Shown piece after piece: positions 1 to 64,000 of a stretch of DNA of 64,000 bases; within the stretch, counting starts at the first letter, position 1, and every line of letters starts with the position of its first letter. The DNA lies in NCBI RefSeq assembly GCF_035917455.1, contig NZ_CP109078.1, positions 2,356,001 to 2,420,000 of the forward strand, read 5' to 3'. Position numbers and translations under genes: made by a program. Under the pieces are notes generated by a model. It was not told the origin of the DNA and made no database searches. It saw only the letters and a program-made list of their open reading frames with translations. The DNA comes from Micromonospora sp. NBC_01796. GTDB lineage: Bacteria > Actinomycetota > Actinomycetes > Mycobacteriales > Micromonosporaceae.

Positions 1-244
1 AGACGGCCGACACCGCGACCCAGCCGAGCACCTTCCCGGTGGCCGCGTCGGTCGCGACGTACCGGTGTTCAGGTAGCCGGGCGGCATGGAAGGTCGCCCA
101 GTCGGGGGCGGTGACCTCGAAGCTGGCCTGGCCGCCGTCGAGGCCCGCCTGGTAGATCGCCAGCACCAGGTCCGCGTCGGCGGGAACCAGCGGGCGTACG
201 CGCAGCGGCCGGCTGCCGGTCGGCTCCGTAGCGCGATCCGGCAT
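1..244 (-). CDS. GNAT N-acetyltransferase, N-terminal part (window edge)
   Basis: Only the first 81 codons are present; the gene runs off the window start. It begins with ATG at 244 (reading leftward). The protein opens MPDRATEPTGSRPLRVRPLV and continues with PADADLVLAIYQAGL, then FEVTAPDWATFHAARLPEHRYVA and VLGWVAVS. This is the beta1-alpha1-alpha2-beta2-beta3 opening of the phosphinothricin-acetyltransferase-like GNAT group. The acetyl-CoA-binding motif would lie in the missing part. It is divergent from arsR and beside arsC. ArsN-type acetyltransferases of this family that acetylate organoarsenicals are known from ars clusters, so that role is a reasonable inference. Substrate cannot be read from the sequence. 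Confidence 0.8.
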   Translation of the reverse strand, partial: MPDRATEPTGSRPLRVRPLVPADADLVLAIYQAGLDGGQASFEVTAPDWATFHAARLPEHRYVATDAATGKVLGWVAVSAV

Positions 245-366
245 GTCCGCTGATGTCGCACGCGTCTGGTGCACGGCACGTCCTCTGTACGGGTGGCGGT
301 CTGCTGTCTTGACGTTGCTCTAATCAGAGAGTTGCACGCTGTTTCGAGATCTGTCAACCTAGAGGC
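245..366. promoter_or_regulatory. Divergent promoter region between GNAT gene and arsR
   Basis: The 122-base gap separates divergently read genes and must carry both promoters. TTGACG (309-314) is a -35-like hexamer on the plus strand. TGTCAA (352-357) reads as a perfect TTGACA on the minus strand. Neither has a convincing -10 partner at 16-18 bases. TTGAC at 309-313 and GTCAA at 353-357 form distant inverted half-sites that could belong to an ArsR operator. This is inference only. Confidence 0.3.
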
Positions 367-744
367 ATGTCGAAGCAGTCGGCGTCCCTCAACCTCACCG
401 ACCTCAACGCCGGCGCGCCCTGCTGCGCGCCGATCAGCGAGCAGCGGATCCCGGCCGAGACCGCCGCCGTACTCGCTCCCGCCTTCAAAGCCCTCGGTGA
501 CCCGGTACGGCTCCAGTTGATGTCGATGATCGCCTCAGCGCCGTCCGGTGAGATCTGCGTCTGCGACCTCACCCCGGCCTTCGACCTGACCGGCCCCACC
601 ATCTCGCATCACCTGAAGACCCTCCGGGACACCGGCCTGGTCGACGCCGAACGGCGTGGCACCTGGGTCTACTACCGGGCCCGGCCCGGCATCATGCGGC
701 AACTCGCGAGCCTCCTCGCGATCGAGGCCCCCGCGTCGGTGTAG
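367..744 (+). CDS. arsR: ArsR-family arsenite-responsive repressor
   Basis: 125 residues, a typical ArsR/SmtB length. The winged helix spans about residues 35-110, with recognition-helix region LTGPTISHHLKTLRDTGLV and wing ERRGTWVYYR. Candidate metalloid ligands are an N-terminal Cys-Cys pair (residues 19-20) and the ICVCDL motif (Cys64, Cys66). The N-terminal pair plus one later Cys recalls the As(III) site known for the Corynebacterium glutamicum ArsR type. The known family role is repression of the ars operon, relieved by As(III)/Sb(III). It is first in a plus-strand cluster with the aquaporin and arsC and divergent from the GNAT gene, which fits autoregulation of the whole locus. The start has only a weak ribosome-binding site (AGAGGC). 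Confidence 0.92.
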   Translation: MSKQSASLNLTDLNAGAPCCAPISEQRIPAETAAVLAPAFKALGDPVRLQLMSMIASAPSGEICVCDLTPAFDLTGPTISHHLKTLRDTGLVDAERRGTWVYYRARPGIMRQLASLLAIEAPASV

Positions 745-848
745 GGAGTGGGCGGGACGGCCCACGGCAGCGGCGCTTCTCATCGACGGTGGGCCCGGAT
801 CCGGACCGGTCAAGCCCGCCGACCCCTCGGAACCGGAGCACCACCCCG

Positions 849-1634
849 ATGACCACCGAAGCACCCTGGCGGCGACTCGTCGCCGAATTCCTCGGCACCG
901 CACTGCTCGTCACCGCCGTCGTCGGCTCCGGAATCATGGCCACCACCCTGTCGCCCGACGACATCGGCCTACAACTGCTGGAAAACTCCGTCGCTACCGC
1001 CCTCGCCCTGGGCGCGCTCATCCTGATCTTCGGGCCGGTGTCCGGGGCGCACTTCAACCCCGTCGTCTCCGCCGCCGACTGGTTCCTCGGCCGGCGCACC
1101 CGGACCGGCCTCACCGCCCGGGAACTGGGCGGTTACGTCGCCGCCCAGAGCGCGGGCGCCATCGGTGGCTCGATCCTGGCCAACCTGATGTTCGCGCTGC
1201 CCGCCGTCGAGTGGTCCACCAGGGAACGGTCCGCCGGGCACCTGTGGCTCGGCGAGGTGATCGCCACCGCCGGGCTCATCCTGCTGGTCTTCGCCCTCGC
1301 CCGCTCCGGCCGCTCCGCGGTCGCACCGGCAGCGGTCGGCGCCTACATCGGCGCCGCCTACTGGTTCACCTCGTCCACGTCGTTCGCCAACCCAGCCGTC
1401 ACCCTCGGTCGGGCGTTCACCGACACCTTCGCGGGCATCAGTCCCACGTCGGTGCCCGGATTCGTCCTCGCCCAACTCGGCGGCCTCCTCCTCGGCGTCG
1501 CCCTCCTCCTCGCCCTGTACCCGCGCGGCGGTCAGGCCGCCGACCAGGTGCTTGTCCCGCACACACCCGCCAGCAGTCCAGCCACCGGCAGTGCGGCCGG
1601 AGGCCCTGAAGCCGAAGGAAGACAACAGCAATGA
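849..1634 (+). CDS. Aquaporin/aquaglyceroporin (MIP family) of the ars cluster
   Basis: 261 residues from ATG 849. An in-frame start at 789 exists but would add a Pro-rich, non-membrane N-terminus, so 849 is preferred. Hydrophobic segments begin at LVAEFLGTALLVTAVVGSG, the usual first helix of MIP channels. The two half-helix motifs are HFNPVVS (first, with Ala of NPA replaced by Val) and FANPAVTLGRAF (second, intact). Its stop overlaps the arsC start (ATGA). In some bacteria an aquaglyceroporin (AqpS) replaces the arsenite pump: ArsC makes arsenite inside and it leaves down its gradient. The same logic is likely here because no ArsB or ACR3 pump is present. The C-terminal 35 residues are a soluble low-complexity tail. 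Confidence 0.9.
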   Translation: MTTEAPWRRLVAEFLGTALLVTAVVGSGIMATTLSPDDIGLQLLENSVATALALGALILIFGPVSGAHFNPVVSAADWFLGRRTRTGLTARELGGYVAAQSAGAIGGSILANLMFALPAVEWSTRERSAGHLWLGEVIATAGLILLVFALARSGRSAVAPAAVGAYIGAAYWFTSSTSFANPAVTLGRAFTDTFAGISPTSVPGFVLAQLGGLLLGVALLLALYPRGGQAADQVLVPHTPASSPATGSAAGGPEAEGRQQQ

Positions 1635-2038
1635 GCAAGCCCAGCGTCCTGTTCGTCTGCGTACACAACGCCGGCCGCTCCCAGATGGCCGCGGGTTGGC
1701 TACGCCACCTCGCCGGTGACAGCGTCGAGGTCCGCTCCGCCGGGAGCGAACCCGCCGACCGGATCAACCCCGTCGCCGTCGAGGCAATGCGGGAGGTCGG
1801 CATCGACATCACCGCCAACACCCCGCGCCTGCTCGACCACGCCACCGCCGAATCCTCCGACGTCCTCATCACCATGGGCTGCGGCGACGTCTGCCCCGTG
1901 TTCCCCGGCAAGCGCTACCTCGACTGGCAACTCGACGACCCCGCCGGCCAGGACATCGCGGCAGTACGCCTCATCCGCGACGACATCCGCACCCGCGTCG
2001 AACAGCTCATCGCCGAACTACCCGCCAGAACCGGCTAG
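1631..2038 (+). CDS. arsC: Arsenate reductase, low-molecular-weight phosphatase fold
   Basis: 135 residues. The start overlaps the aquaporin stop by ATGA, so the two are translationally coupled. The N-terminal P-loop VCVHNAGRSQM (CX5R with Cys10) is the catalytic loop of LMW-tyrosine-phosphatase-type arsenate reductases. The later segment MGCGDVCPVFPGKRYLDWQLDDPAGQ carries extra cysteines and the catalytic Asp region DWxLDDP. Actinobacterial members commonly use mycothiol/mycoredoxin rather than thioredoxin; that is family knowledge and not visible here. It reduces As(V) to As(III) for export, consistent with the adjacent channel and ArsR. Confidence 0.92.
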   Translation: MSKPSVLFVCVHNAGRSQMAAGWLRHLAGDSVEVRSAGSEPADRINPVAVEAMREVGIDITANTPRLLDHATAESSDVLITMGCGDVCPVFPGKRYLDWQLDDPAGQDIAAVRLIRDDIRTRVEQLIAELPARTG

Positions 2039-2657
2039 TGCCTCGTCTTGAAAGGTTGATCGTGTAATCCGTTGGTTTCCGAGTCGATCCCAGCCGAGCC
2101 GGGCCAGGCACCCGGCAGGCTGGACCCTCGGCGCCGTTGGAAAGCCGATGCTCCACTGCGCGTGCCAGTCATCCGTCACATGTCGGACAATCGCTGCTTC
2201 CCGCCGCCGTGTCGAGAACCGTTGGCCGCACAACCGGTCCGGAGCGCCGGAAAGCCTTGTGCCACGCGCAAATTCCACGGCTCACGCGCCCGACGCGGCC
2301 CGCTCCCGGGCGACCCGGAGGCCCTCTGAACAGGGAAAATGAGCAGGTCGAGCAGTTGGATGACCGGTTGTGTCGGTGGTACCAATGAGATGTCAGGAGG
2401 CCACCATGAGGCCCGTCTTGCACATCGAGAGTCAGCTCATCTCCGCTGAACCCCAGCCGATGGTCTGCCATCCTTCACCGCGCTGCGACCAACCGCCCGT
2501 GACCATGCCTCGCCCGCCGGCCGAATGTCCGGCTGCCGCATCGTACGACGGCCGACCTCGCCGTGGATCTACCCCGCTCCGTCGCCGTACCGGCGGCAGG
2601 GCCCGCGACCAGTCCGGCCAGCGAGTGAGAGCCGGTAGGACATCGGAAGGTGCCCCA
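2039..2657. other. Gene-free stretch downstream of arsC
   Basis: About 620 bases without a convincing gene. Open frames here have no ribosome-binding site and no recognisable domain. I see no strong hairpin, tRNA or insertion-sequence terminus. The strong ribosome-binding site at 2645-2650 belongs to the next gene. Confidence 0.5.
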
Positions 2658-3119
2658 GTGCCAGCCATCCGAATCAGATCGGGCCGTCACCCATTCCAGA
2701 TCACACTGCTGGCTGCCACGCTCGCCTGCGGCCTCGCGCAGCTCATCGTCGATGTCCGACCCCGGTCGGTCAGCACCTCCATGCCCATCCTGGTGCAGAA
2801 CGTCTGGGAGTGGGGGCTCGTCGTCGTTGGGATCGCCGGTCTACTCGGCATCGCCTGGCGCGGCCGGCTCAGTACGGGATTGGGCATCGAACTCGGCGCC
2901 ATGTTCGTACTCGGCACCACCACCGGCATGTACGCCTTCGCACTGTTCGCCGTCTCCGGCACGGCAGCCCTGACCTCCAGTACGTTCATCGCCGCCATCG
3001 CCGTGGGGTCCGGGTGGCGAGCGGTGGAAATCCTGTCCGACCTCCGCGACCTCGCCACACCTGCGCAACCAGCAGCGGCTGGCCAACCCTCTCCCCGGTT
3101 AGAAAGAGATCCATCGTGA
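2658..3119 (+). CDS. Small multi-pass membrane protein, function unknown
   Basis: 153 residues from GTG 2658, chosen because GGAAGG (2645-2650) lies 7 bases upstream. The same frame is open back to 2370, but that part encodes an Arg/Pro-rich stretch with no sign of selection. The protein has a short basic N-terminus followed by about four hydrophobic segments: FQITLLAATLACGLAQLIV, LVVVGIAGLLGIAW, LGAMFVLGTTTGMYAFALF and a Thr/Ala-rich fourth. A short soluble tail follows. Its stop overlaps the next start (GTGA), so the two form a coupled pair. Small coupled membrane proteins of this kind are frequent in actinophage lysis/tail regions and in prophage remnants. No specific family was recognised. 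Confidence 0.6.
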   Translation: MPAIRIRSGRHPFQITLLAATLACGLAQLIVDVRPRSVSTSMPILVQNVWEWGLVVVGIAGLLGIAWRGRLSTGLGIELGAMFVLGTTTGMYAFALFAVSGTAALTSSTFIAAIAVGSGWRAVEILSDLRDLATPAQPAAAGQPSPRLERDPS

Positions 3120-3490
3120 TCGCCGCAGCCGCACCAACTGGTCCTCCATGGATCCAGATCCTGCTCTCCGCCGTGGGCTTGCTCGGTGGCACAGGCGGAG
3201 TGGCCGCGGTCGCCACCGTGCTGGGCCAGCGCCGCAAGTTCCGGGCCGACACCGCTGACGTCCTGACCGACACCGCACTGACCCTGATCGCGCCGCTGAA
3301 GACCCGAGTGATCGAACTCGAGGCGGAAACCGCCGAGGCCCGCCGGCTGGCCCTAGCCACGAGCGAGCAGATCGGCGAACTACGCGGCGCGGTGAACGAG
3401 GTGAGAATCCTGATGCGTGGCTGGCGCAGCGCCATCCTCGACCCGAACGCGACCCTCGCTCAGCTGCGTGACCTGATAAAACGCGACTGA
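3116..3490 (+). CDS. Membrane-anchored coiled-coil protein, possibly phage-derived
   Basis: 124 residues from GTG 3116 (AGAAAGAG at 3101-3108, 7 bases upstream), overlapping the previous stop by GTGA. An N-terminal hydrophobic helix (IQILLSAVGLLGGTGGVAAV, residues about 13-35) is followed by a basic patch QRRKFRAD and a heptad-rich region with LIAPLKTRVIELEAETAEARRLA that should form a coiled coil. A TM helix plus coiled coil after a multi-pass membrane protein is a layout I associate with actinophage holin/accessory pairs, but no family-defining motif is present. It lies just before tRNA-Thr, a common integration target. Confidence 0.55.
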   Translation: MIAAAAPTGPPWIQILLSAVGLLGGTGGVAAVATVLGQRRKFRADTADVLTDTALTLIAPLKTRVIELEAETAEARRLALATSEQIGELRGAVNEVRILMRGWRSAILDPNATLAQLRDLIKRD

Positions 3491-3712
3491 GCCGCCTACC
3501 CGAGGCCCTGGCACGCTCCGCAAGAGAGCATGATCACAACCGGCCGAGCACAAGCCGGAATCCACAGCATTGTGAGGCTCCGAGCGACGAACCCGCCCAT
3601 ACAGGGCGCACCAGCAACGGCTCGACACCGGACACCCGACCATGTCGAACTGATCGCCTACGGGCGTTATCGGGGGGACGTCGGGGGCGATTCAAGACCA
3701 CATAGATAAACA

Positions 3713-3750
3713 TGAGGCCCTGACCAGCATTTCTGCTGGTCAGGGCCTCA
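3713..3750 (-). terminator. Strong intrinsic terminator of tRNA-Thr
   Basis: Perfect 17-bp stem (TGAGGCCCTGACCAGCA at 3713-3729 with its complement at 3734-3750) and a 4-base loop. On the minus strand it starts 5 bases after the tRNA CCA and is followed by a T-rich tail (TGTTTATC). Confidence 0.9.
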
Positions 3751-3754
3751 TCCC

Positions 3755-3831
3755 TGGAGCCGCCTGACGGAATCGAACCGTCGACCTACGCATTACGAGT
3801 GCGTCGCTCTAGCCGACTGAGCTAAGGCGGC
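3755..3831 (-). tRNA. tRNA-Thr (anticodon CGT), CCA encoded
   Basis: Read on the minus strand from 3831. The acceptor stem GCCGCCT pairs with AGGCGGC. The D-arm contains AGCTCAGTCGGCTAGAGC, the anticodon loop is CTCGTAA (anticodon CGT), and the T-arm is GACGGTTCGATTCCGTC. The discriminator base is T and CCA is encoded (3755-3757). The terminator at 3713-3750 follows directly. Confidence 0.97.
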
Positions 3832-4034
3832 AACGCCCGTCGAGTGTACGGCACGCCCCCCGCGCCCACTCCACGGGTTTCCCCTCCCTCGCCCCGAACA
3901 CAGACCCTCTCCCCGAGATCGAAAGACAACTAGAGATCAACTATCCGAAATTCGCACTCGCATCGTGCGGCGAGCGCGGGCAGGGAGGGCGGGAGAAAGG
4001 GGCGGAGGGTCATGTACTGGACAGCAGAGGTGGG

Positions 4035-5780
4035 GTGCCGTTGAGTAGGCTGCCGGCCGTGAATAGGGATGAGGCAGCCGGGGCCGACCCGGTCACGCCA
4101 GACCGGCCGCGCAGCCTCGATCCCCGGGAACTCGGCTTCACACCGGCCCGCCCGGTGCCCTGGTTGGCGCCCCTGCTGCTGATCAGCACCGGTGTCCGTA
4201 CGCTGCTGGCGCTGCTGTTCGGCGCCTATCTCGACAAGCGTGAGCTGCAGAACGCCCTGCCCAGCGAGGTCTACCGGGAGCCGGGCACCGACGGCGAGCT
4301 GTGGCTCGACTACGTGGCCGACCTGGGCGACGGGTTCAACGCGACGTACTCGGTGGCGTACCTGCTGGCGCAGCCGGAACTCGTGGTCGACTCCCACCGG
4401 CTGCCCCGTGGGCAGATGCTGATGATGGGTGGCGACCAGGTCTATCCGACCGCCAGCAGCGCCGCGTACGAGCAGCGGTTCAAGGGGCCGTACCAGGCGG
4501 CCATGCCGTGTCCGCCGGCCACCGGACCCCAACCGACGCTGTACGCGATCCCCGGCAACCACGACTGGTACGACGGCCTGACCGCATTCCTGCGCCTGTT
4601 CGCCCGCTCCCGCGACGACAACATCGGCGGGTGGCGTACCCCGCAGTCCCGCTCCTACTTCGCCGTACGGCTGCCGTCCGACTGGTGGCTGTTCGCCCTG
4701 GACGAGCAGTCCGGCACGTACCTGGACGACCCGCAGTTGCGGTACTTCGAGCAGGCCGCGGCCGAGTTGGGGCCGCAGTCGCGGGTGATCGTGGCGGTGC
4801 CGGCACCGACCTGGGTCAAGGCCGTCGACAACCCGCAGGCGTACGAGTCGGTCGACTACTTCGTCCGTACCGTGCTCGATCCGAGCGGCGCCCGGGTCCG
4901 GCTGATCGTCTCGGGTGATCTCCATCACTACGCCCGGTACGAGGGACCGGATCGCCAGTTGATCCACTGTGGTGGCGGGGGCGCGTACCTCTACCCGACC
5001 CATCACCTGCCCGAGCGGATCGAGGTCCCGCCCCGGGACACCCTGGCCCGCCGAGCCAGCCAGTCCCGCGAGTACGACCTCGCCGGCCGCTACCCGGAGG
5101 CGAGCCGGTCCCGGCGTTACGCCTGGGGCATCTTCGGCCGGTTGCCGCTGCGCAATCCCGGCTTCATCACCCTGCTCGGCGCCCTGCACGTGCTGCTGAT
5201 GCTGCCGATCGCCGGGGTCGCGACCCAGCGGGCCAGCTCGACCGACCAGGGCCTGTTCAGCATCCCGCTGGTGCTGATGCTGGCCGTCGTCCTGCTCGGT
5301 GCGGCGTTCTTCGCCAAACCACCGACCGCGAGCGGCAAACGGCAGATCCGGCACTACCTGCTCGGCGTGATTCATGGGGTCGCCCACATCGCACTGGGCG
5401 CGGCCGGCGCCTGGCTCTGGCTGCAACTGCCGTTCCGGGACTGGCCGTGGCCGCTTCCGGTGGCCGCCGCCGCTCTGCTGTACGCCCCGGTCGCCGGGCT
5501 CGTCGCCAGCCAGCTCACCGCCGCGTACCTGCTGGTGGCCGGGTATTTCGGGGTGAACCTCAACGAACTCTTCGCCGGGCAGGGGATCGAGGACGCGAAG
5601 AGCTTCCTGCGGATGCGGTTCGCCCCGGACGGTTCGCTGACCATCTATCCCGTCGCGATCGACCGGGTGGGCCGGGAGTGGCGGGTGGACCCGGACAACA
5701 GCCGGCCGGACGGTCCGTGGCTGGCACCGCGGCAACCGCTGGTCGCCCGGCTCGCCGAACCACCGGTCGTCCTCCGCTGA
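4035..5780 (+). CDS. Metallophosphoesterase with membrane-embedded C-terminal half
   Basis: 581 residues from GTG 4035; TTG 4041 is an alternative with better spacing to AGAGG. The first third contains calcineurin-like motifs: GDQVYP (about residue 135), GNHDWYDG (about 173), and the metal-binding SGDLHHYARY near residue 295, followed by a Gly-rich CGGGGAYL. From about residue 370 there are several long hydrophobic segments (for example FITLLGALHVLLMLPIAGVA, LVLMLAVVLLGAAFFA, YLLGVIHGVAHIALGAAGAWLWL), so the enzyme is integral to the membrane. A hydrophobic segment near residues 35-55 may add another span. It should hydrolyse a phosphoester in or near the membrane; substrate unknown. It stands alone between tRNA-Thr and the surface protein gene. 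Confidence 0.8.
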   Translation: MPLSRLPAVNRDEAAGADPVTPDRPRSLDPRELGFTPARPVPWLAPLLLISTGVRTLLALLFGAYLDKRELQNALPSEVYREPGTDGELWLDYVADLGDGFNATYSVAYLLAQPELVVDSHRLPRGQMLMMGGDQVYPTASSAAYEQRFKGPYQAAMPCPPATGPQPTLYAIPGNHDWYDGLTAFLRLFARSRDDNIGGWRTPQSRSYFAVRLPSDWWLFALDEQSGTYLDDPQLRYFEQAAAELGPQSRVIVAVPAPTWVKAVDNPQAYESVDYFVRTVLDPSGARVRLIVSGDLHHYARYEGPDRQLIHCGGGGAYLYPTHHLPERIEVPPRDTLARRASQSREYDLAGRYPEASRSRRYAWGIFGRLPLRNPGFITLLGALHVLLMLPIAGVATQRASSTDQGLFSIPLVLMLAVVLLGAAFFAKPPTASGKRQIRHYLLGVIHGVAHIALGAAGAWLWLQLPFRDWPWPLPVAAAALLYAPVAGLVASQLTAAYLLVAGYFGVNLNELFAGQGIEDAKSFLRMRFAPDGSLTIYPVAIDRVGREWRVDPDNSRPDGPWLAPRQPLVARLAEPPVVLR

Positions 5781-5905
5781 GCCTTCCCCTACCGCCTTTT
5801 GTGACATTTCGCATCATTGCCCCGCTTTGCGCAGATAACCTCCGCTAGAAGGCCTTCTGGCGCCCGTCACCCGCGGTACGCCCGTTGAGGACCTTCGCGC
5901 TCTGA

Positions 5906-5924
5906 ATCCCGCCGGGGGCGGGAT
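5906..5924. promoter_or_regulatory. Leader hairpin before the surface protein gene
   Basis: ATCCCGCC-GGG-GGCGGGAT, an 8-bp perfect stem with a 3-base loop, ends 21 bases before the GTG start at 5946. The ribosome-binding site GGGGGA follows at 5935-5940. A 12-base palindrome AGAAGGCCTTCT lies at 5847-5858. Either could regulate mRNA stability or translation of the 4-kb gene, or end the preceding transcript. No known riboswitch consensus was recognised. Confidence 0.4.
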
Positions 5925-5945
5925 CTCGATTGGTGGGGGAATTCT

Positions 5946-8900
5946 GTGTCGGTGATCCGTTTGGCCCGCGCGTGTCGTGTACGCCGTCGGTCTGCTGCGA
6001 TGGTGATGGCAGGGGCACTCGCCTCTGCGACGGTTCTCGTCGGGATCGTTGGGATGCCAGCGGCCTGGGCCCAGGCCCCGGTTCCGTTGGGGGTCGCCGA
6101 GTCCTACGGGGTGTTGGCCGGCCAGGCCGTCACCGATGTCCCGCCTCCCGTCGGCCCTTCCACCATCAACGGGGACCTGGGTGTCTGGCCGGGCACCTCG
6201 GTCACCGGCGCCCCCGTGGTGAACGGCGAGGTGCACGTCGGTGACACCGAGGCGATGCAGGCCCAGGCCGCGCTGACCACGGCGTACAACTTTGCCGCCG
6301 CCGAACCGTCCACCGGCACGATCAGCGCCGACCTCGGCGGTCAGACGCTCCCCGCCGGGGTCTACACGTCCCCTGCCACCATGTCGCTGACCGGGACGGT
6401 GACGCTGGATGCGGCGAACGACCCCAACGCGGTCTTCGTCTTCCAGGTGGGATCGGACCTGATCACGGCGACCGACAGCCGGGTCAGCCTGATCCGTGGC
6501 GCGCAACCGTGCAACGTGTTCTGGCAGGTCACCAGCTCGGCGACGCTGAACACCAGAACAGTTTTCGTCGGGAGCATCCTGGCGTTGCAATCCGCGACCC
6601 TGGGCGAGGGAGCCACCGTTGCCGGACGGGTGCTGGCCCGCAACGGCGCGGTCACGCTGATCCACAACACCATCACGCGACCGTTCTGCGCCGCATCCGT
6701 CGCGCCACCGACGATCGCGAAGGCTTTCGAGGACGCGACCATCCCGTTCGGCGGTACGACAACGCTCGACTTCACCCTCACCAACCCCAACACGGCCACG
6801 TCGTTGACCGGGGTCAACTTCAGTGACGCATTGCCCGCAGGGCTCGTGGTCTCCACTCCCAGCGGTCTGACCGGCACCTGCGGCGGCGGCACGATCACGG
6901 CAACCGCCGGCAGCGGCACCATCACCCTCGCCGGCGCGACCCTACCCGCCAGCGGGACCTGCACCTTCTCCGTGAACGTCACCGCCACCACCAGCGGAAC
7001 CAAGGTGAACACGAGCGGCCCGGTCGACTCGACCGAGAGCGGTCCGGGCGCACCCGCCTCGGCAACCGTCACGGTCGCCGCGCCGGTGATCGCACCACCG
7101 ACGATCGCCAAAGCCTTCGGAGACGCAACCATTCCCTCCGGCGGGACAACGTCACTGGCCTTCACCCTCACCAACCCCAATACCGGCACACCGCTGACCG
7201 GGGTCAACTTCACCGACGCGTTGCCCGCAGGACTCGTCGTCTCCACGCCCAACGGCCTGACCGGCACCTGCGGCGGCGGCACGATCACGGCAACCGCCGG
7301 CAGCGGCACCATCAGCCTCGCCGGCGCAACCCTGCCCGCCAACGGAACCTGCACCTTCTCCGTCAACGTCACCGCCACCACCAGCGGAACCAAGCTCAAC
7401 ACCAGCGGCCCGGTCGACTCGACCGAAAGCGGCCCCGGCGCACCCGCCTCCGCCACCGTCACGGTCGGCGCGCCAGTCGTCGCACCACCGACGATCGCCA
7501 AGGCTTTCGACGACGCGACCATCCCGTTCGGCGGTACGACAGCGCTCGACTTCACCCTCACCAACCCCAACACCGGTACGCCACTGACCGGGGTCAACTT
7601 CACCGACGCGCTGCCTGCCGGGTTGGTGGTAGCGACACCCAACGGTCTGACCGGCACCTGCGGCGGCGGCACCATCACCGCAACCGCCGGCAGCGGCACC
7701 ATCAGCCTCACCGGCGCGACCCTGCCCGCCAACGGAACCTGCACCTTCTCCGTCAACGTCACCGCCACCACCAGCGGAACCAAGCTCAACACCAGCGGCC
7801 CGGTCGACTCGACCGAAAGCGGTCCGGGCGCCCCCGCCGCAGCAACCGTCACGGTCGCCGCGGCGGTGATCGCACCACCGACGATCGCCAAAGCCTTCGG
7901 AGACGCGACCATCCCCTCCGGCGGGACATCGTCACTCGACTTCACCCTCACCAACCCCAACACCGGCACAGCTCTGACCGGGGTCAACTTCAGTGACGCG
8001 TTGCCCGCCGGGTTGGTGGTGGCGACACCCAACGGTCTGACCGGCACCTGCGGCGGCGGCACCATCACCGCAACCGCCGGCAGCGGCACCATCAGCCTCA
8101 CCGGCGCGACCCTGCCCGCCAACGGAACCTGCACCTTCTCCGTCAACGTCACCGCCACCACCAGTGGGATCAAGGTGAACACCAGCGGCCCGGTCGACTC
8201 GAACGAGAGCAGCCCCGGCGGCCCCGCCGCGGCGAGCATCACGGTTGCCGTCACCACACCACCGACGATCACCAAGGCCTTCGGGAGCACGACCATCGGT
8301 AGCGGCGGAACGACATCGCTCGGTTTCACCCTCAGCAACCCCAACACGATCACGCCGCTGACCGGGGTCGGTTTCAGTGACACCCTGCCCGCAGGGCTCG
8401 TCGTCGCCACGCCCAACGGGCTGACCGGCTCCTGCGGTGGCGGAACGATCACCGCAACCGCGGGTAGCAGCATCATCAGCCTGGCCGGCGCGACCCTGGC
8501 GCCCAACGGAACCTGCACCTTCTCGGTGAACGTCACCGCCACCACCAGCGGAACCAAGGTGAACACCAGCGGCCCGGTCGACTCGAACGAGAGCGGCCCG
8601 GGTACCCCCGCCGCGGCGAGCGTCACGGTTGCCATCGCTTCACCACCGACGATCGCCAAGACCTTCGGGGAAACGACCATCCCCGTCGACGGGACGACGT
8701 CCCTGGGTTTCACCCTCACCAACCCGAACACCGAAACACCGCTGACCGGCGTCAGTTTCGTCGACAATCTTCCGGCGGGGCTGGTGGTCGCCACACCCAG
8801 TGCCGCGCAAACCACCTGCGCCGGCGGCACGATCGTCGCGACCCCAGGTAGCAGCACCATCAGCCTGTTCAGCGCAACCCTGCCGGCCAACGGGAGCTGC

Positions 8901-9926
8901 ACGGTGTCGGTGAACGTCACCGCCACCACCACCGGAACGAAGGTCAATACGACGGCCGCCATCACCTCGGTCGAAAGCGGCCCCGGCACACCCGCCACGG
9001 CAACCGTCACGGTCGTCGCGGTGGTCGTCGCGGCGCCCACGATCGCCAAGGACTTCGGCGACGGGATCATCCCGTTCGGGGGGACGACGTCGCTCGACTT
9101 CACCCTCACCAACCCGAACACGGGTACGCCGCTGACCGGGGTCGGCTTCAGTGACACGCTGCCCGCGGGGCTCGTCGTCGCCACGCCCAACGGCCTGACC
9201 GGCACCTGCGGCGGCGGCACGATCACCGCAACCGCCGGCAGTGGGACCATCGCCCTCGTCGGCGCGACCCTGCCGGCGAACGGGAGCTGCACCTTCTCCG
9301 TGAACGTCACCGCCACCACCAGCGGAACCAAGGTGAACACCAGCGGCCCGGTCGACTCGAACGAGAGTGGCCCCGGCACCCCCGCGACGGCAACCGTCAC
9401 GGTCAGCGCGGCGGTCGCCTCGGCACCGACACTTGCCAAAGCCTTCGGGAAGGCCACCCTCCCCCTCTACGGGACGACGTCACTGGGTTTCACCCTCACC
9501 AACCCCAATACCGAAACGCCGCTGACCGGTGTCGGTTTCGTCGACAACCTTCCGGTGGGACTGGTGGTCGCCACACCCAACGGTGTGAGTGGCTCCTGTG
9601 ACGGCACGATCACCGCGACGCCCGGTAGCAGCACCATCAGCCTGGCTGACGCCACCCTGCCGGCCAACGGGAGCTGCACGGTGTCGGTGAACGTCACCGG
9701 CACCACCGCCGGAACGAAGGTCAACACGACCGTCGTCACCTCGGCGCAAAGCGGCCCGGGCACTCCCACCTCGGCAACCATCACGATCCGGAAGGCGGTT
9801 CTGCCCGTCACCGGAGGCCAGTACTCGGCGTACGTCACCATCGCCCTGACCGCGATCGGCCTCGGTGCGGCACTCATCGCGATCAGCCACCAGCGACTGA
9901 TCGGACGTAGGCGCGACACCGCGTAG
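5946..9926 (+). CDS. LPXTG-anchored surface protein: ice-binding-like (DUF3494) head plus eight tandem repeats
   Basis: 1326 residues from GTG 5946. Residues 1-43 form a secretion signal (basic start, hydrophobic core, cleavage near AWAQA). Residues about 48-250 resemble the DUF3494 ice-binding-like beta-solenoid, with GVLAGQAVT, TINGDLGVWPGT, LGGQTLPAGVY, FVFQVGSDL and NVFWQVTSSATL. From residue 256 to about 1280 there are eight copies of a 128-130-residue repeat that opens TIAKAF and contains LTNPNT, LPAGLVV, GTCGGGTITATAG and CTFSVNVTATTSGTKVNTSGPV, an Ig-like DUF11/conserved-repeat type. Residues 1286-1290 are LPVTG, followed by a hydrophobic segment and an RRR tail, a complete sortase signal. 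It is therefore predicted to be covalently linked to peptidoglycan, with the head held off the cell by the repeats. Adhesion is more likely than ice binding. Confidence 0.9.
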   Translation: MSVIRLARACRVRRRSAAMVMAGALASATVLVGIVGMPAAWAQAPVPLGVAESYGVLAGQAVTDVPPPVGPSTINGDLGVWPGTSVTGAPVVNGEVHVGDTEAMQAQAALTTAYNFAAAEPSTGTISADLGGQTLPAGVYTSPATMSLTGTVTLDAANDPNAVFVFQVGSDLITATDSRVSLIRGAQPCNVFWQVTSSATLNTRTVFVGSILALQSATLGEGATVAGRVLARNGAVTLIHNTITRPFCAASVAPPTIAKAFEDATIPFGGTTTLDFTLTNPNTATSLTGVNFSDALPAGLVVSTPSGLTGTCGGGTITATAGSGTITLAGATLPASGTCTFSVNVTATTSGTKVNTSGPVDSTESGPGAPASATVTVAAPVIAPPTIAKAFGDATIPSGGTTSLAFTLTNPNTGTPLTGVNFTDALPAGLVVSTPNGLTGTCGGGTITATAGSGTISLAGATLPANGTCTFSVNVTATTSGTKLNTSGPVDSTESGPGAPASATVTVGAPVVAPPTIAKAFDDATIPFGGTTALDFTLTNPNTGTPLTGVNFTDALPAGLVVATPNGLTGTCGGGTITATAGSGTISLTGATLPANGTCTFSVNVTATTSGTKLNTSGPVDSTESGPGAPAAATVTVAAAVIAPPTIAKAFGDATIPSGGTSSLDFTLTNPNTGTALTGVNFSDALPAGLVVATPNGLTGTCGGGTITATAGSGTISLTGATLPANGTCTFSVNVTATTSGIKVNTSGPVDSNESSPGGPAAASITVAVTTPPTITKAFGSTTIGSGGTTSLGFTLSNPNTITPLTGVGFSDTLPAGLVVATPNGLTGSCGGGTITATAGSSIISLAGATLAPNGTCTFSVNVTATTSGTKVNTSGPVDSNESGPGTPAAASVTVAIASPPTIAKTFGETTIPVDGTTSLGFTLTNPNTETPLTGVSFVDNLPAGLVVATPSAAQTTCAGGTIVATPGSSTISLFSATLPANGSCTVSVNVTATTTGTKVNTTAAITSVESGPGTPATATVTVVAVVVAAPTIAKDFGDGIIPFGGTTSLDFTLTNPNTGTPLTGVGFSDTLPAGLVVATPNGLTGTCGGGTITATAGSGTIALVGATLPANGSCTFSVNVTATTSGTKVNTSGPVDSNESGPGTPATATVTVSAAVASAPTLAKAFGKATLPLYGTTSLGFTLTNPNTETPLTGVGFVDNLPVGLVVATPNGVSGSCDGTITATPGSSTISLADATLPANGSCTVSVNVTGTTAGTKVNTTVVTSAQSGPGTPTSATITIRKAVLPVTGGQYSAYVTIALTAIGLGAALIAISHQRLIGRRRDTA
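6711..9794 (+). repeat. Eight in-frame tandem repeats, period about 390 bp
   Basis: Repeat starts (ACG of the Thr-Ile codons) fall at 6711, 7101, 7491, 7881, 8265, 8649, 9039 and 9429: periods of 390, 390, 390, 384, 384, 390 and 390. Copies 1-4 are almost identical over long blocks (for example the segment coding GTCGGGTITATAGSGTI), while copies 6 and 8 are most diverged. The homogeneity of the first four suggests recent amplification or gene conversion, so copy number may vary between strains. Confidence 0.9.
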
Positions 9927-9951
9927 CTCGCGACGCGGGGCGGAACGGCGG

Positions 9952-9989
9952 ATTCGGTGCTCGTGCGGGACAACGCACGAGCACCGAAT
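9952..9989. terminator. Bidirectional terminator between convergent genes
   Basis: A 16-bp stem (TTCGGTGCTCGTGCG at 9953-9967 with its complement at 9974-9988, plus the flanking A-T pair 9952/9989) around loop GGACAA. It lies between the surface protein gene (plus) and the ricT-like gene (minus). Confidence 0.8.
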
Positions 9990-10051
9990 TCGCTGCGGAC
10001 CCGGCCGGGGTGAAGGCTGTCCTGTACGACAGCGGTCGCATCCCCCGAGCA

Positions 10052-10894
10052 CTAGCTCGGGTCGGCCCCCTCGTACGCACGACGCGATCCGCAGACGTCG
10101 GCCACGGCGCACCGCCTGACGGTGCCGTCCTCGATCTGCCGGACCGTGACCGTCTCGCTCGGTGGATGACGGGACACCACCTTCGCCAGGCCGTCCGGGG
10201 TCTCGATCCGCTGACCGGAGGTGGGGTAGTTGCTGCTGTTGGCGTACAGCGGGTGTTCGTACTTGAGGCAGCACATCAGCCGGCCGCAGGCGCCGGAGAT
10301 GCGCAGCGGGTTGAGCGGCAGATCCTGGTCCTTGGCCATCCGGATGGTGACCGGCTCGAAGTCGGTCAGGAAGGTGGCGCAGCACAGGTCGCGCCCGCAG
10401 GAACCGATGCCACCCTGCACCCGCGCCGAGTCCCTGGCCGAGAGCTGGCGCAACTCGACCCGGCAGTGCAGGGTCGCGCCGAGGTCGCGGACCAGTGCCC
10501 GGAAGTCGACCCGGTGCGGCGCGGTGAAGTAGACGGTGGTCCGGGAGCCGGACGAGGTGCCGCCCGGCGACTCCAGCACGTGGTCGACGGCGATCACCTT
10601 CATCGGCAGCCCGTGCTCCCGGATGAGCCGCTTGGCGGCGACCTTCGCCTCCGCCTTCCGCTTGCGCTGAAGCTCGTCGCGGCGTAGGTCGGGCTCGCCG
10701 GCCAGGCCGGCCAGGCGCGGGAAACCGCTGGTGTCGTCGCTGACCCACTGGGCCGCCCAGACACACTCGGCGACCTCGGTGCCGTCGTCGGTGGGGACCA
10801 GCACCCGGTCACCGACCGCCGGCCGGAACTCGCCCGGGTCCAGGTAGTAGAGACGCCCGTACCGGGTGAAGCTAACCGCACACAGCATCCCCAT
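10052..10894 (-). CDS. ricT: PSP1-domain protein, RicT/YaaT homologue
   Basis: 280 residues from ATG 10894. The PSP1 C-terminal domain is recognisable: ESPGGTSSGSRTTVYFTAPHRVDFRALVRDL, then the Cys cluster GGIGSCGRDLCCATFL and SGACGRLMCCLKYEHPLY (Cys residues of both CxxxCC-type motifs intact). In Bacillus RicT is part of the RicAFT Fe-S complex that steers RNase Y; the cysteine ligands are conserved here, but no RicA or RicF is visible. The setting next to holB and tmk is the widely conserved tmk-holB-ricT order. A basic KRKAEAKVAAKRL helix may contact nucleic acid. Confidence 0.88.
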   Translation of the reverse strand: MGMLCAVSFTRYGRLYYLDPGEFRPAVGDRVLVPTDDGTEVAECVWAAQWVSDDTSGFPRLAGLAGEPDLRRDELQRKRKAEAKVAAKRLIREHGLPMKVIAVDHVLESPGGTSSGSRTTVYFTAPHRVDFRALVRDLGATLHCRVELRQLSARDSARVQGGIGSCGRDLCCATFLTDFEPVTIRMAKDQDLPLNPLRISGACGRLMCCLKYEHPLYANSSNYPTSGQRIETPDGLAKVVSRHPPSETVTVRQIEDGTVRRCAVADVCGSRRAYEGADPS

Positions 10895-10966
10895 GTGCCC
10901 ACCCTACGTCCAAACCACCGGGTCCTTACCTACCTGTTTTCCACCACCGGGCCGTGAGCACCGGCG

Positions 10967-11629
10967 TCAGCCGGAGATCCAGGTGGTCGCGTCGAGCCGG
11001 GTCGGACCCGGGTCGACCGGGCCCCGGTACGGCAACTCGGTCAGATCCGGCGCCCACTGGTGCAGCAGTGCCGTGCCCCGCGCCTCCGCCTCGGTCACCG
11101 TCGCCAGCACCCGCGCACCGATCTCGGCGGCAGCGAGCGCGACGGTGCCGGAGTCGGTGCCGGTGACGACCGCTACCGCCTCGGCCGAACCGAGGACGTC
11201 GGCGAGCGTACGGGCGAGGGCGTGCCGGCTCTGCGCCACCCAGTCGTCGACCGCGTCCGCGTACGCGGCGGTCGCCTCGAGTCGACCGGTGAGGCTCTCC
11301 GGATCACCGTCGAGGTACGCCGCGAGCGCGTCCCGGTGGGCCGCGTACGCCTGCGCCCCGGCCCCCTGCCACGGGTCACCGCCGGTCAGGTCCGCCCGCG
11401 CGTGGTCGTACTCCCGGACCAGGGTGCGTACGGCATGCCCGGCGGCGGCCAGCGGCGCCGGGCGCAGCGCGACGACCTCGCCCAGCGCGTCGCCGGGCAG
11501 TGTCCCGAGCCGGCGCAGCAGCGGCCAGATCCAGTGGTCGTCCGGCGCCCCGGCGGCGGCGAGCAGGTCGTCGACCCGGCGCAGCAGGTCGGATCCGGGT
11601 CCGGCGAGGTGGTCCAGCGGGTCCATCAC
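10967..11629 (-). CDS. WXG-like alpha-helical protein, possible type VII secretion partner
   Basis: 220 residues from GTG 11629, overlapping the upstream stop by GTGA (a second codon ATG gives an alternative start). It is mostly helical with a GDPWQGAGAQAYAAH segment around residues 85-100, a WxG turn like that of WXG100/ESX substrates. It is longer than classic WXG100 proteins (about 100 residues). With the next two genes it forms a tight operon that starts with a YbaB-like gene. Such YbaB-WXG-WXG triplets occur in actinomycetes beside secreted-substrate loci. No catalytic motif is visible, and function is unknown. Confidence 0.55.
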   Translation of the reverse strand: MMDPLDHLAGPGSDLLRRVDDLLAAAGAPDDHWIWPLLRRLGTLPGDALGEVVALRPAPLAAAGHAVRTLVREYDHARADLTGGDPWQGAGAQAYAAHRDALAAYLDGDPESLTGRLEATAAYADAVDDWVAQSRHALARTLADVLGSAEAVAVVTGTDSGTVALAAAEIGARVLATVTEAEARGTALLHQWAPDLTELPYRGPVDPGPTRLDATTWISG

Positions 11630-11931
11630 GCCTCCTCGGCGTGCCGGCGCCGGGCGGCGTCATCGGTGTCGGTGTAGCCGTCGGCCACCACCCGCAGCCT
11701 GGCGGCGAGGTCGGCCACCCGGTCGGCGGTCACCGTCGCCTCGGTGGCCCGCGCCCCGGTCGCGGCCAGCCACTGCCCGGTCAGCGCACGGACGGTCTCG
11801 GCCAGCCGCCCCGGCCCGTCCGAGCCCGACGCCGGAGACGTACGGTCGAGCCGGCCCAGTTCGCGGCCGGCGGCGGTGAGGGTGCCGGCCGCCTCGTCCA
11901 GCCGGTTGGCGAGTTCGCGCAGACTCTCCAC
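11626..11931 (-). CDS. Small helical WXG100-like protein
   Basis: 101 residues from GTG 11931, directly abutting the stop of the YbaB-like gene. It is a predicted two-helix hairpin: a first helix LRELANRLDEAAGTLTAAGRELGRL, a loop with SGSDGPGRL, and a second helix with LTGQWLAATGARATEATVTADRVADLAARL. The central Trp-containing segment (QWLAATG) is a loose match to WXG. Its length is typical for ESX-type substrates and their partners. The stop overlaps the next gene, so the two products are probably made in equal amounts and may form a heterodimer. Confidence 0.55.
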   Translation of the reverse strand: MESLRELANRLDEAAGTLTAAGRELGRLDRTSPASGSDGPGRLAETVRALTGQWLAATGARATEATVTADRVADLAARLRVVADGYTDTDDAARRRHAEEA

Positions 11932-12258
11932 TCAGGCCTCCGCCAGCCGCCGGTACGCACCGAACGTCTCGGTGTGCAGCTTCTCCCGCGCCCACCGGGC
12001 GGCATCCGCTGCGGCCGTCACCGCCGCCTGCACCGAGCGGGCCAGTTCGGCGTTGCCGCGATGCTGGACCGGGGCCAGGAAACGGACGTCGGTGATCGCC
12101 CCGGCGGCGGTCACCATCACCTCGACCAGCCCGTCCGGCGACCGTACGCTGACCTCGACCGCGCGTACCGCCTGGTCGAACTCGGCCTGCAACGACTCGA
12201 TCCGGCGGTACCGCTCGACCGCCTCCTCGACCCAGGCCTCGTCGATCTCCCGCGACAT
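11932..12258 (-). CDS. YbaB/EbfC-family nucleoid-associated protein
   Basis: 108 residues from ATG 12258, chosen because GGGAGGAG lies 7 bases upstream; an in-frame start 24 bases earlier has no such site. The core VSVRSPDGLVEVMVTAAGAITDVRF is the YbaB/EbfC beta-sheet signature, flanked by helices (N-terminal WVEEAVERYRRIESLQAEFDQAV and C-terminal AVQAAVTAAADAARWAREKL). YbaB proteins bind DNA as dimers. This one is not next to dnaX/recR but leads a WXG-like operon, which suggests the paralogue class linked with type VII substrates. Confidence 0.75.
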   Translation of the reverse strand: MSREIDEAWVEEAVERYRRIESLQAEFDQAVRAVEVSVRSPDGLVEVMVTAAGAITDVRFLAPVQHRGNAELARSVQAAVTAAADAARWAREKLHTETFGAYRRLAEA

Positions 12259-12368
12259 CGATGGGCTCCTCCCGGCAGCCATTCACTGACTGTGCCGTCG
12301 CTGTTGCACTAAGCACCGCACCGTACCGGTTGCTTCCGCCGAGCGGAACCCCGTACGGGCGACGGTGC

Positions 12369-13580
12369 TCAGCCGCGCCAGAGGGCGAGCATCATCGCCT
12401 CGACGGCGATCCGGGGCTTGACGTTCGTGTCGATCGCCGTACGGCAGGCGAGCACCGCCTCCAGCCGGCGCAACGCGGCCTCCGGCGCCCACTTCGCCGC
12501 CGCCGCGCTCGCCAGCGGCGCGGTGTCGGTGTGCACCGGCGCGACCGGGGCACCGAGGGTCACCGCCAGCACGTCCCGGTAGAAGCCGGCCAGGTCGACC
12601 AGGGCCCGGTCCAGCGCGTCCCGTTGCGCCCGGGTGGCCCGCGACTTCTGCCGGCGCTCCAGGTCCTTGAGCTGCCCGGCGGAGCCGCGCGCCGCACCGG
12701 CGGCACCCTTGCCGGTGCCGCCCGCACCCAGGGCGGTCTGCAACGCGGCCCGTTCGCTCGCGTCCGACTCGGCCACCGCCGCCTCCGCCTCCGCCTCGGC
12801 CGAGTCGATCAGTGTGGCGGCGGCGTCGAAACAGGCCCCGACCCCGGTCAGGCGCCGGGGTACGGCCAGTACCGCGTCCCGCCGCTTGCGGGCCTCCGGG
12901 TCGCGGGCCAACCGGCGGGCCCGGCCGACATGCCCCTGCGACGCGGCTGCCGCCCAGGTGGCCAGGTCCGGGGCCACCCCGTCCCGCTCGGCGAGTACGG
13001 CCGCCACCGCCTCGGCCGCCGGTTGGCGCAACGGCACCACCCGGCACCGGGACCGGATCGTCACCGAGACGTCGTCCGGGTGGGTGGACGGGGTGCAGAG
13101 CAGGAAGACCGTACGCGGGGGCGGTTCCTCGATCGCCTTGAGCAGGGCGTTCCCGGCTGCCTCGGTGAGCCGGTCGGCGTCCTCGATGACCACCACCTGC
13201 CAGCGCCCGCCGGACGGGGTGCTCGCCGACCGGAGCACCAGGGCCCGCATCTCACCAACCCCGATGGAGAGGCCCTCGGGGACCACGAACCGTACGTCGG
13301 CGTTGGTGCCGGCGAGCGTGGTGTGGCAGCCGGCGCAGTCACCACAGCCGGTTCCCCGTTCGCACTGCAACGCGGCGGCGAACGCGCGGGCGGCGACGGA
13401 CCGGCCGGATCCCGGTGGCCCGGTGAAGATCCACGCGTGGGTCATCGCGCTGTTCGTGACGGCCGCCGGGTCGGTGATCGCGGCACCTACCCGGACCACC
13501 TCCGCCGCCGAGGCGGCCGCCCGACGCAGGGTCACGGTCGCCTCGTCCTGGCCGACGAGGTCGGCGAAGACATCGGGCAT
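12369..13580 (-). CDS. holB: DNA polymerase III delta' subunit (clamp loader)
   Basis: 403 residues; its ATG overlaps the tmk stop (TGATG). AAA+ signatures are present: N-terminal FADLVGQDEATVTLRRA, a P-loop-like FTGPPGSGRS (Lys replaced by Arg, so ATP binding is probably lost, as usual for delta'), the zinc knuckle CERGTGCGDCAGCH, Walker-B-like VVVIEDADRLTEAAGNALLKAIEEPP and sensor region TIRSRCRVVPLR. It is a structural member of the clamp loader that opens the beta clamp during replication. A long Ala-rich insert at about 270-310 includes TGKGAAGAARGS. It is in the conserved tmk-holB pair. Confidence 0.95.
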   Translation of the reverse strand: MPDVFADLVGQDEATVTLRRAAASAAEVVRVGAAITDPAAVTNSAMTHAWIFTGPPGSGRSVAARAFAAALQCERGTGCGDCAGCHTTLAGTNADVRFVVPEGLSIGVGEMRALVLRSASTPSGGRWQVVVIEDADRLTEAAGNALLKAIEEPPPRTVFLLCTPSTHPDDVSVTIRSRCRVVPLRQPAAEAVAAVLAERDGVAPDLATWAAAASQGHVGRARRLARDPEARKRRDAVLAVPRRLTGVGACFDAAATLIDSAEAEAEAAVAESDASERAALQTALGAGGTGKGAAGAARGSAGQLKDLERRQKSRATRAQRDALDRALVDLAGFYRDVLAVTLGAPVAPVHTDTAPLASAAAAKWAPEAALRRLEAVLACRTAIDTNVKPRIAVEAMMLALWRG

Positions 13581-15895
13581 CAGGACCGCCGCTCCAACTC
13601 CAGGCCACCCGCCCCGTCACCGGAGCCCGAACCGGACCCGGTGGAACCGCCGCCGCCGGAACCGCCGTCTGCGGCGGCGCCAGGGCGCGGGACGTCGATC
13701 TCCGGCGTCCTCGGTTCCACCGACGGGTCCAGCGGCTTCGCCGGGTCGGGATGGACGATGGTCTCCGGGTCGGTGAGCATGCCCCGGACCCGCTGGGCGA
13801 CCGTGTCGGAGATCCGCTCGATCGGACCACTCCCGTCGAGCACCAGGTAACGCTTGGGGTCGGCGGCGGCCAGGTCGAGGAAGGCGTCCCGGACCCGGTC
13901 GTGGAAGTCGAGCGACTCGCCCTCCAGCCGGTCGGTGCCCTCGCCCCGGGCCGCCACCCGGTCCAGCCCGGCCCGCGGGTCGACGTCGAGCAGCACCACC
14001 AGGTCGGGCTTGAGCCCACCGGTCGCCCAGGCAGAGAGCCAGGAGACCTCGTCGACCGGAAGCGTACGACCGGCGCCCTGGTAGGCCAGGGACGAGTCGA
14101 CGTACCGGTCGCTGATCACCACCGCGCCCCGGGACAGCGCCGGGCGGACCACGGTGGCGACGTGATGGGCCCGGTCGGCGGCGTAGAGCAGTGCCTCGGC
14201 ACGCGGGGACAGCGGTACGGCACCGGCCGCCACACTGTCGAGCACCAGGGAACGGATCCGTACGCCCACGTCGGTCGCGCCCGGTTCCCGGGTCACCAGC
14301 ACCTCGCGTCCCTCTCCCCGCAGTGCCTCGGCCAGCGCGGTGACCTGGGTGGACTTGCCGGCCCCCTCACCGCCCTCGAAGACCACGAAGGCACCGGTCG
14401 AGGCGAACGGCTCGGCCGGGGAGAGCGGACGCCCCCGGATCGACCCCCACAGGTCCGCCAGGATCGGTACGCCCGGCTTGTCGTCCATCTGGCGGAACGC
14501 GTTGATGCCGGCGAAGATCCCGGCGACTCCGGCGACGAGCAGCAGCAGGCGGGTGGACGAGACGGAGATGCCCAGGTCGGCGATGCGCAGTTGACGGGAG
14601 CCACCGACGCCGACGAGCAGGCTGCTGACCGAGATGGCCAGGATCAGCACCAGTCGGGTGCCGGTCTGCACCACCGCGAAGACCCGGCCGCGTACCTCGT
14701 CGGCGACCTCGCCACCGAGCAGGGTGGTGCCGGCCAGGAACGCCATGCCGGCGCCGGCACCGACCAGGACCGCGCCGAGGATCGCCATCGACAGGTGGAT
14801 GGCGGCGGCGAGGACCAGCACCGAGGCGCTGGCCAGGACGATGCTCATGCCGAACCAGCGGCGCCGGGACATCTCCCGGACGATCATCGGGCCGAGGCCG
14901 ATACCGACCGAGAGGCCGACGAAGATCGAGCCGAAGAGCAGGTAGAACGCGGCCTCACCGGCGCTGAGCGACTTGGTGAAGAAGTTCGCCGTACCGATCA
15001 CCACACCGCCACCGGCGAAGGCGCCGAAGATGCCCAGCACCAGGCCACGGATCAGCGGGGTCTTGCCGATGAACTTCCACCCGTCGACGAACTGCCGCAG
15101 CACGCTCTCCTGGCCGCCACCCTCCCGGGCGCCGGCGCGACCGCTGATCTCCCGGATGCCGAAGAAGACGACCAGCGCGGTGGCGAGCCGGCTCAGCGAG
15201 TTGAAGTAGAGCGCCAGCTGGGTGGGGTCGTTCCAGCCCTGCGGCGGCCCGCCGGAGACGGCGCGGACGCTGCGGTCGAGCACCGCGATGCTGACCGCGG
15301 CCAGCACCGGGGTCACCCCGTAGGTGGTGATCAGCGTGAGCTGGTTGGCCACCTCCAGCCGGGTACGCGGGATCAGGTTCGGGACCGCGGCCTCCTTGGC
15401 CGGGATCCAGATCAGGGTGATCGCCTCGATCAGGAAGGTGGCCACCGCCGCCCAGCCGACGACCAGTCCACCGCCGACGTTCAGCAGCGCGGCCAGCGGG
15501 ATCGAGGCGAAGAGCACGAAGCGCAGCAGGTCGCAGACGACCATGGTGAGGCGCCGGTCGAACCGGTCGGCGAGCACACCGGCCACCGGGCCGAGCAGCA
15601 GCGCCGGCAGCAGCCGGACCGCGATCACACCACCGAACGCCAGACCCTTCGCGGTGTCGCCGCTGACCTGGGTGGCGGCGAAGATCGAGGTGGCCAGCAG
15701 GCCGAGCCAGTCAGCGAACGAAGCCGCGCCGAGCACCAGCCAGAGCCTGCGGAAGGGTCGGATCCGCAGAACCGACCGGAGTGCCTGGTAGCCCGTCCGG
15801 TCGACCTGGGTGGTGGACGACGCTGCCGAGGATGTCGCTCCTGGCTCGCCGCTGCTGTTCGTGTCGATGGCCGTACCTCCGAGTGCCCGGCCCAT
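13580..15895 (-). CDS. tmk: Fusion of MFS transporter and thymidylate kinase
   Basis: 771 residues from ATG 15895 (GGGGGAG 7 bases upstream). Residues about 45-470 form an MFS permease of the MFS_3/enterobactin-exporter-like type, with FRRLWLVLGAASFADWLGLLA, GVLADRFDRRLTMVVCDLLRF and about twelve hydrophobic segments. Residues about 500-710 are a complete dTMP kinase: P-loop FEGGEGAGKST, TREPGATDVG, DRYVDSSLAYQGAGR and DVDPRAGLDRVAARG. The last 60 residues are a Gly/Ser/Pro-rich tail. The kinase makes dTDP for DNA synthesis and is essential unless another tmk exists. The role of the transporter half is unknown; a nucleoside or nucleotide-linked cargo is only a guess. Confidence 0.93.
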   Translation of the reverse strand: MGRALGGTAIDTNSSGEPGATSSAASSTTQVDRTGYQALRSVLRIRPFRRLWLVLGAASFADWLGLLATSIFAATQVSGDTAKGLAFGGVIAVRLLPALLLGPVAGVLADRFDRRLTMVVCDLLRFVLFASIPLAALLNVGGGLVVGWAAVATFLIEAITLIWIPAKEAAVPNLIPRTRLEVANQLTLITTYGVTPVLAAVSIAVLDRSVRAVSGGPPQGWNDPTQLALYFNSLSRLATALVVFFGIREISGRAGAREGGGQESVLRQFVDGWKFIGKTPLIRGLVLGIFGAFAGGGVVIGTANFFTKSLSAGEAAFYLLFGSIFVGLSVGIGLGPMIVREMSRRRWFGMSIVLASASVLVLAAAIHLSMAILGAVLVGAGAGMAFLAGTTLLGGEVADEVRGRVFAVVQTGTRLVLILAISVSSLLVGVGGSRQLRIADLGISVSSTRLLLLVAGVAGIFAGINAFRQMDDKPGVPILADLWGSIRGRPLSPAEPFASTGAFVVFEGGEGAGKSTQVTALAEALRGEGREVLVTREPGATDVGVRIRSLVLDSVAAGAVPLSPRAEALLYAADRAHHVATVVRPALSRGAVVISDRYVDSSLAYQGAGRTLPVDEVSWLSAWATGGLKPDLVVLLDVDPRAGLDRVAARGEGTDRLEGESLDFHDRVRDAFLDLAAADPKRYLVLDGSGPIERISDTVAQRVRGMLTDPETIVHPDPAKPLDPSVEPRTPEIDVPRPGAAADGGSGGGGSTGSGSGSGDGAGGLELERRS

Positions 15896-16051
15896 CGCTG
15901 GGCTCCCCCGGACACACTCTAATCGCGGCCCGAACGCGCCAGGTCCCCGACATTCCCCTGATCCCGGGGCCGGGGGTGCGGGGAAGGGCGCAGCGACCCG
16001 CCAATACGCGAGGGTGTTTCGCATTGGCTGCCCGCCCGTTAGCGTGCACAT

Positions 16052-17272
16052 GTGCCCACCGAGGAAGCAATCGCCCGTGACGACCTGCGCACCCGCCTGG
16101 ACCGGGCGACCGCCCACCTCGACCCGCCCTTCGCGGCGGTCGACCTGACCGCCTTCGACGGCAACGCCGACGCCCTCACCGCCCGCGCTGCCGGCAAGCC
16201 GCTGCGGGTGGCGAGCAAGTCGGTCCGCTGCCGGGATCTGCTCGGCCGGACGCTGGCCCGGCCCGGCTGGCACGGGGTGATGGCGTACACGGTCCGCGAG
16301 GCGATCTGGCTGGTCCGAGCCGGTGTGACGGACGACGCGCTGGTGGCGTACCCGAGTGTGGACCGGGCGGCGCTGGCCGAGCTGGCCGCCGACCCCGAGC
16401 TGGCCTCGGCGGTGACCCTCATGGTGGACAGCCCGGAGCAGCTCGACCTGATCGACACGGTCGTCCCGGCCCAGCACCGGGAGCCGATCCGGGTCTGCCT
16501 CGACCTCGACGCCTCGTGGCGCCCCGCCGGGGGTCGGCTGCACATCGGGGTACGCCGTTCCCCGGTGCACTCGGCCGCCGCCGCGGGCGCGCTGGCCGCC
16601 CGGGTGACGGCCCGTCGCGGGTTCCGGCTGGTCGGACTGATGTCGTACGAGGCACAGATCGCCGGGCTCGCCGACGCCCCGCCCGGACAGGCCATGCGCG
16701 GGGTGGCGATCCGGGCGTTGCAGCACTGGTCGTACCCGGAACTGCTGGCCCGGCGCGGCGCGGCGGTGGCCGCCGTACGCGAGTACGCCGACCTGGCCTT
16801 CGTCAACGGCGGCGGCACCGGGAGCGTGGCCGCCACCGGTGCGGACCCGTCCGTGACCGAGATCACCGCCGGTTCGGGGCTGTACGGGCCGACCCTGTTC
16901 GACGGTTACCGCGCCTGGCGACCGGTCCCGGCCGCGTTCTTCGCCCTCGCCGTCGTACGCCGCCCGGCGCCGGGCCTGGCGACGGTGCTCGGTGGCGGTT
17001 GGATCGCCTCCGGCCCGGCCGACCCCAGCCGGCTGCCCGAGCCCTGGCTACCGGCGGGACTGCGGCTGACCGGCTCGGAGGGTGCCGGGGAGGTGCAGAC
17101 ACCGCTGGCCGGGCAGGTGGCGGACACGTTGGCGGTCGGTGACCGGGTCTGGTTCCGGCACGCCAAGGCCGGTGAGCTGAGCGAGCACGTCAACGAGCTG
17201 CACCTGATCGAGGGTGAGCAGGTGGTGGCGACGGTGCCGAGCTACCGGGGCGAGGGCCACGCGTTCCTCTGA
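16052..17272 (+). CDS. PLP enzyme of the D-threonine aldolase/alanine racemase-fold family
   Basis: 406 residues from GTG 16052. There is no clear ribosome-binding site, but a -10-like TTAGCG at 16039-16044 ends 7 bases before the GTG, so the mRNA is probably leaderless. The N-terminal PLP barrel has the lysine motif RVASKSVRC (about residue 53) and barrel strands VCLDLDASW, VGLMSYEAQIAG and FVNGGGTGS. The C-terminal part carries a D-serine-dehydratase-like metal site candidate, RHAKAGELSEHVNEL. Enzymes of this family cleave or deaminate D-hydroxyamino acids with PLP and a divalent metal; the exact substrate is not readable. It is divergent from the tmk operon. Confidence 0.82.
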   Translation: MPTEEAIARDDLRTRLDRATAHLDPPFAAVDLTAFDGNADALTARAAGKPLRVASKSVRCRDLLGRTLARPGWHGVMAYTVREAIWLVRAGVTDDALVAYPSVDRAALAELAADPELASAVTLMVDSPEQLDLIDTVVPAQHREPIRVCLDLDASWRPAGGRLHIGVRRSPVHSAAAAGALAARVTARRGFRLVGLMSYEAQIAGLADAPPGQAMRGVAIRALQHWSYPELLARRGAAVAAVREYADLAFVNGGGTGSVAATGADPSVTEITAGSGLYGPTLFDGYRAWRPVPAAFFALAVVRRPAPGLATVLGGGWIASGPADPSRLPEPWLPAGLRLTGSEGAGEVQTPLAGQVADTLAVGDRVWFRHAKAGELSEHVNELHLIEGEQVVATVPSYRGEGHAFL

Positions 17273-17376
17273 ACCCGGCCGGTGGCTGCGCTGATCCGGC
17301 CCGGTGGCTGCGCTGAACCGGGCCGGCGGCACCCGCCGGTTGACCGGTGGGCGTCGGTGCGGACCGGGTCGACCGG

Positions 17377-18135
17377 TCAGCCGGTCGGGCCGTCCGCCGG
17401 TTGGGCGACCCCGACCACAACCGGTCCGTCCGCACCGGCACCTGCTCCCGGCTGCTCCGGCACGGCTGACGCGACCGGCACGGCTGACGCGACCGGCACG
17501 GCTGACGCGGCACCGACCTGCCGGTGCAGGTATTCGCGGATCAGCGCCTTGGCCTCGGCGAGGACCCGCTCGTCGCCGTCCTGGTCCCGCCGGAAGGCGA
17601 GCTTGATCAGGGCGTCGGCGGCCTCGACCGCGATCTCCAGCGCGAACCGCAGCGGTGGGCCGTCGGTGATCCCGAACTGTTCGACCAGCACCCGGGCGAG
17701 CTGTTCGGCGATCACGCCGTTGTTGTCCCGCTGCTCGTCGAGCAGGTGCACGTCGACCACGTCGCCGAAGTGCAGCGTACGGAAACCGGGCACCACCCGG
17801 TGCATGGCGATGTACTCGTCGATCCCGGCGTCGACCCCGTCCCACCAGTGGGCGAGGTCGCCCTGGGAGAACCGTTCGGCCAGCCGTTCGAGGTACGCCT
17901 CCATGTTGCGCAGCGTGAGCGCCTGCACGATGGCCCGCTTGTCCGGGAAGAACTGGTAGACCGAGCCGATCGCCACCTCTGCCCGCTCGGCGAGCAGGGT
18001 CGTGGTCAGCCCCTCGTAGCCCACCTCGTCGACCAGTTCGGCGCAGGCGTCGAGCATGCGCTGCACCCTGGCAACGCTGCGACCCTGCACCGGGACGCGG
18101 CGTAGTGGACCACTCGTGGCGGTTGATGTGGACAC
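17377..18135 (-). CDS. TetR-family transcriptional regulator
   Basis: 252 residues from GTG 18135 (GGGGGAG upstream). The N-terminal HTH (residues about 20-70) has RVQRMLDACAELVDEVGYEGLTTTLLAERAEVAIGSVYQFFPDKRAIVQAL, a textbook TetR DNA-binding domain. A C-terminal ligand domain runs to about residue 205, followed by a low-complexity tail with the near-perfect repeat ASAVPV twice and ASAVPE. It is divergent from the lactone oxidase gene, and an inverted repeat at 18252-18270 lies between them, so regulation of that gene or of itself is likely. Confidence 0.9.
   Translation of the reverse strand: MSTSTATSGPLRRVPVQGRSVARVQRMLDACAELVDEVGYEGLTTTLLAERAEVAIGSVYQFFPDKRAIVQALTLRNMEAYLERLAERFSQGDLAHWWDGVDAGIDEYIAMHRVVPGFRTLHFGDVVDVHLLDEQRDNNGVIAEQLARVLVEQFGITDGPPLRFALEIAVEAADALIKLAFRRDQDGDERVLAEAKALIREYLHRQVGAASAVPVASAVPVASAVPEQPGAGAGADGPVVVGVAQPADGPTG
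17461..17515. repeat. Three short direct repeats in the TetR tail
   Basis: Near-identical 18-base units ACGGCTGACGCGACCGGC occur back to back, coding the ASAVPV units of the C-terminal tail. This is a slippage-prone site; copy number may vary between strains. Confidence 0.7.
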
Positions 18136-18251
18136 GCGTCGCCACTCCCCCTTCGACGGATGAGATGTGTCTGCACGTCGCGAGTTCGAAACGTTACCTG
18201 GATTAACGATCGGACCTGGTGTGCGATGTTTACTCATCGCATCGAAGCCTG

Positions 18252-18270
18252 ATATGAATGCTACTCATAT
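18252..18270. promoter_or_regulatory. Candidate TetR operator
   Basis: Inverted repeat ATATGA-N7-TCATAT (18252-18257 and 18265-18270), AT-rich in an otherwise GC-rich region. It is 18 bases upstream of the lactone oxidase start and in the gap shared with the divergent tetR gene. The position would block transcription initiation or elongation into the oxidase gene. Confidence 0.5.
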
Positions 18271-18287
18271 TCGGTTCTGGAGGCTGC

Positions 18288-19652
18288 ATGGCCAGCACCC
18301 CGTCGCCATCCGGCGCGGTGTCGCCGCTCGGCGCGACGCCACCGAAGCCCGTGTCCGGGCCGGACTGGCGCAACTGGGCCGGCAACCAGCGGGCCACGGC
18401 GACCGCCGTACTCCGACCGTCGAGCGTGGAGGAACTGGCGGACGCCGTACGGGTCGCCGCGTCGGGCGGGCACCGGATCAAGGCGGTCGGCAGCGGCCAC
18501 TCCTTCACCGACATCGCCCGTACGGACGACCGGCGGGTGGAGCTGACGAACCTCGCCGGGCCGGTCCGGGTCGACCCCGAACGGCGGCTGGTCACCGTCC
18601 CGGCCGGGCTGGAGGTGTGCGAACTCAACGTACTGCTGGCCCGACACGGGCTGGCCATGCCGAACCTCGGTGACATCGACGCCCAGACCATCGCCGGTGC
18701 CATCTCCACCGGCACCCACGGCACCGGGGCCGGCTACGGCTGCCTCTCCACCTTCGTCACCGCGCTCACCCTGGTCACCGGCACCGGGGAGGTACGGCAC
18801 TGCTCGGCCGAGAACGACCCCGAGCTGTTCGCCGCCGCGCGGGTCGGGTTGGGTGCGCTGGGCATCATCACCGAGGTCACCCTGCGGTGCGTGGACGCGT
18901 TCGTGCTCCGGGCCGACGAGCGGCCGGCACCGCTGGCGGCGGTCCTGGCCGACCTGCCGGACCTGATCGCCGGGAACGACCACTTCGAGTTCTACTGGTT
19001 CCCGTACACCGATCGGGTGCAGGTCAAGACGAACAACCGGGTGCCGGCGGACGACCGGCCGCTGCCCCGGTTCCGGGGCTGGTTCGACGACGAGTTCCTG
19101 GCCAACACCGTCTTCGCCGGAGCCTGCCGGCTGGGTCGGGCGGTGCCGGCCCTGGTCCCCCCGATCAGCGCGATCTCGGCCCGCGCGCTCACCGCCCGGA
19201 CCTACACCGGCCGGTCCGACCGGGTCTTCTGCACCCCGCGCCGGGTCCGGTTCACCGAGATGGAGTACGGCCTGCCCCGCGCCGTCCTGCCCGAGGCGCT
19301 GGCGGCGCTGCACCGGGTGGTCGACGGGCTGCCGTTCAAGGTGCAGTTCCCGGTCGAGGTGCGGTTCACCGCGCCGGACGACATCTGGCTGTCGCACGGC
19401 TACCAGCGGGAGTCCGCGTACCTGGCGATCCACCAGTACGTCGGGGCGCCGTACGAGCCGTACTTCCGGGCGTTCGAGCGGCTCGTGACCGAGTGGGGCG
19501 GTCGGCCGCACTGGGGCAAGCTGCACTACCGGGACGCCGGGTCGCTGCGGCCGGCGTACCCGAGGTTCGACGAGTTCGTGGCCGTACGGGACCGGCTCGA
19601 TCCGTCACGGGTCTTCGCCAACGCCTACACCGAGCGGGTCCTCGGCGCCTGA
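18288..19652 (+). CDS. D-arabinono-1,4-lactone/L-gulonolactone-type FAD oxidase
   Basis: 454 residues from ATG 18288 (CTGGAGG at 18277-18283). The N-terminal FAD-binding PCMH domain has NWAGNQRA, IKAVGSGHSFTDIA (the His in GHS is the family's covalent FAD attachment site), NLGDIDAQTIAGAISTGTHG and VGLGALGIITEVTL. The C-terminal ALO domain ends with GRPHWGKLH, the conserved HWGK motif, and YPRFDEFVAVRDRLDPSRVFAN. Family enzymes oxidise aldonolactones or alditols; in actinomycetes several act on xylitol or sorbitol, so the substrate is open. It is divergent from the TetR gene, which likely controls it. Confidence 0.88.
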   Translation: MASTPSPSGAVSPLGATPPKPVSGPDWRNWAGNQRATATAVLRPSSVEELADAVRVAASGGHRIKAVGSGHSFTDIARTDDRRVELTNLAGPVRVDPERRLVTVPAGLEVCELNVLLARHGLAMPNLGDIDAQTIAGAISTGTHGTGAGYGCLSTFVTALTLVTGTGEVRHCSAENDPELFAAARVGLGALGIITEVTLRCVDAFVLRADERPAPLAAVLADLPDLIAGNDHFEFYWFPYTDRVQVKTNNRVPADDRPLPRFRGWFDDEFLANTVFAGACRLGRAVPALVPPISAISARALTARTYTGRSDRVFCTPRRVRFTEMEYGLPRAVLPEALAALHRVVDGLPFKVQFPVEVRFTAPDDIWLSHGYQRESAYLAIHQYVGAPYEPYFRAFERLVTEWGGRPHWGKLHYRDAGSLRPAYPRFDEFVAVRDRLDPSRVFANAYTERVLGA

Positions 19653-19667
19653 CCGCGCCCGCACCCG

Positions 19668-20951
19668 TCAGCCGGTACGGGAGAGCACCTTCAGCCCGTC
19701 CTCGGCGGCGCCACGGGCGTTCAGGTACCCGGTGATCCGCGTGTACGCACCCTGGTAGACCTGGCGGCGGGCCTGCGGCAGGGTCGGGTCGGCAAGCGCG
19801 GCGGCGAGATCCACCAGCCGGATGTCGGGCGTGAGTTCGGTCCAGATCGGAATTGCCGCAGCCTCGGTTATCTTCCACTTTTTCGGGGCAGTTTCCGTAA
19901 AGGTAATTTTCGCCATGACACCCTCGCGGTTGTCGTTCACCGGGTCGGAATGTCGCGCTAATTGGTTACCCATCCCGTAAACAACCCACTTGTCGCCAAA
20001 CTGCTCGAACGGCTGCACCACGTGCGCGTGGTGTCCGAGGATCAGGTCGATATCGGGTGAGTTGATCAGCGGCTGCACCCAGTCCAACTGATTGGCATCC
20101 GGCAGATGCTGGTATTCCGTACCCCAGTGCAGGCTGAGCACGACGATCTCGGCGCCGGCCGCGCGGAGCCGGGCCGCCGCGGCCAGGATCTTGTCCGGCT
20201 CGATCAGGTTGGCCATCCAGAGCTTGCCCGCCGGCCGCTGCAGCCCGTTGAAGTTCAGGGTGTACGACAGGTGCCCGACGCTGACCCCGGCCGCCTGGTA
20301 GATCCTCGGCGTGCCGGCCTCCTGGGCGTTGCGGGCACTCCCGGAGTGGCCGAGCCCGGCCGCGTCGAGCGCGTCCAGGGTCCGGGTCACCCCCTGCGGG
20401 CCCTGGTCCATGGTGTGGTTCGAGGCGGTCGAGCAGGCGTCGAAGCCGGCCCGCTTCAGCCCGTCGACCACCTGGGGCGGGGCACTGAACTGGGGATAAC
20501 CGAGGAACGGGCCGGCGGCCGGTGCGAGCGGGATCTCCAGGTGACAGATGGCTAGGTCGGCGGCGGCGATGGCCGGTGCGACCGGCTCGAGCATCGGCAG
20601 GAAGTCGAAACCACCGGGCTTGCCGTTCCGGGTGGCGTCCCGTTTCGCCTGCTCCGACACGGCCGGGTGGACCAGTACGTCGCCCGCCCCCAGCACGGTG
20701 AACAGCCGCCGGCCCTGCGCGTCCAGCCGGGCGTTCGACGTGGCCGCGCCCCCGGAGGACGCCCCCGGCGAACCACTCGGGGCACCCACCCACACAGCGG
20801 TACGCGGTGCCGAACCACCCCACCAGTCGGCACTGAGACCGACACCACCGAGACCGATCAGCACCACTGCCAATGCGGCCGAAAACAACAGCATTGTCTG
20901 CCGATGTCCACCGAATATCCCCCGTCGTACCACCGGTGGAGCGTAAGGCAT
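19668..20951 (-). CDS. CapA-family (poly-gamma-glutamate synthesis-like) metallophosphatase-fold protein
   Basis: 427 residues. An N-terminal membrane anchor (TMLLFSAALAVVLIGLGGVGL, residues about 19-40) and a Ser/Gly linker precede the PGA_cap domain: FTVLGAGDVLVHP, ADLAICHLEIPLA, DACSTASNHTMDQG, IVVLSLHWGTEYQ and ILGHHAHVVQPFE. These match the metal-binding Asp/Asn/His positions of calcineurin-like CapA proteins. It is predicted to act outside the cell, tethered to the membrane. No other capB/C-like capsule gene is nearby, so a role in poly-gamma-glutamate is not supported; cell-envelope polymer processing is as likely. Confidence 0.85.
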   Translation of the reverse strand: MPYAPPVVRRGIFGGHRQTMLLFSAALAVVLIGLGGVGLSADWWGGSAPRTAVWVGAPSGSPGASSGGAATSNARLDAQGRRLFTVLGAGDVLVHPAVSEQAKRDATRNGKPGGFDFLPMLEPVAPAIAAADLAICHLEIPLAPAAGPFLGYPQFSAPPQVVDGLKRAGFDACSTASNHTMDQGPQGVTRTLDALDAAGLGHSGSARNAQEAGTPRIYQAAGVSVGHLSYTLNFNGLQRPAGKLWMANLIEPDKILAAAARLRAAGAEIVVLSLHWGTEYQHLPDANQLDWVQPLINSPDIDLILGHHAHVVQPFEQFGDKWVVYGMGNQLARHSDPVNDNREGVMAKITFTETAPKKWKITEAAAIPIWTELTPDIRLVDLAAALADPTLPQARRQVYQGAYTRITGYLNARGAAEDGLKVLSRTG

Positions 20952-20997
20952 GCCGCCGAACCGGAAAATCCGATCCGGCGGCCATTCACCCGTTCAG

Positions 20998-23889
20998 TTA
21001 CTCGGCCCGATCGGTCGCCTTCGCCGGAGCGGCCTTCTTCGTCGCGGTGGTCGATTTTGCGGCGGTCGCCTTTCGCGGGGCGGCCTTCCGGGGGGCGGCC
21101 TTTTTCGCGGTGGTCTTCTTCGCCGGGGTGTCCGTCCCGGCCGCCGCGGTCGCCTTCTTCGCCGGGGCCTTCTTGGCCGCCGTCTTCTTCGCCGGGGCCT
21201 TCTTCGGCGCCGGCCCCTTGGCCCGCTTGTCGGCGAGCATCTCCGAGGCCTCTTCGAGGGTCAGCGACTCCGGGGTCTGGCCCCGCCGCAGCGACGCGTT
21301 GACCTCCCCGTCGGTCACGTACGGGCCGAACCGGCCGTCCTTGATCACCAACGGCTTCTCGGTCAGCGGGTCGGGACCCATCTCCCGCAACGGCGGCGCG
21401 GCAGCCCGCCGCTGTCGGGTCTTCGGCGCGGCGAGCAGCGCCAACGCCTCCTCCAGGGTGACCGTGAAGATCTTGTCCTCGGAGTCCAGCGAGCGGAACT
21501 CGTCGCCCTGCTTGACGTACGGGCCGTAGCGGCCGGCGGCGGCGAGGACCTCCGCACCGTCCGGCGCCAGCCCCACCACCCGGGGCAGGGTGAGCAACCG
21601 CAACGCCTCGGTGAGCGAGATGTCGTCCGGCGACTGCGACTTGAGCAGCGACGACTTGCGGTCACCACTGGAGACGTACGGGCCGAAGCGGCCGGACTTG
21701 AGCAGGATCGGCTCACCGGTCTCCGGGTGCTCGCCGAGCTTGCGCTCACCACCGCCGCCGAGGAAGAACTCGTTGACCTTCTCCGGGGTCAGCTCGTCCG
21801 GCGCGACACCCTCCGGGATCGACACCCTGTCACCCGACGGTCCACCGTCCTCCGGCTGACCGCCGTCCTCGCCACCGGTCTCGGCGGCGGCCGGCGCGGG
21901 CGCCTCCACCTCCGGACCGGCCAGGGTCCGTTGCAGGTACGGCCCGTACCGGCCGACCCGGACCACCACGTCGCGACCCTCGTCGTCGCGGAACAGCGGG
22001 ATCGAGTTGACGCTGCGCGCGTCGATGTCGCTCAGGTTCTCGGTGACCATCTTCTTCAGCCCACCGGAGCGGGCCACCGAGTCGTCACCGGCGACGTCGC
22101 TGCCGAAGTAGAACGAGGTGAGGAAGTCGACCGCGGCGTGGTCGCCGCCGGCGATCTCGTCCAGCTCGTTCTCCATCGCGGCGGTGAAGTTGTAGTCGAC
22201 CAGGCGTGGGTAGTGCTGCTCCAGCAGGCCGACCACGGCGAACGCCAGGAAGGACGGGATCAGCGCCTGACCGCGCTTGAAGACGTACCCCCGGTCCTGG
22301 ATGGTCTGCATGATCGACGCGTACGTCGACGGGCGGCCGATGCCCAGCTCCTCCAGCGACTTGACCAGCGAGGCTTCGGTGTAGCGGGACGGCGGCTGGG
22401 TGGTGTGCCCGGTCGCGGCGAGCTGCTCGGCGGTCAGCGGCTGGTCCTTGACCAGGTTCGGCAGCCGCCGTTCGGCGTCCTCGGCCTCGGCGTTCTCGTC
22501 GTCGGAGGACTCCACGTACGCCCGCAGGAAGCCCGGATCGGTGATGGTCTTGCCGGTGGCGCCGAAGTCGGCCTCCTCGCCGGCCGTGGTGACCGCGCGG
22601 ATCCGGACCGAGACGCTGGAGCCGACCGCGTCGGTCATCTGGGAGGCGATGGTCCGGCGCCAGATCAGCTCGTAGAGCCGGAACTCCTCGCCGGACAGCT
22701 CGCCCGCCACCTCCCCCGGCGTACGGAAGTGGTCGCCGGCCGGGCGGATCGCCTCGTGCGCCTCCTGGGCGTTCTTCACCTTGCCGGTGTAGCGGCGCGG
22801 CTCCGGCGGCACGTTGCGCTCGCCGTACAGCTCGGCGATCTGCCGGCGGGCCGCCGCGATGGCGGTCTCCGACAGGTTCACCGAGTCGGTACGCATATAG
22901 GTGATGTAGCCGTTCTCGTACAGCCGCTGGGCGGTGCGCATCGTCTGCTGGGACGACAGGCGCAGCTTCCGGGCCGCCTCCTGCTGGAGGGTGGAGGTGA
23001 TGAACGGCGCGTACGGCCGGCGCCGGTAGGGCTTCTCCTCGACCCGGGTGACGGTGAACGGCCGCCCGTCGAGGCGGGCGGCGAGCCCACGGGCACCGTC
23101 GCCGTCGAGGTGGGTCACCCCGGCGCCCGGCTTCACCCGGCCGGTGGTCGGTTCGAAGTCCCGGCCGGTGGCGATCCGGTCGCCGTTGAGTCCGATCAGG
23201 GTGGCGTGGAACGTACGCGGGCCCTCGCCGGCCTGGCCCACGGCGAGGGTGGCCAGGATGTCCCAGTACTCGGCGGTGCGGAAGGCCATCCGCTGCCGTT
23301 CCCGCTCGACCACGATCCTGGTCGCCACCGACTGGACCCGGCCGGCCGACAGCCTCGGCATGACCTTCTTCCAGAGCACCGGGGAGACCTCGTAGCCGTA
23401 CAGCCGGTCGAGGATGCGGCGGGCCTCCTGGGCGTCGACCAGGTCCTGGTCGATCTCCCGGGGGTTGGCCACGGCGGCCTGGATCGCCGGCTTGGTGATC
23501 TCGTGGAAGACCATCCGCTTGACCGGGACGCGCGGCTTGAGCGTCTCGACCAGGTGCCAGGCGATCGCCTCGCCCTCGCGGTCCTCATCGGTGGCGAGGT
23601 AGACCTCGTCCACCTCCTTGGCCAGTTTGGTCAGCTTGGCGATCTGCTGGCGCCGGTCGGCGGAGACGACGTAGAGGGCGGTGAAGCCGTGGTCGACGTC
23701 GACCCCGAGCCGGGCCCACGGTTCCTTCTTGTATTTGGCGGGCACGTCGGCGGCGTTGCGCGGCAGGTCACGGACGTGCCCCAGGCTGGCCTCGACGATG
23801 TAACCCGGGCCGAGATAGCCCGAGATCGTCTTGGCCTTCGCCGGTGACTCGACGATGACCAGACGGGTGCTCTTGGCGTTACTCGGCAC
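20998..23889 (-). CDS. topA: DNA topoisomerase I
   Basis: 963 residues from GTG 23889, preferred over an in-frame GTG 18 bases upstream because GGGGAGAG lies 5-6 bases before it. The Toprim domain opens RLVIVESPAKAKTISGYLG, with DEDREGEAIAWHL as acidic motif. The active-site region is GYITYMRTDSVNLS (catalytic Tyr before MRTDS). C-terminal topo repeats such as GRFGPYV and GRYGPYVKQGDE replace zinc fingers, as known for actinobacterial TopA. The last 75 residues are a Lys/Ala-rich histone-like tail (KKAPAKKTAAKKAPAKKA), which in mycobacterial and streptomycete enzymes aids processivity. It relaxes negative supercoils and is essential. Confidence 0.97.
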   Translation of the reverse strand: MPSNAKSTRLVIVESPAKAKTISGYLGPGYIVEASLGHVRDLPRNAADVPAKYKKEPWARLGVDVDHGFTALYVVSADRRQQIAKLTKLAKEVDEVYLATDEDREGEAIAWHLVETLKPRVPVKRMVFHEITKPAIQAAVANPREIDQDLVDAQEARRILDRLYGYEVSPVLWKKVMPRLSAGRVQSVATRIVVERERQRMAFRTAEYWDILATLAVGQAGEGPRTFHATLIGLNGDRIATGRDFEPTTGRVKPGAGVTHLDGDGARGLAARLDGRPFTVTRVEEKPYRRRPYAPFITSTLQQEAARKLRLSSQQTMRTAQRLYENGYITYMRTDSVNLSETAIAAARRQIAELYGERNVPPEPRRYTGKVKNAQEAHEAIRPAGDHFRTPGEVAGELSGEEFRLYELIWRRTIASQMTDAVGSSVSVRIRAVTTAGEEADFGATGKTITDPGFLRAYVESSDDENAEAEDAERRLPNLVKDQPLTAEQLAATGHTTQPPSRYTEASLVKSLEELGIGRPSTYASIMQTIQDRGYVFKRGQALIPSFLAFAVVGLLEQHYPRLVDYNFTAAMENELDEIAGGDHAAVDFLTSFYFGSDVAGDDSVARSGGLKKMVTENLSDIDARSVNSIPLFRDDEGRDVVVRVGRYGPYLQRTLAGPEVEAPAPAAAETGGEDGGQPEDGGPSGDRVSIPEGVAPDELTPEKVNEFFLGGGGERKLGEHPETGEPILLKSGRFGPYVSSGDRKSSLLKSQSPDDISLTEALRLLTLPRVVGLAPDGAEVLAAAGRYGPYVKQGDEFRSLDSEDKIFTVTLEEALALLAAPKTRQRRAAAPPLREMGPDPLTEKPLVIKDGRFGPYVTDGEVNASLRRGQTPESLTLEEASEMLADKRAKGPAPKKAPAKKTAAKKAPAKKATAAAGTDTPAKKTTAKKAAPRKAAPRKATAAKSTTATKKAAPAKATDRAE

Positions 23890-24272
23890 GTCTCTCCCCG
23901 ACCTCACTCACGACTTCTCGCCCCGCGAACCACCGTGGTCCGCCTTCCGACCGGGCTGCCACCACTGCGGCGCCGCGTTGAACGTCCAACGTAACGCGCT
24001 GCGCGGCGTCCGGGTTGCGCGGGCCGCGAAGACCCCCACGGAGCAGGGCGAACGCTGGACCCCGGAGCCGGCTTCGTGGTTCATCCCGGACGGCGACACC
24101 GTACACCGACGATGAATCGGCCTGGATCCATTAGCGGCGACGATCTCCTCCGAATGCCGCTATTTGCTGGATTATCTCCCAAATCTCCGGGCGGCTGTCT
24201 GCCATCGGACAGTGAGCCGGATTGGTTCCAAATGAACACTGGAAGTATTAAAGCGGAAGAACAGCATTGAAA
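23890..24272. other. Gene-free stretch upstream of topA
   Basis: About 380 bases with no convincing gene. The part at 24160-24270 is clearly AT-richer than its surroundings and should contain the topA promoter (GATAAT on the minus strand around 24172-24177 is a -10 candidate, without a matching -35). Supercoiling-sensitive control of topA from such a region is known in Streptomyces; nothing here proves it. Confidence 0.4.
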
Positions 24273-24286
24273 GGCGGAAACCCGCC
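24273..24286 (-). terminator. Short intrinsic terminator candidate
   Basis: On the minus strand GGCGG-GTTT-CCGCC followed by TTTCAA, beginning 10 bases after the stop of the 24296-25099 gene. The stem is only 5 bp but has the right position and a T-containing tail. Confidence 0.5.
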
Positions 24287-24295
24287 AAAGGGGAT

Positions 24296-25099
24296 CTAAA
24301 CGGCAAGAGCCGGCCAGATCGCCGCCGGGGCCGCCGCCGGCCGCTCACCCACCAGCTCCACCAGCCGGGCCAACCGGCGTCGACCCGTGATCCGGTACGC
24401 CGGACCCCCGGCTCTGGGAAGCAACAGTACGGCCGGCAGCCCGATCGCGGCGAGCGCCGCCCCGACCGCCTCCCAGCAGCTCTCCTCGGTCTCGCCGAGC
24501 CGGAGCAGGAAACCGGGCGGTTCGGGGCTGCCCGCCGCGGCCACCCAGAGCCGCAGCCGTCGCCCGTTGAGGTGCAGCCCGGCCGGCGGTCGTTTCGCCG
24601 TACCGCACAGCCAGGTCCCGGCGAGCGGGGCGAGCGTGGTCGCGTACGACGTCCGTACCTCGTGCCGTTGGTCCTCGGTCGGCTCCCAGCTCGCGTGCAG
24701 CCCGCGCAGGGCCAGCTCGGCCACGAGCACGTGCACCCGCCAGGCGGTGTCGACCACCACCGAGACCCTGGCCGTCCCGCCCATCCGGACCACCTGTCCG
24801 GGGCCGACGAGCAGGCCGGTGAGGTCGGCCGGCGACGGATCGGTCGCCTCCACCCCGAACAGCGAGAGCTGCCGCGCCGGCGGAACCGCCGGCTCGGGTG
24901 GGTCCGCCGGTTCGAGCGGCTCGACCGGCTCGACCGGGTTCACCGGTTCCGGCGGCACGACCGGGTCGGGTGGGTCGGCCGGGTCGAGCAAAACCGGCGG
25001 ATCGGGTGGATCGGGCGGTACCAGTGCCAGCGCCTCCCCCGCCGGTGGTCCGGAGGACCCCACCGGCGGTGAATCGGGGGATGGCGTGGTCAGCGACAC
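24296..25099 (-). CDS. Conserved-type actinobacterial protein with Pro-rich N-terminus, function unknown
   Basis: 267 residues from GTG 25099, overlapping the lipoprotein stop by 10 bases. Residues about 28-75 are a repetitive linker built from PP-D/E-P units (PPDPPDPPVLLDPADPPDPV and onward). A globular part follows: RQLSLFGVEATDPSPADL, VVRMGGTARVSVVVDTAWRVHVLVAELALRG, GLHLNGRRLRLWVAAAG and AYRITGRRRLARLVELVG. It has no signal peptide or TM helix. Its place directly before topA agrees with a conserved unknown gene next to topA in other actinobacteria (positional inference). No catalytic motif seen. Confidence 0.65.
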   Translation of the reverse strand: MSLTTPSPDSPPVGSSGPPAGEALALVPPDPPDPPVLLDPADPPDPVVPPEPVNPVEPVEPLEPADPPEPAVPPARQLSLFGVEATDPSPADLTGLLVGPGQVVRMGGTARVSVVVDTAWRVHVLVAELALRGLHASWEPTEDQRHEVRTSYATTLAPLAGTWLCGTAKRPPAGLHLNGRRLRLWVAAAGSPEPPGFLLRLGETEESCWEAVGAALAAIGLPAVLLLPRAGGPAYRITGRRRLARLVELVGERPAAAPAAIWPALAV

Positions 25100-25629
25100 T
25101 CCGGGACCTCGTCGAAGGCCTGCTTCAACTCCGGTGAATCAAGTGTGCTGGTGTCCAGGGCGCTCGCGTCGTACTCCTCGTTGAGGGTGTCCACCGCCGC
25201 CTTCACCCCGTCGTAGAACGGACCCGACTGGCCGATGTTCAGCCCCTCGATCGTCCGCCTGGCCCGGCCGTACGCGTCGCGGACCTCGGTGAGCGAGTCG
25301 AGGAAACCACGGGACACCTCTTCACCCTGGGACACGTCGGGTACGCCCGCGTCGGCCACGCCGCGACGGGCGGTCTCGCTCGCCTGTTCCGCACCGGCCA
25401 TCATCCGGACCAGGTTCTCCTTGGCCTGCGCGGGTGTCGTCTGCGCCGTCATCTGCTGCTGGGCGCTGCTGGTCAGGGCATTGATCTCGAGCCGCCAGGG
25501 GGCTAACGCCTCGCAGACCGAAGCCGCCCAGGCCGGTGCCGTCGGGCCCCCACCACATCCGGTCAGCAACACGAGGGTGCACAGAACCGCCGGGAGAATC
25601 CCGGCGGCCGGCGCGCGGGGCGTACGCAT
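25090..25629 (-). CDS. Secreted lipoprotein, helical, function unknown
   Basis: 179 residues from ATG 25629. The signal peptide MRTPRAPAAGILPAVLCTLV ends in the lipobox LLTGC, so the mature protein starts at a lipidated Cys near residue 25. The mature part is mostly alpha-helical (SVCEALAPWRLEINALTSSAQQQM, ENLVRMMAGAEQASETARRGV, VRDAYGRARRTIEGL). Only three Cys are present beyond the lipidated one region (SVCEAL and C-terminal PECR), which could form a disulphide. It is coupled to the 24296-25099 gene. No known family was recognised. Confidence 0.75.
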   Translation of the reverse strand: MRTPRAPAAGILPAVLCTLVLLTGCGGGPTAPAWAASVCEALAPWRLEINALTSSAQQQMTAQTTPAQAKENLVRMMAGAEQASETARRGVADAGVPDVSQGEEVSRGFLDSLTEVRDAYGRARRTIEGLNIGQSGPFYDGVKAAVDTLNEEYDASALDTSTLDSPELKQAFDEVPECR

Positions 25630-25698
25630 GCGTTGCAGCGTACGGGTTGCGCCGGGCGGTGCGGTGGCACAGCCGTACGCCCTCCGCGCCCCGGCCGG

Positions 25699-25744
25699 GG
25701 ACGGGCCCCTCGTTGTCACCCGAGCGACACCGAGAGGCCCGTCC
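25699..25744 (-). terminator. Hairpin terminator after the pyrophosphatase gene
   Basis: GGACGGGCC (25699-25707) pairs with GGCCCGTCC (25736-25744). The stem continues with CTCG/CGAG after one mismatch, and a small inner TGTC/GACA helix closes the loop. It starts 17 bases past the hppA stop. Confidence 0.65.
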
Positions 25745-25760
25745 TGCGTCACGAACCCGA

Positions 25761-28139
25761 TCAGGCGGTGATCGTCTCGGGTCGCTGCTCGGCGCCACCC
25801 GTGGCACCCGAACCGGAGTCGTCATCCGACATCGCGATCGGCTTGCGCTTGCTCCACACCATCGCGCCCACCACGATCAGTACGGCGACCAGCGCGACGG
25901 CGATCCGCAACGGGGTGTTCCGGTCACCCCCGACGCTCCACGCCACCACGGCCGGTGCGATCAGCAGCGAGACCAGGTTCATCACCTTGATCAGCGGGTT
26001 GATCGCCGGGCCGGCGGTGTCCTTGAACGGGTCACCGACGGTGTCACCGATGATGGTCGCCTCGTGCGAGGCGGAACCCTTGCCGCCGTAGGCACCGTCC
26101 TCGACCAGCTTCTTGGCGTTGTCCCAGGCTCCACCGGAGTTGGCCAGGAAGACCGCCATCAGGGTGCCGGCGCCGATCGCACCGGCCAGGTACGAGGCGA
26201 GCGCGCCCGGACCGAGGCCGAAGCCGACCGCGATCGGGGCGAGGATGGCCAGCAGTCCGGGGGTGACCAGCTCACGCTGGGCGTCCCGGGTGCAGATGTC
26301 GACCACCTTGCCGTACTCGGGGCGCTGGCTGTAGTCCATGATGCCGGGCAGCTCACGGAACTGTCGGCGTACCTCCATCACCACGGCACCGGCCGAGCGG
26401 GAGACCGCGTTGATGGCCAGCCCGGAGAAGAGGAAGACCACCGCCGCACCGATGATCAGGCCGACCAGGTTGCGCGGGTTGGCCACGTTCAGCGCGTTCA
26501 GGATCTCGGCGCCGACGTCACCCACACCCGCGTCGGCGTACGCCGAGCGCAGCGTGTCGGTGTACGACCCGAACAGGGCGGTCGCGGCGAGCACCGCGGT
26601 GGCGATCGCGATGCCCTTGGTGATCGCCTTGGTGGTGTTGCCGACGGCGTCCAGCTCGGTGAGCGTACGGGCGCCGGCCTCGTCGATGTCGCCGGACATC
26701 TCGGCGATGCCCTGGGCGTTGTCCGAGATCGGGCCGAAGGTGTCCATGGCCACGATCACGCCGACGGTGGTGAGCAGGCCGGTGCCGGCCAGCGCCACCG
26801 CGAACAGGGAGAGCACGATCGAGGTGCCGCCGAGCAGGAACGCGCCGAAGACCCCGGCCGCGATCAGCAGTGCGGAGTAGACCGCCGACTCCAGCCCGAT
26901 GCTGATGCCGGCGAGCACGACGGTGGCCGGTCCGGTCAGCGAGCTCTTGCCGATGTCCTGCACCGGGCGCTTGTTGGTCTCGGTGAAGTAGCCGGTCAGC
27001 GCCTGGATGGCGGCGGCGAGCACGATGCCGATGACAACCGCGCCGATGGCCACCCAGCGGGGGCCGAGCGGCAGGTCACCCGTGACGCCGAGCTGCGTAC
27101 GCCACTCGTCGCCGAGCAGTTCGGCCCAGGTCGCCGGCAGGTAGACGAAGGACATCGCCGCGACCAGGACCGCGGACAGCACCGCGGAGGCGTAGAAGGC
27201 CCGGTTGATCGCGGTCAGCCCGGACCGGTCGGAGGCGCGCAGCCGGGTGATGAAGACCCCGACGATCGCCACGATCACCCCGATGGTGGAGATGATCAGC
27301 GGGAAGACCAGGCCGTCCTGACCGAAGGCGGCCCGGCCGAGGATCAGTGCGGCGACCAGGGTCACCGCGTACGACTCGAACAGGTCGGCGGCCATGCCGG
27401 CACAGTCGCCGACGTTGTCACCGACGTTGTCGGCGATGGTCGCCGCGTTGCGCGGGTCGTCCTCGGGGATGCCCTTCTCGACCTTGCCGACCAGGTCCGC
27501 GCCGACGTCGGCGGCCTTGGTGAAGATGCCACCGCCGACCCGCATGAACATGGCCAGCAGCGCGGCACCGAAGCCGAACCCCTCCAGCACGGTCGGCGCG
27601 TCGGCCCGGAACAGGACGACAACCAGCGCCGCACCGAACAGGCCGAGCCCGACGGTGAGGAAGCCGACGACGCCACCGGTCCGGAAGGCGATCTGCATCG
27701 CCTTCTCCCTGCCGCCCTGGTGTTCCCGGGCGGCGGCGGCCACCCGCAGGTTGGCGCGGGTGGCCAGGGCCATGCCGGCACCGCCGATGAACGCGCTGAA
27801 CACCGCGCCGACCACGAAGAAGGCCGACCGGCCGATCTTCACCAGGGTCTCGTTGTCGGTGTCGTGCACCGGCAGCAGGAAGAGCAGCACCACCGCCAGT
27901 ACGACGAAGATCGCGAGGGTTCTGAACTGCCGGAAGAGGTACGCCGAGGCGCCCTCCTGGACCGCTGCCGCGATCTCCTGCATCTTTGGTGTGCCCCTAC
28001 CGGTTGCCAGTACCGCCCGGGTCAGGGCGGCGGCAAAGCCGAGCGCCACCAGCGCGATGACCGCGGCGATGATGACGTACGACAGGTTCTGATCGGTGAG
28101 GGACAACCCGCCGCTTTCGGCGGCGAAGGTCGTGGACAT
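25761..28139 (-). CDS. hppA: Membrane-bound proton-translocating pyrophosphatase
   Basis: 792 residues from ATG 28139 (AGGAGG 6 bases upstream). About 16 hydrophobic helices. Active-site signatures are ADVGADLVGKVEKGIPEDDP, NPATIADNVGDNVGD-type NAATIADNVGDNVGDCAGM and the distal DNAKKLVEDG region. The motif GNTTKAITKG has Lys where potassium-dependent enzymes have Ala, so this is predicted to be a K-independent H+-PPase (family rule). It couples hydrolysis of cytoplasmic pyrophosphate to proton export and returns energy from biosynthesis. It is monocistronic, with its own terminator. Confidence 0.95.
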   Translation of the reverse strand: MSTTFAAESGGLSLTDQNLSYVIIAAVIALVALGFAAALTRAVLATGRGTPKMQEIAAAVQEGASAYLFRQFRTLAIFVVLAVVLLFLLPVHDTDNETLVKIGRSAFFVVGAVFSAFIGGAGMALATRANLRVAAAAREHQGGREKAMQIAFRTGGVVGFLTVGLGLFGAALVVVLFRADAPTVLEGFGFGAALLAMFMRVGGGIFTKAADVGADLVGKVEKGIPEDDPRNAATIADNVGDNVGDCAGMAADLFESYAVTLVAALILGRAAFGQDGLVFPLIISTIGVIVAIVGVFITRLRASDRSGLTAINRAFYASAVLSAVLVAAMSFVYLPATWAELLGDEWRTQLGVTGDLPLGPRWVAIGAVVIGIVLAAAIQALTGYFTETNKRPVQDIGKSSLTGPATVVLAGISIGLESAVYSALLIAAGVFGAFLLGGTSIVLSLFAVALAGTGLLTTVGVIVAMDTFGPISDNAQGIAEMSGDIDEAGARTLTELDAVGNTTKAITKGIAIATAVLAATALFGSYTDTLRSAYADAGVGDVGAEILNALNVANPRNLVGLIIGAAVVFLFSGLAINAVSRSAGAVVMEVRRQFRELPGIMDYSQRPEYGKVVDICTRDAQRELVTPGLLAILAPIAVGFGLGPGALASYLAGAIGAGTLMAVFLANSGGAWDNAKKLVEDGAYGGKGSASHEATIIGDTVGDPFKDTAGPAINPLIKVMNLVSLLIAPAVVAWSVGGDRNTPLRIAVALVAVLIVVGAMVWSKRKPIAMSDDDSGSGATGGAEQRPETITA

Positions 28140-28427
28140 CTATGTCCTCCTGTACCCAACACTCGCGCCGGCCGGCGGACGAGACCGGCCCGGCGTCTCC
28201 ACACGTGGAGTCACGGTTCGCAAGCGTCTCCGCCGGGCCAGGCTTCAGCTCAGCGGTGACCACCCGGTCACGCGAGCGCGGGACCAGGGCTCTTGCTGAT
28301 AACCCCGGGTACTCTAGCCGTCCGCAGTGTTGGAGGTCACAATTCCCACCCACCGTGTCGCAATGATCTTCGTCGCTGTACTAGTGGAGTTGATCTGTTA
28401 TGGGAACTGCGACCGGGGGATGACCGG

Positions 28428-28865
28428 TCAGCGGCCGACCGGCCAGACCATGCGCACCTCGGTGCCGATGCCCTCGTCCACGGGACGCACCTGAAGGTCC
28501 TCGACGAAGCCCGCGAGCAGGGCGAAGCCCACCCCGACGGTGAGCGCCTCGTCGGTCAGCGACTCGTCTGCCAGCTCGTCCGGGGGCAACGCGGCCAGGC
28601 CCAGCCCGGCTTCGATCGGCGCCCGGTCGGTGACCCGGACCGTGTAGGAACCGCCGTCGGACATCTCCACCTGCACCAGGTCACTGAGGCCGTACTGGCG
28701 GTGCAGGGCCACCGCGCGGGTGCAGGCTTCGCCGATGGCCAGACGTACCTCGTCGAGCAGTTCCTCGGCGACGCCGGCCCGGCGGGCGACCGCGACCCCG
28801 ACCAGGCGCGCGGTGCGGACGTGCACCGGCGCGGGAGAGAAGGACAACCGGACGGTCGACATCAC
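28428..28865 (-). CDS. Anti-sigma factor, RsbW/SpoIIAB-type ATP-binding serine kinase
   Basis: 145 residues from GTG 28865 (ATG 28862 is the second codon), overlapping the STAS gene stop by GTGA. It has a GHKL fold: N-box [20 protein letters not shown] (Asn of the usual EACTNA replaced by Arg), G1-type VRVTDRAP and a late [17 protein letters not shown]. In such pairs the kinase binds a sigma factor and releases it when the partner STAS protein is unphosphorylated. The replaced Asn in the N-box may weaken magnesium/ATP binding. The cognate sigma gene is not adjacent. Confidence 0.82.
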
Positions 28866-29218
28866 GCGGTGGGGTTCGCCGCGCCCGGCGCAGTCGCCGC
28901 GTCGATCGTGGGGTAGAGCGGGAAGACCTGGTCCAGCGCGGTGATCCGGAAGATCTTGAGCAGCGGTTCCTTGTCGCAGACCAGCCCGAAGGTGCCGCCC
29001 ACCGCACGCAGCCGCTTCAGTGCGCCGACCAGCACACCGAGACCGGTGGAGTCGAGGAAGTCGACCCGGCTCAGGTCCACCACGACCTGACGGGCACCGC
29101 CGTCGACCATCTCGATCAGCCGTTCCCGGAGCCGGGGGGCGGTGTAGACGTCCACCTCGCCACCGACCTCCAGCACCGCGTGCTCGGCGATGGTGCGGGT
29201 CGTCAGCGACAGCTCCAT
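28862..29218 (-). CDS. STAS-domain anti-sigma factor antagonist
   Basis: 118 residues from ATG 29218 with GAGGAGG 6 bases upstream. The STAS core [22 protein letters not shown] and [27 protein letters not shown] contains the phosphorylatable Ser in LDSTG. Together with the coupled downstream kinase it forms a partner-switch module. Dephosphorylated antagonist sequesters the kinase and frees a stress sigma factor or another target. Confidence 0.9.
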
Positions 29219-29404
29219 CCGTCCTCCTCGACTACCTCTCCGGCTGATGCCGGCCCGACCGGGCGGCTCCCGCCAGGAATGCTCATGGGCATCTAACCAT
29301 CGTCCGGCCGGCGCCGCACCGAGCCGGAGCGTCGCCTACCTGACCCACGGTGCCACTGCCCGTCCCGCGCCCCCGCTTTCCGATTCCGGCGGGTCGGTGC
29401 GAGA

Positions 29405-31804
29405 GTGCAGGGCGTGACCACCGCAGCCACAGTATCCGCCGAGGCCGACCGGCCCCGCCCGGCCGGTGGCCCCACCCCCGGCCCGGCCGAGCTGCTACGT
29501 CAGCTACGGGCCCGGACCCGGACCGATCCGGTCACCCACGTCGAGCGGGTACCGGCCAGTGCCGGGCACGCCGTGCCGTGGCCGGGATGGGTGCCGGAGC
29601 CGCTGCGGGCGGCGTTCGTCGGGCGCGGCGTGGTCGCCCCCTGGCAGCACCAGGCCGAGGCGGCCACCCTGGCGTACGGCGGCCAGCACGTGATCGTCGC
29701 CACCGGCACCGGGTCGGGCAAGTCCCTGGCGTACCAGTTGCCGGCGCTGGCCACCCTGCTCACCGACCCCCGCGCGACCGTGCTCTACCTGGCACCGACG
29801 AAGGCACTCGCCGCCGACCAGTTGCGCGCCGTCGCCGCCCTGGACCTCGACGGTGTACGTCCGGCAAGCTACGACGGGGACACCCCGCGCGCCGAGCGGG
29901 AGTGGATCCGCAAGCACTCCCGGTTCGTCCTGACCAACCCGGACATGCTGCACCACGGCATCCTGCCCGGACACGGCCACTGGGCGACGTTCCTGCGCCG
30001 GCTCGCGTTCGTGGTGGTCGACGAGTGCCACACGTACCGTGGCGTGTTCGGCTCGCACGTGGCGCACGTGCTGCGCCGGCTGCGCCGCCAGGCCGCCCGG
30101 TACGGACCCACCGTCGACGGTGCACCCCGGTCCCCGGTCTTCGTGCTGGCCTCCGCCACCTCCGGTGACCCGGCGAACGCCGCCGAGCGGCTGACCGGGC
30201 TCCCGGTCACCGCCGTCACCGAGGACTCGTCCCCCCGGGGCGGGGTCACGTTCGCCCTCTGGGAGCCGCCGCTGCTGCCGCCCTCCCCCGACGCGGTCGA
30301 ACTCACCGAGGCGGAACCGGTCCGGCGCTCGGCCCTGCGGGAGACCGCCGACCTGCTCAGCGACACCGTCGCCGCGGGTGTGCGTACGCTCGCGTTCGTC
30401 CGGTCCCGGCGCGGCGCCGAGGTGGTCGCGAGCACCGCCCGCCGATCGCTGGACGAGGCGGTGCCCGGCCTCGGCAGCCGGGTTGCCGCGTACCGGGCCG
30501 GCTATCTGCGCGAGGACCGGCGGAAACTGGAACGGGCGCTGCTCCACGGGGACCTGCTCGGACTCGCCTCGACCAACGCCCTCGAACTCGGCGTGGACCT
30601 GGTCGGGCTGGACGCGGTGCTGATCTGCGGCTGGCCGGGAACCCGGGCGTCGCTCTGGCAGCAGGCCGGGCGGGCGGGTCGCTCCGGCGGCGAGGCGCTC
30701 GCCGTACTGGTGGCGCGGGACGATCCGCTGGACACGTACCTGGTCCACCATCCGGAGGCGCTGTTCGGGCGACCGGTCGAGGCGACCGTGCTCGACCCGG
30801 CCAACCCGTACGTGCTCGGGCCACAACTGTGCTGCGCGGCCTCCGAGGCCCCGCTGACACAGGCCGACCTGGCGCTGTTCGGGCCGGGGGCGGCGGAGGC
30901 GGTGGCCGCCCTGGTCGAGTCCGGCGCGCTGCGGCAGCGCCCGACCGGGTGGTACTGGCGACACACCGGGCGCCCCGAGGTGGACCTGCGCGGGACCGGT
31001 GGCGCCCCCATCTCGGTGGTCGAGACGGCCACCGGGCGCCTGCTCGGCACCGTCGACCCGGCCTCGTCCCACTTCATGCTCCATTCCGGTGCGGTCTACC
31101 TGCACCAGGGCGTGTCGTACGTGGTCGACAACCTGGACTTGGACGACGCGTGCGCGCTGGTGCACGCCGAGGAGCCGGACTGGTCCACCCACGCGCGGGA
31201 CGTCACCTCCCTCGGGGTGGTGTCGGTGCGGTCGTACCGGGACGCCGGGCCGGTCGGGCTGTTCCTCGGGGAGGTGGACGTGACCAGCCAGGTGGTGTCG
31301 TACCAGCGGCGGCGGCTCGCCTCCGGCGAGGTGCTGGACACCCGCCCGCTGGACCTGCCCGCCCGCGAACTGCGTACGGTCGCGGTCTGGTTCACCGTGT
31401 CGCTGAACGCGCTCACCCAGGCCGGGGTGGAGGTGGCCGACGTACCGGGTGCGTTGCACGCGGCCGAGCACGCGGCGATCGGCCTGTTGCCGCTGATCGC
31501 GACCTGTGACCGGTGGGACATCGGCGGGCTCTCCACCGGGATCCACCCGGACACCGGCGCGCCGACGGTTTTCGTCTACGACGGACATCCCGGCGGGGCC
31601 GGTTTCGCCGAGCGGGCGTACCACGCGGCGACGGAGTGGTTGACGGCGACGCGGGACGCGATCAGCGAGTGCGGTTGCGAGTCCGGGTGCCCGTCCTGCG
31701 TGCAGTCGCCGAAGTGCGGCAACGGCAACAACCCGCTGGCCAAGGCGGAGGCGGTCAAGGTCCTGGACGTGGTGCTGGCGAACCTGGCAGAGGAATCCGC
31801 CTGA
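29405..31804 (+). CDS. DEAD/DEAH helicase with DUF1998 domain (MrfA/YprA-like)
   Basis: 799 residues from GTG 29405; GTG 29414 is an equal alternative. Motif I ATGTGSGKSLAYQLPAL, motif II VVVDECHTYRGVFGSHVAHVLRRLRR, motif III LASATSGDP, and motifs V-VI ASTNALELGVDLVGLDAVLICGWPG and WQQAGRAGRSG are all intact. The C-terminal DUF1998/MZB region has four Cys in CGCESGCPSCVQSPKCGNGNNPL. The family includes B. subtilis MrfA, which removes mitomycin adducts, and Hrq1. A role in DNA repair as a 3'-5' helicase is therefore likely. It is placed between the partner-switch genes and a small gene, as in the Rv3649 neighbourhood. Confidence 0.92.
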   Translation: MQGVTTAATVSAEADRPRPAGGPTPGPAELLRQLRARTRTDPVTHVERVPASAGHAVPWPGWVPEPLRAAFVGRGVVAPWQHQAEAATLAYGGQHVIVATGTGSGKSLAYQLPALATLLTDPRATVLYLAPTKALAADQLRAVAALDLDGVRPASYDGDTPRAEREWIRKHSRFVLTNPDMLHHGILPGHGHWATFLRRLAFVVVDECHTYRGVFGSHVAHVLRRLRRQAARYGPTVDGAPRSPVFVLASATSGDPANAAERLTGLPVTAVTEDSSPRGGVTFALWEPPLLPPSPDAVELTEAEPVRRSALRETADLLSDTVAAGVRTLAFVRSRRGAEVVASTARRSLDEAVPGLGSRVAAYRAGYLREDRRKLERALLHGDLLGLASTNALELGVDLVGLDAVLICGWPGTRASLWQQAGRAGRSGGEALAVLVARDDPLDTYLVHHPEALFGRPVEATVLDPANPYVLGPQLCCAASEAPLTQADLALFGPGAAEAVAALVESGALRQRPTGWYWRHTGRPEVDLRGTGGAPISVVETATGRLLGTVDPASSHFMLHSGAVYLHQGVSYVVDNLDLDDACALVHAEEPDWSTHARDVTSLGVVSVRSYRDAGPVGLFLGEVDVTSQVVSYQRRRLASGEVLDTRPLDLPARELRTVAVWFTVSLNALTQAGVEVADVPGALHAAEHAAIGLLPLIATCDRWDIGGLSTGIHPDTGAPTVFVYDGHPGGAGFAERAYHAATEWLTATRDAISECGCESGCPSCVQSPKCGNGNNPLAKAEAVKVLDVVLANLAEESA

Positions 31805-31880
31805 TTCATCTGTATGGATGACCACCCGTGTGGGTACCCTGCATGGGAGCGCTTCCATAGCACTGTCCAAGGAGGACGAG

Positions 31881-32090
31881 GTGGCCGACACCATCGCCGA
31901 GACCGTCGACCTGCTCTACGGCGTCGACCAGGACAACCTCACGGTGGACCAGCAGATCTCGCTCAGTCAGGCGTACGCCACCCTGGCCCAGGCCGAGCAA
32001 CTGCACCGGATGAACGAGCACCTGCACGGCATCCACCAGATCCTCAGCGCCTCGGCGCTACGCGCCGCCACCGACGGCACCGCCCGCTGA
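31881..32090 (+). CDS. Small acidic helical protein, function unknown
   Basis: 69 residues from GTG 31881, supported by GGAGG at 31871-31875. The sequence ADTIAETVDLLYGVDQDNL and QQISLSQAYATLAQAEQLHRMNEHL predicts two or three amphipathic helices, with no Cys, no TM segment and no catalytic motif. It lies 77 bases after the helicase gene, possibly in the same transcript. No family recognised. Confidence 0.6.
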   Translation: MADTIAETVDLLYGVDQDNLTVDQQISLSQAYATLAQAEQLHRMNEHLHGIHQILSASALRAATDGTAR

Positions 32091-32111
32091 CCGCCCACCC
32101 CGGTCCGGTCC

Positions 32112-32153
32112 GGTCCGGCGCGGCTCGGCCCGCTCCGGTCCGGCGCGGCTCGG
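32112..32153. repeat. Two direct copies of a 17-base sequence
   Basis: GGTCCGGCGCGGCTCGG occurs at 32112-32128 and 32137-32153, preceded by extra GGTCC units. It fills the gap between two convergent genes. It is a simple GC-rich repeat; any role in termination is speculative. Confidence 0.6.
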
Positions 32154-32157
32154 GATC

Positions 32158-32670
32158 TCATGGCCAGTCGTAGACGGTCACGGCAAGCTGACGTTCGCAG
32201 AGCGCGGCGACAACGAGGGGCTCGATCTTCTCCCAGCGACCACCGGCGAGCCCACAACCGATCCGTGGCATGTGTACGGACGCCGCGAGCCCCAGCGCCT
32301 GCTCGCCGAGCGCGGCCAGGCAGCGCTCGACGGCGTCGTACCGGATCGGCGGCCCCGCACTGCCACGCTTGATGCCGCGTTGCCCGATCATGTTCGCGAC
32401 CCAGATGTCGGGTCGAACCTGCACCAGCCGTACGGCACCGAGCCCGAAGTCGTTGCCCGCCCTCCCTCGGTGCCACTGACGGTAGTCACGTTCGGGCTCC
32501 GGCCACCGACGCGAGACCGCGACGACAAATCCGGCACCCCAGCCCCCGATGTCGTTGCACACATGGGCGATGACCTTCGGGCCTGCCGCCTGCGGGCTGG
32601 TCGCATCACCCTTGACGATCCGCAACGGTGTCACCGCCCGCACTCTGCCATCCGGGTACGACGCCTCCAT
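32158..32670 (-). CDS. Macro-domain protein (ADP-ribose-related hydrolase)
   Basis: 170 residues. The macro-fold motifs are LRIVKGDATSP (strand 1), VIAHVCNDIGGWGAGFVVAVSRRWPEPERDY (ADP-ribose loop with Asn-Asp-Gly-Gly-Trp-Gly-Ala-Gly), WVANMIGQRG and MPRIGCGLAGGRWEKIEPLV (second binding loop). The GCGLAGGxW ending resembles the ALC1-like/Poa1p-TARG1 class that hydrolyses ADP-ribosyl esters or ADP-ribose-1''-phosphate. It stands alone, convergent with the small gene; no ADP-ribosyltransferase is seen next to it. Confidence 0.88.
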   Translation of the reverse strand: MEASYPDGRVRAVTPLRIVKGDATSPQAAGPKVIAHVCNDIGGWGAGFVVAVSRRWPEPERDYRQWHRGRAGNDFGLGAVRLVQVRPDIWVANMIGQRGIKRGSAGPPIRYDAVERCLAALGEQALGLAASVHMPRIGCGLAGGRWEKIEPLVVAALCERQLAVTVYDWP

Positions 32671-32718
32671 CGGACCACCGACGGCCGGGTCGGGTGACGT
32701 CGCCGCCGTGGTTGTTTC

Positions 32719-32736
32719 CTGCCCCTCCGGGGGCAG
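32719..32736 (-). terminator. Hairpin after the HTH regulator gene
   Basis: CTGCCCC-TCCG-GGGGCAG, a 7-bp stem with a 4-base loop, located 46 bases past the stop of the 32782-33342 gene and upstream of the macro-domain gene. There is no T-run, so it may act as an RNA-stability hairpin. Confidence 0.4.
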
Positions 32737-32781
32737 TGATCGAGCACAGTCCGCGCTCCGGCCACTGGTTCCGGAAGCAGC

Positions 32782-33342
32782 TCAATCAGCCGGGCGCTCC
32801 GGACCGGCTTCCGTCCTGGGCTGGTCCGGGACGACAACCAGGCTGACGACGCGACGGATACGGCCGTCGTCCCTGGTATGGCCGACCCGGGCGAGGACGG
32901 CGCTCTCGATCTCCTCGACCAGCGTGGCGAACTCCTCCTCGGTCAGCCACACCGCCGCCTGCCGGTAGACCACCCCGTCCACGGTGGGGTCGGCGTTTGC
33001 GTGGGCGAGGTAGCGGTCGAAATCCCCCATCAACGATGCCGAGAACGTCGTGTACGCCCGCAGGTGGTCCTCCTTCGTCATCGCCGCTCGCGCAGCGGGG
33101 TCGATCACCGCCTGCTCCTTGCGTACCCGGTAGCTGCGTTCCACCGTGCCGCGTACCCGTTTCTCGTCCACCACCTCGAGCACGCCCGCGTCGGCCAGCA
33201 CGGCGATATGCCGGTACATCGTCGCGGCCGGGATGTCGGGTAGGCGGTCGCGCAGCTGTGCGGTGGTCAACGGATCGGCGTCGAACAGCGCTTGCAGGAT
33301 GCGCATCCGGACGGGGTGCAGGAGAAGGTCCGCAGTTGCCAT
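32782..33342 (-). CDS. Winged-helix (ArsR-like HTH) transcriptional regulator
   Basis: 186 residues from ATG 33342. An in-frame ATG 18 bases upstream would add MWEHGA, encoded by the repeat array itself, so the shorter form is preferred. The N-terminal domain LLLHPVRMRILQALFDADPLTTAQLRDRLPDIPAATMYRHIAVLADAGVLEVV is a clear winged helix, followed by wing region VRGTVERSYRV. The C-terminal part (about 90-186) is a helical effector or dimer domain seen in regulators of this type. It is divergent from the alpha/beta hydrolase gene, with three 18-bp repeats in the gap that it probably binds. Confidence 0.85.
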   Translation of the reverse strand: MATADLLLHPVRMRILQALFDADPLTTAQLRDRLPDIPAATMYRHIAVLADAGVLEVVDEKRVRGTVERSYRVRKEQAVIDPAARAAMTKEDHLRAYTTFSASLMGDFDRYLAHANADPTVDGVVYRQAAVWLTEEEFATLVEEIESAVLARVGHTRDDGRIRRVVSLVVVPDQPRTEAGPERPAD

Positions 33343-33348
33343 GGCCCC

Positions 33349-33402
33349 ATGTTCCCACATACGATAATGTTCCCACATCTGATAATGTTCCCAAAGCCGA
33401 GA
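33349..33402. promoter_or_regulatory. Three tandem 18-bp operator-like repeats
   Basis: Units ATGTTCCCACATACGATA (33349), ATGTTCCCACATCTGATA (33367) and ATGTTCCCAAAGCCGAGA (33385), period exactly 18. Each complete unit contains the inverted repeat ATGT-TCCC-ACAT. A reversed half-copy GGAACAT follows at 33414-33420, touching the hydrolase start. The array fills the divergent promoter gap and should be the binding site of the neighbouring winged-helix regulator. Confidence 0.75.
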
Positions 33403-33418
33403 ATGATGGGAGTGGAAC

Positions 33419-34336
33419 ATGCGGGACGTCGACATGACCGCCACCGCCGACGACGGGCTGCCCCTGGCCGGCACGTTGACCCTGCCCGCGGGCGCCGGCC
33501 CGCACCCGGCCGTCCTGCTGCTGCACGCCTCGGGGCGGCTGGACCGCGACGGCAACACCACCAGCCGGCACCGGATGGAACTCGGACCGCCGCTGGCCGC
33601 CGCGCTCGCGAACAACGGCATCGCGACCCTGCGCTACGACCGGCGCGGCGTCGGAGCCACCTCCGGCGATTGGCGTACGACCGGATTCGTCGACAACCGA
33701 CGCGATGCCGCCGCCGCACTACGCGCCCTGGCCGGAAGATCCGACATTCGGGCGGACGCCATCGGTGTGGTCGGGCACAGCGAAGGCGCCGTGCACGCCA
33801 TGTCCCTCGGCGCGGGCCCGGGGGTGGCCGCGGTGGTGCTGCTGGCCGGGTTCGCCCGACCGGGCGAGGACGCGCTGCGCTGGCAGGCCGGGATGATCGC
33901 CCGCACCCTGCCGGTCGCCGTACGCCCGCTGCTGCCGCTGCTGGGAGCCCTGGCCGGTCGGCAGTTGACTCGGATCAAGGCGACCAGCACGGATGTGGTG
34001 CGGGTCGCCGGGATGCGGATGAACGCCCGGTGGATGCGGGAGATGCTCGCCCACGATCCGCGCCCGGATCTGGCGAACATCAAGGTCCCCGTCCTGGCGA
34101 TCACCGGTGCCAAGGACGTCCAGGTCGATCCCGCGGACCTGGACGAGATCCGCCGGCTGGTGCCCGGTGAGGTCAGGGTTCACCGGATCCCCGACCTCAC
34201 CCACCCGTTGCGCCGCGACCCCGGTCGTGCGTCGGTGCGCTCCTATCCGCGACTCCTCCGCCGGCCGGTCGACCCCGATCTGCTCGCACAGGTCACCGGC
34301 TGGCTCGCCCAGCGACTGAACGAAAGCCCTCGCTAG
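33419..34336 (+). CDS. Alpha/beta hydrolase (dienelactone hydrolase-like)
   Basis: 305 residues from ATG 33419 (GGGAG at 33408-33412). Hydrolase landmarks: the oxyanion region VLLLHASGRLDRDG, YDRRGVGAT, the nucleophile elbow VGHSEGA (Ser about residue 121), the acid in TGAKDVQVDP and the His in PDLTHPLRRD. An N-terminal beta-rich segment (MTATADDGLPLAGTLTLPAG) is typical of the group annotated as alpha/beta hydrolases with S9-like N-terminus. It is divergent from, and probably controlled by, the winged-helix regulator. Substrate unknown. Confidence 0.85.
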   Translation: MRDVDMTATADDGLPLAGTLTLPAGAGPHPAVLLLHASGRLDRDGNTTSRHRMELGPPLAAALANNGIATLRYDRRGVGATSGDWRTTGFVDNRRDAAAALRALAGRSDIRADAIGVVGHSEGAVHAMSLGAGPGVAAVVLLAGFARPGEDALRWQAGMIARTLPVAVRPLLPLLGALAGRQLTRIKATSTDVVRVAGMRMNARWMREMLAHDPRPDLANIKVPVLAITGAKDVQVDPADLDEIRRLVPGEVRVHRIPDLTHPLRRDPGRASVRSYPRLLRRPVDPDLLAQVTGWLAQRLNESPR

Positions 34337-34431
34337 ATCCGGTTCGCACAACGGACGGATCAACTCCCGCCCGTCCCCGACAGGGCGGGATCCGGAACCC
34401 CCTCATGCACACCCCTCGAAAGGGAAACGGC

Positions 34432-35304
34432 GTGACTATCGCAGCCCCCACTCGTCCGCGCGGCGGCCTTACTGCTTTCTGGGCGGTCACCTTCGGCTGG
34501 ACGTTCGCGTTCTGGCTTCTGGCAATCGCACTCGGCGGATCGGCGACGAGTTCCCCCACCGCCGTTCCTTACCTGCTCGGTGGCTTCGGCCCGGTGATCG
34601 GAGCGATCGTCCTGCGAGTACGGCGCTCCCGCCGCCGCGAACCCGTACCCGCCCATGCGGTGAGGACCCGGCTGGGCGTACGACTGCTCTGGGCCCTGCC
34701 CATGCTGGCGCTGGCCTCGGTAACCGTCCTGGCAGGCGCACTGCTCGCGGAATTCCTGGGCGGTCCCGTGCTGAGTCTGACCGAGGGGCGGGACCTCGTC
34801 GCGACCGTCGGCGGGCCCGTGCCGTTCTTCGTCAGCATGCTGATCGCCGGTCCATTGGCCGAGGAGCCCGGTTGGCGTGGTACGGCGTACCCACGCCTGC
34901 TCGCGTCGCTGAGTCGCCTTCAGGCCGGTCTGCTGCTGGGTGCCGCCTGGGCGGTATGGCACCTGCCACTGTTCTTCATCGACGGCACCCTTCAGGCCGA
35001 GTTCGGTTTGGTCAGCTGGAGCGGGTTGCTGTTCACCCTCAGCGTCTTCCCGATGGCACTGCTCACCGGTTACGCCTACGAGCTTGCCGGGGTTACCTCG
35101 TCGATCGCGGTCCACCTGGGCGTCAACATGACAATGGCGCTGTTGACCGTCAAGTCACCAATCACGCAGGTCTTCGTCCTGGCGGTTCAGGTCATCGTCG
35201 CGATCGCGCTGCTCGCCCGGCAGCGTCGTCTCCGGCCGGCTCGGGTGGACCTCCACCCGGTCGTCGCGGACTCGTCGCTTCAGGTCAGTCCGACCCGAGG
35301 TTGA
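34432..35304 (+). CDS. CPBP-family intramembrane glutamic protease
   Basis: 290 residues from GTG 34432, chosen over ATG 34405 because AAAGGGA lies 6 bases upstream. About eight hydrophobic segments. The CPBP signature is complete: motif 1 AEEPGWRG (two Glu and Arg), motif 2 WHLPLFFIDG (His), and motif 3 VHLGVNMT (His and Asn). Family members are integral-membrane proteases related to CAAX-prenyl peptidase; many protect against bacteriocins or process membrane proteins. The hydrolase gene ends 95 bases upstream, so co-expression is possible. A strong terminator follows. Confidence 0.9.
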   Translation: MTIAAPTRPRGGLTAFWAVTFGWTFAFWLLAIALGGSATSSPTAVPYLLGGFGPVIGAIVLRVRRSRRREPVPAHAVRTRLGVRLLWALPMLALASVTVLAGALLAEFLGGPVLSLTEGRDLVATVGGPVPFFVSMLIAGPLAEEPGWRGTAYPRLLASLSRLQAGLLLGAAWAVWHLPLFFIDGTLQAEFGLVSWSGLLFTLSVFPMALLTGYAYELAGVTSSIAVHLGVNMTMALLTVKSPITQVFVLAVQVIVAIALLARQRRLRPARVDLHPVVADSSLQVSPTRG

Positions 35305-35335
35305 TCGGTTCGGGCGGCCCAACCCGAAGCGGTTC

Positions 35336-35369
35336 AGTGGCAGACCTGCCGGTTGGCAGGTCTGCCACT
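35336..35369. terminator. Bidirectional terminator between CPBP gene and tad operon
   Basis: Perfect 15-bp stem AGTGGCAGACCTGCC (35336-35350) with its complement at 35355-35369 and loop GGTT, followed by TTGTCTC. It serves the plus-strand protease gene and probably the end of the minus-strand pilus operon. Confidence 0.9.
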
Positions 35370-35418
35370 TTGTCTCGGGGGACTCGGCGAGTTTGTCCAG
35401 GGGCTTCGTGGGGGTGCG

Positions 35419-35784
35419 TCAGCCTCGTGCCGGGCCGGCGCGGGCGGAGGCGCGGGCCACCCGGCCCAGGCCCGGTAGTGGGGTCACCGCGACCTCGACC
35501 ACGAGTTGCAGGTCGAGCCCGTCCACCATGCAGTCGAGCATCCGGCCACCGTTGGCGTCGACCAGTTCGGCGGCGCGTGCACAGGCCACGGCCGGGCCGT
35601 CGGGCGTACGGGCGGCGCCGGCCAGGGCGCCGAAGTCGGCGGCCACCCTTGCCCGGTGCTTGGCGACCCTGGCCGCACCCACCGCAGCCCCGGCCATACC
35701 GGCCATGACCAGCGTCAGCCCGACTGCCAGCAGCCACAGCGAAGCGCTCCCCCGATCCCCGCGACCGAACACGGACCCGGTCAT
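35419..35784 (-). CDS. TadE-like/Rv3654c-type pilus-associated protein
   Basis: 121 residues from ATG 35784, overlapping the tadE stop by ATGA. The N-terminal segment RGSASLWLLAVGLTLVMAGMAGAAVGAARVAKHRARVAADFGALAGA is the Glu-lacking TadE/TadG-like membrane helix followed by the AADxxALAGA motif. A short soluble domain has AVACARAAELVDANGGRMLDC. It is the last gene of the actinobacterial tad operon, equivalent in place to Rv3654c. It is probably a minor pseudopilin. Confidence 0.85.
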   Translation of the reverse strand: MTGSVFGRGDRGSASLWLLAVGLTLVMAGMAGAAVGAARVAKHRARVAADFGALAGAARTPDGPAVACARAAELVDANGGRMLDCMVDGLDLQLVVEVAVTPLPGLGRVARASARAGPARG

Positions 35785-36149
35785 GTCAGAGGTTCCGGGT
35801 TGCCGGGTTCCACGGCGGCCACCGCGGTCGCGGTGACGGTCAGCCTCGGCAGTCGGGTGCCGAAGACCCGAATCGGTGCGCGTACGGTCGCGATCACCCG
35901 CTCGCCCGCGACCGTGACCGACACGGTGGCGCCGGGTGGGGCGGACCCGGCTCCGGCCGGCACTCCGGGTTCGCCCCGGGAGACGGCGAGTGCCGCCTCC
36001 CGAGCCGCGTCCACACACTGGGCCTTCATGGTGACCGCACCGACGGCGGCCAGCCCGACGAGCAGCAGCATCACCAGCGCCGGCAGGCCGGCCGCCAACT
36101 CGGCGGTGAACGAGCCCCGGTCGCCCTCGGCCCACCGGCGCCGGATCAC
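35781..36149 (-). CDS. tadE: TadE-family minor pseudopilin
   Basis: 122 residues from GTG 36149, which overlaps the stop of the 56-residue pilin gene (GTGA). The GSFTAELAAGLPALVMLLLVGLAAVGAV helix has the conserved Glu of type IV pilin-like TadE proteins (prepilin-peptidase type processing before a hydrophobic helix), then CVDAAREAALAVSRGE. It corresponds to Rv3655c. It is predicted to be membrane inserted and to take part in Flp-type pilus assembly. Confidence 0.87.
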   Translation of the reverse strand: MIRRRWAEGDRGSFTAELAAGLPALVMLLLVGLAAVGAVTMKAQCVDAAREAALAVSRGEPGVPAGAGSAPPGATVSVTVAGERVIATVRAPIRVFGTRLPRLTVTATAVAAVEPGNPEPLT

Positions 36150-36316
36150 TTCAGCGCCCGGTCGATCACGGCGGTCAACGCCGACTGGACGTTTCCGGAG
36201 GTCAGGACCTTGAGCAGGATGCCGGCGAACGCGACGGCGGCGAGCGTGCCGACGGCGTACTCGGCGGTGTTCATCCCGGCGTCGCCGCGCAGCCGGGCCC
36301 TCAGTTTGCGGATCAC
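36146..36316 (-). CDS. DUF4244/Flp-like small pilin, 56 residues
   Basis: Starts at GTG 36316 behind the strong site GAGGAAGGAA. The sequence is MIRKLRARLRGDAGMNTAEY, then AVGTLAAVAFAGILLKVLTS and GNVQSALTAVIDRALK. The GMNTAEYA motif before a hydrophobic helix is the Flp/DUF4244 pilin signature (Glu at +5, Tyr next). It is in the Rv3656c position of the tad operon and should be the major pilin subunit. Its stop overlaps the tadE start. Confidence 0.9.
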   Translation of the reverse strand: MIRKLRARLRGDAGMNTAEYAVGTLAAVAFAGILLKVLTSGNVQSALTAVIDRALK

Positions 36317-36341
36317 GGTTGTTCCTTCCTCTGTGGAGTGT

Positions 36342-37133
36342 TCAGAGCACGTCGCCGAGCACGGCGACGATCACCGGCACCAGGCCGGCGAGAATGAAGG
36401 CGGGCAGGAAACACAGCCCGAGCGGCAGCACGATCAGGACACCGGCCCGCCGCGCCGCGGCCTCGACCGTGACGGCCCGATCGGCGCGGAGATCGTCGGC
36501 GAGCCGGGTCAGCGCCCCGGCGAGCGCCGCACCGCTGGTGGAGGTACGGACGGCGGCGGCGGTGAGCCGGTCCCCGCCGGGCACCGAACCGAGATGGGCC
36601 CACGCCTCCGCCGGTTCTCCGCCGAGGCGCAGGGTCCGGCCGACCCGGTGCAGCCGGTCACCGAGTGGACCGCCGAGGGCCTCGGCGACGGACAGCACCG
36701 CCCGGTCGACCGGGGCGCCGGCACGCAGCGCCGCAGCCAGCAGGTCCGCGCCGAGCGGCAGGTCGGCAACCTCGCGCAGCCGGAGCCGGCGGGCACTGGC
36801 CGGTTCGAGCCGGCGCAACAGCCGGTCGCTCACGATGCCGGCCAGCACCCCTGCCACCGCCCCGGTCCAGCCGCCGAGCACAACCACCACGGCCACGCCA
36901 CCGAGCAGCGCCCCGAGCCGGATCAGATCCGGCCGGCGGTGGCCGTTCCCGGCAGCGGCATCCGGGCCCTTGCCGGCACCAGCCCGACCGTCTGCACCGG
37001 CGGCGCCCCGGACGCTGTCCAGGTCGAGTCGGACCAGCCGGCGCCGGGTCGACCGTTTGGTGGGTCGGCCGGCGGCGAGAACGAGTCCGGCCGCGCCGGC
37101 CAGGCCGAGGACCACCGCCGTGGGAGTCGACAT
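36342..37133 (-). CDS. tadC: Type II secretion F-domain protein (TadC)
   Basis: 263 residues from ATG 37133, overlapping the tadB stop (TGATG). An N-terminal TM segment and basic linker (RPTKRSTRRRLVRLDLD) are followed by a TM pair, the cytoplasmic four-helix T2SSF domain (LPLGADLLAAALRAGAPVDRAVLSVAEALGG, and later LRADRAVTVEAAARRAGVLIVLPLGLCFLPAFIL) and a last TM pair. It is the inner-membrane platform for pilus assembly with TadB, driven by TadA. Confidence 0.88.
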   Translation of the reverse strand: MSTPTAVVLGLAGAAGLVLAAGRPTKRSTRRRLVRLDLDSVRGAAGADGRAGAGKGPDAAAGNGHRRPDLIRLGALLGGVAVVVVLGGWTGAVAGVLAGIVSDRLLRRLEPASARRLRLREVADLPLGADLLAAALRAGAPVDRAVLSVAEALGGPLGDRLHRVGRTLRLGGEPAEAWAHLGSVPGGDRLTAAAVRTSTSGAALAGALTRLADDLRADRAVTVEAAARRAGVLIVLPLGLCFLPAFILAGLVPVIVAVLGDVL

Positions 37134-37954
37134 CAGGCCGCCCGCAAGGCGCTGCCGGCGAGTCGGTCGGCCCAGGCCAGGCCCGCGAGTTGCAGGACGA
37201 TCGCGCCGACCGCGCAGCCGGCCCCGATCGGCGTACGCAGCAGCACGGCGAGCGGGTCGACGCCGATGCCGTACCCGAGTGCGATGCCGCCCAGGGGCAG
37301 CCCGGCCAGCAGCATCGCGGTCGCTCGGGCACCGGCGGCCTGGGCGGCGGCAGCGGCGAGTCCGCGATCCATCGCTCGGGCGTCGGCCTCGATCCGCTCC
37401 AACAGATCGGCCAGGGGTGCGCCGGTCTGCTCGGCGAGCCGGACGGCCGCTCGGGCCAGCCCGTCGATCCGCCCTGCGCTCCCGCTCCCGCCGCCAGTCG
37501 CCGCGGCAGCGGCAACTGCGCGATCTGCCTCCGGACCGGCGGTCGACGGCAGCGCGTTGGTGATCGGTAGGCCGGCGCGGAGGTCGGCGGCGAGTGCACA
37601 GAGGCCGTCCAGTTGGCGGCGGCGGGCCCGCTCGACGACCCGTCCGGTACGCCGACGCAACGCCGCCCGTCCCGCGAGGCCGCCGTACGCCAGGCCGGCG
37701 AATCCGGCGACCGGTCCACCCAGCACGGCTCCGGCAACCGCCGCCAACCCGGCGACAACCACGGCAACCCGCTTCGGTGCGGCGTCCACCCAGCCGGGCA
37801 CACCAATCCGCCATCCGACCGCAGCCTGTCCGGCGTCCTCGGCCGGTGCTCCGACGATTGCCCGCCACCGCGCCCGGTTTCCCACCGGCGACCAGGCAAC
37901 GAGCCCCGCCGCCGCCACCAGGCAGGCCGCGACGAGCCACCAACCGGAGATCAC
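37133..37954 (-). CDS. tadB: Type II secretion F-domain protein (TadB)
   Basis: 273 residues from ATG 37954, overlapping the tadA stop. Hydrophobic segments are at residues 1-22, about 62-100 and 210-265. The central T2SSF helix bundle has LDGLCALAADLRAGLPITNALP, ARAAVRLAEQTGAPLADLLERIEADARAMDRGLAAAAAQAAGA. It is the partner of TadC as platform protein of the Flp pilus machine, and matches the Rv3658c position. Confidence 0.88.
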   Translation of the reverse strand: MISGWWLVAACLVAAAGLVAWSPVGNRARWRAIVGAPAEDAGQAAVGWRIGVPGWVDAAPKRVAVVVAGLAAVAGAVLGGPVAGFAGLAYGGLAGRAALRRRTGRVVERARRRQLDGLCALAADLRAGLPITNALPSTAGPEADRAVAAAAATGGGSGSAGRIDGLARAAVRLAEQTGAPLADLLERIEADARAMDRGLAAAAAQAAGARATAMLLAGLPLGGIALGYGIGVDPLAVLLRTPIGAGCAVGAIVLQLAGLAWADRLAGSALRAA

Positions 37955-39330
37955 GATCGACCTCCCGCCGGCCGGGACGGCAACTCCGGCCGAGCTAGCG
38001 GTCCCGATCGAGCCGGCAACTCCGGGCGAGTCGGGAGGCCCGGTCGCGCCGGCAACTCCGGCCGAGTCGGCGCCGCCGGTTCGAGCAGGACCGCTGGTAC
38101 GGGCACCCCTCGTTCGGTGAGGAGTCGGGCCAGCGCGGTGGCGGCCGGTCCCGCCCCCTCACCTCGTCGCCAGGCCGGTACGACGGTGACCAGCCGTTCC
38201 GGCCCGCTCGGCAGGAGCAGGCAGACCGCTTCCAGCACCCGGCCCGCCTCGGTACGGCGTACCTGCAACAGGACCTGGAGGGCGGCGGTGACCTGTGCGT
38301 GCAGGGCTGCTCGGGGCAGGCCACCGAGCAGGCCGAGCGCCTCCAGTCTGGCCGGTACGTCAGCCGGGGCGTTGGCGTGCAGGGTCCCCGCCCCGCCGTC
38401 GTGTCCGGTGTTGAGCGCGGCGAGCAGGTCGACCACCTCGGCGCCCCGGCACTCGCCCACCACGATCCGGTCCGGGCGCATCCGCAGGGCCTGACGAACC
38501 AGGTCACTGAGCCCGACCGTGCCGGTGCCCTCCACGTTGGCGGTCCTGGCCTGTAGGCCGACCACGTGCGGGTGCACCGGGCGTAGTTCGGCGGCGTCCT
38601 CGACCAGGACGATCCGTTCGGTCGGCGGAACCAGGCCGAGCAGCGTGTTGAGCAGGGTGGTCTTGCCGGATCCGGTGCCGCCGACAACCAGGTACGCCAA
38701 CCGGGCGGCCACCACGGCGGCGAGCAGTCCTGCCGCCGGCCGGGGCACGGTGCCGTGGCGTACGAGTTCGTCGAGGGTGAACGGGCGCTGCCGAAAGGTA
38801 CGCAGTGACAGGTACGGCCCGTCGGTCGCCACCGGCGGCAGTACGGCGTGCAGCCGAGTGCCGTCCGGCAGCCGCCCGTCGACGTACGGGGATCCCTCGT
38901 CGAGGCGCCGCCCACAACCGGCCGCGAGCCGCTGGGCCAGCCTGCGTACGTCGTCACGAGTGCCGAGTGCGACCGGCACCGGTTGCAGTCCCCGTCCCCG
39001 GTCGACCCAGACCCGTACGCCGTTCACCAGCACGTCGGTGACCTCGGTATCGGCGAGCAGTGGGGCGAGCGGGCCGGCGCCGACGAGGTCGTCATGGACC
39101 TGACCGGCCATCCGGAGCACGGCGGTGTCGCCGAGGACCGCCGCACCGGGTTCGTCGCGTACGGCGGCGACCACGGCGGCCGGGGTGATCGCCGTACCCT
39201 CGGTGGCGAACCGTCGGCGGACCCGGCTGGCCAAGGGGCCACCGGCGGCGGCGCCCCGGCCGGCGGACGGGGGTCGGTTGTCCGCCGGCCCCGAACCGGT
39301 GGGACCGGCGACGCGGATGCGGTCGGTCAT
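37951..39330 (-). CDS. tadA: TadA/CpaF-type pilus assembly ATPase
   Basis: 459 residues from ATG 39330, which overlaps the remaining ssd stop by ATGA. Signatures: TDVLVNGVRVWVDRGRGL, the Asp box RIVLVEDAAEL, Walker A VVGGTGSGKTTLLNTLLG, Walker B MRPDRIVVGECRGAE and the His-box GTLHANAPADVPARLEAL. It is a hexameric secretion ATPase powering pilin polymerisation. The C-terminus carries a repetitive RPELPAR/TRPELPAR tail of about 40 residues. Because the upstream ssd gene is split by a 13-kb element, its normal promoter and coupling are gone; expression would need a start inside or near the element. Confidence 0.92.
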   Translation of the reverse strand: MTDRIRVAGPTGSGPADNRPPSAGRGAAAGGPLASRVRRRFATEGTAITPAAVVAAVRDEPGAAVLGDTAVLRMAGQVHDDLVGAGPLAPLLADTEVTDVLVNGVRVWVDRGRGLQPVPVALGTRDDVRRLAQRLAAGCGRRLDEGSPYVDGRLPDGTRLHAVLPPVATDGPYLSLRTFRQRPFTLDELVRHGTVPRPAAGLLAAVVAARLAYLVVGGTGSGKTTLLNTLLGLVPPTERIVLVEDAAELRPVHPHVVGLQARTANVEGTGTVGLSDLVRQALRMRPDRIVVGECRGAEVVDLLAALNTGHDGGAGTLHANAPADVPARLEALGLLGGLPRAALHAQVTAALQVLLQVRRTEAGRVLEAVCLLLPSGPERLVTVVPAWRRGEGAGPAATALARLLTERGVPVPAVLLEPAAPTRPELPARPGLPTRPELPARSGPLARPELPSRPAGGRS

Positions 39331-39503
39331 GCCGCACCCGCCGTCGGCAGGTCGTTGAGTTCGGTGAGCAGTCGCTGGCAGAGGATGGCGAGCGGTCCCC
39401 GGCCGGAGGCCGCGGGCGCCTCGCCGCGTTCCAGGCCGCGGCTGAGTCCCGGCTCCGGTCGCAGGGTGCCGGCGAGCGGCAGGCTCAGCGCCCGGGCGAC
39501 GAC
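39327..39503 (-). pseudogene. ssd: 3' fragment of split ssd/cpaE-like gene
   Basis: The last 58 codons of ssd: VVARALSLPLAGTLRPEPGL, then GLERGEAPAASGRGPLAILC and QRLLTELNDLPTAGAA. It ends with a stop overlapping tadA (ATGA), the native arrangement. The sequence resumes the frame that breaks off at about 52652 after GRLKAREV. An ATG at 39530, inside element DNA, would give MGQTGIRQR fused to this fragment, but there is no convincing ribosome-binding site. Confidence 0.88.
39498..39503. other. Element junction, tad side (att site)
   Basis: The host ssd reading frame stops being homologous here. On the minus strand the host side reads GTCGTCGCCCGGGCGCTG and the element side reads AACGC. The only sequence shared with the other junction is a dinucleotide-scale core (GT on the minus strand), as usual for serine integrases, so the exact crossover (39499-39500 or 39502-39503) is ambiguous. 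Confidence 0.65.
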
Positions 39504-39541
39504 GCGTTGCCTGATTCCCGTCTGCCCCATACCGTCGCCCC

Positions 39542-41059
39542 ATGAGACGTGGTGCGAAGTACCGCCGGATCAGCGATGACCGGGAAGGGCGGGAGCTAGG
39601 GATCGCCCGCCAGGACGAGGACTTGGACGAGCTTGGCGAACGGGAAGGGGTCGTGTGGGTAGCGGACTACGTTGACAACGACATCTCGGCGAGCACCCGG
39701 TCATCCAAACCTCGGCCGGACTATGAACGGATGCTCCGCGACGCAAAGGCTGGCCAGTTCGAGGTCATCGGGGCTTACACCACCGGTCGCCTGACCCGTC
39801 GTCCTCGCGAACATGAAGACCTCATCGAGCTGGCCGAGAAGCACGGCACCGAGTTTGTCTACATCAAATCGCCGTCGTTCGACCTCAACACATCAGCCGG
39901 ACGACGGATCGCGCGCATCCTGGCTGCCAACGACGCAGGCGAGGCGGAGGACATCGCGGAACGGGTCCAACGTGACGTGAGGCGCCGCGCTGAGGCAGGC
40001 GAGTTCCACGGTGGGCAGGTCCCGTTCGGTGTCACCCCGGTCTGGGGAACGAAACGAGTGCGTGGCCGGGAGGTGCCTCGGATCATCGACTTCAACCTGG
40101 ACGCTGAACACGTCGCGTGGCTTGACGATGGTGCCGACCGGTTGCTCAACGGCGAGACGATCTACGGCCTGTGCAAGTCCTGGAACGACGCAGGCCGCCG
40201 GACCGACGCCGGGAACCTGTGGGAACCGAGAACCCTGAAGCGGATCTACACCGAGCCAGCGATCATCGGAAAGCGCGAGTACGGGGGCAAGCTAGTACCG
40301 GCACCCTGGCCAGCCATGATCGCTGAGACCAAGTGGCACCGCCTCCGCATCCTGCTGCTAGATCCGGACCGCCGGACCAGCGAAACGAACCAGCGGCGGT
40401 ACGAGCTGTCTGGCCTGGTGTTCTGTTGCCGGGTCATCAACGGCAAGGCGTGCGGCACCCGCCTGCATTCCAACGCCAACGGGACGTTCGAGTGCCCGAA
40501 GATGCAGGGTGGGTGTGGTCGACTGCGCATCGCCATGGAACACCTCGACCGGTACGTGGTCGACATGCTGTTCTACCGGGCCGACGAGGTACGTGAGGCG
40601 TTGACCGTCGTTGCCCCGGACACCGACGACATCGAGCGGGACCTACGTGCCGCCCTGGTGGCCGATGACGAAGCCCTGCGCACGGTGGCGGACGAGCGGG
40701 ACGACGGCAAGATTCAGAAACCCGAGTACGACCGACGCCGGACCCGCATCGAGGACCGCATGGCCACGACGCGCGCCAAGCTGGCCGCGATCGTCCGCAC
40801 CCCGGCCAACATGCCGACCGGTACCGAACTACGGCGGGTGTGGAACGAACGGGACGTGACCTGGCGCCGAACCATGTTCGGGATGTTCATCCAGCGGATC
40901 GACATCGGACCACACCCAACCAACCCCGATACCGGTAGGCCGCTGGCCAGCGCACCATCACGCCGTAGGGGTGAGACCGAGGAAGCATGGCGCGAACGGT
41001 TCGACCTGGCCCGTGCCCACATCCTCGCCCAGCGGGTCACGGTGACGTGGGCTGCGTAG
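39542..41059 (+). CDS. Serine recombinase (integrase) of the element
   Basis: 505 residues from ATG 39542, only about 40 bases from the junction. The resolvase domain opens MRRGAKYRRISDDREGRELG with catalytic Ser11, followed by Arg-rich GAYTTGRLTRRPREHEDLIEL. The recombinase domain spans about 165-280 (GVTPVWGTKRVRGREVPRI, YTEPAIIGKREYGGKLV). A zinc ribbon with Cys pairs is seen at FCCRVINGKACGTRLHSN and ECPKMQGGCGRL, then a coiled-coil region. This is the large-serine-integrase layout that recombines short att cores without a repeat at the ends. No Shine-Dalgarno is visible. Confidence 0.95.
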   Translation: MRRGAKYRRISDDREGRELGIARQDEDLDELGEREGVVWVADYVDNDISASTRSSKPRPDYERMLRDAKAGQFEVIGAYTTGRLTRRPREHEDLIELAEKHGTEFVYIKSPSFDLNTSAGRRIARILAANDAGEAEDIAERVQRDVRRRAEAGEFHGGQVPFGVTPVWGTKRVRGREVPRIIDFNLDAEHVAWLDDGADRLLNGETIYGLCKSWNDAGRRTDAGNLWEPRTLKRIYTEPAIIGKREYGGKLVPAPWPAMIAETKWHRLRILLLDPDRRTSETNQRRYELSGLVFCCRVINGKACGTRLHSNANGTFECPKMQGGCGRLRIAMEHLDRYVVDMLFYRADEVREALTVVAPDTDDIERDLRAALVADDEALRTVADERDDGKIQKPEYDRRRTRIEDRMATTRAKLAAIVRTPANMPTGTELRRVWNERDVTWRRTMFGMFIQRIDIGPHPTNPDTGRPLASAPSRRRGETEEAWRERFDLARAHILAQRVTVTWAA

Positions 41060-41061
41060 GA

Positions 41062-41694
41062 CTAAAACGGCGGTTCGAGTTCCGCCAGGCGCCGCCTCTC
41101 CCTACGAGCAACTAATCTCCGAATTGGCCACCAAGGTAGGGGCGTTAGCGGAATCCTTGAAAGAGGGTCACCCGTCGTTCGATAGGGACGTTCTTGCCCT
41201 ACCCGCGCCCACGAGCGGCCATTCGCGTCTGTGAACGCAACCGACAGCTCGAAATCTTTCGTCTCGAAACAACCCAGCTCACGCGAATCAAGAGGTTCAT
41301 ACAATTCAGCCTTGGTTCCAATCTCATCATCAACAACATCCCAAGTCTCTTCCGATGACCAGTACATCAGGAAGTCGCTGTGATGAATCCACACCCCCAG
41401 ATTGAAGATCGGCGCCGAGCTATAGTTCTTAACCCTCCACGCAATAGATTCAATTCTACCCACCAGTCCGCTTTCCGGATCTACGTACGCTGCCGGTCCA
41501 AAATCGACGATGTGACCAACCACCAGCCTCGCTTGAGCCTCCTCATTGTCCCGTCGCTCGTCGCGCCTGACACGGATCTCATGACGGAACAGGAGCCACG
41601 TCGCCAGGGCAGCGATACCCGACAACAGCAGACCCACGACGCTCCCCCACGCCTGCATCCAGTCGGTGATCTTCGGGGCTTCCGCAGCTAGCAC
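41062..41694 (-). CDS. Membrane-anchored cargo protein, function unknown
   Basis: 210 residues from GTG 41694, convergent with the integrase (2 bases between stops). A hydrophobic helix (WGSVVGLLLSGIAALATWLLF, about 16-36) precedes a basic/acidic stretch HEIRVRRDERRDNEEAQARL and a cytoplasmic beta-rich domain: VGRIESIAWRVKNYSSAPIF, NLGVWIHHSDFL and YRTTGDPLSRIPLTPLPWWP. The DNA is AT-richer than all neighbours. Single-copy membrane proteins beside a satellite integrase are often accessory (moron) or phage-interference genes, but nothing here proves it. Confidence 0.65.
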   Translation of the reverse strand: MLAAEAPKITDWMQAWGSVVGLLLSGIAALATWLLFRHEIRVRRDERRDNEEAQARLVVGHIVDFGPAAYVDPESGLVGRIESIAWRVKNYSSAPIFNLGVWIHHSDFLMYWSSEETWDVVDDEIGTKAELYEPLDSRELGCFETKDFELSVAFTDANGRSWARVGQERPYRTTGDPLSRIPLTPLPWWPIRRLVARRERRRLAELEPPF

Positions 41695-41865
41695 CGCGCC
41701 AGAGTACGGCCGCGCGTCCAGGGCGTGATCCCGCCTGACGGAGCCAACTTCTCCACGATGCGGAGAACTTCTGCGTCGAGTTCTCCACCTGTTGAAGATC
41801 AGCGCAGGCCAGTTCCGGAGTCCTCATACGTTCGCTGCGAACCGCACGACGAACCGGAGGACACC

Positions 41866-42138
41866 ATGACGGACCCGACCCCCACCACGCCGGACGCGAC
41901 CAAGCCCGCCCCGCGCAAAACCACCCCCGCGAAGCCGGCCACCACCCGGACCACACCGACCCCGGATGCCAAGCCGGCGACCCGCAAAGCTGCGGCCAAG
42001 AAGACCGCCGAACCGAAGCTGTACAACCCGACCGTGACCACCACCGGCCGGCTGGATCACTCGACGTGCGGGCACACCCGCGATTTGAAGGGCCGTGCCG
42101 CGTGCCGCGCCGAGGCGGCGAAGGCGGACAAGAAATGA
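41866..42138 (+). CDS. Lys/Ala/Pro-rich basic protein (histone-like)
   Basis: 90 residues from ATG 41866 (GGAGG 5 bases upstream). Low-complexity TPKPAxKxx-type N-terminus (APRKTTPAKPATTRTTPTP, RKAAAKKTAEPK) and a small C-terminal motif STCGHTRDLKGRAACRAEAAKAD with two Cys and one His. It overlaps the next start by ATGA. It could bind DNA like PAKK-tail proteins, or be a small phage protein of unknown role. Confidence 0.6.
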   Translation: MTDPTPTTPDATKPAPRKTTPAKPATTRTTPTPDAKPATRKAAAKKTAEPKLYNPTVTTTGRLDHSTCGHTRDLKGRAACRAEAAKADKK

Positions 42139-42446
42139 CCGCCGTCGGGGATGCCGAGGCCGGGGGTTACTCCCTGGCCCTCGGGCCGGTTCATGAGTGG
42201 ATCTTTTACCCGTCACACGAGGCCATGACCCGTGCTGTCGCCCGGTGGATGGCGTTCGGTGTGGCCTTCTTCGAGGACACCGACGACGAAGAGTTCCCGT
42301 TCAGCGAGGAAGCCTCGGAAGCGCTGGCCGCAAACCAGGATGCGTCGCCATGCCAACCGGGGTGTGGTCCGTGCCGGTTCGGCCTCGGGGTTGTGTGCAT
42401 CTGTGGCCCGGAGTGCGACCCGCCGACCGGGGGCGAATTCCGGTAA
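42135..42446 (+). CDS. Small phage-type protein with Cys-rich tail
   Basis: 103 residues, coupled to the preceding gene by ATGA. The N-terminal region (SLALGPVHEWIFYPSHEAMTRAVARWMAFGVAFF) has no known match. The C-terminus has six Cys in CQPGCGPCRFGLGVVCICGPEC, which may form a zinc knuckle. Function unknown. Confidence 0.55.
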   Translation: MTAVGDAEAGGYSLALGPVHEWIFYPSHEAMTRAVARWMAFGVAFFEDTDDEEFPFSEEASEALAANQDASPCQPGCGPCRFGLGVVCICGPECDPPTGGEFR

Positions 42447-42499
42447 CGCCACGACCCCGGCTCCCAACCTGGGATGTCCGGGGTTGTAGGCAGTGCAGG

Positions 42500-42709
42500 T
42501 TACGCGGGTACGGCACCACCAACGTCACGGAGAACACCGTCCACCCAGATCTGGAACGTCGGCCCGTTCCACCCCTCTGTCGGGATGTAGCAAGACACGC
42601 CGGCCACCTCCACCCGGACGTAGCGCACACCCAGGAAGTCGTACCACGGCTTCCCCTCCCGCATGGCGCGAGACATGGTTGCTAGGGCTGCGTCGATTCC
42701 CTCGGACAT
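42500..42709 (-). CDS. Small unknown protein
   Basis: 69 residues from ATG 42709 (GGAAGGGGAG upstream; an in-frame start 27 bases earlier is less well placed). Sequence features: SEGIDAALATMSRAMREGKP, YDFLGVRYVRVEVAGVSCYI and PTFQIWVDGVLRDVG, a compact alpha plus beta protein. It has no TM helix or catalytic motif. Confidence 0.5.
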   Translation of the reverse strand: MSEGIDAALATMSRAMREGKPWYDFLGVRYVRVEVAGVSCYIPTEGWNGPTFQIWVDGVLRDVGGAVPA

Positions 42710-42807
42710 GACTCTCCCCTTCCGACGGCTGACCATCAGCGCGTCGAGAAGGACAGTTACACGGGATGGTTGACACCCACAAGCAGGAAGATCATCAATG
42801 CCTGAGT

Positions 42808-42981
42808 TCAGTGAAGGACCCTGAACCTCTTTCCGTTCCAGGGCTTACGGGGACATGTGCACTCGCACCGCCAGTCGCGGTAGATGCGGGTGTCGGGCTG
42901 GTCGATGCAGTCATGATCCTCGACGCCCGCCGCTGCACGGTCGAAGCACCGGATGCAGATCGTTGCCAGCTCCTCCCTCAC
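42808..42981 (-). CDS. Cys-rich mini-protein coupled to upstream gene
   Basis: 57 residues from GTG 42981, which overlaps the upstream stop as GTGA. A longer in-frame start at 43011 would overlap that gene by 34 bases. It contains ATICIRCFDRAAAGVEDHDC and DWRCECTCPRKPWNG, CxxC/CxC pairs able to bind zinc. Its coupling supports it being real. Confidence 0.55.
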   Translation of the reverse strand: MREELATICIRCFDRAAAGVEDHDCIDQPDTRIYRDWRCECTCPRKPWNGKRFRVLH

Positions 42982-43244
42982 TGCCAATCCCGCACAGCAG
43001 GCACGGTCCATCCATAGAACCGGGTGAACACCTCGTCCGGGGTCGGCACAGAGTCGTCCGGGTTCAGCGTGTAGAGGTCGTTCAGGCAGTCCAGGTACAT
43101 CGTCGCCAGGTACAGGCTCAGCGACAGGGGCATCCCGTGATACCCGGCCAACAGCTCCGTACGCGCGGTTTCACACGGCCAGGGCTGACCACACGCCTTA
43201 CAACCCCAGTGCGGTCGACCGGGAAGGTGCATGTGCCCCGTCAC
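42978..43244 (-). CDS. Small protein with Cys motif, typical of actinobacterial integrative elements
   Basis: 88 residues from GTG 43244, overlapping the upstream stop (GTGA); ATG 43232 is the alternative. The N-terminus HLPGRPHWGCKACGQPWPCETARTELL carries the CxxCGxPWPC pattern often seen in short proteins of AICE/plasmid-like elements in actinomycetes. A helix (LSLSLYLATMYLDCLNDLY) follows. Function unknown. Confidence 0.65.
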   Translation of the reverse strand: MTGHMHLPGRPHWGCKACGQPWPCETARTELLAGYHGMPLSLSLYLATMYLDCLNDLYTLNPDDSVPTPDEVFTRFYGWTVPAVRDWQ

Positions 43245-43450
43245 CGGAGTGCCGCCCGCACGTCGTACGCGTGGAGCTGGCCGAGCGTGTACCGGATCGG
43301 CTGCCGTTGCGGAACCGAAGCGGTCGGCATCGTCCATGCCGGGGCCGGCACCACGACAGCGGGTGTGGGCGGGGGGTCAGTCAGCTCATGCCGGCCGATA
43401 CGGCGCGGCCGAGGGCGGAATAGGGACAGAAGGGCCATGAGGAATGCCAT
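43241..43450 (-). CDS. Small membrane-anchored protein
   Basis: 69 residues from ATG 43450. A short hydrophobic start (MAFLMALLSLFRPRPRRIGR) is followed by a Pro-rich linker and QRQPIRYTLGQLHAYDVRAA. It is the first gene of a three-gene coupled leftward set (43450 to 42808) whose promoter must lie at 43451-43550, near the palindrome. Confidence 0.5.
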   Translation of the reverse strand: MAFLMALLSLFRPRPRRIGRHELTDPPPTPAVVVPAPAWTMPTASVPQRQPIRYTLGQLHAYDVRAALR

Positions 43451-43470
43451 GCCCCATCGCACCACGTGGA

Positions 43471-43486
43471 GTTGTACCTGTACAAC
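43471..43486. promoter_or_regulatory. 16-base palindrome in divergent promoter (operator candidate)
   Basis: GTTGTACCTGTACAAC is a perfect inverted repeat (7-base arms, CT centre). It lies between the leftward small-gene set and the rightward AlpA-like gene. A further GTAC half-site occurs about 15 bases away (GAGCTGTACCACC). It is probably the binding site of an element-encoded regulator, possibly GntR/KorSA-like by pattern. Confidence 0.6.
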
Positions 43487-43550
43487 CCCCAGCTGAGCTG
43501 TACCACCCGAAACGGCGTGGTGCAAGTCCGCCAGGCCATACCTTCGGCTT

Positions 43551-43739
43551 GTGGAACTGCTTGGGTTGGACGAGATCCGTGACTTGCTTGGCGGGATCAG
43601 CAAGCAGCGCGCCACGATCATCGTGGGCCGCAAGGGATTCCCCGACCCGCTCGTCACGCTCAAGATGGGCCGGGTCTGGGATGGCAAAGCCGTCCGGGCC
43701 TGGATCGCCGAGAATCGACCCAGCCCGGCCGACGACTAA
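43551..43739 (+). CDS. AlpA/MerR-like HTH protein, candidate excisionase
   Basis: 62 residues from GTG 43551. The fold reads LGLDEIRDLLGGISKQRATI, then GRKGFPDPLVTLKMGRVWDG and KAVRAWIAENRP, the standard AlpA/helix-turn-helix_17 layout (recognition helix SKQRATI, wing GFPDP..GRVWDGKAVRAW). Such proteins act as recombination directionality factors or regulators beside integrases. No ribosome-binding site is evident; the palindrome lies 65 bases upstream. Confidence 0.8.
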   Translation: MELLGLDEIRDLLGGISKQRATIIVGRKGFPDPLVTLKMGRVWDGKAVRAWIAENRPSPADD

Positions 43740-43742
43740 GGG

Positions 43743-44045
43743 TCAGCCTCCACGGCGCCTACGGGTCAACTTAGCCGGAAGCAGGGCGGGAGCATCGTCG
43801 TCTGGTTCCGGATCACCCGCTCCGGAGGGATGAAACGGGCGTATTCCCGCTAGCCCTTCAAAGATTTCCCTGCGTTGCTCGGGCGCGCTATCCCGGAGCG
43901 CCATCTCCACAAGGGAGCGATTGTGATCGGCCCGGATCTTCTCGCGGATGACGTGGAGAGCGAGGGCGGCGAGCGCCAGAATCGCGCCACCCAGTACCGC
44001 CCACGGCCCGTACGCAAGGAACGGGTCGATGCTTGTGAGCCCCAC
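43743..44045 (-). CDS. Small membrane protein, unknown
   Basis: 100 residues from GTG 44045 (AAGGGGAT upstream; a longer in-frame start at 44090 is possible). One hydrophobic helix (AVLGGAILALAALALHVI) precedes a charged region with EKIRADHNRSLVEMALRDSA and EQRREIFEGLAG, and ends in KLTRRRRGG. Convergent with the AlpA-like gene, 3 bases between stops. It resembles small TM proteins of actinophages (function unknown). Confidence 0.55.
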   Translation of the reverse strand: MGLTSIDPFLAYGPWAVLGGAILALAALALHVIREKIRADHNRSLVEMALRDSAPEQRREIFEGLAGIRPFHPSGAGDPEPDDDAPALLPAKLTRRRRGG

Positions 44046-44467
44046 TGCCCTAATCCCCTTCACTCTCGGTCGAGTGAGGTGCACAGGCACGGCTCAGCTC
44101 GACCAGCCATTGATTGACTGATCTGCTGAGACCGCGCCACCGGCGAGCGGGGATCTCATTGGTACGGGGGGGGGGACGGCCCCTTAACGGGGCAGGTCCC
44201 GGTAGTCAGGTGTGTAGCCGCAAAGCAAGACTATTAGGTTGCCGGTACAGAAGATTTTAGGTTTAGTCTTTTATATCTTCTGGTTGTACTTGCTGAGTCC
44301 GCTGCAAATCGAACCCAGCCGCCTCAGCATACCCAACCCCGGCCGCGACACCAAACCGGCTCACCCACAGAGGCCCCTGAGATCAACACAGAGGCGCGAA
44401 CGCAGCCCAGGGGTGGTGTGGGTAACCCCCGAACCGCGCACGCGGGCTTACGGGCGGTAACCGGCCT
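44046..44467. other. Gene-free stretch with G-run and AT-rich island
   Basis: It holds a run of ten G at about 44166-44175, then a GGCCCC..GGGGC hairpin candidate (44178-44193). An island of low GC follows at 44221-44300 with inverted repeat CAGAAGAT (44248-44255) / ATCTTCTG (44275-44282). It lies at the end of the leftward structural-like operon. The island may be a terminator, promoter or recombination site. The nominal open frame through it (TTG 44239) has no ribosome-binding site and is not called. Confidence 0.5.
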
Positions 44468-45103
44468 CTATGGACGGACCTTCCGGACGGACAACGACAC
44501 GGCCTGGATGTTGAGCGCCGCACCCAGGGTGTGGAACGCCCTCAACGTGATGACCTCACCGGCGCTGGCCAACCGTTCGATCGAGCCGGCGACCGGGTCA
44601 CCCTGGTTCGTCGTCGGTCGCTTCTGTTCCACCAGCGTCGTGCCGGCCTTGACGATGGCGAGGGATCGCACGCCGGCTGCGCCCGTCGACCACACCCCGT
44701 ACGCCGTGAACGCGTAGACCCCGGTTGACGGGATGACCAGGTTGGTTGTGCTGGTGCCGGGGGTGAACATGCCGTGTGAGTCGATCTCGTCGGCGGTGAA
44801 CTCGACGTTGGTGCCCGACCCGCCAGAGTTGATGGGCTGGGCAGCGCTCCGGAGGACGATGCAGACGGGCAAGGTCTCGACAGCATCAAGCCGGCTATCT
44901 ACGTCCGTCACCCGATCATCGACCCTTGACACTCGGTCGTCGAGTTCGGCCACCCGACTATCGAGGCCATCGACAGCCGCCTCAACGCTGTCTGTTCGGG
45001 AATCCAGTTCGATGATCGCGTCTCGCAGCGGGTCGCCGTACTGACTCTTGCTGACCGGCTGCCCCGCGATCGGGACCTGGATCAGATCGTCGTAGTTACC
45101 CAT
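44468..45103 (-). CDS. Phage tail-type protein: coiled coil plus C1q-like domain
   Basis: 211 residues from ATG 45103, overlapping the upstream stop by 8 bases. Residues about 25-80 are heptads that should form a trimeric coiled coil (DSRTDSVEAAVDGLDSRVAE, then LDDRVSRVDDRVTDVDSRLD). Residues about 85-205 resemble the C1q/TNF-like beta sandwich of minor tail proteins (FTADEIDSHGMFTPGTSTTN, VIPSTGVYAFTAYGVWSTGA, LRAFHTLGAALNIQAVSLSV). These trimers usually act as tail-tip or fibre modules that touch the host surface. In an element without a capsid it could redecorate a helper phage. Confidence 0.75.
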   Translation of the reverse strand: MGNYDDLIQVPIAGQPVSKSQYGDPLRDAIIELDSRTDSVEAAVDGLDSRVAELDDRVSRVDDRVTDVDSRLDAVETLPVCIVLRSAAQPINSGGSGTNVEFTADEIDSHGMFTPGTSTTNLVIPSTGVYAFTAYGVWSTGAAGVRSLAIVKAGTTLVEQKRPTTNQGDPVAGSIERLASAGEVITLRAFHTLGAALNIQAVSLSVRKVRP

Positions 45104-45632
45104 CGTCGTCTTCTTCGTCATCAGTTTCGTAGAACTGACCGTCCACGACCGGGTGAGCGTCCACCAGTTGTCCGTGCTCGTCCTCGACCATGATGGCCTG
45201 AACCAAGAAATCCCTCGGGCCGACCGAGATGTCAGCGTCCACCTTGATCTGCGCCTTACCGATCGCGTGATCGATCGTGAACTTGGCGATGTCCGCGCGA
45301 ACGCGATCGTCTGTGTTGGGGTCTCGCATGAGCTCACCCAACACCTTCGCTGCCGACTCGACGTGTTCCAGCAACAACCCACGCGCCCGACTCTTCAACC
45401 GGCGTTGAGCCTCGGCAATGACCTTCGGTGTGATCCATTTCGGCGTAGCGCCCCGGAAAGAGCCATCGCTTGCACGGGGTCGTCCGTGGGCCAGCTCGGC
45501 TGGATCCCATTCCTCAACAGGCTTGATAATGCCGACCTCTACGCCGGCCGCGTAATCCCGGTCGACGTTCATGCCACGCGCCAACCGCTTGCGTATCTGA
45601 TCCGGCCTCCGCGACAGTTCGCGTCCAGCCAT
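45096..45632 (-). CDS. Phage-type protein, terminase-small-subunit-like
   Basis: 178 residues from ATG 45632 (GGGGAGG upstream). A basic N-terminus (AGRELSRRPDQIRKRLARGM), a central region with RASDGSFRGATPKWITPKVI, and a helical C-terminus AKVLGELMRDPNTDDRVRAD plus IAKFTIDHAIGKAQIKVDAD. The last pattern (per-copy number of helices ending in an IGKA-type motif) resembles small terminase subunits that choose DNA for packaging. The assignment is tentative; a DNA-binding structural gene is the alternative. If right, it would let the element redirect a helper's packaging. Confidence 0.5.
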   Translation of the reverse strand: MAGRELSRRPDQIRKRLARGMNVDRDYAAGVEVGIIKPVEEWDPAELAHGRPRASDGSFRGATPKWITPKVIAEAQRRLKSRARGLLLEHVESAAKVLGELMRDPNTDDRVRADIAKFTIDHAIGKAQIKVDADISVGPRDFLVQAIMVEDEHGQLVDAHPVVDGQFYETDDEEDDDG

Positions 45633-45664
45633 TGGTCCACACCTCCCCACTCTTGAATGCGTAA

Positions 45665-45703
45665 GGGGGACAGGCCAACCTTCCTGCACATGGCCTGTCC
45701 CCC
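45665..45703 (-). terminator. Hairpin between two operon genes
   Basis: Perfect 13-bp stem GGGGGACAGGCCA (45665-45677) with its complement at 45691-45703 and a 13-base loop, 17 bases after the stop of the 45720-46334 gene. On the minus strand it ends CCCCCTTAC. It is probably a partial terminator or processing site that sets lower expression of the two downstream genes. Confidence 0.7.
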
Positions 45704-45719
45704 GGTCTACGGGAAACGC

Positions 45720-46334
45720 TCAGAACGCCATGGGTGCGTGCCCGATGCCGTGCGGGTCGTTCCGGATGTCGTCCTCGGTTGGCGCGTTGTCGGTGGTCTG
45801 CGGGGTTGCTCCCGACGTCGTCGGGGCACCGCCCTGGAACTCCGGCTCGATCTGGCCGTACATCTCCATCAGCGACGGTTCGAGACCAGGCAGCACGGAG
45901 AACTTCCCGAGCTGTTCCCGCTGGAACTCATCCACGGTCTTCTCCGCGAACGCGGCCAGCTCGTCGTCTTCCGCCAGGATGGTTTCGTGCAGGTCGGTGA
46001 CCCGTGCACGCTTGGCGGTCATGTCCCGGATCTGGGCGCGGAACTCGCGAAGGTCGGCACGGTCCACCACCTCGCCGTTGCGGATCGCGCGCCGGATCTC
46101 ACCCAGCCGACGGCGCATCTCCGTGCACGCACCGACGACCTTCTCATCCCGCTGGTCGAATCGACGGTTCGCCCGGTCGTCGTACGCCTCTTGGTGGAGC
46201 TTCTGCCACTTGGTTTCCTGTCGATGGATGGCGGTGTCGATGATGCGCTTGCCCTTGTCGCTCAGCATCGGCGTCTCTTCGCGGTACAGCCGCCAGTCGG
46301 ACAGGAATTTTGAGGCGGCGTATTGGACGGTCAT
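45720..46334 (-). CDS. Charged helical phage-type protein (scaffold-like)
   Basis: 204 residues from ATG 46334 (GGAGGAA 5 bases upstream), overlapping the upstream stop by ATGA. It is almost entirely alpha-helical and charged: SDKGKRIIDTAIHRQETKWQ, ACTEMRRRLGEIRRAIRNGE, REFRAQIRDMTAKRARVTDL and FAEKTVDEFQREQLGKFSVL. A Gly/Thr-rich tail follows. It could be a scaffold or capsid-size-altering protein, but no family is recognised. Confidence 0.55.
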   Translation of the reverse strand: MTVQYAASKFLSDWRLYREETPMLSDKGKRIIDTAIHRQETKWQKLHQEAYDDRANRRFDQRDEKVVGACTEMRRRLGEIRRAIRNGEVVDRADLREFRAQIRDMTAKRARVTDLHETILAEDDELAAFAEKTVDEFQREQLGKFSVLPGLEPSLMEMYGQIEPEFQGGAPTTSGATPQTTDNAPTEDDIRNDPHGIGHAPMAF

Positions 46335-46555
46335 CCGATTCCTCCGTACGTGGGTTCCCACAGCCCGTGATCGGCTTCCGTCGACCCGGTGTGGTCGAGT
46401 CCGTTCATGTCCTGCAACCGTTTGGCGGGAGCCATGTCGTCGGGAAGCCGCACCCCGCCGAACTCGCTGCCAGCGGCCATCTCGTCCACGGTCAGTTGAG
46501 TGCGCAGCGGGGGTGCAGCGTCAATCGCTGCGTCGAAGCGTTCCTCGGCGTTCAC
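46331..46555 (-). CDS. Small acidic protein, unknown
   Basis: 74 residues from GTG 46555, overlapping both neighbours (GTGA at the start, ATGA at the end). NAEERFDAAIDAAPPLRTQL and TVDEMAAGSEFGGVRLPDDM are visible, with no known motif. Tight coupling on both sides argues that it is translated. Confidence 0.5.
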   Translation of the reverse strand: MNAEERFDAAIDAAPPLRTQLTVDEMAAGSEFGGVRLPDDMAPAKRLQDMNGLDHTGSTEADHGLWEPTYGGIG

Positions 46556-46809
46556 CCGTCCGTCTCCCGGAACTCCAGCGCCGACGGGTTGTTGAGCGGC
46601 CCGACGTACGGACCCGGACCCGGTCCCCGACCGAGCGCGGGGAAGGTGTCGGTCAGGTCTTCGCGCGCCACCTGCGCGGACTTGTCGTCTTCGCCGAACA
46701 GGGCTTCCTCGTCCTGGACGGCTCGCAGCGTTTCCCGGATCTCGTCGCGCAGCTCAGCCAGCGCGTCACGGCCCTTCTTCGGGCCGAGCTTCCGATGCCG
46801 GACCGCCAT
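46552..46809 (-). CDS. Small basic-to-acidic protein, unknown
   Basis: 85 residues from ATG 46809, overlapping the upstream stop (TGATG). N-terminal MAVRHRKLGPKKGRDALAEL is basic, and the helix RDEIRETLRAVQDEEALFGE is followed by a Gly/Pro-rich tail (GRGPGPGPYVGPL). It resembles small head-proximal or DNA-binding phage proteins by composition only. Confidence 0.5.
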   Translation of the reverse strand: MAVRHRKLGPKKGRDALAELRDEIRETLRAVQDEEALFGEDDKSAQVAREDLTDTFPALGRGPGPGPYVGPLNNPSALEFRETDG

Positions 46810-47003
46810 CACGACACCTGCCGCAGGCTGGTGAGCGGGAACGTGCCCTCCCAGACCTGGTCGTTGTCGTCGGTACCCGTGAGGACTACGACGCCGGTAC
46901 CGTCCAGGGGTCGGATCTCCCACTTGCTGACGGTCAACTCGACCCGGTTGTATTTGAGCGCGTAGTTCACGCGGTTGGCCTCTTCAACGTCTTGCTTGGG
47001 CAT
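46809..47003 (-). CDS. Small beta-rich protein, unknown
   Basis: 64 residues from ATG 47003 (GGGAG upstream). The sequence VNYALKYNRVELTVSKWEIR and GTGVVVLTGTDDNDQVWEGT suggests a small beta-barrel. It is located between the ribbon-helix-helix gene and the basic protein gene, overlapping both by a few bases. Confidence 0.5.
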   Translation of the reverse strand: MPKQDVEEANRVNYALKYNRVELTVSKWEIRPLDGTGVVVLTGTDDNDQVWEGTFPLTSLRQVS

Positions 47004-47163
47004 TGCTTTTCTCCCATTCCTGATCGATCAGTTGCCGGATCAGCGCACCCAACGGCATGTCGTATCGGTCGGCCAGTGATTCCGCCCGGTACTTCTGCGA
47101 TTCCGAGACACGGATCGTCGGCAACACTTTCGGGTACCTCATGACTTGTCCTCGTCGGCCCAT
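46984..47163 (-). CDS. Ribbon-helix-helix DNA-binding protein
   Basis: 59 residues from ATG 47163 (GGGAGG 7 bases upstream). The pattern VLPTIRVSESQKYRAESLAD (ribbon and helix 1) followed by RYDMPLGALIRQLIDQEW (helix 2) is a CopG/Arc-type RHH. It is early in the leftward operon and may autoregulate the promoter at 47491-47519. Confidence 0.72.
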   Translation of the reverse strand: MGRRGQVMRYPKVLPTIRVSESQKYRAESLADRYDMPLGALIRQLIDQEWEKSNAQARR

Positions 47164-47176
47164 TACCGACCTCCCG

Positions 47177-47386
47177 TCATGCGACGGCCAGACGTTCCGC
47201 GCGGAGTTGCGACACCAGATCCGCAGCACGGCACAACGTATCTCGATGGCTGTTGGCAAGGCGTTCGGTTCGTCTGGCCCGGCCGTAAGCCGCGTGGCTG
47301 CATCGGTCCCCCGTGATCGTGGCAACGACGCCGTACCGCTCCACGAGCTTGACCAGATACAGGATGAAAATCCAGGACATGAGCAT
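47177..47386 (-). CDS. Small membrane-anchored protein, first gene of leftward operon
   Basis: 69 residues from ATG 47386 (GGGAGAAA 5 bases upstream). A hydrophobic N-terminus (MLMSWIFILYLVKLVERYGV) is followed by a basic region with RARRTERLANSHRDTLCRAA. It is 105 bases downstream of a good promoter. Unknown function; small TM proteins are common early genes in satellites and phages. Confidence 0.5.
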   Translation of the reverse strand: MLMSWIFILYLVKLVERYGVVATITGDRCSHAAYGRARRTERLANSHRDTLCRAADLVSQLRAERLAVA

Positions 47387-47490
47387 GGCTTTCTCCCTTG
47401 TGTATGGCGTACGGAATTGCGACCACTGATCGCGGGAACTGTCGGCGGACCGCTGGTCATTCGCCACTGACGAAAAACACCGACACACGA

Positions 47491-47519
47491 ATTATGCCCA
47501 GATAGCCCGAGCTTGTCAG
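47491..47519 (-). promoter_or_regulatory. Sigma-70-like promoter of the leftward operon
   Basis: On the minus strand CTGACA (47514-47519), a 17-base spacer, then CATAAT (47491-47496): 5/6 and 5/6 matches with ideal spacing. It points at the 47386-44468 gene set. Confidence 0.8.
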
Positions 47520-47557
47520 GAAGGCCATTGTCGGTGTCGAGTTGTAGGCTGCGCGGC

Positions 47558-48274
47558 GTGAAGGTGAAGGCGTGGCTTGACGGCGATGAGATTGACCTTG
47601 AAGATCTGGTCGACCTGTTGCCCGATGGAGACATCCGGGTAGCGAAGGACGACGACGGGTACTACCTGTCTGCCACAAAGATCGACAATCGACCGGCCGG
47701 GGTGCCGTATTACGAGGCCGCCCGTGACGTGGTCCGGACGGTCAACGGACTGGGGCGGGCACACAACCCAGGCTTCCGGGCGGTCAGGCTGAACGGGCGC
47801 TACCAGGATGGGGACCGCAAGGCCACCGTCGTAATCGTGGGCACGGCCGAGGCGCGATTGGGTGCCTTCCGGGCGAAGGCCGTCGGGCGGGTGACCCGAC
47901 CCGATGGGACGGTTCTGCCCCCACCCCCACCGCCTGGCCCCCGGCGTGCCGCACTGGCAGCCACACATCCGGACGTTGCGGAAGCGCTGGCCCTCATGGG
48001 TCAACCCACCCCGCTCGGATGGGTCGAGCTGTACAAGGTCTACGAGATCGTCCGCGATGCCGTGAGGCCGACCAAGCTAGAGAAATCGGGACTGGCCACC
48101 AAGGCCGAACTGAAGGCGTTCACCGGATCGGCCAATCGGCCAGACGTCAGCGGAGCCGACGCACGACACGCACGCCCGGATGGCGCTCTACCCCCAACGC
48201 GGACCATGACGCTTCCACAGGGCCGGCAATTCATCGGGGACCTTGTGTGCGCCTGGTTGGACAGCTTGGCGTAG
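47558..48274 (+). CDS. Element protein, function unknown
   Basis: 238 residues from GTG 47558. TAGGCT at 47546-47551 sits at -10 distance, so a leaderless mRNA is plausible. The acidic start KVKAWLDGDEIDLEDLVDLL and KDDDGYYLSATKID, VVRTVNGLGRAHNPGFRAVR, and a run of seven Pro (LPPPPPPPGP) precede a helical C-terminus (ELYKVYEIVRDAVRPTKLEK, TLPQGRQFIGDLVCAWLDSL). It is the only rightward gene between the two leftward operons and is close to a shared regulatory gap. No family recognised. Confidence 0.6.
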   Translation: MKVKAWLDGDEIDLEDLVDLLPDGDIRVAKDDDGYYLSATKIDNRPAGVPYYEAARDVVRTVNGLGRAHNPGFRAVRLNGRYQDGDRKATVVIVGTAEARLGAFRAKAVGRVTRPDGTVLPPPPPPGPRRAALAATHPDVAEALALMGQPTPLGWVELYKVYEIVRDAVRPTKLEKSGLATKAELKAFTGSANRPDVSGADARHARPDGALPPTRTMTLPQGRQFIGDLVCAWLDSLA

Positions 48275-48591
48275 CACTTCTCCACATAACGGCAATTATG
48301 GTGTCTCCGCATAGCGCACCAAAGCGGCGCAAGCTAAACGGACCACACCCACCCTCGCGGGGTCACCGGATGCGCGGCTAACGGGGTGCGTGTGGTCGGT
48401 GGGACAGAACCCGTTCAGTTCGTTTCTAAGACGATGGGGCACCCACACGCGACAAACCCCCGCGATTGGATGCCCCACTCCCTCTGTGGCCACCTGGACT
48501 GCCTTCCCGGCCCACGCATACGACCCCGGACGGATGTTCATGTTGCCATTTCAGGTTCGGCGTAGGTCCCGCCTTGTTACGGATGGCCCCG
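48275..48591. other. Gene-free stretch before the iteron region
   Basis: About 320 bases. Several open frames exist in both directions, none with a good ribosome-binding site or domain. No strong hairpin was noticed. It probably belongs to the non-coding replication region. Confidence 0.4.
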
Positions 48592-48672
48592 CTAACCGCA
48601 GACCACACCGCACACGACCAGGACGATTGCTGCCGGCACGACCAACAACCACACATGCCCGTTCAGCTTCAT
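48592..48672 (-). CDS. 26-residue hydrophobic peptide
   Basis: ATG 48672 with GGGGGA 6-7 bases upstream. The peptide MKLNGHVWLLVVPAAIVLVV followed by CGVVCG is a single TM helix with two Cys. It lies between the iterons and the 47558 gene. Tiny membrane peptides of this type occur in actinophages; expression is unproven. Confidence 0.4.
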   Translation of the reverse strand: MKLNGHVWLLVVPAAIVLVVCGVVCG

Positions 48673-48737
48673 TGCGTTCCCCCATCCGTCGACCGGACGG
48701 TATGGCGGCAATCCGTAGCCGCGCATCTCGTGGGGTC

Positions 48738-48934
48738 GAGTTCGTGACTTCGTTCCCCCCATACACAACGGGAACGGGGAACGAACCCGTTCCCCCGCCG
48801 TCGTCTTGTGCCGGTTCCCCAGTTCGTTCCCTGGCAAATGGCGCTTGACGTGCGGAAATACGAGTTCGTTCCCCTGCGTTCCCTTCCTATGGGAACGAAG
48901 TCGGCCTACCGTGTCCGGGATTGAGTTCGTTCCC
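48738..48934. repeat. Iteron array, candidate replication origin
   Basis: The 9-mer TTCGTTCCC occurs four times in direct orientation (48749, 48823, 48865, 48926) and twice inverted as GGGAACGAA (48777-48785, 48891-48899). The extended unit is GA(G/C)TTCGTTCCC. GGGAACGGG (48770-48778) and CCCGTTCCC (48786-48794) also form a hairpin. Spacings are irregular (about 28-60 bases). It is directly beyond the 3' end of the ATPase gene of the replication operon. Iterons of this kind bind initiator proteins in plasmid and satellite origins. Confidence 0.8.
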
Positions 48935-48935
48935 T

Positions 48936-49958
48936 TTATTCCTCACGTCGCGGCGGTCCCCACCGCTCGGATTCTTGGCGGTCGCCGTCACGCTTGACCG
49001 ACCGCGCGACGATGCTCGGTGTGGGCATGCCGGTCAACTGGTTCCACACCTCGTTGAAGATCGTTGGCTTGCCACCGACCCGCGCCCGGACATCGGTCTT
49101 GGTGTGCTGCCACGGCTCGGCGGTCACGAGCGTCAGGATTTCCTTCCGCATGGCCGGGCGTGGTCCCTTCTCGCTGGCCGGGACGTCCGCGACTTCCAGC
49201 ACCGCTGACCGGCCGACCGGGACACGGCGAACCCAGGTCTCCGCCCCCGCTGGCCCCTCCTTGACCTTCTTGCGTCGGATGCACACCAACGTCTCGGGGT
49301 TGTCCGGTTCCTGTTTCTCCAAGACGATGACCTCGTCGGCGTTGCTCTCGAACTGTGATCCACCTCGGGCGCGGTTCTGGGGTCCCCATCCGGTGTGGTG
49401 CACCAGCACCGCCGTCCCGTCGATGTCCATCGACAGGTCCGACAGGTATCTCATGACCGGCGCGGCGTCCTTCGTCTCGTCGGCCTCCGGTGCCAGAGAC
49501 GAGAACGTGTCCAGCACGACGAGCACGGCATCACGGTCGACGGCCAGCTTCGTCAACGCCTCCCAGAAGATCGGATCCTTCAGGCTGGCGGGCTTCAGAA
49601 CGAAGGTCACCATCTCCGGGTTCAACTTGGCTTCGTTCTCCTCTTCCCACGCAGCGATTCGACCGCCAAGCCCGTAGGCGCCTTCACCTACGACGAAGAT
49701 CACGTGACCGGTCATGGCCACGTGGTGACCGAGCCACGGCTTACCGGTCGCCACCGAGCACCCCATGCCGATGACAGCAAACGTCTTGTTACTGCCCGTC
49801 GCTCCGACCATGATCACTGCCGAGCGGAACCCAAGCGCGCCCTCGATCAGCGGTTCGGGCGGTGGGAGCGCGTGGATGTCCGCCAGGGTGAGAACCCGCC
49901 CCAGCTTGTCCGACATCACGTCCTCGATCTCCTCGAACGCCAAGTCGTCGTCGGTCAT
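48936..49958 (-). CDS. RepA/RecA-like replication ATPase
   Basis: 340 residues from ATG 49958, overlapping the primase stop (ATGA). Walker A MVGATGSNKTFAVIGM, Walker B AVLVVLDTFSSLAPEA and the LVHHTGWGPQNRARGGSQFE segment (sensor-type, as in RepA/KaiC-like hexameric helicases) are intact. A C-terminal winged region (MRKEILTLVTAEPWQHTKTD, VRARVGGKPTIFNEVWNQL) could bind DNA. It is the expected helicase partner of the primase and is next to the iterons. Such pairs replicate satellites and small plasmids. Confidence 0.85.
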   Translation of the reverse strand: MTDDDLAFEEIEDVMSDKLGRVLTLADIHALPPPEPLIEGALGFRSAVIMVGATGSNKTFAVIGMGCSVATGKPWLGHHVAMTGHVIFVVGEGAYGLGGRIAAWEEENEAKLNPEMVTFVLKPASLKDPIFWEALTKLAVDRDAVLVVLDTFSSLAPEADETKDAAPVMRYLSDLSMDIDGTAVLVHHTGWGPQNRARGGSQFESNADEVIVLEKQEPDNPETLVCIRRKKVKEGPAGAETWVRRVPVGRSAVLEVADVPASEKGPRPAMRKEILTLVTAEPWQHTKTDVRARVGGKPTIFNEVWNQLTGMPTPSIVARSVKRDGDRQESERWGPPRREE

Positions 49959-50887
49959 CGCTGGGCCGCCTTCTCGTATTTCGCCCAGCAGCGAGGCAAG
50001 TCCTCGTCCAGCCGTTCGGCGTAGTCGGTGGTCGCGGGTTCGAAGTGCTGCATCAGCGCGTACGTCTGGTCGATCGTCAGACCGGCCGCGTAGAAGTCAC
50101 GCCAGAACCCGTAGAACGTCCGGGAGATGTCACCCTTGGTCCGCAACATGTTGGACCGTAGGATGCTTCGGGTCTTCGATGGCAGCCGCGCCATCAGCTC
50201 CCGCCGTTCGGCTGTCGTCAGCGCGATGACCCGCATGGGTTCGGATCGGCCACCAGTCACCCCCAGCATGTCCCGAAGGTTCCGGAGGTCCATCCCTCCG
50301 GCGTACTCCCGGAGCATGTCCAGCAACGCCTGTGGATGGATCTGGGTCCGCCTGCCGACGGCTGGTATCGGGCCGACCCGCGCACCGGTCTTAGGGTTGA
50401 TCGACCCTGGCAGCCGAAGCAACGAGTCGTCGGACCACTTGGCGTCGCCGTGGATGGCCTTCGTCAACAGCCAGTTGAGCAACGAGATGTTCTCCGGCTT
50501 CCTGACCGGCCGAGACAGCGGCACGTACACATGGAAGTTGCCAGGCCGCCCCGACGGCACTAGCCGGGTGTGGTCCCTGAGCTTGTCCGGCACGATCAGT
50601 TCGGGACGCTCCGGCGACGCGTCGAAGTCAGACCAGATCACATGTGACAGTGCCGCCGTGCCCTTCTTCCGCCTCGCCCCTGCCGGCCTCGGTGCCGGGC
50701 AGACGAACATGTGCGTCTTGGCCGCGTTGAACTTGGAGAAGTAGTCGAACACCCGCGCTACCGGCATCGTGGATGGTTCCGGGGCGGCGAAGAAGCCACC
50801 GTCGGGCTTCTGGCCCACACCCACCCACAGCGTTGCCGTCGGGTCCACCATCCGGAGCCAGGCGTTGACCTGGTCTTTGTCGATCAC
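49955..50887 (-). CDS. Primase-polymerase (RepB-like, AEP superfamily)
   Basis: 310 residues from GTG 50887, overlapping its neighbours by GTGA and ATGA. Motifs fitting archaeo-eukaryotic primases: LSHVIWSDFDASPERPELIV (acidic DxD-type), RLVPSGRPGNFHVYVPLSRP (SGRxxFHVYxPL) and DSLLRLPGSINPKTGARVGP (LRLPGSxNxK). The C-terminal 100 residues are helical. It starts replication of the element, most likely with the downstream ATPase at the iteron site. Confidence 0.82.
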   Translation of the reverse strand: MIDKDQVNAWLRMVDPTATLWVGVGQKPDGGFFAAPEPSTMPVARVFDYFSKFNAAKTHMFVCPAPRPAGARRKKGTAALSHVIWSDFDASPERPELIVPDKLRDHTRLVPSGRPGNFHVYVPLSRPVRKPENISLLNWLLTKAIHGDAKWSDDSLLRLPGSINPKTGARVGPIPAVGRRTQIHPQALLDMLREYAGGMDLRNLRDMLGVTGGRSEPMRVIALTTAERRELMARLPSKTRSILRSNMLRTKGDISRTFYGFWRDFYAAGLTIDQTYALMQHFEPATTDYAERLDEDLPRCWAKYEKAAQR

Positions 50888-51261
50888 GACGGGTCACCAC
50901 CGAACTCGATTTCAAGGAAGTAGTCACCCATAGCGTGATAGATGCGCTTGAACAGGCGGCGGTACTCGGGGTCGTTCTGGAGCTTCGGAAGGAGTTCCCG
51001 TCGCCAGTCCTCCAGCTCGGCCAGGCTTTGCACGGTGATCATCGACCAGAGGGCAATGCTCATGTACGAGTCGTCATCGAGGTGAGGGATCAACGCCTGC
51101 CGCTCGCGCCTCCCCATCCGGAAGAGCACCACGACGAACGGCGGCGGGGTCGGTCGCTTCGCACGCGGCTCGCCACCACCATGCGATGATGACCCGGCTG
51201 AAGCCTTTCCCGAGTGCCCGTCCTCCCTGCCATGGGGGCGGGCCTCATCCTGTTCAGCCAC
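50884..51261 (-). CDS. Protein of replication operon, unknown
   Basis: 125 residues from GTG 51261, overlapping the upstream gene by 8 bases. The N-terminal 50 residues are low-complexity, the C-terminal part MGRRERQALIPHLDDDSYMS and LAELEDWRRELLPKLQNDPE is helical and acidic. It may be an accessory replication factor because it is coupled to the primase gene. Function unknown. Confidence 0.55.
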   Translation of the reverse strand: MAEQDEARPHGREDGHSGKASAGSSSHGGGEPRAKRPTPPPFVVVLFRMGRRERQALIPHLDDDSYMSIALWSMITVQSLAELEDWRRELLPKLQNDPEYRRLFKRIYHAMGDYFLEIEFGGDPS

Positions 51262-51508
51262 GGGAAGCACCGCCCTGGAACAGTGCAGCGGCACGGCTGA
51301 TCAGGGATTGGTCCTGGACCTTGTCGGGCAACCCCTGCGCACGGGCCGACCGGACCGCGTGCTGTACCGCGACCTCACGCGCATTCTTCGGCCGGTACCA
51401 CTCACGCTCGGGAGCGTGCAGGATCGCATCGTGCCGGAAGTCCACCGGCCGCTTGGTCGCCAGCTTTCGCAGCGCTTGGCGGAACCCGTCGTCCTGCCGG
51501 GCGCTCAT
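51254..51508 (-). CDS. Small basic protein of replication operon
   Basis: 84 residues from ATG 51508, overlapping the upstream stop by ATGA. RQALRKLATKRPVDFRHDAI and REWYRPKNAREVAVQHAVRS are visible; it is basic and helical, so nucleic-acid binding is plausible. No known family. Confidence 0.5.
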   Translation of the reverse strand: MSARQDDGFRQALRKLATKRPVDFRHDAILHAPEREWYRPKNAREVAVQHAVRSARAQGLPDKVQDQSLISRAAALFQGGASRG

Positions 51509-51774
51509 GACCGGACCGCCTTCCGGGGGTCCAGGTGGGGCTGGTACGGGGTGGCCAGAATCCCTGGGGTGAACAGCTTCGACAGGGGGATGCCCAACAG
51601 CTTGGGCAACGAAGTCCGGCACCGATCGCAGGGGTGCGTCCGGCCTTGAAGGACGTTCTTCAGGTGGTTTTCGTTCACCCCGATCTCTCGGGCCGTCTCG
51701 ACGATCGATCGCCCGTGTTCGGCAAGAGCCCCGATCGCTTTACTCTGCCGGCCGTGCCGACTAGTGGATCTCAT
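51505..51774 (-). CDS. XRE-like helix-turn-helix protein, head of replication operon
   Basis: 89 residues from ATG 51774 (GGAAGGAA 6 bases upstream). The HTH SIVETAREIGVNENHLKNVL with QGRTHPCDRCRTSLPKLLGI and LSKLFTPGIL resembles lambda-repressor-type domains in actinophages. It leads a five-gene coupled operon (51774 to 48936) and could be its autoregulator, or the initiator that binds the iterons. Confidence 0.7.
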   Translation of the reverse strand: MRSTSRHGRQSKAIGALAEHGRSIVETAREIGVNENHLKNVLQGRTHPCDRCRTSLPKLLGIPLSKLFTPGILATPYQPHLDPRKAVRS

Positions 51775-52383
51775 CTGTGGTTCCTTCCACGCCCCGTCCG
51801 AGACAGCAAAGGAACCTGCGGCCACAGAAATCCGGACGGGGCATGGTCCGACTCACGTGGTGCAGGTTCCCGGTTTGTCTCGGTTGTGGACGGGAGCCAC
51901 AGTGTCCGGCACGACTTGCCCGTTGGGTGACCCCGATACGGTGCGTGCTTGCCAATCATGTTACCCGACCGAACAGAGCCCTGATCATGAGTGAGCGTTC
52001 CGTAGCCGTCCGTACGGGTCGGGCACGGTCGCACCACCCCCAACCCGTGCCAACGTCTCTGGGGCCACCTCAGAGCGGTCAGCCCAGCCGTCCCGGCCAC
52101 ACTCGGGGCACATCCATCGCACTGGTTGTTGCCGCGCCCACGGTGTGTCATGCTCGGACACAAGGAGGGGAGTATTCCCCGACGGTGGTGCCGTCAGCAC
52201 GGTGGAACTCCGGTCCAGCCGGGGAAGAAACCCGGCACCATCGGTCACCTCAGGGCCCAGCGCCCTGGTCAGTGACGGAAGAGACCTCCGACAGTCACCC
52301 AACCCATGCGTCCTGCTGGCACGAGTAGCCCATACGAGGGCGCTTCCAGCGGGTACGCGGCGTGAGCTGTCGGAGGTGCCCCC
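51775..52383. other. Long leader/intergenic region of the element
   Basis: About 610 bases without a confident gene. It must contain the promoter of the leftward replication operon. A hairpin GGGGA-GTAT-TCCCC lies at 52167-52180. Elsewhere I see short repeats only, no tRNA-like fold. Confidence 0.45.
51985..52161 (-). CDS. Possible zinc-ribbon mini-protein
   Basis: 58 residues from GTG 52161, or shorter from an internal ATG. It contains RWMCPECGRDGWADRSEVAP, one CxxC pair typical of zinc ribbons; a second pair is missing. There is no Shine-Dalgarno, so this is a weak call. Confidence 0.28.
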   Translation of the reverse strand: MSEHDTPWARQQPVRWMCPECGRDGWADRSEVAPETLARVGGGATVPDPYGRLRNAHS

Positions 52384-52632
52384 TTGCTCACGATTTACGC
52401 TGCTCTCACGGTGGCCGCCAGCACAACGATCTACGCTGGCGCCAAGATTGCCGCCCTCCTCATCGCTCTGCGGGATACGAAGCCGTCCGAGCGTGCCGTA
52501 CTCATCGAGGCGGTGGCCGAGCTGTTCCGAACTCGTCCCTGGCCAAGGAGTCGAGTAGGAACACAACGCCGGCCCCGAGCGATTCCATCAGCCAAGCCCA
52601 AGCAGGATGCAGTCGACGCAGATGCGGGGTGA
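52384..52632 (+). CDS. Small membrane protein at element end
   Basis: 82 residues from TTG 52384 (GGAGG at 52373-52377). A hydrophobic start (LTIYAALTVAASTTIYAGAK plus IAALLIALRD) precedes SERAVLIEAVAELFRTRPWP and a basic tail. It ends about 20 bases from the right junction. Such proteins with a TM helix and an RAxLRALAELFR-like segment are common in actinomycete mobile elements. Function unknown. Confidence 0.6.
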   Translation: MLTIYAALTVAASTTIYAGAKIAALLIALRDTKPSERAVLIEAVAELFRTRPWPRSRVGTQRRPRAIPSAKPKQDAVDADAG

Positions 52633-52651
52633 CGGGTTTCGTGCAATGGGT

Positions 52652-52657
52652 CACCTC
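52652..52657. other. Element junction, ssd 5' side (att site)
   Basis: Host codons on the minus strand read CGT GAG GTG up to here, then the frame continues into ACC CAT TGC ACG of the element, which has no ssd homology. The shared core with the other junction is a GT (AC on the plus strand at 52653-52654). Joining at this core restores an uninterrupted reading frame of about 368 codons. Confidence 0.65.
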
Positions 52658-53584
52658 ACGGGCCTTGAGCCGGCCGGGCGCCGGCCCGCGCACGATCACC
52701 GACAGCTCGGCGCAGTGCAGGCTGGCCGCGGTGACCACACGGGCCGCCGCGGCGGTTGCCCGCAGTTCGGCCGGTACCACGACAAAGGCCCGGTCGGCGG
52801 CCTGCAACGCGATCACGGCAGCGTCGTCGAGCTGGCGTGGCAGGTCGACGATGACCAGGTCGCGGCCACGGCGACCGGCGTCCATGGTGGCGGCCATCGC
52901 CTCGGCCGGCAGGTTGAACAGGTCACCCCGGTCCCAGGAGAGCATCACCAGGTCACCTCGGCTGGGCAGGGCCCGGACCAGCGCCGGTGCGTCGACCCGT
53001 CCGTCGACCTCGGTCAGGGCGGGCCAGCGGAGCCCTTCGAGCTGCTCCCAGCCGAGCACCAGGTCGAGCCCGCCGCCGAGCGGGTCGGCGTCGACCAGCA
53101 GGGTGCGCAGCCCGCCCCGCGCGGCGGTCACCGCGAGCCCGCCGGCCAGCACGCTCGCGCCGGCGCCGCCCCGGCCACCGATCACCGCGACCACCCGTCC
53201 GGGTGCGGCGGCGGACGATCCGGGTACGCCCTCGGCGAAGCGGTCCACCAACCACGGTTGCGCCGCCGGCAGCATGGCGACGTGCTCGGCGCCGATCAGC
53301 TCGGCCAGTTCCCAGCCGGGATCACCCGGACCGGACCGGCCGACCAGCACCACCCTCGGGCGGCGCGGAAGTCGCGCCCGCAGGCAGGACTGCGCCTGGT
53401 CGGTGCCGACCATGACGAGCGGCGCGGCGGCCCAGCGGGAGCGGGCGGCGGCCGGGTCGGCTACCACCTCGACCTCCGTGCCGCCGGCCGCGGCGAGTTG
53501 GAGCAGTTCGTCGAGCAGGTCACCGTCCGAGGTCAGGACCAGCGGCAGGCGGGGTCCGGGTTGGACAGGGGTACGGGGTGGCAT
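52652..53584 (-). pseudogene. ssd: 5' part of split ssd/CpaE-like ATPase gene
   Basis: About 310 residues from ATG 53584. The N-terminal receiver-like half has PRLPLVLTSDGDLLDELLQL and VVLVGRSGPGDPGWELAEL. The MinD/ParA-type half opens VVAVIGGRGGAGASVLAGGL, a deviant Walker A without Lys as known for Ssd proteins, followed by TLLVDADPLGGGLDLVLGWE, DLVIVDLPRQLDDAAVIALQ and VRGPAPGRLKAREV, where the element begins. The residual frame runs on to 52502, adding about 50 unrelated residues. Ssd/TadZ localises the pilus machinery and affects septation. Confidence 0.9.
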
Positions 53585-53670
53585 CGCGGTCTCCAGCGGC
53601 GGGCGTCGGTACGGGGTGACCGACACACCCTGAACCGGCCGGCGTGTCCCCGTCCCCACCTCCGGCCCTG

Positions 53671-53701
53671 CCTGTGGATAACCGGGCCGCCTGTGGAAAA
53701 C
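53671..53701. repeat. Direct repeat resembling DnaA boxes
   Basis: CCTGTGGATAAC (53671-53682) and CCTGTGGAAAAC (53690-53701), 19 bases apart. The first contains TGTGGATAA, the exact reverse of the DnaA-box consensus. It is in the gap upstream of ssd and the hydrolase gene. A DnaA-controlled promoter is conceivable; chance is not excluded. Confidence 0.4.
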
Positions 53702-53921
53702 GCCCGAGGACGGCCTTGATCTGCTATGAAAGCTCGGACTTCCGGCGGCAAACCGGACAGGGAGTCGAGTTGATCCACAAGCCGGGTCGCCAAAGTCGCG
53801 CCTCCATCGGCGGATCACCGGGACATCGACCACCCGCCCGGTAGACCCCCCGAATTCGGGTACGCACCTCGAAGAGCAGCCGCCACCGCAGCAGGTCCAC
53901 CGCTGCGTGAGAGGAGCGACC

Positions 53922-54974
53922 ATGGCTCAGGCAGTCGGCACCGTCGTACTCGAGCCCGCCGCGCGGGAGTTCGCCCGGATGACCTCGCAGCCGCCCTTCC
54001 TGCACCAGATCCCGCCCAGCGATGGCCGCGAGAAACTCACCGATCTGCAGTCCAGTGGCATCGCCAAACCGGCTGTCGACTCGGAGAACCTGATGGTTCC
54101 CGGCGGCCCCTCCGGCCAGGTCCCCGTACGGATCGTGCGGCCCCCGGGCAGCGGCGGCGGATCGGACAACGGGAACAGACTGACCGACCGGGTACGCGGA
54201 CTCGCGCAGGACATGATGCGTTCGCGCGGCGGTCAGCAGGGCGGTATGCCGGTCATCCTCTACCTCCACGGCGGCGGATGGGTCTTCGGTGACTCGTTCA
54301 CCCACGACCGGCTGATCCGGGAGATCGCTGTCCAGGCGGACGCGGCCGTGGTCTTTCCGGAGTACAGCCGCTCGCCGGAGGCGCCCTTCCCCACGGCGTT
54401 GGAGGAGTGTTACGCGGTAGCGGAGTGGATCAGCGAGCAGGGCGCGGAGTTCGGTCTTGACCCGTCCCGGATCGCGATCGCCGCGGACTCGTCCGGCGCG
54501 AACCTCGCCGCCGTGATCACCCTGCTGGCGAAGCAGCGGGGCGGTCCGCAGTTCCGTCACCAGGTGCTCTGGTACCCGGTCACGAACGCGGACTTCGACA
54601 CCGACAGCTACCGGGAATTCGACAGCGGCTACTACCTGCGGCGGGACCAGATGATGTGGTTCTGGGACCAGTACCTGCCGGACACCGCCAGGCGTGGCGA
54701 CCCGACCGCCTCACCGTTGCAGGCCAGCATCGACCAGCTCCGGGGCCTGCCACCCGCGCTGATCATCACCGAGGAAGCCGACCCGCTGCGCGACGAGGGC
54801 GAGGCGTACGCGGCCAAGCTGCGCCAGGCCGGCGTACCGGTCGCCCAGGTCCGCTACCAGGGCATGATCCACGACTTCGTCATGCTCGACACGCTGGCCA
54901 CGACGAGTGCCGCCCGCGCCGCCACCGCACAGGGCGCCCAGACACTGCGTACGGCGCTGCACACCACCCACTGA
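53922..54974 (+). CDS. HSL-family alpha/beta hydrolase (carboxylesterase)
   Basis: 350 residues from ATG 53922 (GAGAGGAGCG upstream). The oxyanion motif ILYLHGGGWVFGD, the nucleophile loop IAADSSGANLAAV (usual GDSAG has become ADSSG), acid TEEADPLRDEGE and His in RYQGMIHDFVMLD complete the hormone-sensitive-lipase-type triad. A glycine-rich insert (GSGGGSDNGNRL) lies near residue 85. It likely hydrolyses short-chain esters or lactones. It stands alone with its own terminator. Confidence 0.88.
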   Translation: MAQAVGTVVLEPAAREFARMTSQPPFLHQIPPSDGREKLTDLQSSGIAKPAVDSENLMVPGGPSGQVPVRIVRPPGSGGGSDNGNRLTDRVRGLAQDMMRSRGGQQGGMPVILYLHGGGWVFGDSFTHDRLIREIAVQADAAVVFPEYSRSPEAPFPTALEECYAVAEWISEQGAEFGLDPSRIAIAADSSGANLAAVITLLAKQRGGPQFRHQVLWYPVTNADFDTDSYREFDSGYYLRRDQMMWFWDQYLPDTARRGDPTASPLQASIDQLRGLPPALIITEEADPLRDEGEAYAAKLRQAGVPVAQVRYQGMIHDFVMLDTLATTSAARAATAQGAQTLRTALHTTH

Positions 54975-54989
54975 CCGCCCGGATACGCA

Positions 54990-55027
54990 GGCGCCGCCCC
55001 GGTCCACCGGACGACCGGGGCGGCGCC
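54990..55027 (+). terminator. Perfect 15-bp hairpin terminator of hydrolase gene
   Basis: GGCGCCGCCCCGGTC (54990-55004) pairs with its complement at 55013-55027 around an 8-base loop, 15 bases after the stop. Confidence 0.8.
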
Positions 55028-55051
55028 CCGCCATCCGTGCGTCACAAGAGC

Positions 55052-55086
55052 GACGGGGCCCCGGGCAGAGTGCCCGGAGCCCCGTC
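55052..55086 (-). terminator. Hairpin terminator of the CWB2 protein gene
   Basis: GACGGGGCCCCGGGCA and TGCCCGGAGCCCCGTC form a 16-position stem with one mismatch and loop GAG, 19 bases past the minus-strand gene. Confidence 0.75.
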
Positions 55087-55105
55087 AAGGGTTGGTGCTG
55101 TTGCG

Positions 55106-57112
55106 TTACCGCTGGCTGGCTACCCGCGGGGTGACACCCGGCACCGAGTCGGCCGAGGCCGCCTTGCTGCCCAGCGTCGGAAGGGTCGGCTCCAGCAGCG
55201 AGGTCGGGCGCGCCGCGAGGGAGCGGGCCGAGCTGCTGGAGGAGGTGGACGTGAACTCGCCGTACAGGGAGGTGCCCGGCAGCCCGATCGAGTCGCCGAT
55301 CGGCGCGATGAGCGAATCGGCGAGCGAGTTGTTGCTGCCCAGGAGCTGGACCACGGCCAGGCTCGAGGCGTTGGTGCTGAGGTAGTTGCTCACCTCGGAG
55401 TTGAGGGAGTCCTTCCAGTTGATCAGCATCGGACCACCGATCGCCCCGGCCATGGCACCGCCGGTGAGGGCGTCGAACCAGCTGTCCGAGGTGGCGACCG
55501 AGGCCGTCACCGGACCGTAGAAGAACGCCTGCGCGACCATCACCGCGGTGTGGATGGCGCTCGGTCCGATCAGGTCGAACCCGCGGTAGAACGGGTAGTC
55601 GGCCCACAGGGTCACGTTTTCCCAGTGGGTCTGCAGCGCGGTGGCTCCCCAGCCGCCGACACCCACGATGTTGACCAGGGGATCCACGGGGTCGATCTCG
55701 TTCAGGTAGTTCAGCGCCACCGCCGGCAGGGTGTTACCGGTGCTGAGGACGATGACCGTGTTGGGATCCAGGCCGGCGACCGCACCCGCCGCCAACGCGT
55801 CGTAGAAGTCGAGACCGGTGGCGACGATGACCGTCCGGGGGGTGGTGGTGATCTCCCGGTTGATCCGGATGTTGGTGTCGAACATGTTGGTGCCGGCGAT
55901 CCGCTTGATGGTGTAGCCCAGTCCGGCCAACTGGTTGCTGATGTTGTTCGAGACCGCGTCAGCCCCACCGAGGACGTAGATGGTGCCCGAGTTGCCGAGC
56001 ACCCGCCTGATCTCGTTGAGGACCTCCGCCGGAAGGGCTGCGGTCGGCGTGATCAGCAACGGAGCACGCTTGCTGATGGCGAGTGCCGAGCCGGCGAGCG
56101 CGTCGTAGTAGGCGTCGGACCGGGTCAGCACGACCGCGTTGGCCTGCTGCCGCCCGCGCGGGTCGTTGACGTTGCCACGGTCGGCGTAGGCGTAACGGGA
56201 GGCCGCCACCCCGGTCCCGATCGCGTTCGGGCCGTAGACCCGGTCGACGAAGTTGATGCCGACCGACTGCCAGGTCGCGTTGGACACGGTGTTGACACCG
56301 TCGTCCGGCACCACCGTGGTCACCGTCCGGGAGGCAACGTTGATCTTCTTCAGCGCCCGGCCGCTCTCGAACAGCAGGCTGCTGCCATCCGCCGACCAGG
56401 CCGGGCGGAGGGCACTCTGCGGCTCGGTGGTCACCTGCTGCGCACCGGTTCCGTCCGGGTTGGACACCCAGACCTGGCTACCGCCGAGCACGTAGGCGAG
56501 TCGGCTCCCGTCCGGCGAGAACGCCGCGCTGGCCGCGTTCGACGCCACCTGCGCCGTGGTGGCGGTGCTCCGCGACCAGACCCGCACGGTGGAGACGCCG
56601 GCTGCGGTACGGCGGGTGAAGGCGACGTTTCCGCCCAGCGACACCGACGGCTGGGAGTCCTGCTCGCCGTCTGCCCGTACCAGACCGGGCAACTCGCCCT
56701 CGTTGGTCAGGCCGTCCACACCCTGGAACCTGATCCGGTAGTCCGGCGTCGTGTAGAGCACGTCGCTACCGCTCGGCCACCAGGCCACGTCGAGCGGGCG
56801 ACCGCTCAGGTTCGGGATGTCGACGACGCGGGACATGTCGGCGTTGGCGATGTGCAGGCCGCTACCGGTGTTGTTGATGTACGCGATCCGGCTGCCGTCC
56901 CGGGACCAGGCCGGTCGGCCGATGATCCCGGTGCTGAGCAGACGTGCGTTCGACCCGTCCACATTGGCGATGTAGGTCGACCCGTTGGCGACCTGGTACG
57001 TGATGTGCTCGTCACCCGGAGCAGCCTGGGCGGCCGTGCTGGTGAGTAGGGGCGTGACCACTGCGGCAGCAGCGGCGACGCTGACGATTCGACGCAGATG
57101 GGATGTGGACAA
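55106..57112 (-). CDS. Secreted beta-propeller protein with three CWB2 cell-wall-binding repeats
   Basis: 668 residues from TTG 57112, favoured by GGGGAGG 9 bases upstream and by the signal peptide it gives (LSTSHLRRIVSVAAAAAVVT, cleavage near AAQA). Residues about 35-290 contain TolB/PD40-type blades: GRPAWSRDGSRIAYINN, DVAWWPSGSDVLYTT, AAFSPDGSRLAYVLGG and RPAWSADGSSLLFESG. Residues about 310-610 hold three cell-wall-binding repeat-2 units (ANAVVLTRSDAYYDALAGSA, GTIYVLGGADAVSNNISNQL, TVIVATGLDFYDALAAGAVA, VATSDSWFDALTGGAMAG). A Ser-rich tail ends the protein. CWB2 modules attach proteins non-covalently to secondary wall polymers. The propeller may bind another protein or sugar. Confidence 0.85.
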   Translation of the reverse strand: MSTSHLRRIVSVAAAAAVVTPLLTSTAAQAAPGDEHITYQVANGSTYIANVDGSNARLLSTGIIGRPAWSRDGSRIAYINNTGSGLHIANADMSRVVDIPNLSGRPLDVAWWPSGSDVLYTTPDYRIRFQGVDGLTNEGELPGLVRADGEQDSQPSVSLGGNVAFTRRTAAGVSTVRVWSRSTATTAQVASNAASAAFSPDGSRLAYVLGGSQVWVSNPDGTGAQQVTTEPQSALRPAWSADGSSLLFESGRALKKINVASRTVTTVVPDDGVNTVSNATWQSVGINFVDRVYGPNAIGTGVAASRYAYADRGNVNDPRGRQQANAVVLTRSDAYYDALAGSALAISKRAPLLITPTAALPAEVLNEIRRVLGNSGTIYVLGGADAVSNNISNQLAGLGYTIKRIAGTNMFDTNIRINREITTTPRTVIVATGLDFYDALAAGAVAGLDPNTVIVLSTGNTLPAVALNYLNEIDPVDPLVNIVGVGGWGATALQTHWENVTLWADYPFYRGFDLIGPSAIHTAVMVAQAFFYGPVTASVATSDSWFDALTGGAMAGAIGGPMLINWKDSLNSEVSNYLSTNASSLAVVQLLGSNNSLADSLIAPIGDSIGLPGTSLYGEFTSTSSSSSARSLAARPTSLLEPTLPTLGSKAASADSVPGVTPRVASQR

Positions 57113-57449
57113 GAAGATGTGCCTCCCCGATAGATGTGCGGTGCAGGAGTCCGGTGGGAAGCATCCCGCCACCCGTGCCGGCGACACCGCGCCAATCAGC
57201 GTAGGCATTGTGGGCCAACCGCGCTGCCCCTTTGATCTTGCGTTCGCCGCCGGGTCCCCTGCCGTCGCACCCGTCCGTCGAGCCACCGTCGACCGGACCA
57301 CCGGGGCCGGCCTGCGGTTCCGCGACCCACGGCGCCCGCAGGCCGGACCGCCGCACCGCCGCCTCGGTCGGACGGAACCGACGGGAGGATGATCCGGACG
57401 GGGACGAAGGGCTGACCCGATCTGACTGAAGGCGCTATCCCGGATAGGC

Positions 57450-57482
57450 GACGACCCCCGTCGGGGGGAGACGGGGGTCGTC
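57450..57482. terminator. 13-bp G/C hairpin
   Basis: Stem 57450-57462 with 57470-57482, loop GGGGGGA. It lies 340 bases from the nearest start on the minus side and 290 bases from the plus side, so it does not simply end either neighbouring gene. It may mark the end of a small RNA or be an attenuator. Confidence 0.45.
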
Positions 57483-57760
57483 TGGGGGTTCGGCTCCGGG
57501 GGGGTCGAGCCGAACCCACTCAGCGGTCACGGGGGGTGCAACCGCCGAGAGCTGCCGGGCACACGGGATATGAAAGTGTGTCGTGAATACAAGCATGCCT
57601 GAGCGGACCTGTATACGTCGAGTGGCGCACTCTCCACTCACCGCAAAACCACGGCGGTCCGACGTGATCACGCTCACCGCCGGCAGCCCCGGGACCAGGG
57701 TGTCCGGGGCCACAGCCGGCCGGGTGACCCCGCGCACCCGCCGACCATAGACCATCCGGC

Positions 57761-57766
57761 TAGACT
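57761..57766 (+). promoter_or_regulatory. -10 element of a leaderless transcript
   Basis: TAGACT at 57761-57766 ends 8 bases before GTG 57775, so transcription should begin at or next to the start codon. No clear -35 was found. Confidence 0.6.
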
Positions 57767-57774
57767 TGCGCGCC

Positions 57775-58584
57775 GTGGGCCGAAGTGCCGCTTTTTTCGA
57801 TCTGGACAAGACCGTCATCGCGAAGTCGAGCGCGCTGGCGTTCGGCAGGCCGTTCTACCGGGACGGTCTGATCTCGCGTCGGGACGTCGTCAAGTCCGCG
57901 TACGCCCAGCTGATGTTCCGGCTCGGCGGGATGAACGACCAGACGATGGCGCGTACCCGGGACTACCTGGCCGCGCTCACCAAGGGCTGGCCGGTCGAAC
58001 AGGTCCGCCAGATCGTCGCGGAGACCCTGCACGAGTTGATCAACCCCTACGTGTACGCCGAAGCCGCCGCCCTGATCGAGGAGCACCAGGCTGCCGGTCG
58101 GGACGTGGTGCTGGTTTCCGCCTCGGGTGACGAACTGGTCCGCCCGATCGGTGAACTGCTCGGTGTGACCGACGTGATAGCCACCCGGATGGCGGTCCGG
58201 GACGGGCGCTACAGCGGCGAGGTGGAGTTCTACGCCGCCGGTGCGGCCAAGGTCAGCGGCGTGGCCGAGCTTGCCGAGGCGCGTGGTTACGACCTCGCCG
58301 AGTCGTATGCGTACTCCGACTCGATCAGTGACCGCCCGCTGCTGGAGTGTGTCGGGCACCCCACGGCGGTCAACCCGGACCGGGCCCTGCGCAAGCTCGC
58401 CACCGAGAACGCCTGGCCGGTGCTGGAGTTCCGGCACCCGGTGCCGCTGGGTCGCCGGCTGCGGGACAAACCGGCCGTGCCGGTGGCCGCCGCCGCGCTC
58501 GGGGTCGGAGTCGGGGTCGCGATCGGCATCGCCTGGTACGGCCGCCACCGCCGGACCCGCGCCACCTCCGCTCAGAAGAGCTGA
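57775..58584 (+). CDS. HAD-IB phosphatase (SerB-like) with C-terminal membrane helix
   Basis: 269 residues from GTG 57775, leaderless by the -10 position. HAD motifs: I AAFFDLDKTVIAKSS, II VVLVSASGDELVRP, III/IV region VSGVAELAEARGYDLAESYAYSDSISDRPLLECVGHPTAVNPD. The motif-I Asp pair and the DSxSD acidic pair are intact. A final hydrophobic helix (VAAAALGVGVGVAIGIAWYG) and basic tail anchor it to the membrane. It belongs to the HAD-IB group with SerB and lysolipid phosphatases; substrate uncertain. It sits next to the ssd/tad region as in other actinobacteria (Rv3661 position). Confidence 0.87.
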   Translation: MGRSAAFFDLDKTVIAKSSALAFGRPFYRDGLISRRDVVKSAYAQLMFRLGGMNDQTMARTRDYLAALTKGWPVEQVRQIVAETLHELINPYVYAEAAALIEEHQAAGRDVVLVSASGDELVRPIGELLGVTDVIATRMAVRDGRYSGEVEFYAAGAAKVSGVAELAEARGYDLAESYAYSDSISDRPLLECVGHPTAVNPDRALRKLATENAWPVLEFRHPVPLGRRLRDKPAVPVAAAALGVGVGVAIGIAWYGRHRRTRATSAQKS

Positions 58585-58586
58585 TC

Positions 58587-59333
58587 TCAGGCGGCGGCGA
58601 GGACCTCGTCGCCGACCAGGGCGACCTGCTCGGCGCCGATCTCCACCGCCGTCGCGTAGTGCCGCAGCCAGGAACGGACCCCGTCCGGCGTACCGGTGGC
58701 GAAGGCGCCGGCCGCGCCGACGTACTCGGGGGAACGCTCCTGGTGACCCACGTCGACCGCGACCAGGCCGCGCGGGTCGAACCCGCTGGCGAGCAGGGTC
58801 AGTCGGGCGGCGGCTCGGGCCACCACCCCGGACGGCCCGGCGAACGGGCGCAGGGCGAGCAGTTCGCCGTGCACGACGGCGGCCAGGACCAGCGGATCCA
58901 CCTTCGTCCCGCCGGTCAGCAACCCGGCCAGTCCGTCCAGCCGGGCACCGGCCGCCGGGTCGGCGACCGGGCGGCCGAGTTCGTGCTCCGGGACCACGTC
59001 CCGGGCGGCGAGCACGTGCAGCTTGGCCAGCACCTGCCGGGGCGCCCGGGTCCACAGGTCGGCAAGTCCGGGCAGCGCCCCGGCCACCCGCAGCGCACCC
59101 TGGAGCACCGGGTCGGTGACCGTGCCGGCGCGTACGGCTTCGCGCTCGTGCTCGTACCCCTCCAGGGCGGCGCTGGCCACCGCGGACCGGAGGCTGATCT
59201 CGGCCGCGACCTGGCCACCGTGCCGGCGCAACGCGCGGTGTCGCAGGGCCTGGTCGACCCGCTCGCGGGCCCGGTCGACGGCGGGCCCGACGTCGGCGAG
59301 GGTGAGCAGCGGGGCGAGCGGGTCGGTGGTCAC
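58587..59333 (-). CDS. Fic-like protein with degenerate active-site motif
   Basis: 248 residues. The C-terminal half contains HGELLALRPFAGPSGVVARAAARLTLLASGF, matching the frame of the Fic motif HPFxxGNGRxxR but with Arg for the His and PSGVV for GNGR, so AMPylation activity is unlikely. The N-terminal half is helical (LRHRALRRHGGQVAAEISLR, SAVASAALEGYEHERE). Similar proteins in this syntenic place are often annotated as oxidoreductases without support. It is convergent with the HAD gene, 2 bases between stops. Its role is unknown. Confidence 0.6.
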   Translation of the reverse strand: MTTDPLAPLLTLADVGPAVDRARERVDQALRHRALRRHGGQVAAEISLRSAVASAALEGYEHEREAVRAGTVTDPVLQGALRVAGALPGLADLWTRAPRQVLAKLHVLAARDVVPEHELGRPVADPAAGARLDGLAGLLTGGTKVDPLVLAAVVHGELLALRPFAGPSGVVARAAARLTLLASGFDPRGLVAVDVGHQERSPEYVGAAGAFATGTPDGVRSWLRHYATAVEIGAEQVALVGDEVLAAA

Positions 59334-59537
59334 GACCCCACGCTAGCGACCCGCCGGGCGGCCGGGCGCGGCAGCCGGGCCACAGCCCCCGACCGGGGGC
59401 GGACCGGCCGGCGCTCGACGGCGTTCACTCGGCGCGCCGGACGGCCCAGCGACCCGACCAGCGCTCGCACCACCGGTGAGGGCGCCGTTAACCTCCTACC
59501 GAGACGCATCTCACGCTGACCACGAGGAGCCCCACCG

Positions 59538-59566
59538 ATGAGCGAGCAGATGAGCGAGCACCGCGC

Positions 59567-59570
<4 letters not shown>
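59538..59570 (+). CDS. 10-codon upstream ORF overlapping acsA start
   Basis: ATG AGC GAG ... TGA encodes MSEQMSEHRA behind GAGGAG (spacing about 9). Its stop overlaps the acsA start (ATGA at 59567-59570). The 9-mer ATGAGCGAG is present three times (59538, 59550, 59567), suggesting duplication of the translation start. It may couple or tune acsA translation. Confidence 0.55.
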
Positions 59571-61531
<1,961 letters not shown>

Positions 61532-61551
61532 CCGGCAAGGGAAAGACCCGG

Positions 61552-61583
61552 ATGGGCGCGGCTCCGCGAGGGGCCGCGCCCAT
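61552..61583 (+). terminator. Intrinsic terminator of acsA
   Basis: ATGGGCGCGGC (61552-61562) pairs with GCCGCGCCCAT (61573-61583), extended by TCC/GGG, loop GCGA; followed by TTTCC. It is 20 bases after the stop. Confidence 0.85.
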
Positions 61584-61806
61584 TTCCGTACGGTGGTCCG
61601 GTTCCTGTCAAGTTGATCGATTTAACGGACTGCACATTCCGACGACTTGCCCCACCCGGCGTGAGTCCGGGTAAACATCGCAGCACCATCGATCTCCAAC
61701 TCGTGACATCGGTGCATCGATCTGCAAAGGTAGTCACGATCATGAGTGACAGGTGTCGCGCCCTGCGCCGAGTTCCTGTCACATTCCACGAAGGGAGGAG
61801 GACCCT

Positions 61807-64000
61807 TTGAGGAGAGACGTCAAAGCAGGCATGGCGAGCGTTGCCGCAGCCGTCCTGGCGGCTGGTTTCGTTTCCGTCCCGGCGTACGGCGCACCCAAGC
61901 CGTCGCCCACGTCGTCCGCACGGGTAACCGGCGCCGATGGGGACCCCACTGCGGTACACCGCGAGGACAACCTGCCCCACCCGCTCGGTGACCAGCAGGA
62001 CGCCCTGCGTCGCGAGGCGATCGCCGACCTGCTTTCCGGCAAGTCGGCACCGCAGCAGCGCAACGGCTCCGAGGTCGTCAAGGTCAAGGGCAACCGCTGG
62101 GTCGAGGTGAAGAAGAAGCCGGCCAAGGTCGACCCCATCTTCTCCATCCTGGTGGAGTTCGGCGACCAGGTGAACCCGCTCTACGGCGGCGACGCGGGCC
62201 CGAAGCACAACGAGATCGCCGAACCGGACCGGGTCTGGAACGGCGACGCCACCGACAACAACTCCACCATCTGGCAGGAGAACTTCAACCGCCAGAGCTA
62301 CCTGGACCTCATGTACTCCAAGAAGAAGGAGTCCATGGCCTCCTTCTACCTGGACCAGTCCGGGGGCAAGTACACCGTCGGTGGCGACGTCAGCGACTGG
62401 GTCACCGTGCCGTACAACGAGGCGCGTTACGGCAGCAACAATGTCGTGGAGTCCGAGGGCGAGGTCTACTGGCCGTTCGTCGAGGACACCGCCCAGGCGT
62501 GGTACGACTCGCAGCTCGCGGCCGGCAAGACCAAGGCCCAGATCACCGAGTACCTGAAGCAGTTCGACATCTGGGACCGGTACGACTTCGACGGCGACGG
62601 CAACTTCAACGAGTCGGACGGCTACATCGACCACTTCCAGGCGATCCACGCCGGTGAGGGCGAAGAGGCCGGCGGCGGTGCCCAGGGTGAGGACGCGATC
62701 TGGTCGCACCGCTGGTACGCGTACCCGACCCGGATGGGCGACACCGGCCCGTCGTACAACGAGCGGGGCGGCGTGCCGCTGGGCGACTCCGGGATCTGGA
62801 TCGGTGACTACACCACCGAGCCGGAGAACGGTGGCCTGGGCGTGTTCGCGCACGAGTTCGGCCACGACCTCGGTCTGCCGGACCTGTACGACACCACCAA
62901 CCGTGCCGAGAACGGCACCGGTTTCTGGTCGCTGATGTCCGGTGGGTCGTGGCTGAACAAGGGCGGCGACAACATCGGCTCCACTCCGGGCTACATGGGC
63001 CCGTGGGAGAAGCTGACCCTCGGCTGGCTGGACTACAAGGTGGTCAACCAGGGCGACGGGGCGAAGTACGAGATCCTCGGCCCGGCGGGTGACAACGACG
63101 GGCTGCTGCCGCAGGCCGTGGTGGTCAACCTGCCCACCGCCCGGAAGTACATCGAGTACAACAAGCCCACCTCCGGACAGTACGAGTGGTGGACCGGCAG
63201 CGCCGACGACCTGGACATCAAACTGACCAGGGACCTCGACCTGACCGGCGCCACCACGGCCTCGCTGACCACCAAGGCCTGGTACGACATCGAAGAGGGT
63301 TACGACTTCCTCTTCGCCCAGGTGTCGGCCGACGGTGGGGAGAGCTGGATCCAGGTCGGTGACCGGATCGACGCGAACTCCGGTGGCTGGCAGGACCTGA
63401 GCTGGGACCTGTCCCCGTGGGCCGGTCAGTCGGTCAAGTTCCGGTTCCGTTACTACAGCGACGGCGGTTACCACCTGGCCGGCGCCTTCCTCGACGACAT
63501 CAAGCTGTTGAAGAACGGCGCGGTGGCGTGGAGCGACGACGTCGAGTCCGGTGACAACGGCTGGACCCCGGCCGGCTGGAGCCGCTTCGGCGGGACCGTG
63601 GACGAGCAGGTGCCGCGTTTCTACATCGCGGAGAACCGGCAGTACATCGGTTACGACAAGGGGCTCAAGGTCGGCCCGTACAACTTCGGTTGGTCGACCA
63701 CGAAGCCGGACTGGGTGGAGCGCTTCCCGTACCAGGACGGTCTGCTGATCTGGCAGGTCGACTACAGCCAGGAGGACAACAACACCTCGACCCACCCGGG
63801 TCAGGGTCTGGTGTTGCCGATCGACGCTCGGCCGGCCCCGATCGCGTGGCCGGGCACCTGCGCCGTGACTCCGTACAACCCGCAGGGGCTGTGCCTGCTG
63901 GCCAACCGCCGGCAGCCGTTCGACGCCACCTTCGGGCGGCAGAAGACGGACGCGCTCACCCTGCACCGCCTCGGGGTTCCGCTGGCGATCCCGTCGAAGC
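61807..64000 (+). CDS. M6-family metalloprotease (immune inhibitor A type), 3' truncated by window
   Basis: 731 codons visible, no stop before the window end. The start is TTG 61807, with AGGAGG at 61796-61801. Signal peptide RRDVKAGMASVAAAVLAAGF, cleavage near AYGA. A propeptide-like region (residues about 30-110) precedes the peptidase M6 domain. The zinc motif is GVFAHEFGHDLGLPDLYD (HExxHxxGxxD), with the Met-turn in WSLMSGGSW. An acidic loop FDIWDRYDFDGDGNFNESDG should bind calcium. Following it are MAM/VEG-like beta domains (TTKAWYDIEEGYDFLFAQVS, LAGAFLDDIKLL). It is a secreted protease similar to Bacillus InhA. It lies after the acsA terminator and is separately transcribed. Confidence 0.93.
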   Translation, partial: MRRDVKAGMASVAAAVLAAGFVSVPAYGAPKPSPTSSARVTGADGDPTAVHREDNLPHPLGDQQDALRREAIADLLSGKSAPQQRNGSEVVKVKGNRWVEVKKKPAKVDPIFSILVEFGDQVNPLYGGDAGPKHNEIAEPDRVWNGDATDNNSTIWQENFNRQSYLDLMYSKKKESMASFYLDQSGGKYTVGGDVSDWVTVPYNEARYGSNNVVESEGEVYWPFVEDTAQAWYDSQLAAGKTKAQITEYLKQFDIWDRYDFDGDGNFNESDGYIDHFQAIHAGEGEEAGGGAQGEDAIWSHRWYAYPTRMGDTGPSYNERGGVPLGDSGIWIGDYTTEPENGGLGVFAHEFGHDLGLPDLYDTTNRAENGTGFWSLMSGGSWLNKGGDNIGSTPGYMGPWEKLTLGWLDYKVVNQGDGAKYEILGPAGDNDGLLPQAVVVNLPTARKYIEYNKPTSGQYEWWTGSADDLDIKLTRDLDLTGATTASLTTKAWYDIEEGYDFLFAQVSADGGESWIQVGDRIDANSGGWQDLSWDLSPWAGQSVKFRFRYYSDGGYHLAGAFLDDIKLLKNGAVAWSDDVESGDNGWTPAGWSRFGGTVDEQVPRFYIAENRQYIGYDKGLKVGPYNFGWSTTKPDWVERFPYQDGLLIWQVDYSQEDNNTSTHPGQGLVLPIDARPAPIAWPGTCAVTPYNPQGLCLLANRRQPFDATFGRQKTDALTLHRLGVPLAIPSK

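Follow-up and report, generated by a model that had tools for sequence, protein, structure and literature searches.

The described systems closest to the element reported here are the pac-type SaPIs and other TerS-encoding PICIs, which fall in the 10-15 kb size class with an integrase at one end, and which combine their own replication genes, repeats and small terminase subunit (TerS) with the absence of TerL and capsid genes, as outlined in PMC6092414 and PMC10690885. PICMI satellites of Vibrionaceae have, in the description of PMC10803314, an integrase, a small regulator and a primase, no capsid genes and a virulent helper; they adjoin fis and are presented there as lacking terS. Actinobacterial examples follow other plans. 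The MulchRoom/MiniFlayer satellites of Streptomyces phages possess capsid and packaging genes, with a tail fibre gene in MiniFlayer, and are portrayed in PMC10690885 as lacking key replication genes, whereas candidate Mycobacterium PICIs, as introduced in PMC10654092, are integrated elements defined by a major capsid gene, some of which carry serine integrases. A survey raised the possibility that small prophage-like elements are satellites and noted that validation in actinobacteria lags (PMC10023795).

Here, we analyzed a 64-kb stretch of Micromonospora DNA (the window) that contains a 13-kb integrated element. Its gene content makes it probable that the element is a capsid-less phage satellite whose TerS would redirect the TerL of an infecting actinophage. 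Likened to TerS-encoding PICIs by gene content alone, it shares all of the features listed above and differs in its Micromonosporaceae host, in two additional proteins (an SEFGG-motif protein and a 204-aa protein) and in a fibre- or tailspike-like gene beside terS. Of the features by which PICIs are recognized, we found a specific chromosomal attachment site (a 2-bp core in ssd) with an own integrase, a predicted replication module with a repeat origin (an AAA/primase pair and an iteron array), and a TerS module without capsid, portal or TerL. For a further such feature, a Stl/Rpr repressor or AlpA activator, the candidates are a 62-aa protein that has no Pfam match and a protein with weak helix-turn-helix matches. 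With PICMIs it has in common the integrase, a candidate small regulator, the primase, the lack of capsid genes and perhaps a virulent helper, yet it carries terS and sits in ssd rather than next to fis, and does not qualify as one. It is the reverse of MulchRoom/MiniFlayer in gene content; the capsid, portal and TerL that mark cf-PICI and MulchRoom/MiniFlayer-type satellites were not found, nor was the major capsid gene of the Mycobacterium candidates. We found no such element in the literature searched, the scope of which excluded most subscription papers and bioRxiv.

Table 1. Features of the element and of the interrupted ssd gene (positions in the window).
Feature	Position	Strand	Evidence
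Whole element	39499..52654	.	AC cores 39499-39500 and 52653-52654; flanks compared with intact ssd of two congeners
ssd C-terminal part	39327..39500	-	81% identical, residues 306-367
Large serine integrase, 505 aa	39542..41059	+	Pfam Resolvase 9.7e-22, Recombinase 3.8e-7; PHROG 95 integrase 1.6e-72
Conserved protein adjoining int	41062..41694	-	39-40% in two relatives; also adjoins related integrase in G255
Small Lys/Ala-rich conserved protein	41866..42138	+	53-69% over 35-64 aa, two relatives
62-aa conserved protein, possible regulator or excisionase	43551..43739	+	90% and 54% in two relatives
Coiled coil and fibre-head-like domain, 211 aa	44468..45103	-	start overlaps terS end
Small terminase subunit TerS, 178 aa	45096..45632	-	PHROG 10899 TerS 5.5e-6; tblastn to phages; tree
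All-helical protein, 204 aa	45720..46334	-	alignment A2; element-family protein
SEFGG-motif protein, 74 aa	46331..46555	-	motif; operon position; blastp 0.002 to Amorphoplanes copy; profile E 1e-7
85-aa conserved small protein	46552..46809	-	43% over 60 aa in Amorphoplanes
53-aa conserved small protein	46984..47145	-	29-40% in two relatives and the remnant
Iteron array, candidate replication origin	48747..48934	.	6 copies: 4 direct, 2 inverted
AAA/RecA-type ATPase, likely helicase	48936..49958	-	AAA_25 4.9e-23; PHROG 906 1.2e-30
Primase-like protein	49955..50887	-	PHROG 3123 1.4e-5; 28-29% to N-terminal part of two relatives' replication proteins
Conserved small protein, replication operon	50884..51132	-	25-33% in two relatives
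Conserved small protein, replication operon	51254..51508	-	38-45% in two relatives
Helix-turn-helix-like protein, start uncertain	51505..51825	-	33-39% in two relatives; weak HTH matches
ssd N-terminal part (CpaE-like gene, Flp/tad pilus locus)	52653..53584	-	92% identical, residues 1-314

An initial annotation made from the letters of the window had proposed that an integrative element of 13.15 kb, spanning 39498-52657, splits a single ssd gene that should be intact, at about 368 codons, in congeners. Comparison with two congeners (G002 = L058 and G001 = L059) confirmed this: both contain an uninterrupted ssd of 367 aa on the minus strand at this site, and in the window the gene is interrupted by 13,154 bp from core to core, placing the proposed ends within 3 bases of the actual ones. 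The left flank follows the intact gene as far as base 39500 and the right flank takes it up at base 52653, their sole overlap being the dinucleotide AC (39499-39500, equal to 52653-52654). A tblastn search with intact Ssd agrees, aligning residues 1-314 at 53584-52643 and residues 306-367 at 39515-39330. A 2-bp AC core is the pattern expected of a large serine integrase, and at the level of sequence it is shown that this enzyme recombined at the AC core in ssd. GC content is ~0.61-0.66 within the element and mostly 0.68-0.77 outside.

Family matches bear out the proposed serine recombinase, which is 52, 42 and 28% identical to the integrases of three related elements. PICI integrases, for comparison, are of the tyrosine type. 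Since related integrases (42-49% identical) are also borne by AICE-like and other elements, the integrase by itself proves nothing about the type of element. A proposed replication pair likewise held up: the ATPase belongs to AAA_25, and the primase call is based on PHROG 3123, a family without assigned function, on a DNA_primase_S match (0.002) under the Pfam cut-off, and on the primase-like N-terminal part of the relatives' proteins. The predicted iteron array is equally real, as the iteron AGTTCGTTCCC occurs, with at most one mismatch, at 6 sites in the window, all within the array (shuffle mean 1.04; 0 of 100 shuffles reached 6). The M. phaseoli copy of the helix-turn-helix-like protein matches HTH_31 at 0.0017. 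The label "AlpA-like", in contrast, found no backing in Pfam, where the 62-aa protein and its two relatives gave zero matches up to E 10.

The "phage-type small genes" of the initial annotation are present, but it did not recognize that one of them encodes TerS. By tblastn, this protein matches Microbacterium phage Triscuit (1e-21) and the annotated TerS of Huwbert (1e-20). In a tree that took in 14 of 18 viral loci, four element TerS proteins and five viral-contig rows formed a group with 100/100 support, separate from Huwbert and Shrew, while the satellite TerS proteins as a single clade received just 46/86. TerS matches occur in 7 of 354 family genomes; the genomes with the two weakest (G154 and G283) have nothing else in common with the element. 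The 74-aa SEFGG protein encoded in the same operon is weak in blastp, both to its best relative (Table 1) and to phages (0.018 or worse), and matches the phage copies in the profile comparison given in Table 1; for the copies from Amorphoplanes and M. phaseoli, matches to phage copies reach 1e-9 to 1e-11. We did not find the protein in the Virgisporangium element. In 8 of the 18 viral loci, a small EF[G/N]G ORF lies directly upstream of TerL. Triscuit/Huwbert/Shrew-type actinophages of 67.5-68 kb share with the element both the TerS family and an EF[G/N/Q]G small protein but, unlike it, look virulent and are complete, having a TerL, a portal, a capsid and a tail.

Residues 78-204 of the 211-aa protein match a virion structural protein family (PHROG 13989, 9.4e-9), and the protein matches a Gordonia phage minor tail protein at 4e-4. 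The putative virion-surface gene beside terS differs between elements: it is fibre-like in the window, whereas the Virgisporangium gene codes for a tailspike-like beta-helix protein of 597 aa. AlphaFold predicts only helices for the 204-aa protein (mean pLDDT 74.7), which had zero matches among 50,697 phage records. Credible matches to it (alignment A2) are confined to 5 of the 354 family genomes: the window's own, G012, G223, G349 and a remnant in G299. Weak A2 matches in G316, G318, G330, G619 and G643 were discarded as host proteins of at most 81 aa by gene calls; the one scanned (L075, from G619) has DUF2630 at 1.3e-31.

That the element lacks virion genes was part of the original proposal, and this stands for capsid, portal and TerL. 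In tblastn, TerL, portal, capsid and other virion proteins gave zero matches in the four elements, and the same test recovered TerL in 17 and portal in 14 of the 18 viral loci with related TerS; the tape measure, head-tail stopper, tail terminator and endolysin queries matched 0 of 18 viral loci and so had no positive control. A PHROG scan covering all 24 listed proteins of the window, together with 48 from the relatives, returned no TerL, portal or capsid. One family search gave a stronger TerL-like match (9.9e-20) in Virgisporangium, to a different TerL. The sequence itself shows that the TerS of the element belongs to one particular packaging lineage of actinophages, and that the TerL found alongside it in the phages is absent here. 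The four carrier genomes gave zero matches to L033-type or Shrew TerL, which indicates that they contain no resident helper prophage of that lineage.

Three relatives, one each from Amorphoplanes, Micromonospora and Virgisporangium (12.3, 13.1 and ~15 kb), have a common gene plan (int-replication-helical protein-TerS). The Amorphoplanes element splits ssd at the same base as the window element, and another relative splits cpaF, the neighbour of ssd. Observations that the initial annotation had named as speaking against it did not materialize: size-matched relatives exist, we met no homologue in which the 13 kb belongs to the host sequence, and conjugation or virion genes are absent from every relative that has at least two genes besides the integrase in common with the element. 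The relatives also bear on the possibility that the element is a prophage remnant whose virion genes decayed while the integrase, replication genes and terS were kept by chance. The TerS, fibre-like and SEFGG proteins do derive from a phage lineage, and a decayed copy of this element type, with a truncated TerS, is known from G299. However, independent decay would not be expected to leave four elements of 12-15 kb, with 25-53% protein identity, that agree in gene content and order, and the reading frames of the element are open and its att sites clean, leaving the remnant improbable.

We regard it as highly improbable that the element is a satellite serving as a defence island, in which TerS does not redirect packaging but, like the SEFGG protein, is a decoy that poisons the packaging of infecting phages. 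Interference of satellites with their helpers is described as common in PMC10690885 and PMC10803314, and TerS could have a dominant-negative effect where TerL is lacking, but an element equipped with an integrase, replication genes and iterons of its own is by implication mobile. PADLOC returned zero matches in the 10 proteins scanned (6 from the window, 4 from relatives). AICEs may also carry replication genes of the kind seen here. Least probable of all is that the element is conjugative, as a small AICE, or is mobilized by a conjugative helper, for although same-clade integrases occur on FtsK/SpoIIIE-bearing elements in G264 (9.6e-8), where the element likewise splits the tad locus, and G282 (3.2e-5), the same Pfam library, run on all 24 window proteins, detected neither FtsK/SpoIIIE nor a relaxase nor any further family linked to conjugation, and conjugation offers no role for TerS.

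The anatomy of the element, though not the AlpA label, supports the satellite reading: an insertion with defined ends whose site is empty in two congeners, an integrase, a replication module, a TerS without TerL or capsid, and three size-matched relatives. Because the element combines integration and replication genes and TerS, the component of the packaging motor that picks out DNA, with no recognizable capsid or motor, it most likely spreads in the particles of another phage. Infection by a phage of the TerS lineage would lead a small regulator to turn the element on, which would then excise and replicate from the iterons. TerS from the element, possibly assisted by the 204-aa and SEFGG proteins, would load satellite DNA onto the TerL, portal and prohead of the helper. 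Particles made by the helper would carry this DNA out of the cell, and it would re-integrate at ssd once inside a new one. Phages of the Triscuit/Huwbert/Shrew-like or L030/L032/L033/L035-like groups, infecting and perhaps virulent, are the probable helpers; candidate actinophages measure 54-68 kb. It is a more speculative and rather unlikely extension that a whole satellite family parasitizes infecting, perhaps virulent, phages, pairing TerS with an exchangeable virion-surface gene that alters particle adsorption, and that SEFGG is a packaging cofactor common to helper and satellite.

Experimentally shown actinobacterial satellites are few. The element provides a defined family with exact ends and a named packaging lineage in which to search for a helper, together with the simple prediction that TerS is required while TerL comes from the phage. 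In addition, it marks the Flp-pilus locus as a landing site common to several kinds of mobile element, and draws attention to SEFGG as an uncharacterized small protein that adjoins TerL in phages and is kept by satellites without TerL.

The window derives from a single contig of 8.56 Mb, and the genus comparison covered three genomes, the window genome included. In both congeners the ssd gene is unbroken and the window's flanks adjoin each other within it, with the bases AC alone in common, which bears out the proposal of the initial annotation that an element splits ssd. Large serine integrases act at a two-base core, and the first gene within the element encodes such an integrase by both Pfam and PHROGs, in agreement with the serine recombinase noticed from sequence alone. 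Judged from these alignments, the interruption of ssd with an AC core is no chance pattern. All 24 listed element proteins were scanned against PHROGs (two with alternative starts) and Pfam. Clear matches comprised the integrase, an AAA ATPase, a small terminase (TerS), and a virion-structural match of the fibre-like protein. For the TerS gene there are 38 matching phage records, the best being a Triscuit protein annotated as hypothetical (1e-21), and a matching Huwbert protein (1e-20) is annotated as terminase small subunit.

Genes for large terminase (TerL), portal, scaffold and capsid are present in the genomes of the actinophages Huwbert and Shrew. TerL, portal, capsid, scaffold, tail and lysis proteins of these phages and of viral loci L032 and L033 served as tblastn queries against four elements, i.e., that of the window and those of Amorphoplanes auranticolor, Micromonospora phaseoli and Virgisporangium aliadipatigenens; primase similarity (6e-7 to 0.023) and one chance-level minor capsid match (0.087) were all that was found. 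Among 18 viral loci with related TerS, the same queries recovered TerL in 17, portal in 14 and capsid in 5, the search having no positive control for tape measure, stopper, tail terminator and endolysin. The sole locus lacking TerL, L038, ends 2.1 kb past terS. When 48 proteins from the relatives (47 of 49 called genes plus one hand-placed) were scanned with PHROGs, none of the matches listed, which cover 25 of 33 families, was to a TerL, portal or capsid. These searches agree with the reported lack of capsid, portal and large terminase, relatives included. Since TerL was found in 17 of 18 viral loci but in none of the four elements, TerS without TerL is a trait of the element family rather than a gap in the sampling of a single member.

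Coordinates of element genes and of loci discussed in the text
Feature	Position	Remarks
62-aa protein gene	43551-43739	window
Fibre-like protein gene	44468..45103	window; 211 aa, overlaps terS
SEFGG protein gene	46331..46555	window; 74 aa
Second, small resolvase-type recombinase	L012:10039-10722	Amorphoplanes element, in addition to integrase
L093	G264:C70:93900-113800	related-integrase element at Flp-pilus locus
L094	G338:C1:2256300-2276200	related-integrase element at Flp-pilus locus
L102	G026:C75:104000-119599	island at 3.8-14.5 kb

TerS matches occur in 7 of 354 Micromonosporaceae genomes. Besides the window genome, three carry complete relatives, all in genera of this family, one (G299) holds a remnant with a shortened TerS, and two weak matches have nothing else in common with the window element. 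The integrase, its adjacent protein, a Lys/Ala-rich protein, the 62-aa protein, TerS, an all-helical 204-aa protein, a primase-like protein and small proteins of the replication operon are common to the window, Amorphoplanes and M. phaseoli elements; integrase, TerS, 204-aa protein and ATPase are common to the window and Virgisporangium elements. Protein identities to the window are mostly 25–53%. Between the window and M. phaseoli, the 62-aa protein shares 90% identity, compared with 28–69% for neighboring proteins, pointing to either recent exchange or strong constraint. The Amorphoplanes and window elements exit ssd at the same base, their right flanks both restart at base 1143 of L058 (an intact congener ssd locus), and their end sequences look similar. 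In M. phaseoli, a 13.1-kb element interrupts cpaF, the gene adjoining ssd, with flanks ending and restarting at L058 bases 2176 and 2178. The Virgisporangium element (about 15 kb, ends approximate) sits between two dprA parts, of which the N-terminal one matches DNA_processg_A (2.6e-60) and the short C-terminal one is not recognized by Pfam. A further TerS relative (33% identity) lies on SSFP01000105.1, a contig of a Polynucleobacter MAG binned as betaproteobacterium, which is probably a phage or mis-binned.

The gene beside terS varies. It encodes a coiled coil with a fibre-head-like domain in the window, a 597-aa right-handed beta-helix protein in Virgisporangium (Beta_helix 2.4e-12, Pect-lyase 7.1e-12; Phage_depo_C 0.0037, under cut-off), and in M. 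phaseoli a 190-aa protein without matches plus a SprT-like protein under cut-off; Amorphoplanes has no such gene at this position. These proteins may bind receptors.

Integrase matches at E 1e-60 or better occur in 11 of the 354 genomes, that of the window included. Outside the window and Amorphoplanes, the related elements have at most one or two further genes in common with the family, some being stretches of 5–6.6 kb with cargo partly seen: G255 shares the integrase-adjacent protein, G219 a replication protein (48%) and G322 one small protein, and those of G264 and G282 encode an FtsK/SpoIIIE protein (Pfam). Given this differing cargo, the integrase clade serves several kinds of element. 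The G264 element interrupts cpaF, with a T2SSE match upstream; in G338 the end of ssd immediately precedes the integrase, and the cargo includes a 1228-aa protein without Pfam match. The Flp-pilus locus looks like a common landing site. The G282 element is apparently duplicated, two sites (L090, L091) having the same integrase with equal scores. The L102 island is possibly a second kind of satellite: it encodes a primase, an AAA ATPase, a tyrosine integrase and a TerL (PHROG 2, 1.8e-38; 34% to L033 TerL), and no portal or capsid was seen as far as the contig end.

A small EF[G/N]G ORF lies directly upstream of TerL in 8 of the 18 viral loci (L030, L031, L032, L033, L035, L036, L041, L044), as does Huwbert gp34 (EFQGG); in Shrew, gp42 and TerL have two minor tail genes plus a tiny ORF between them, and in L037 the motif match falls in an unrelated ORF. 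By blastp, the SEFGG copies of Amorphoplanes, M. phaseoli and the remnant match L030, L032, L033 and L035 with E-values of 3e-9 to 6e-12. The copy in the window is divergent (E 0.002 against Amorphoplanes, 0.018 at best against phages). Its assignment relies on the motif, present in 1 of 373 window ORFs of 40–160 aa, on a position flanked by the genes for the 85-aa and 204-aa proteins, and on a profile comparison (E 1e-7 over 36 columns, probability 94%). The Virgisporangium element yielded no SEFGG protein.

In a TerS tree of 14 of the 18 viral loci, Shrew, Huwbert and the four elements, the element proteins group with L030, L031/L032 (identical), L033 and L035 at 100/100, and support for a single satellite clade is 46/86. 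This grouping makes a helper lineage resembling L030/L032/L033/L035 more likely than a Huwbert-like one. As the carrier genomes contain no matching TerL of L033 or Shrew type, the data favor an infecting over a resident helper. No integrase occurs among all 121 annotated features of Shrew or is annotated in Huwbert at positions 3120–64999 of 67,767, so these two phages look virulent.

Sequence comparison thus establishes the insertion, gene content and relatives of the element, which is most likely a phage satellite. That it is instead what remains of a prophage is unlikely, and that it acts as a decoy defence island is very improbable. A conjugative or mobilisable element is hardly to be expected. 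As a phage satellite, it would be induced by an infecting phage, excise and replicate from its iterons, and its TerS would steer the helper's TerL and heads to satellite DNA.
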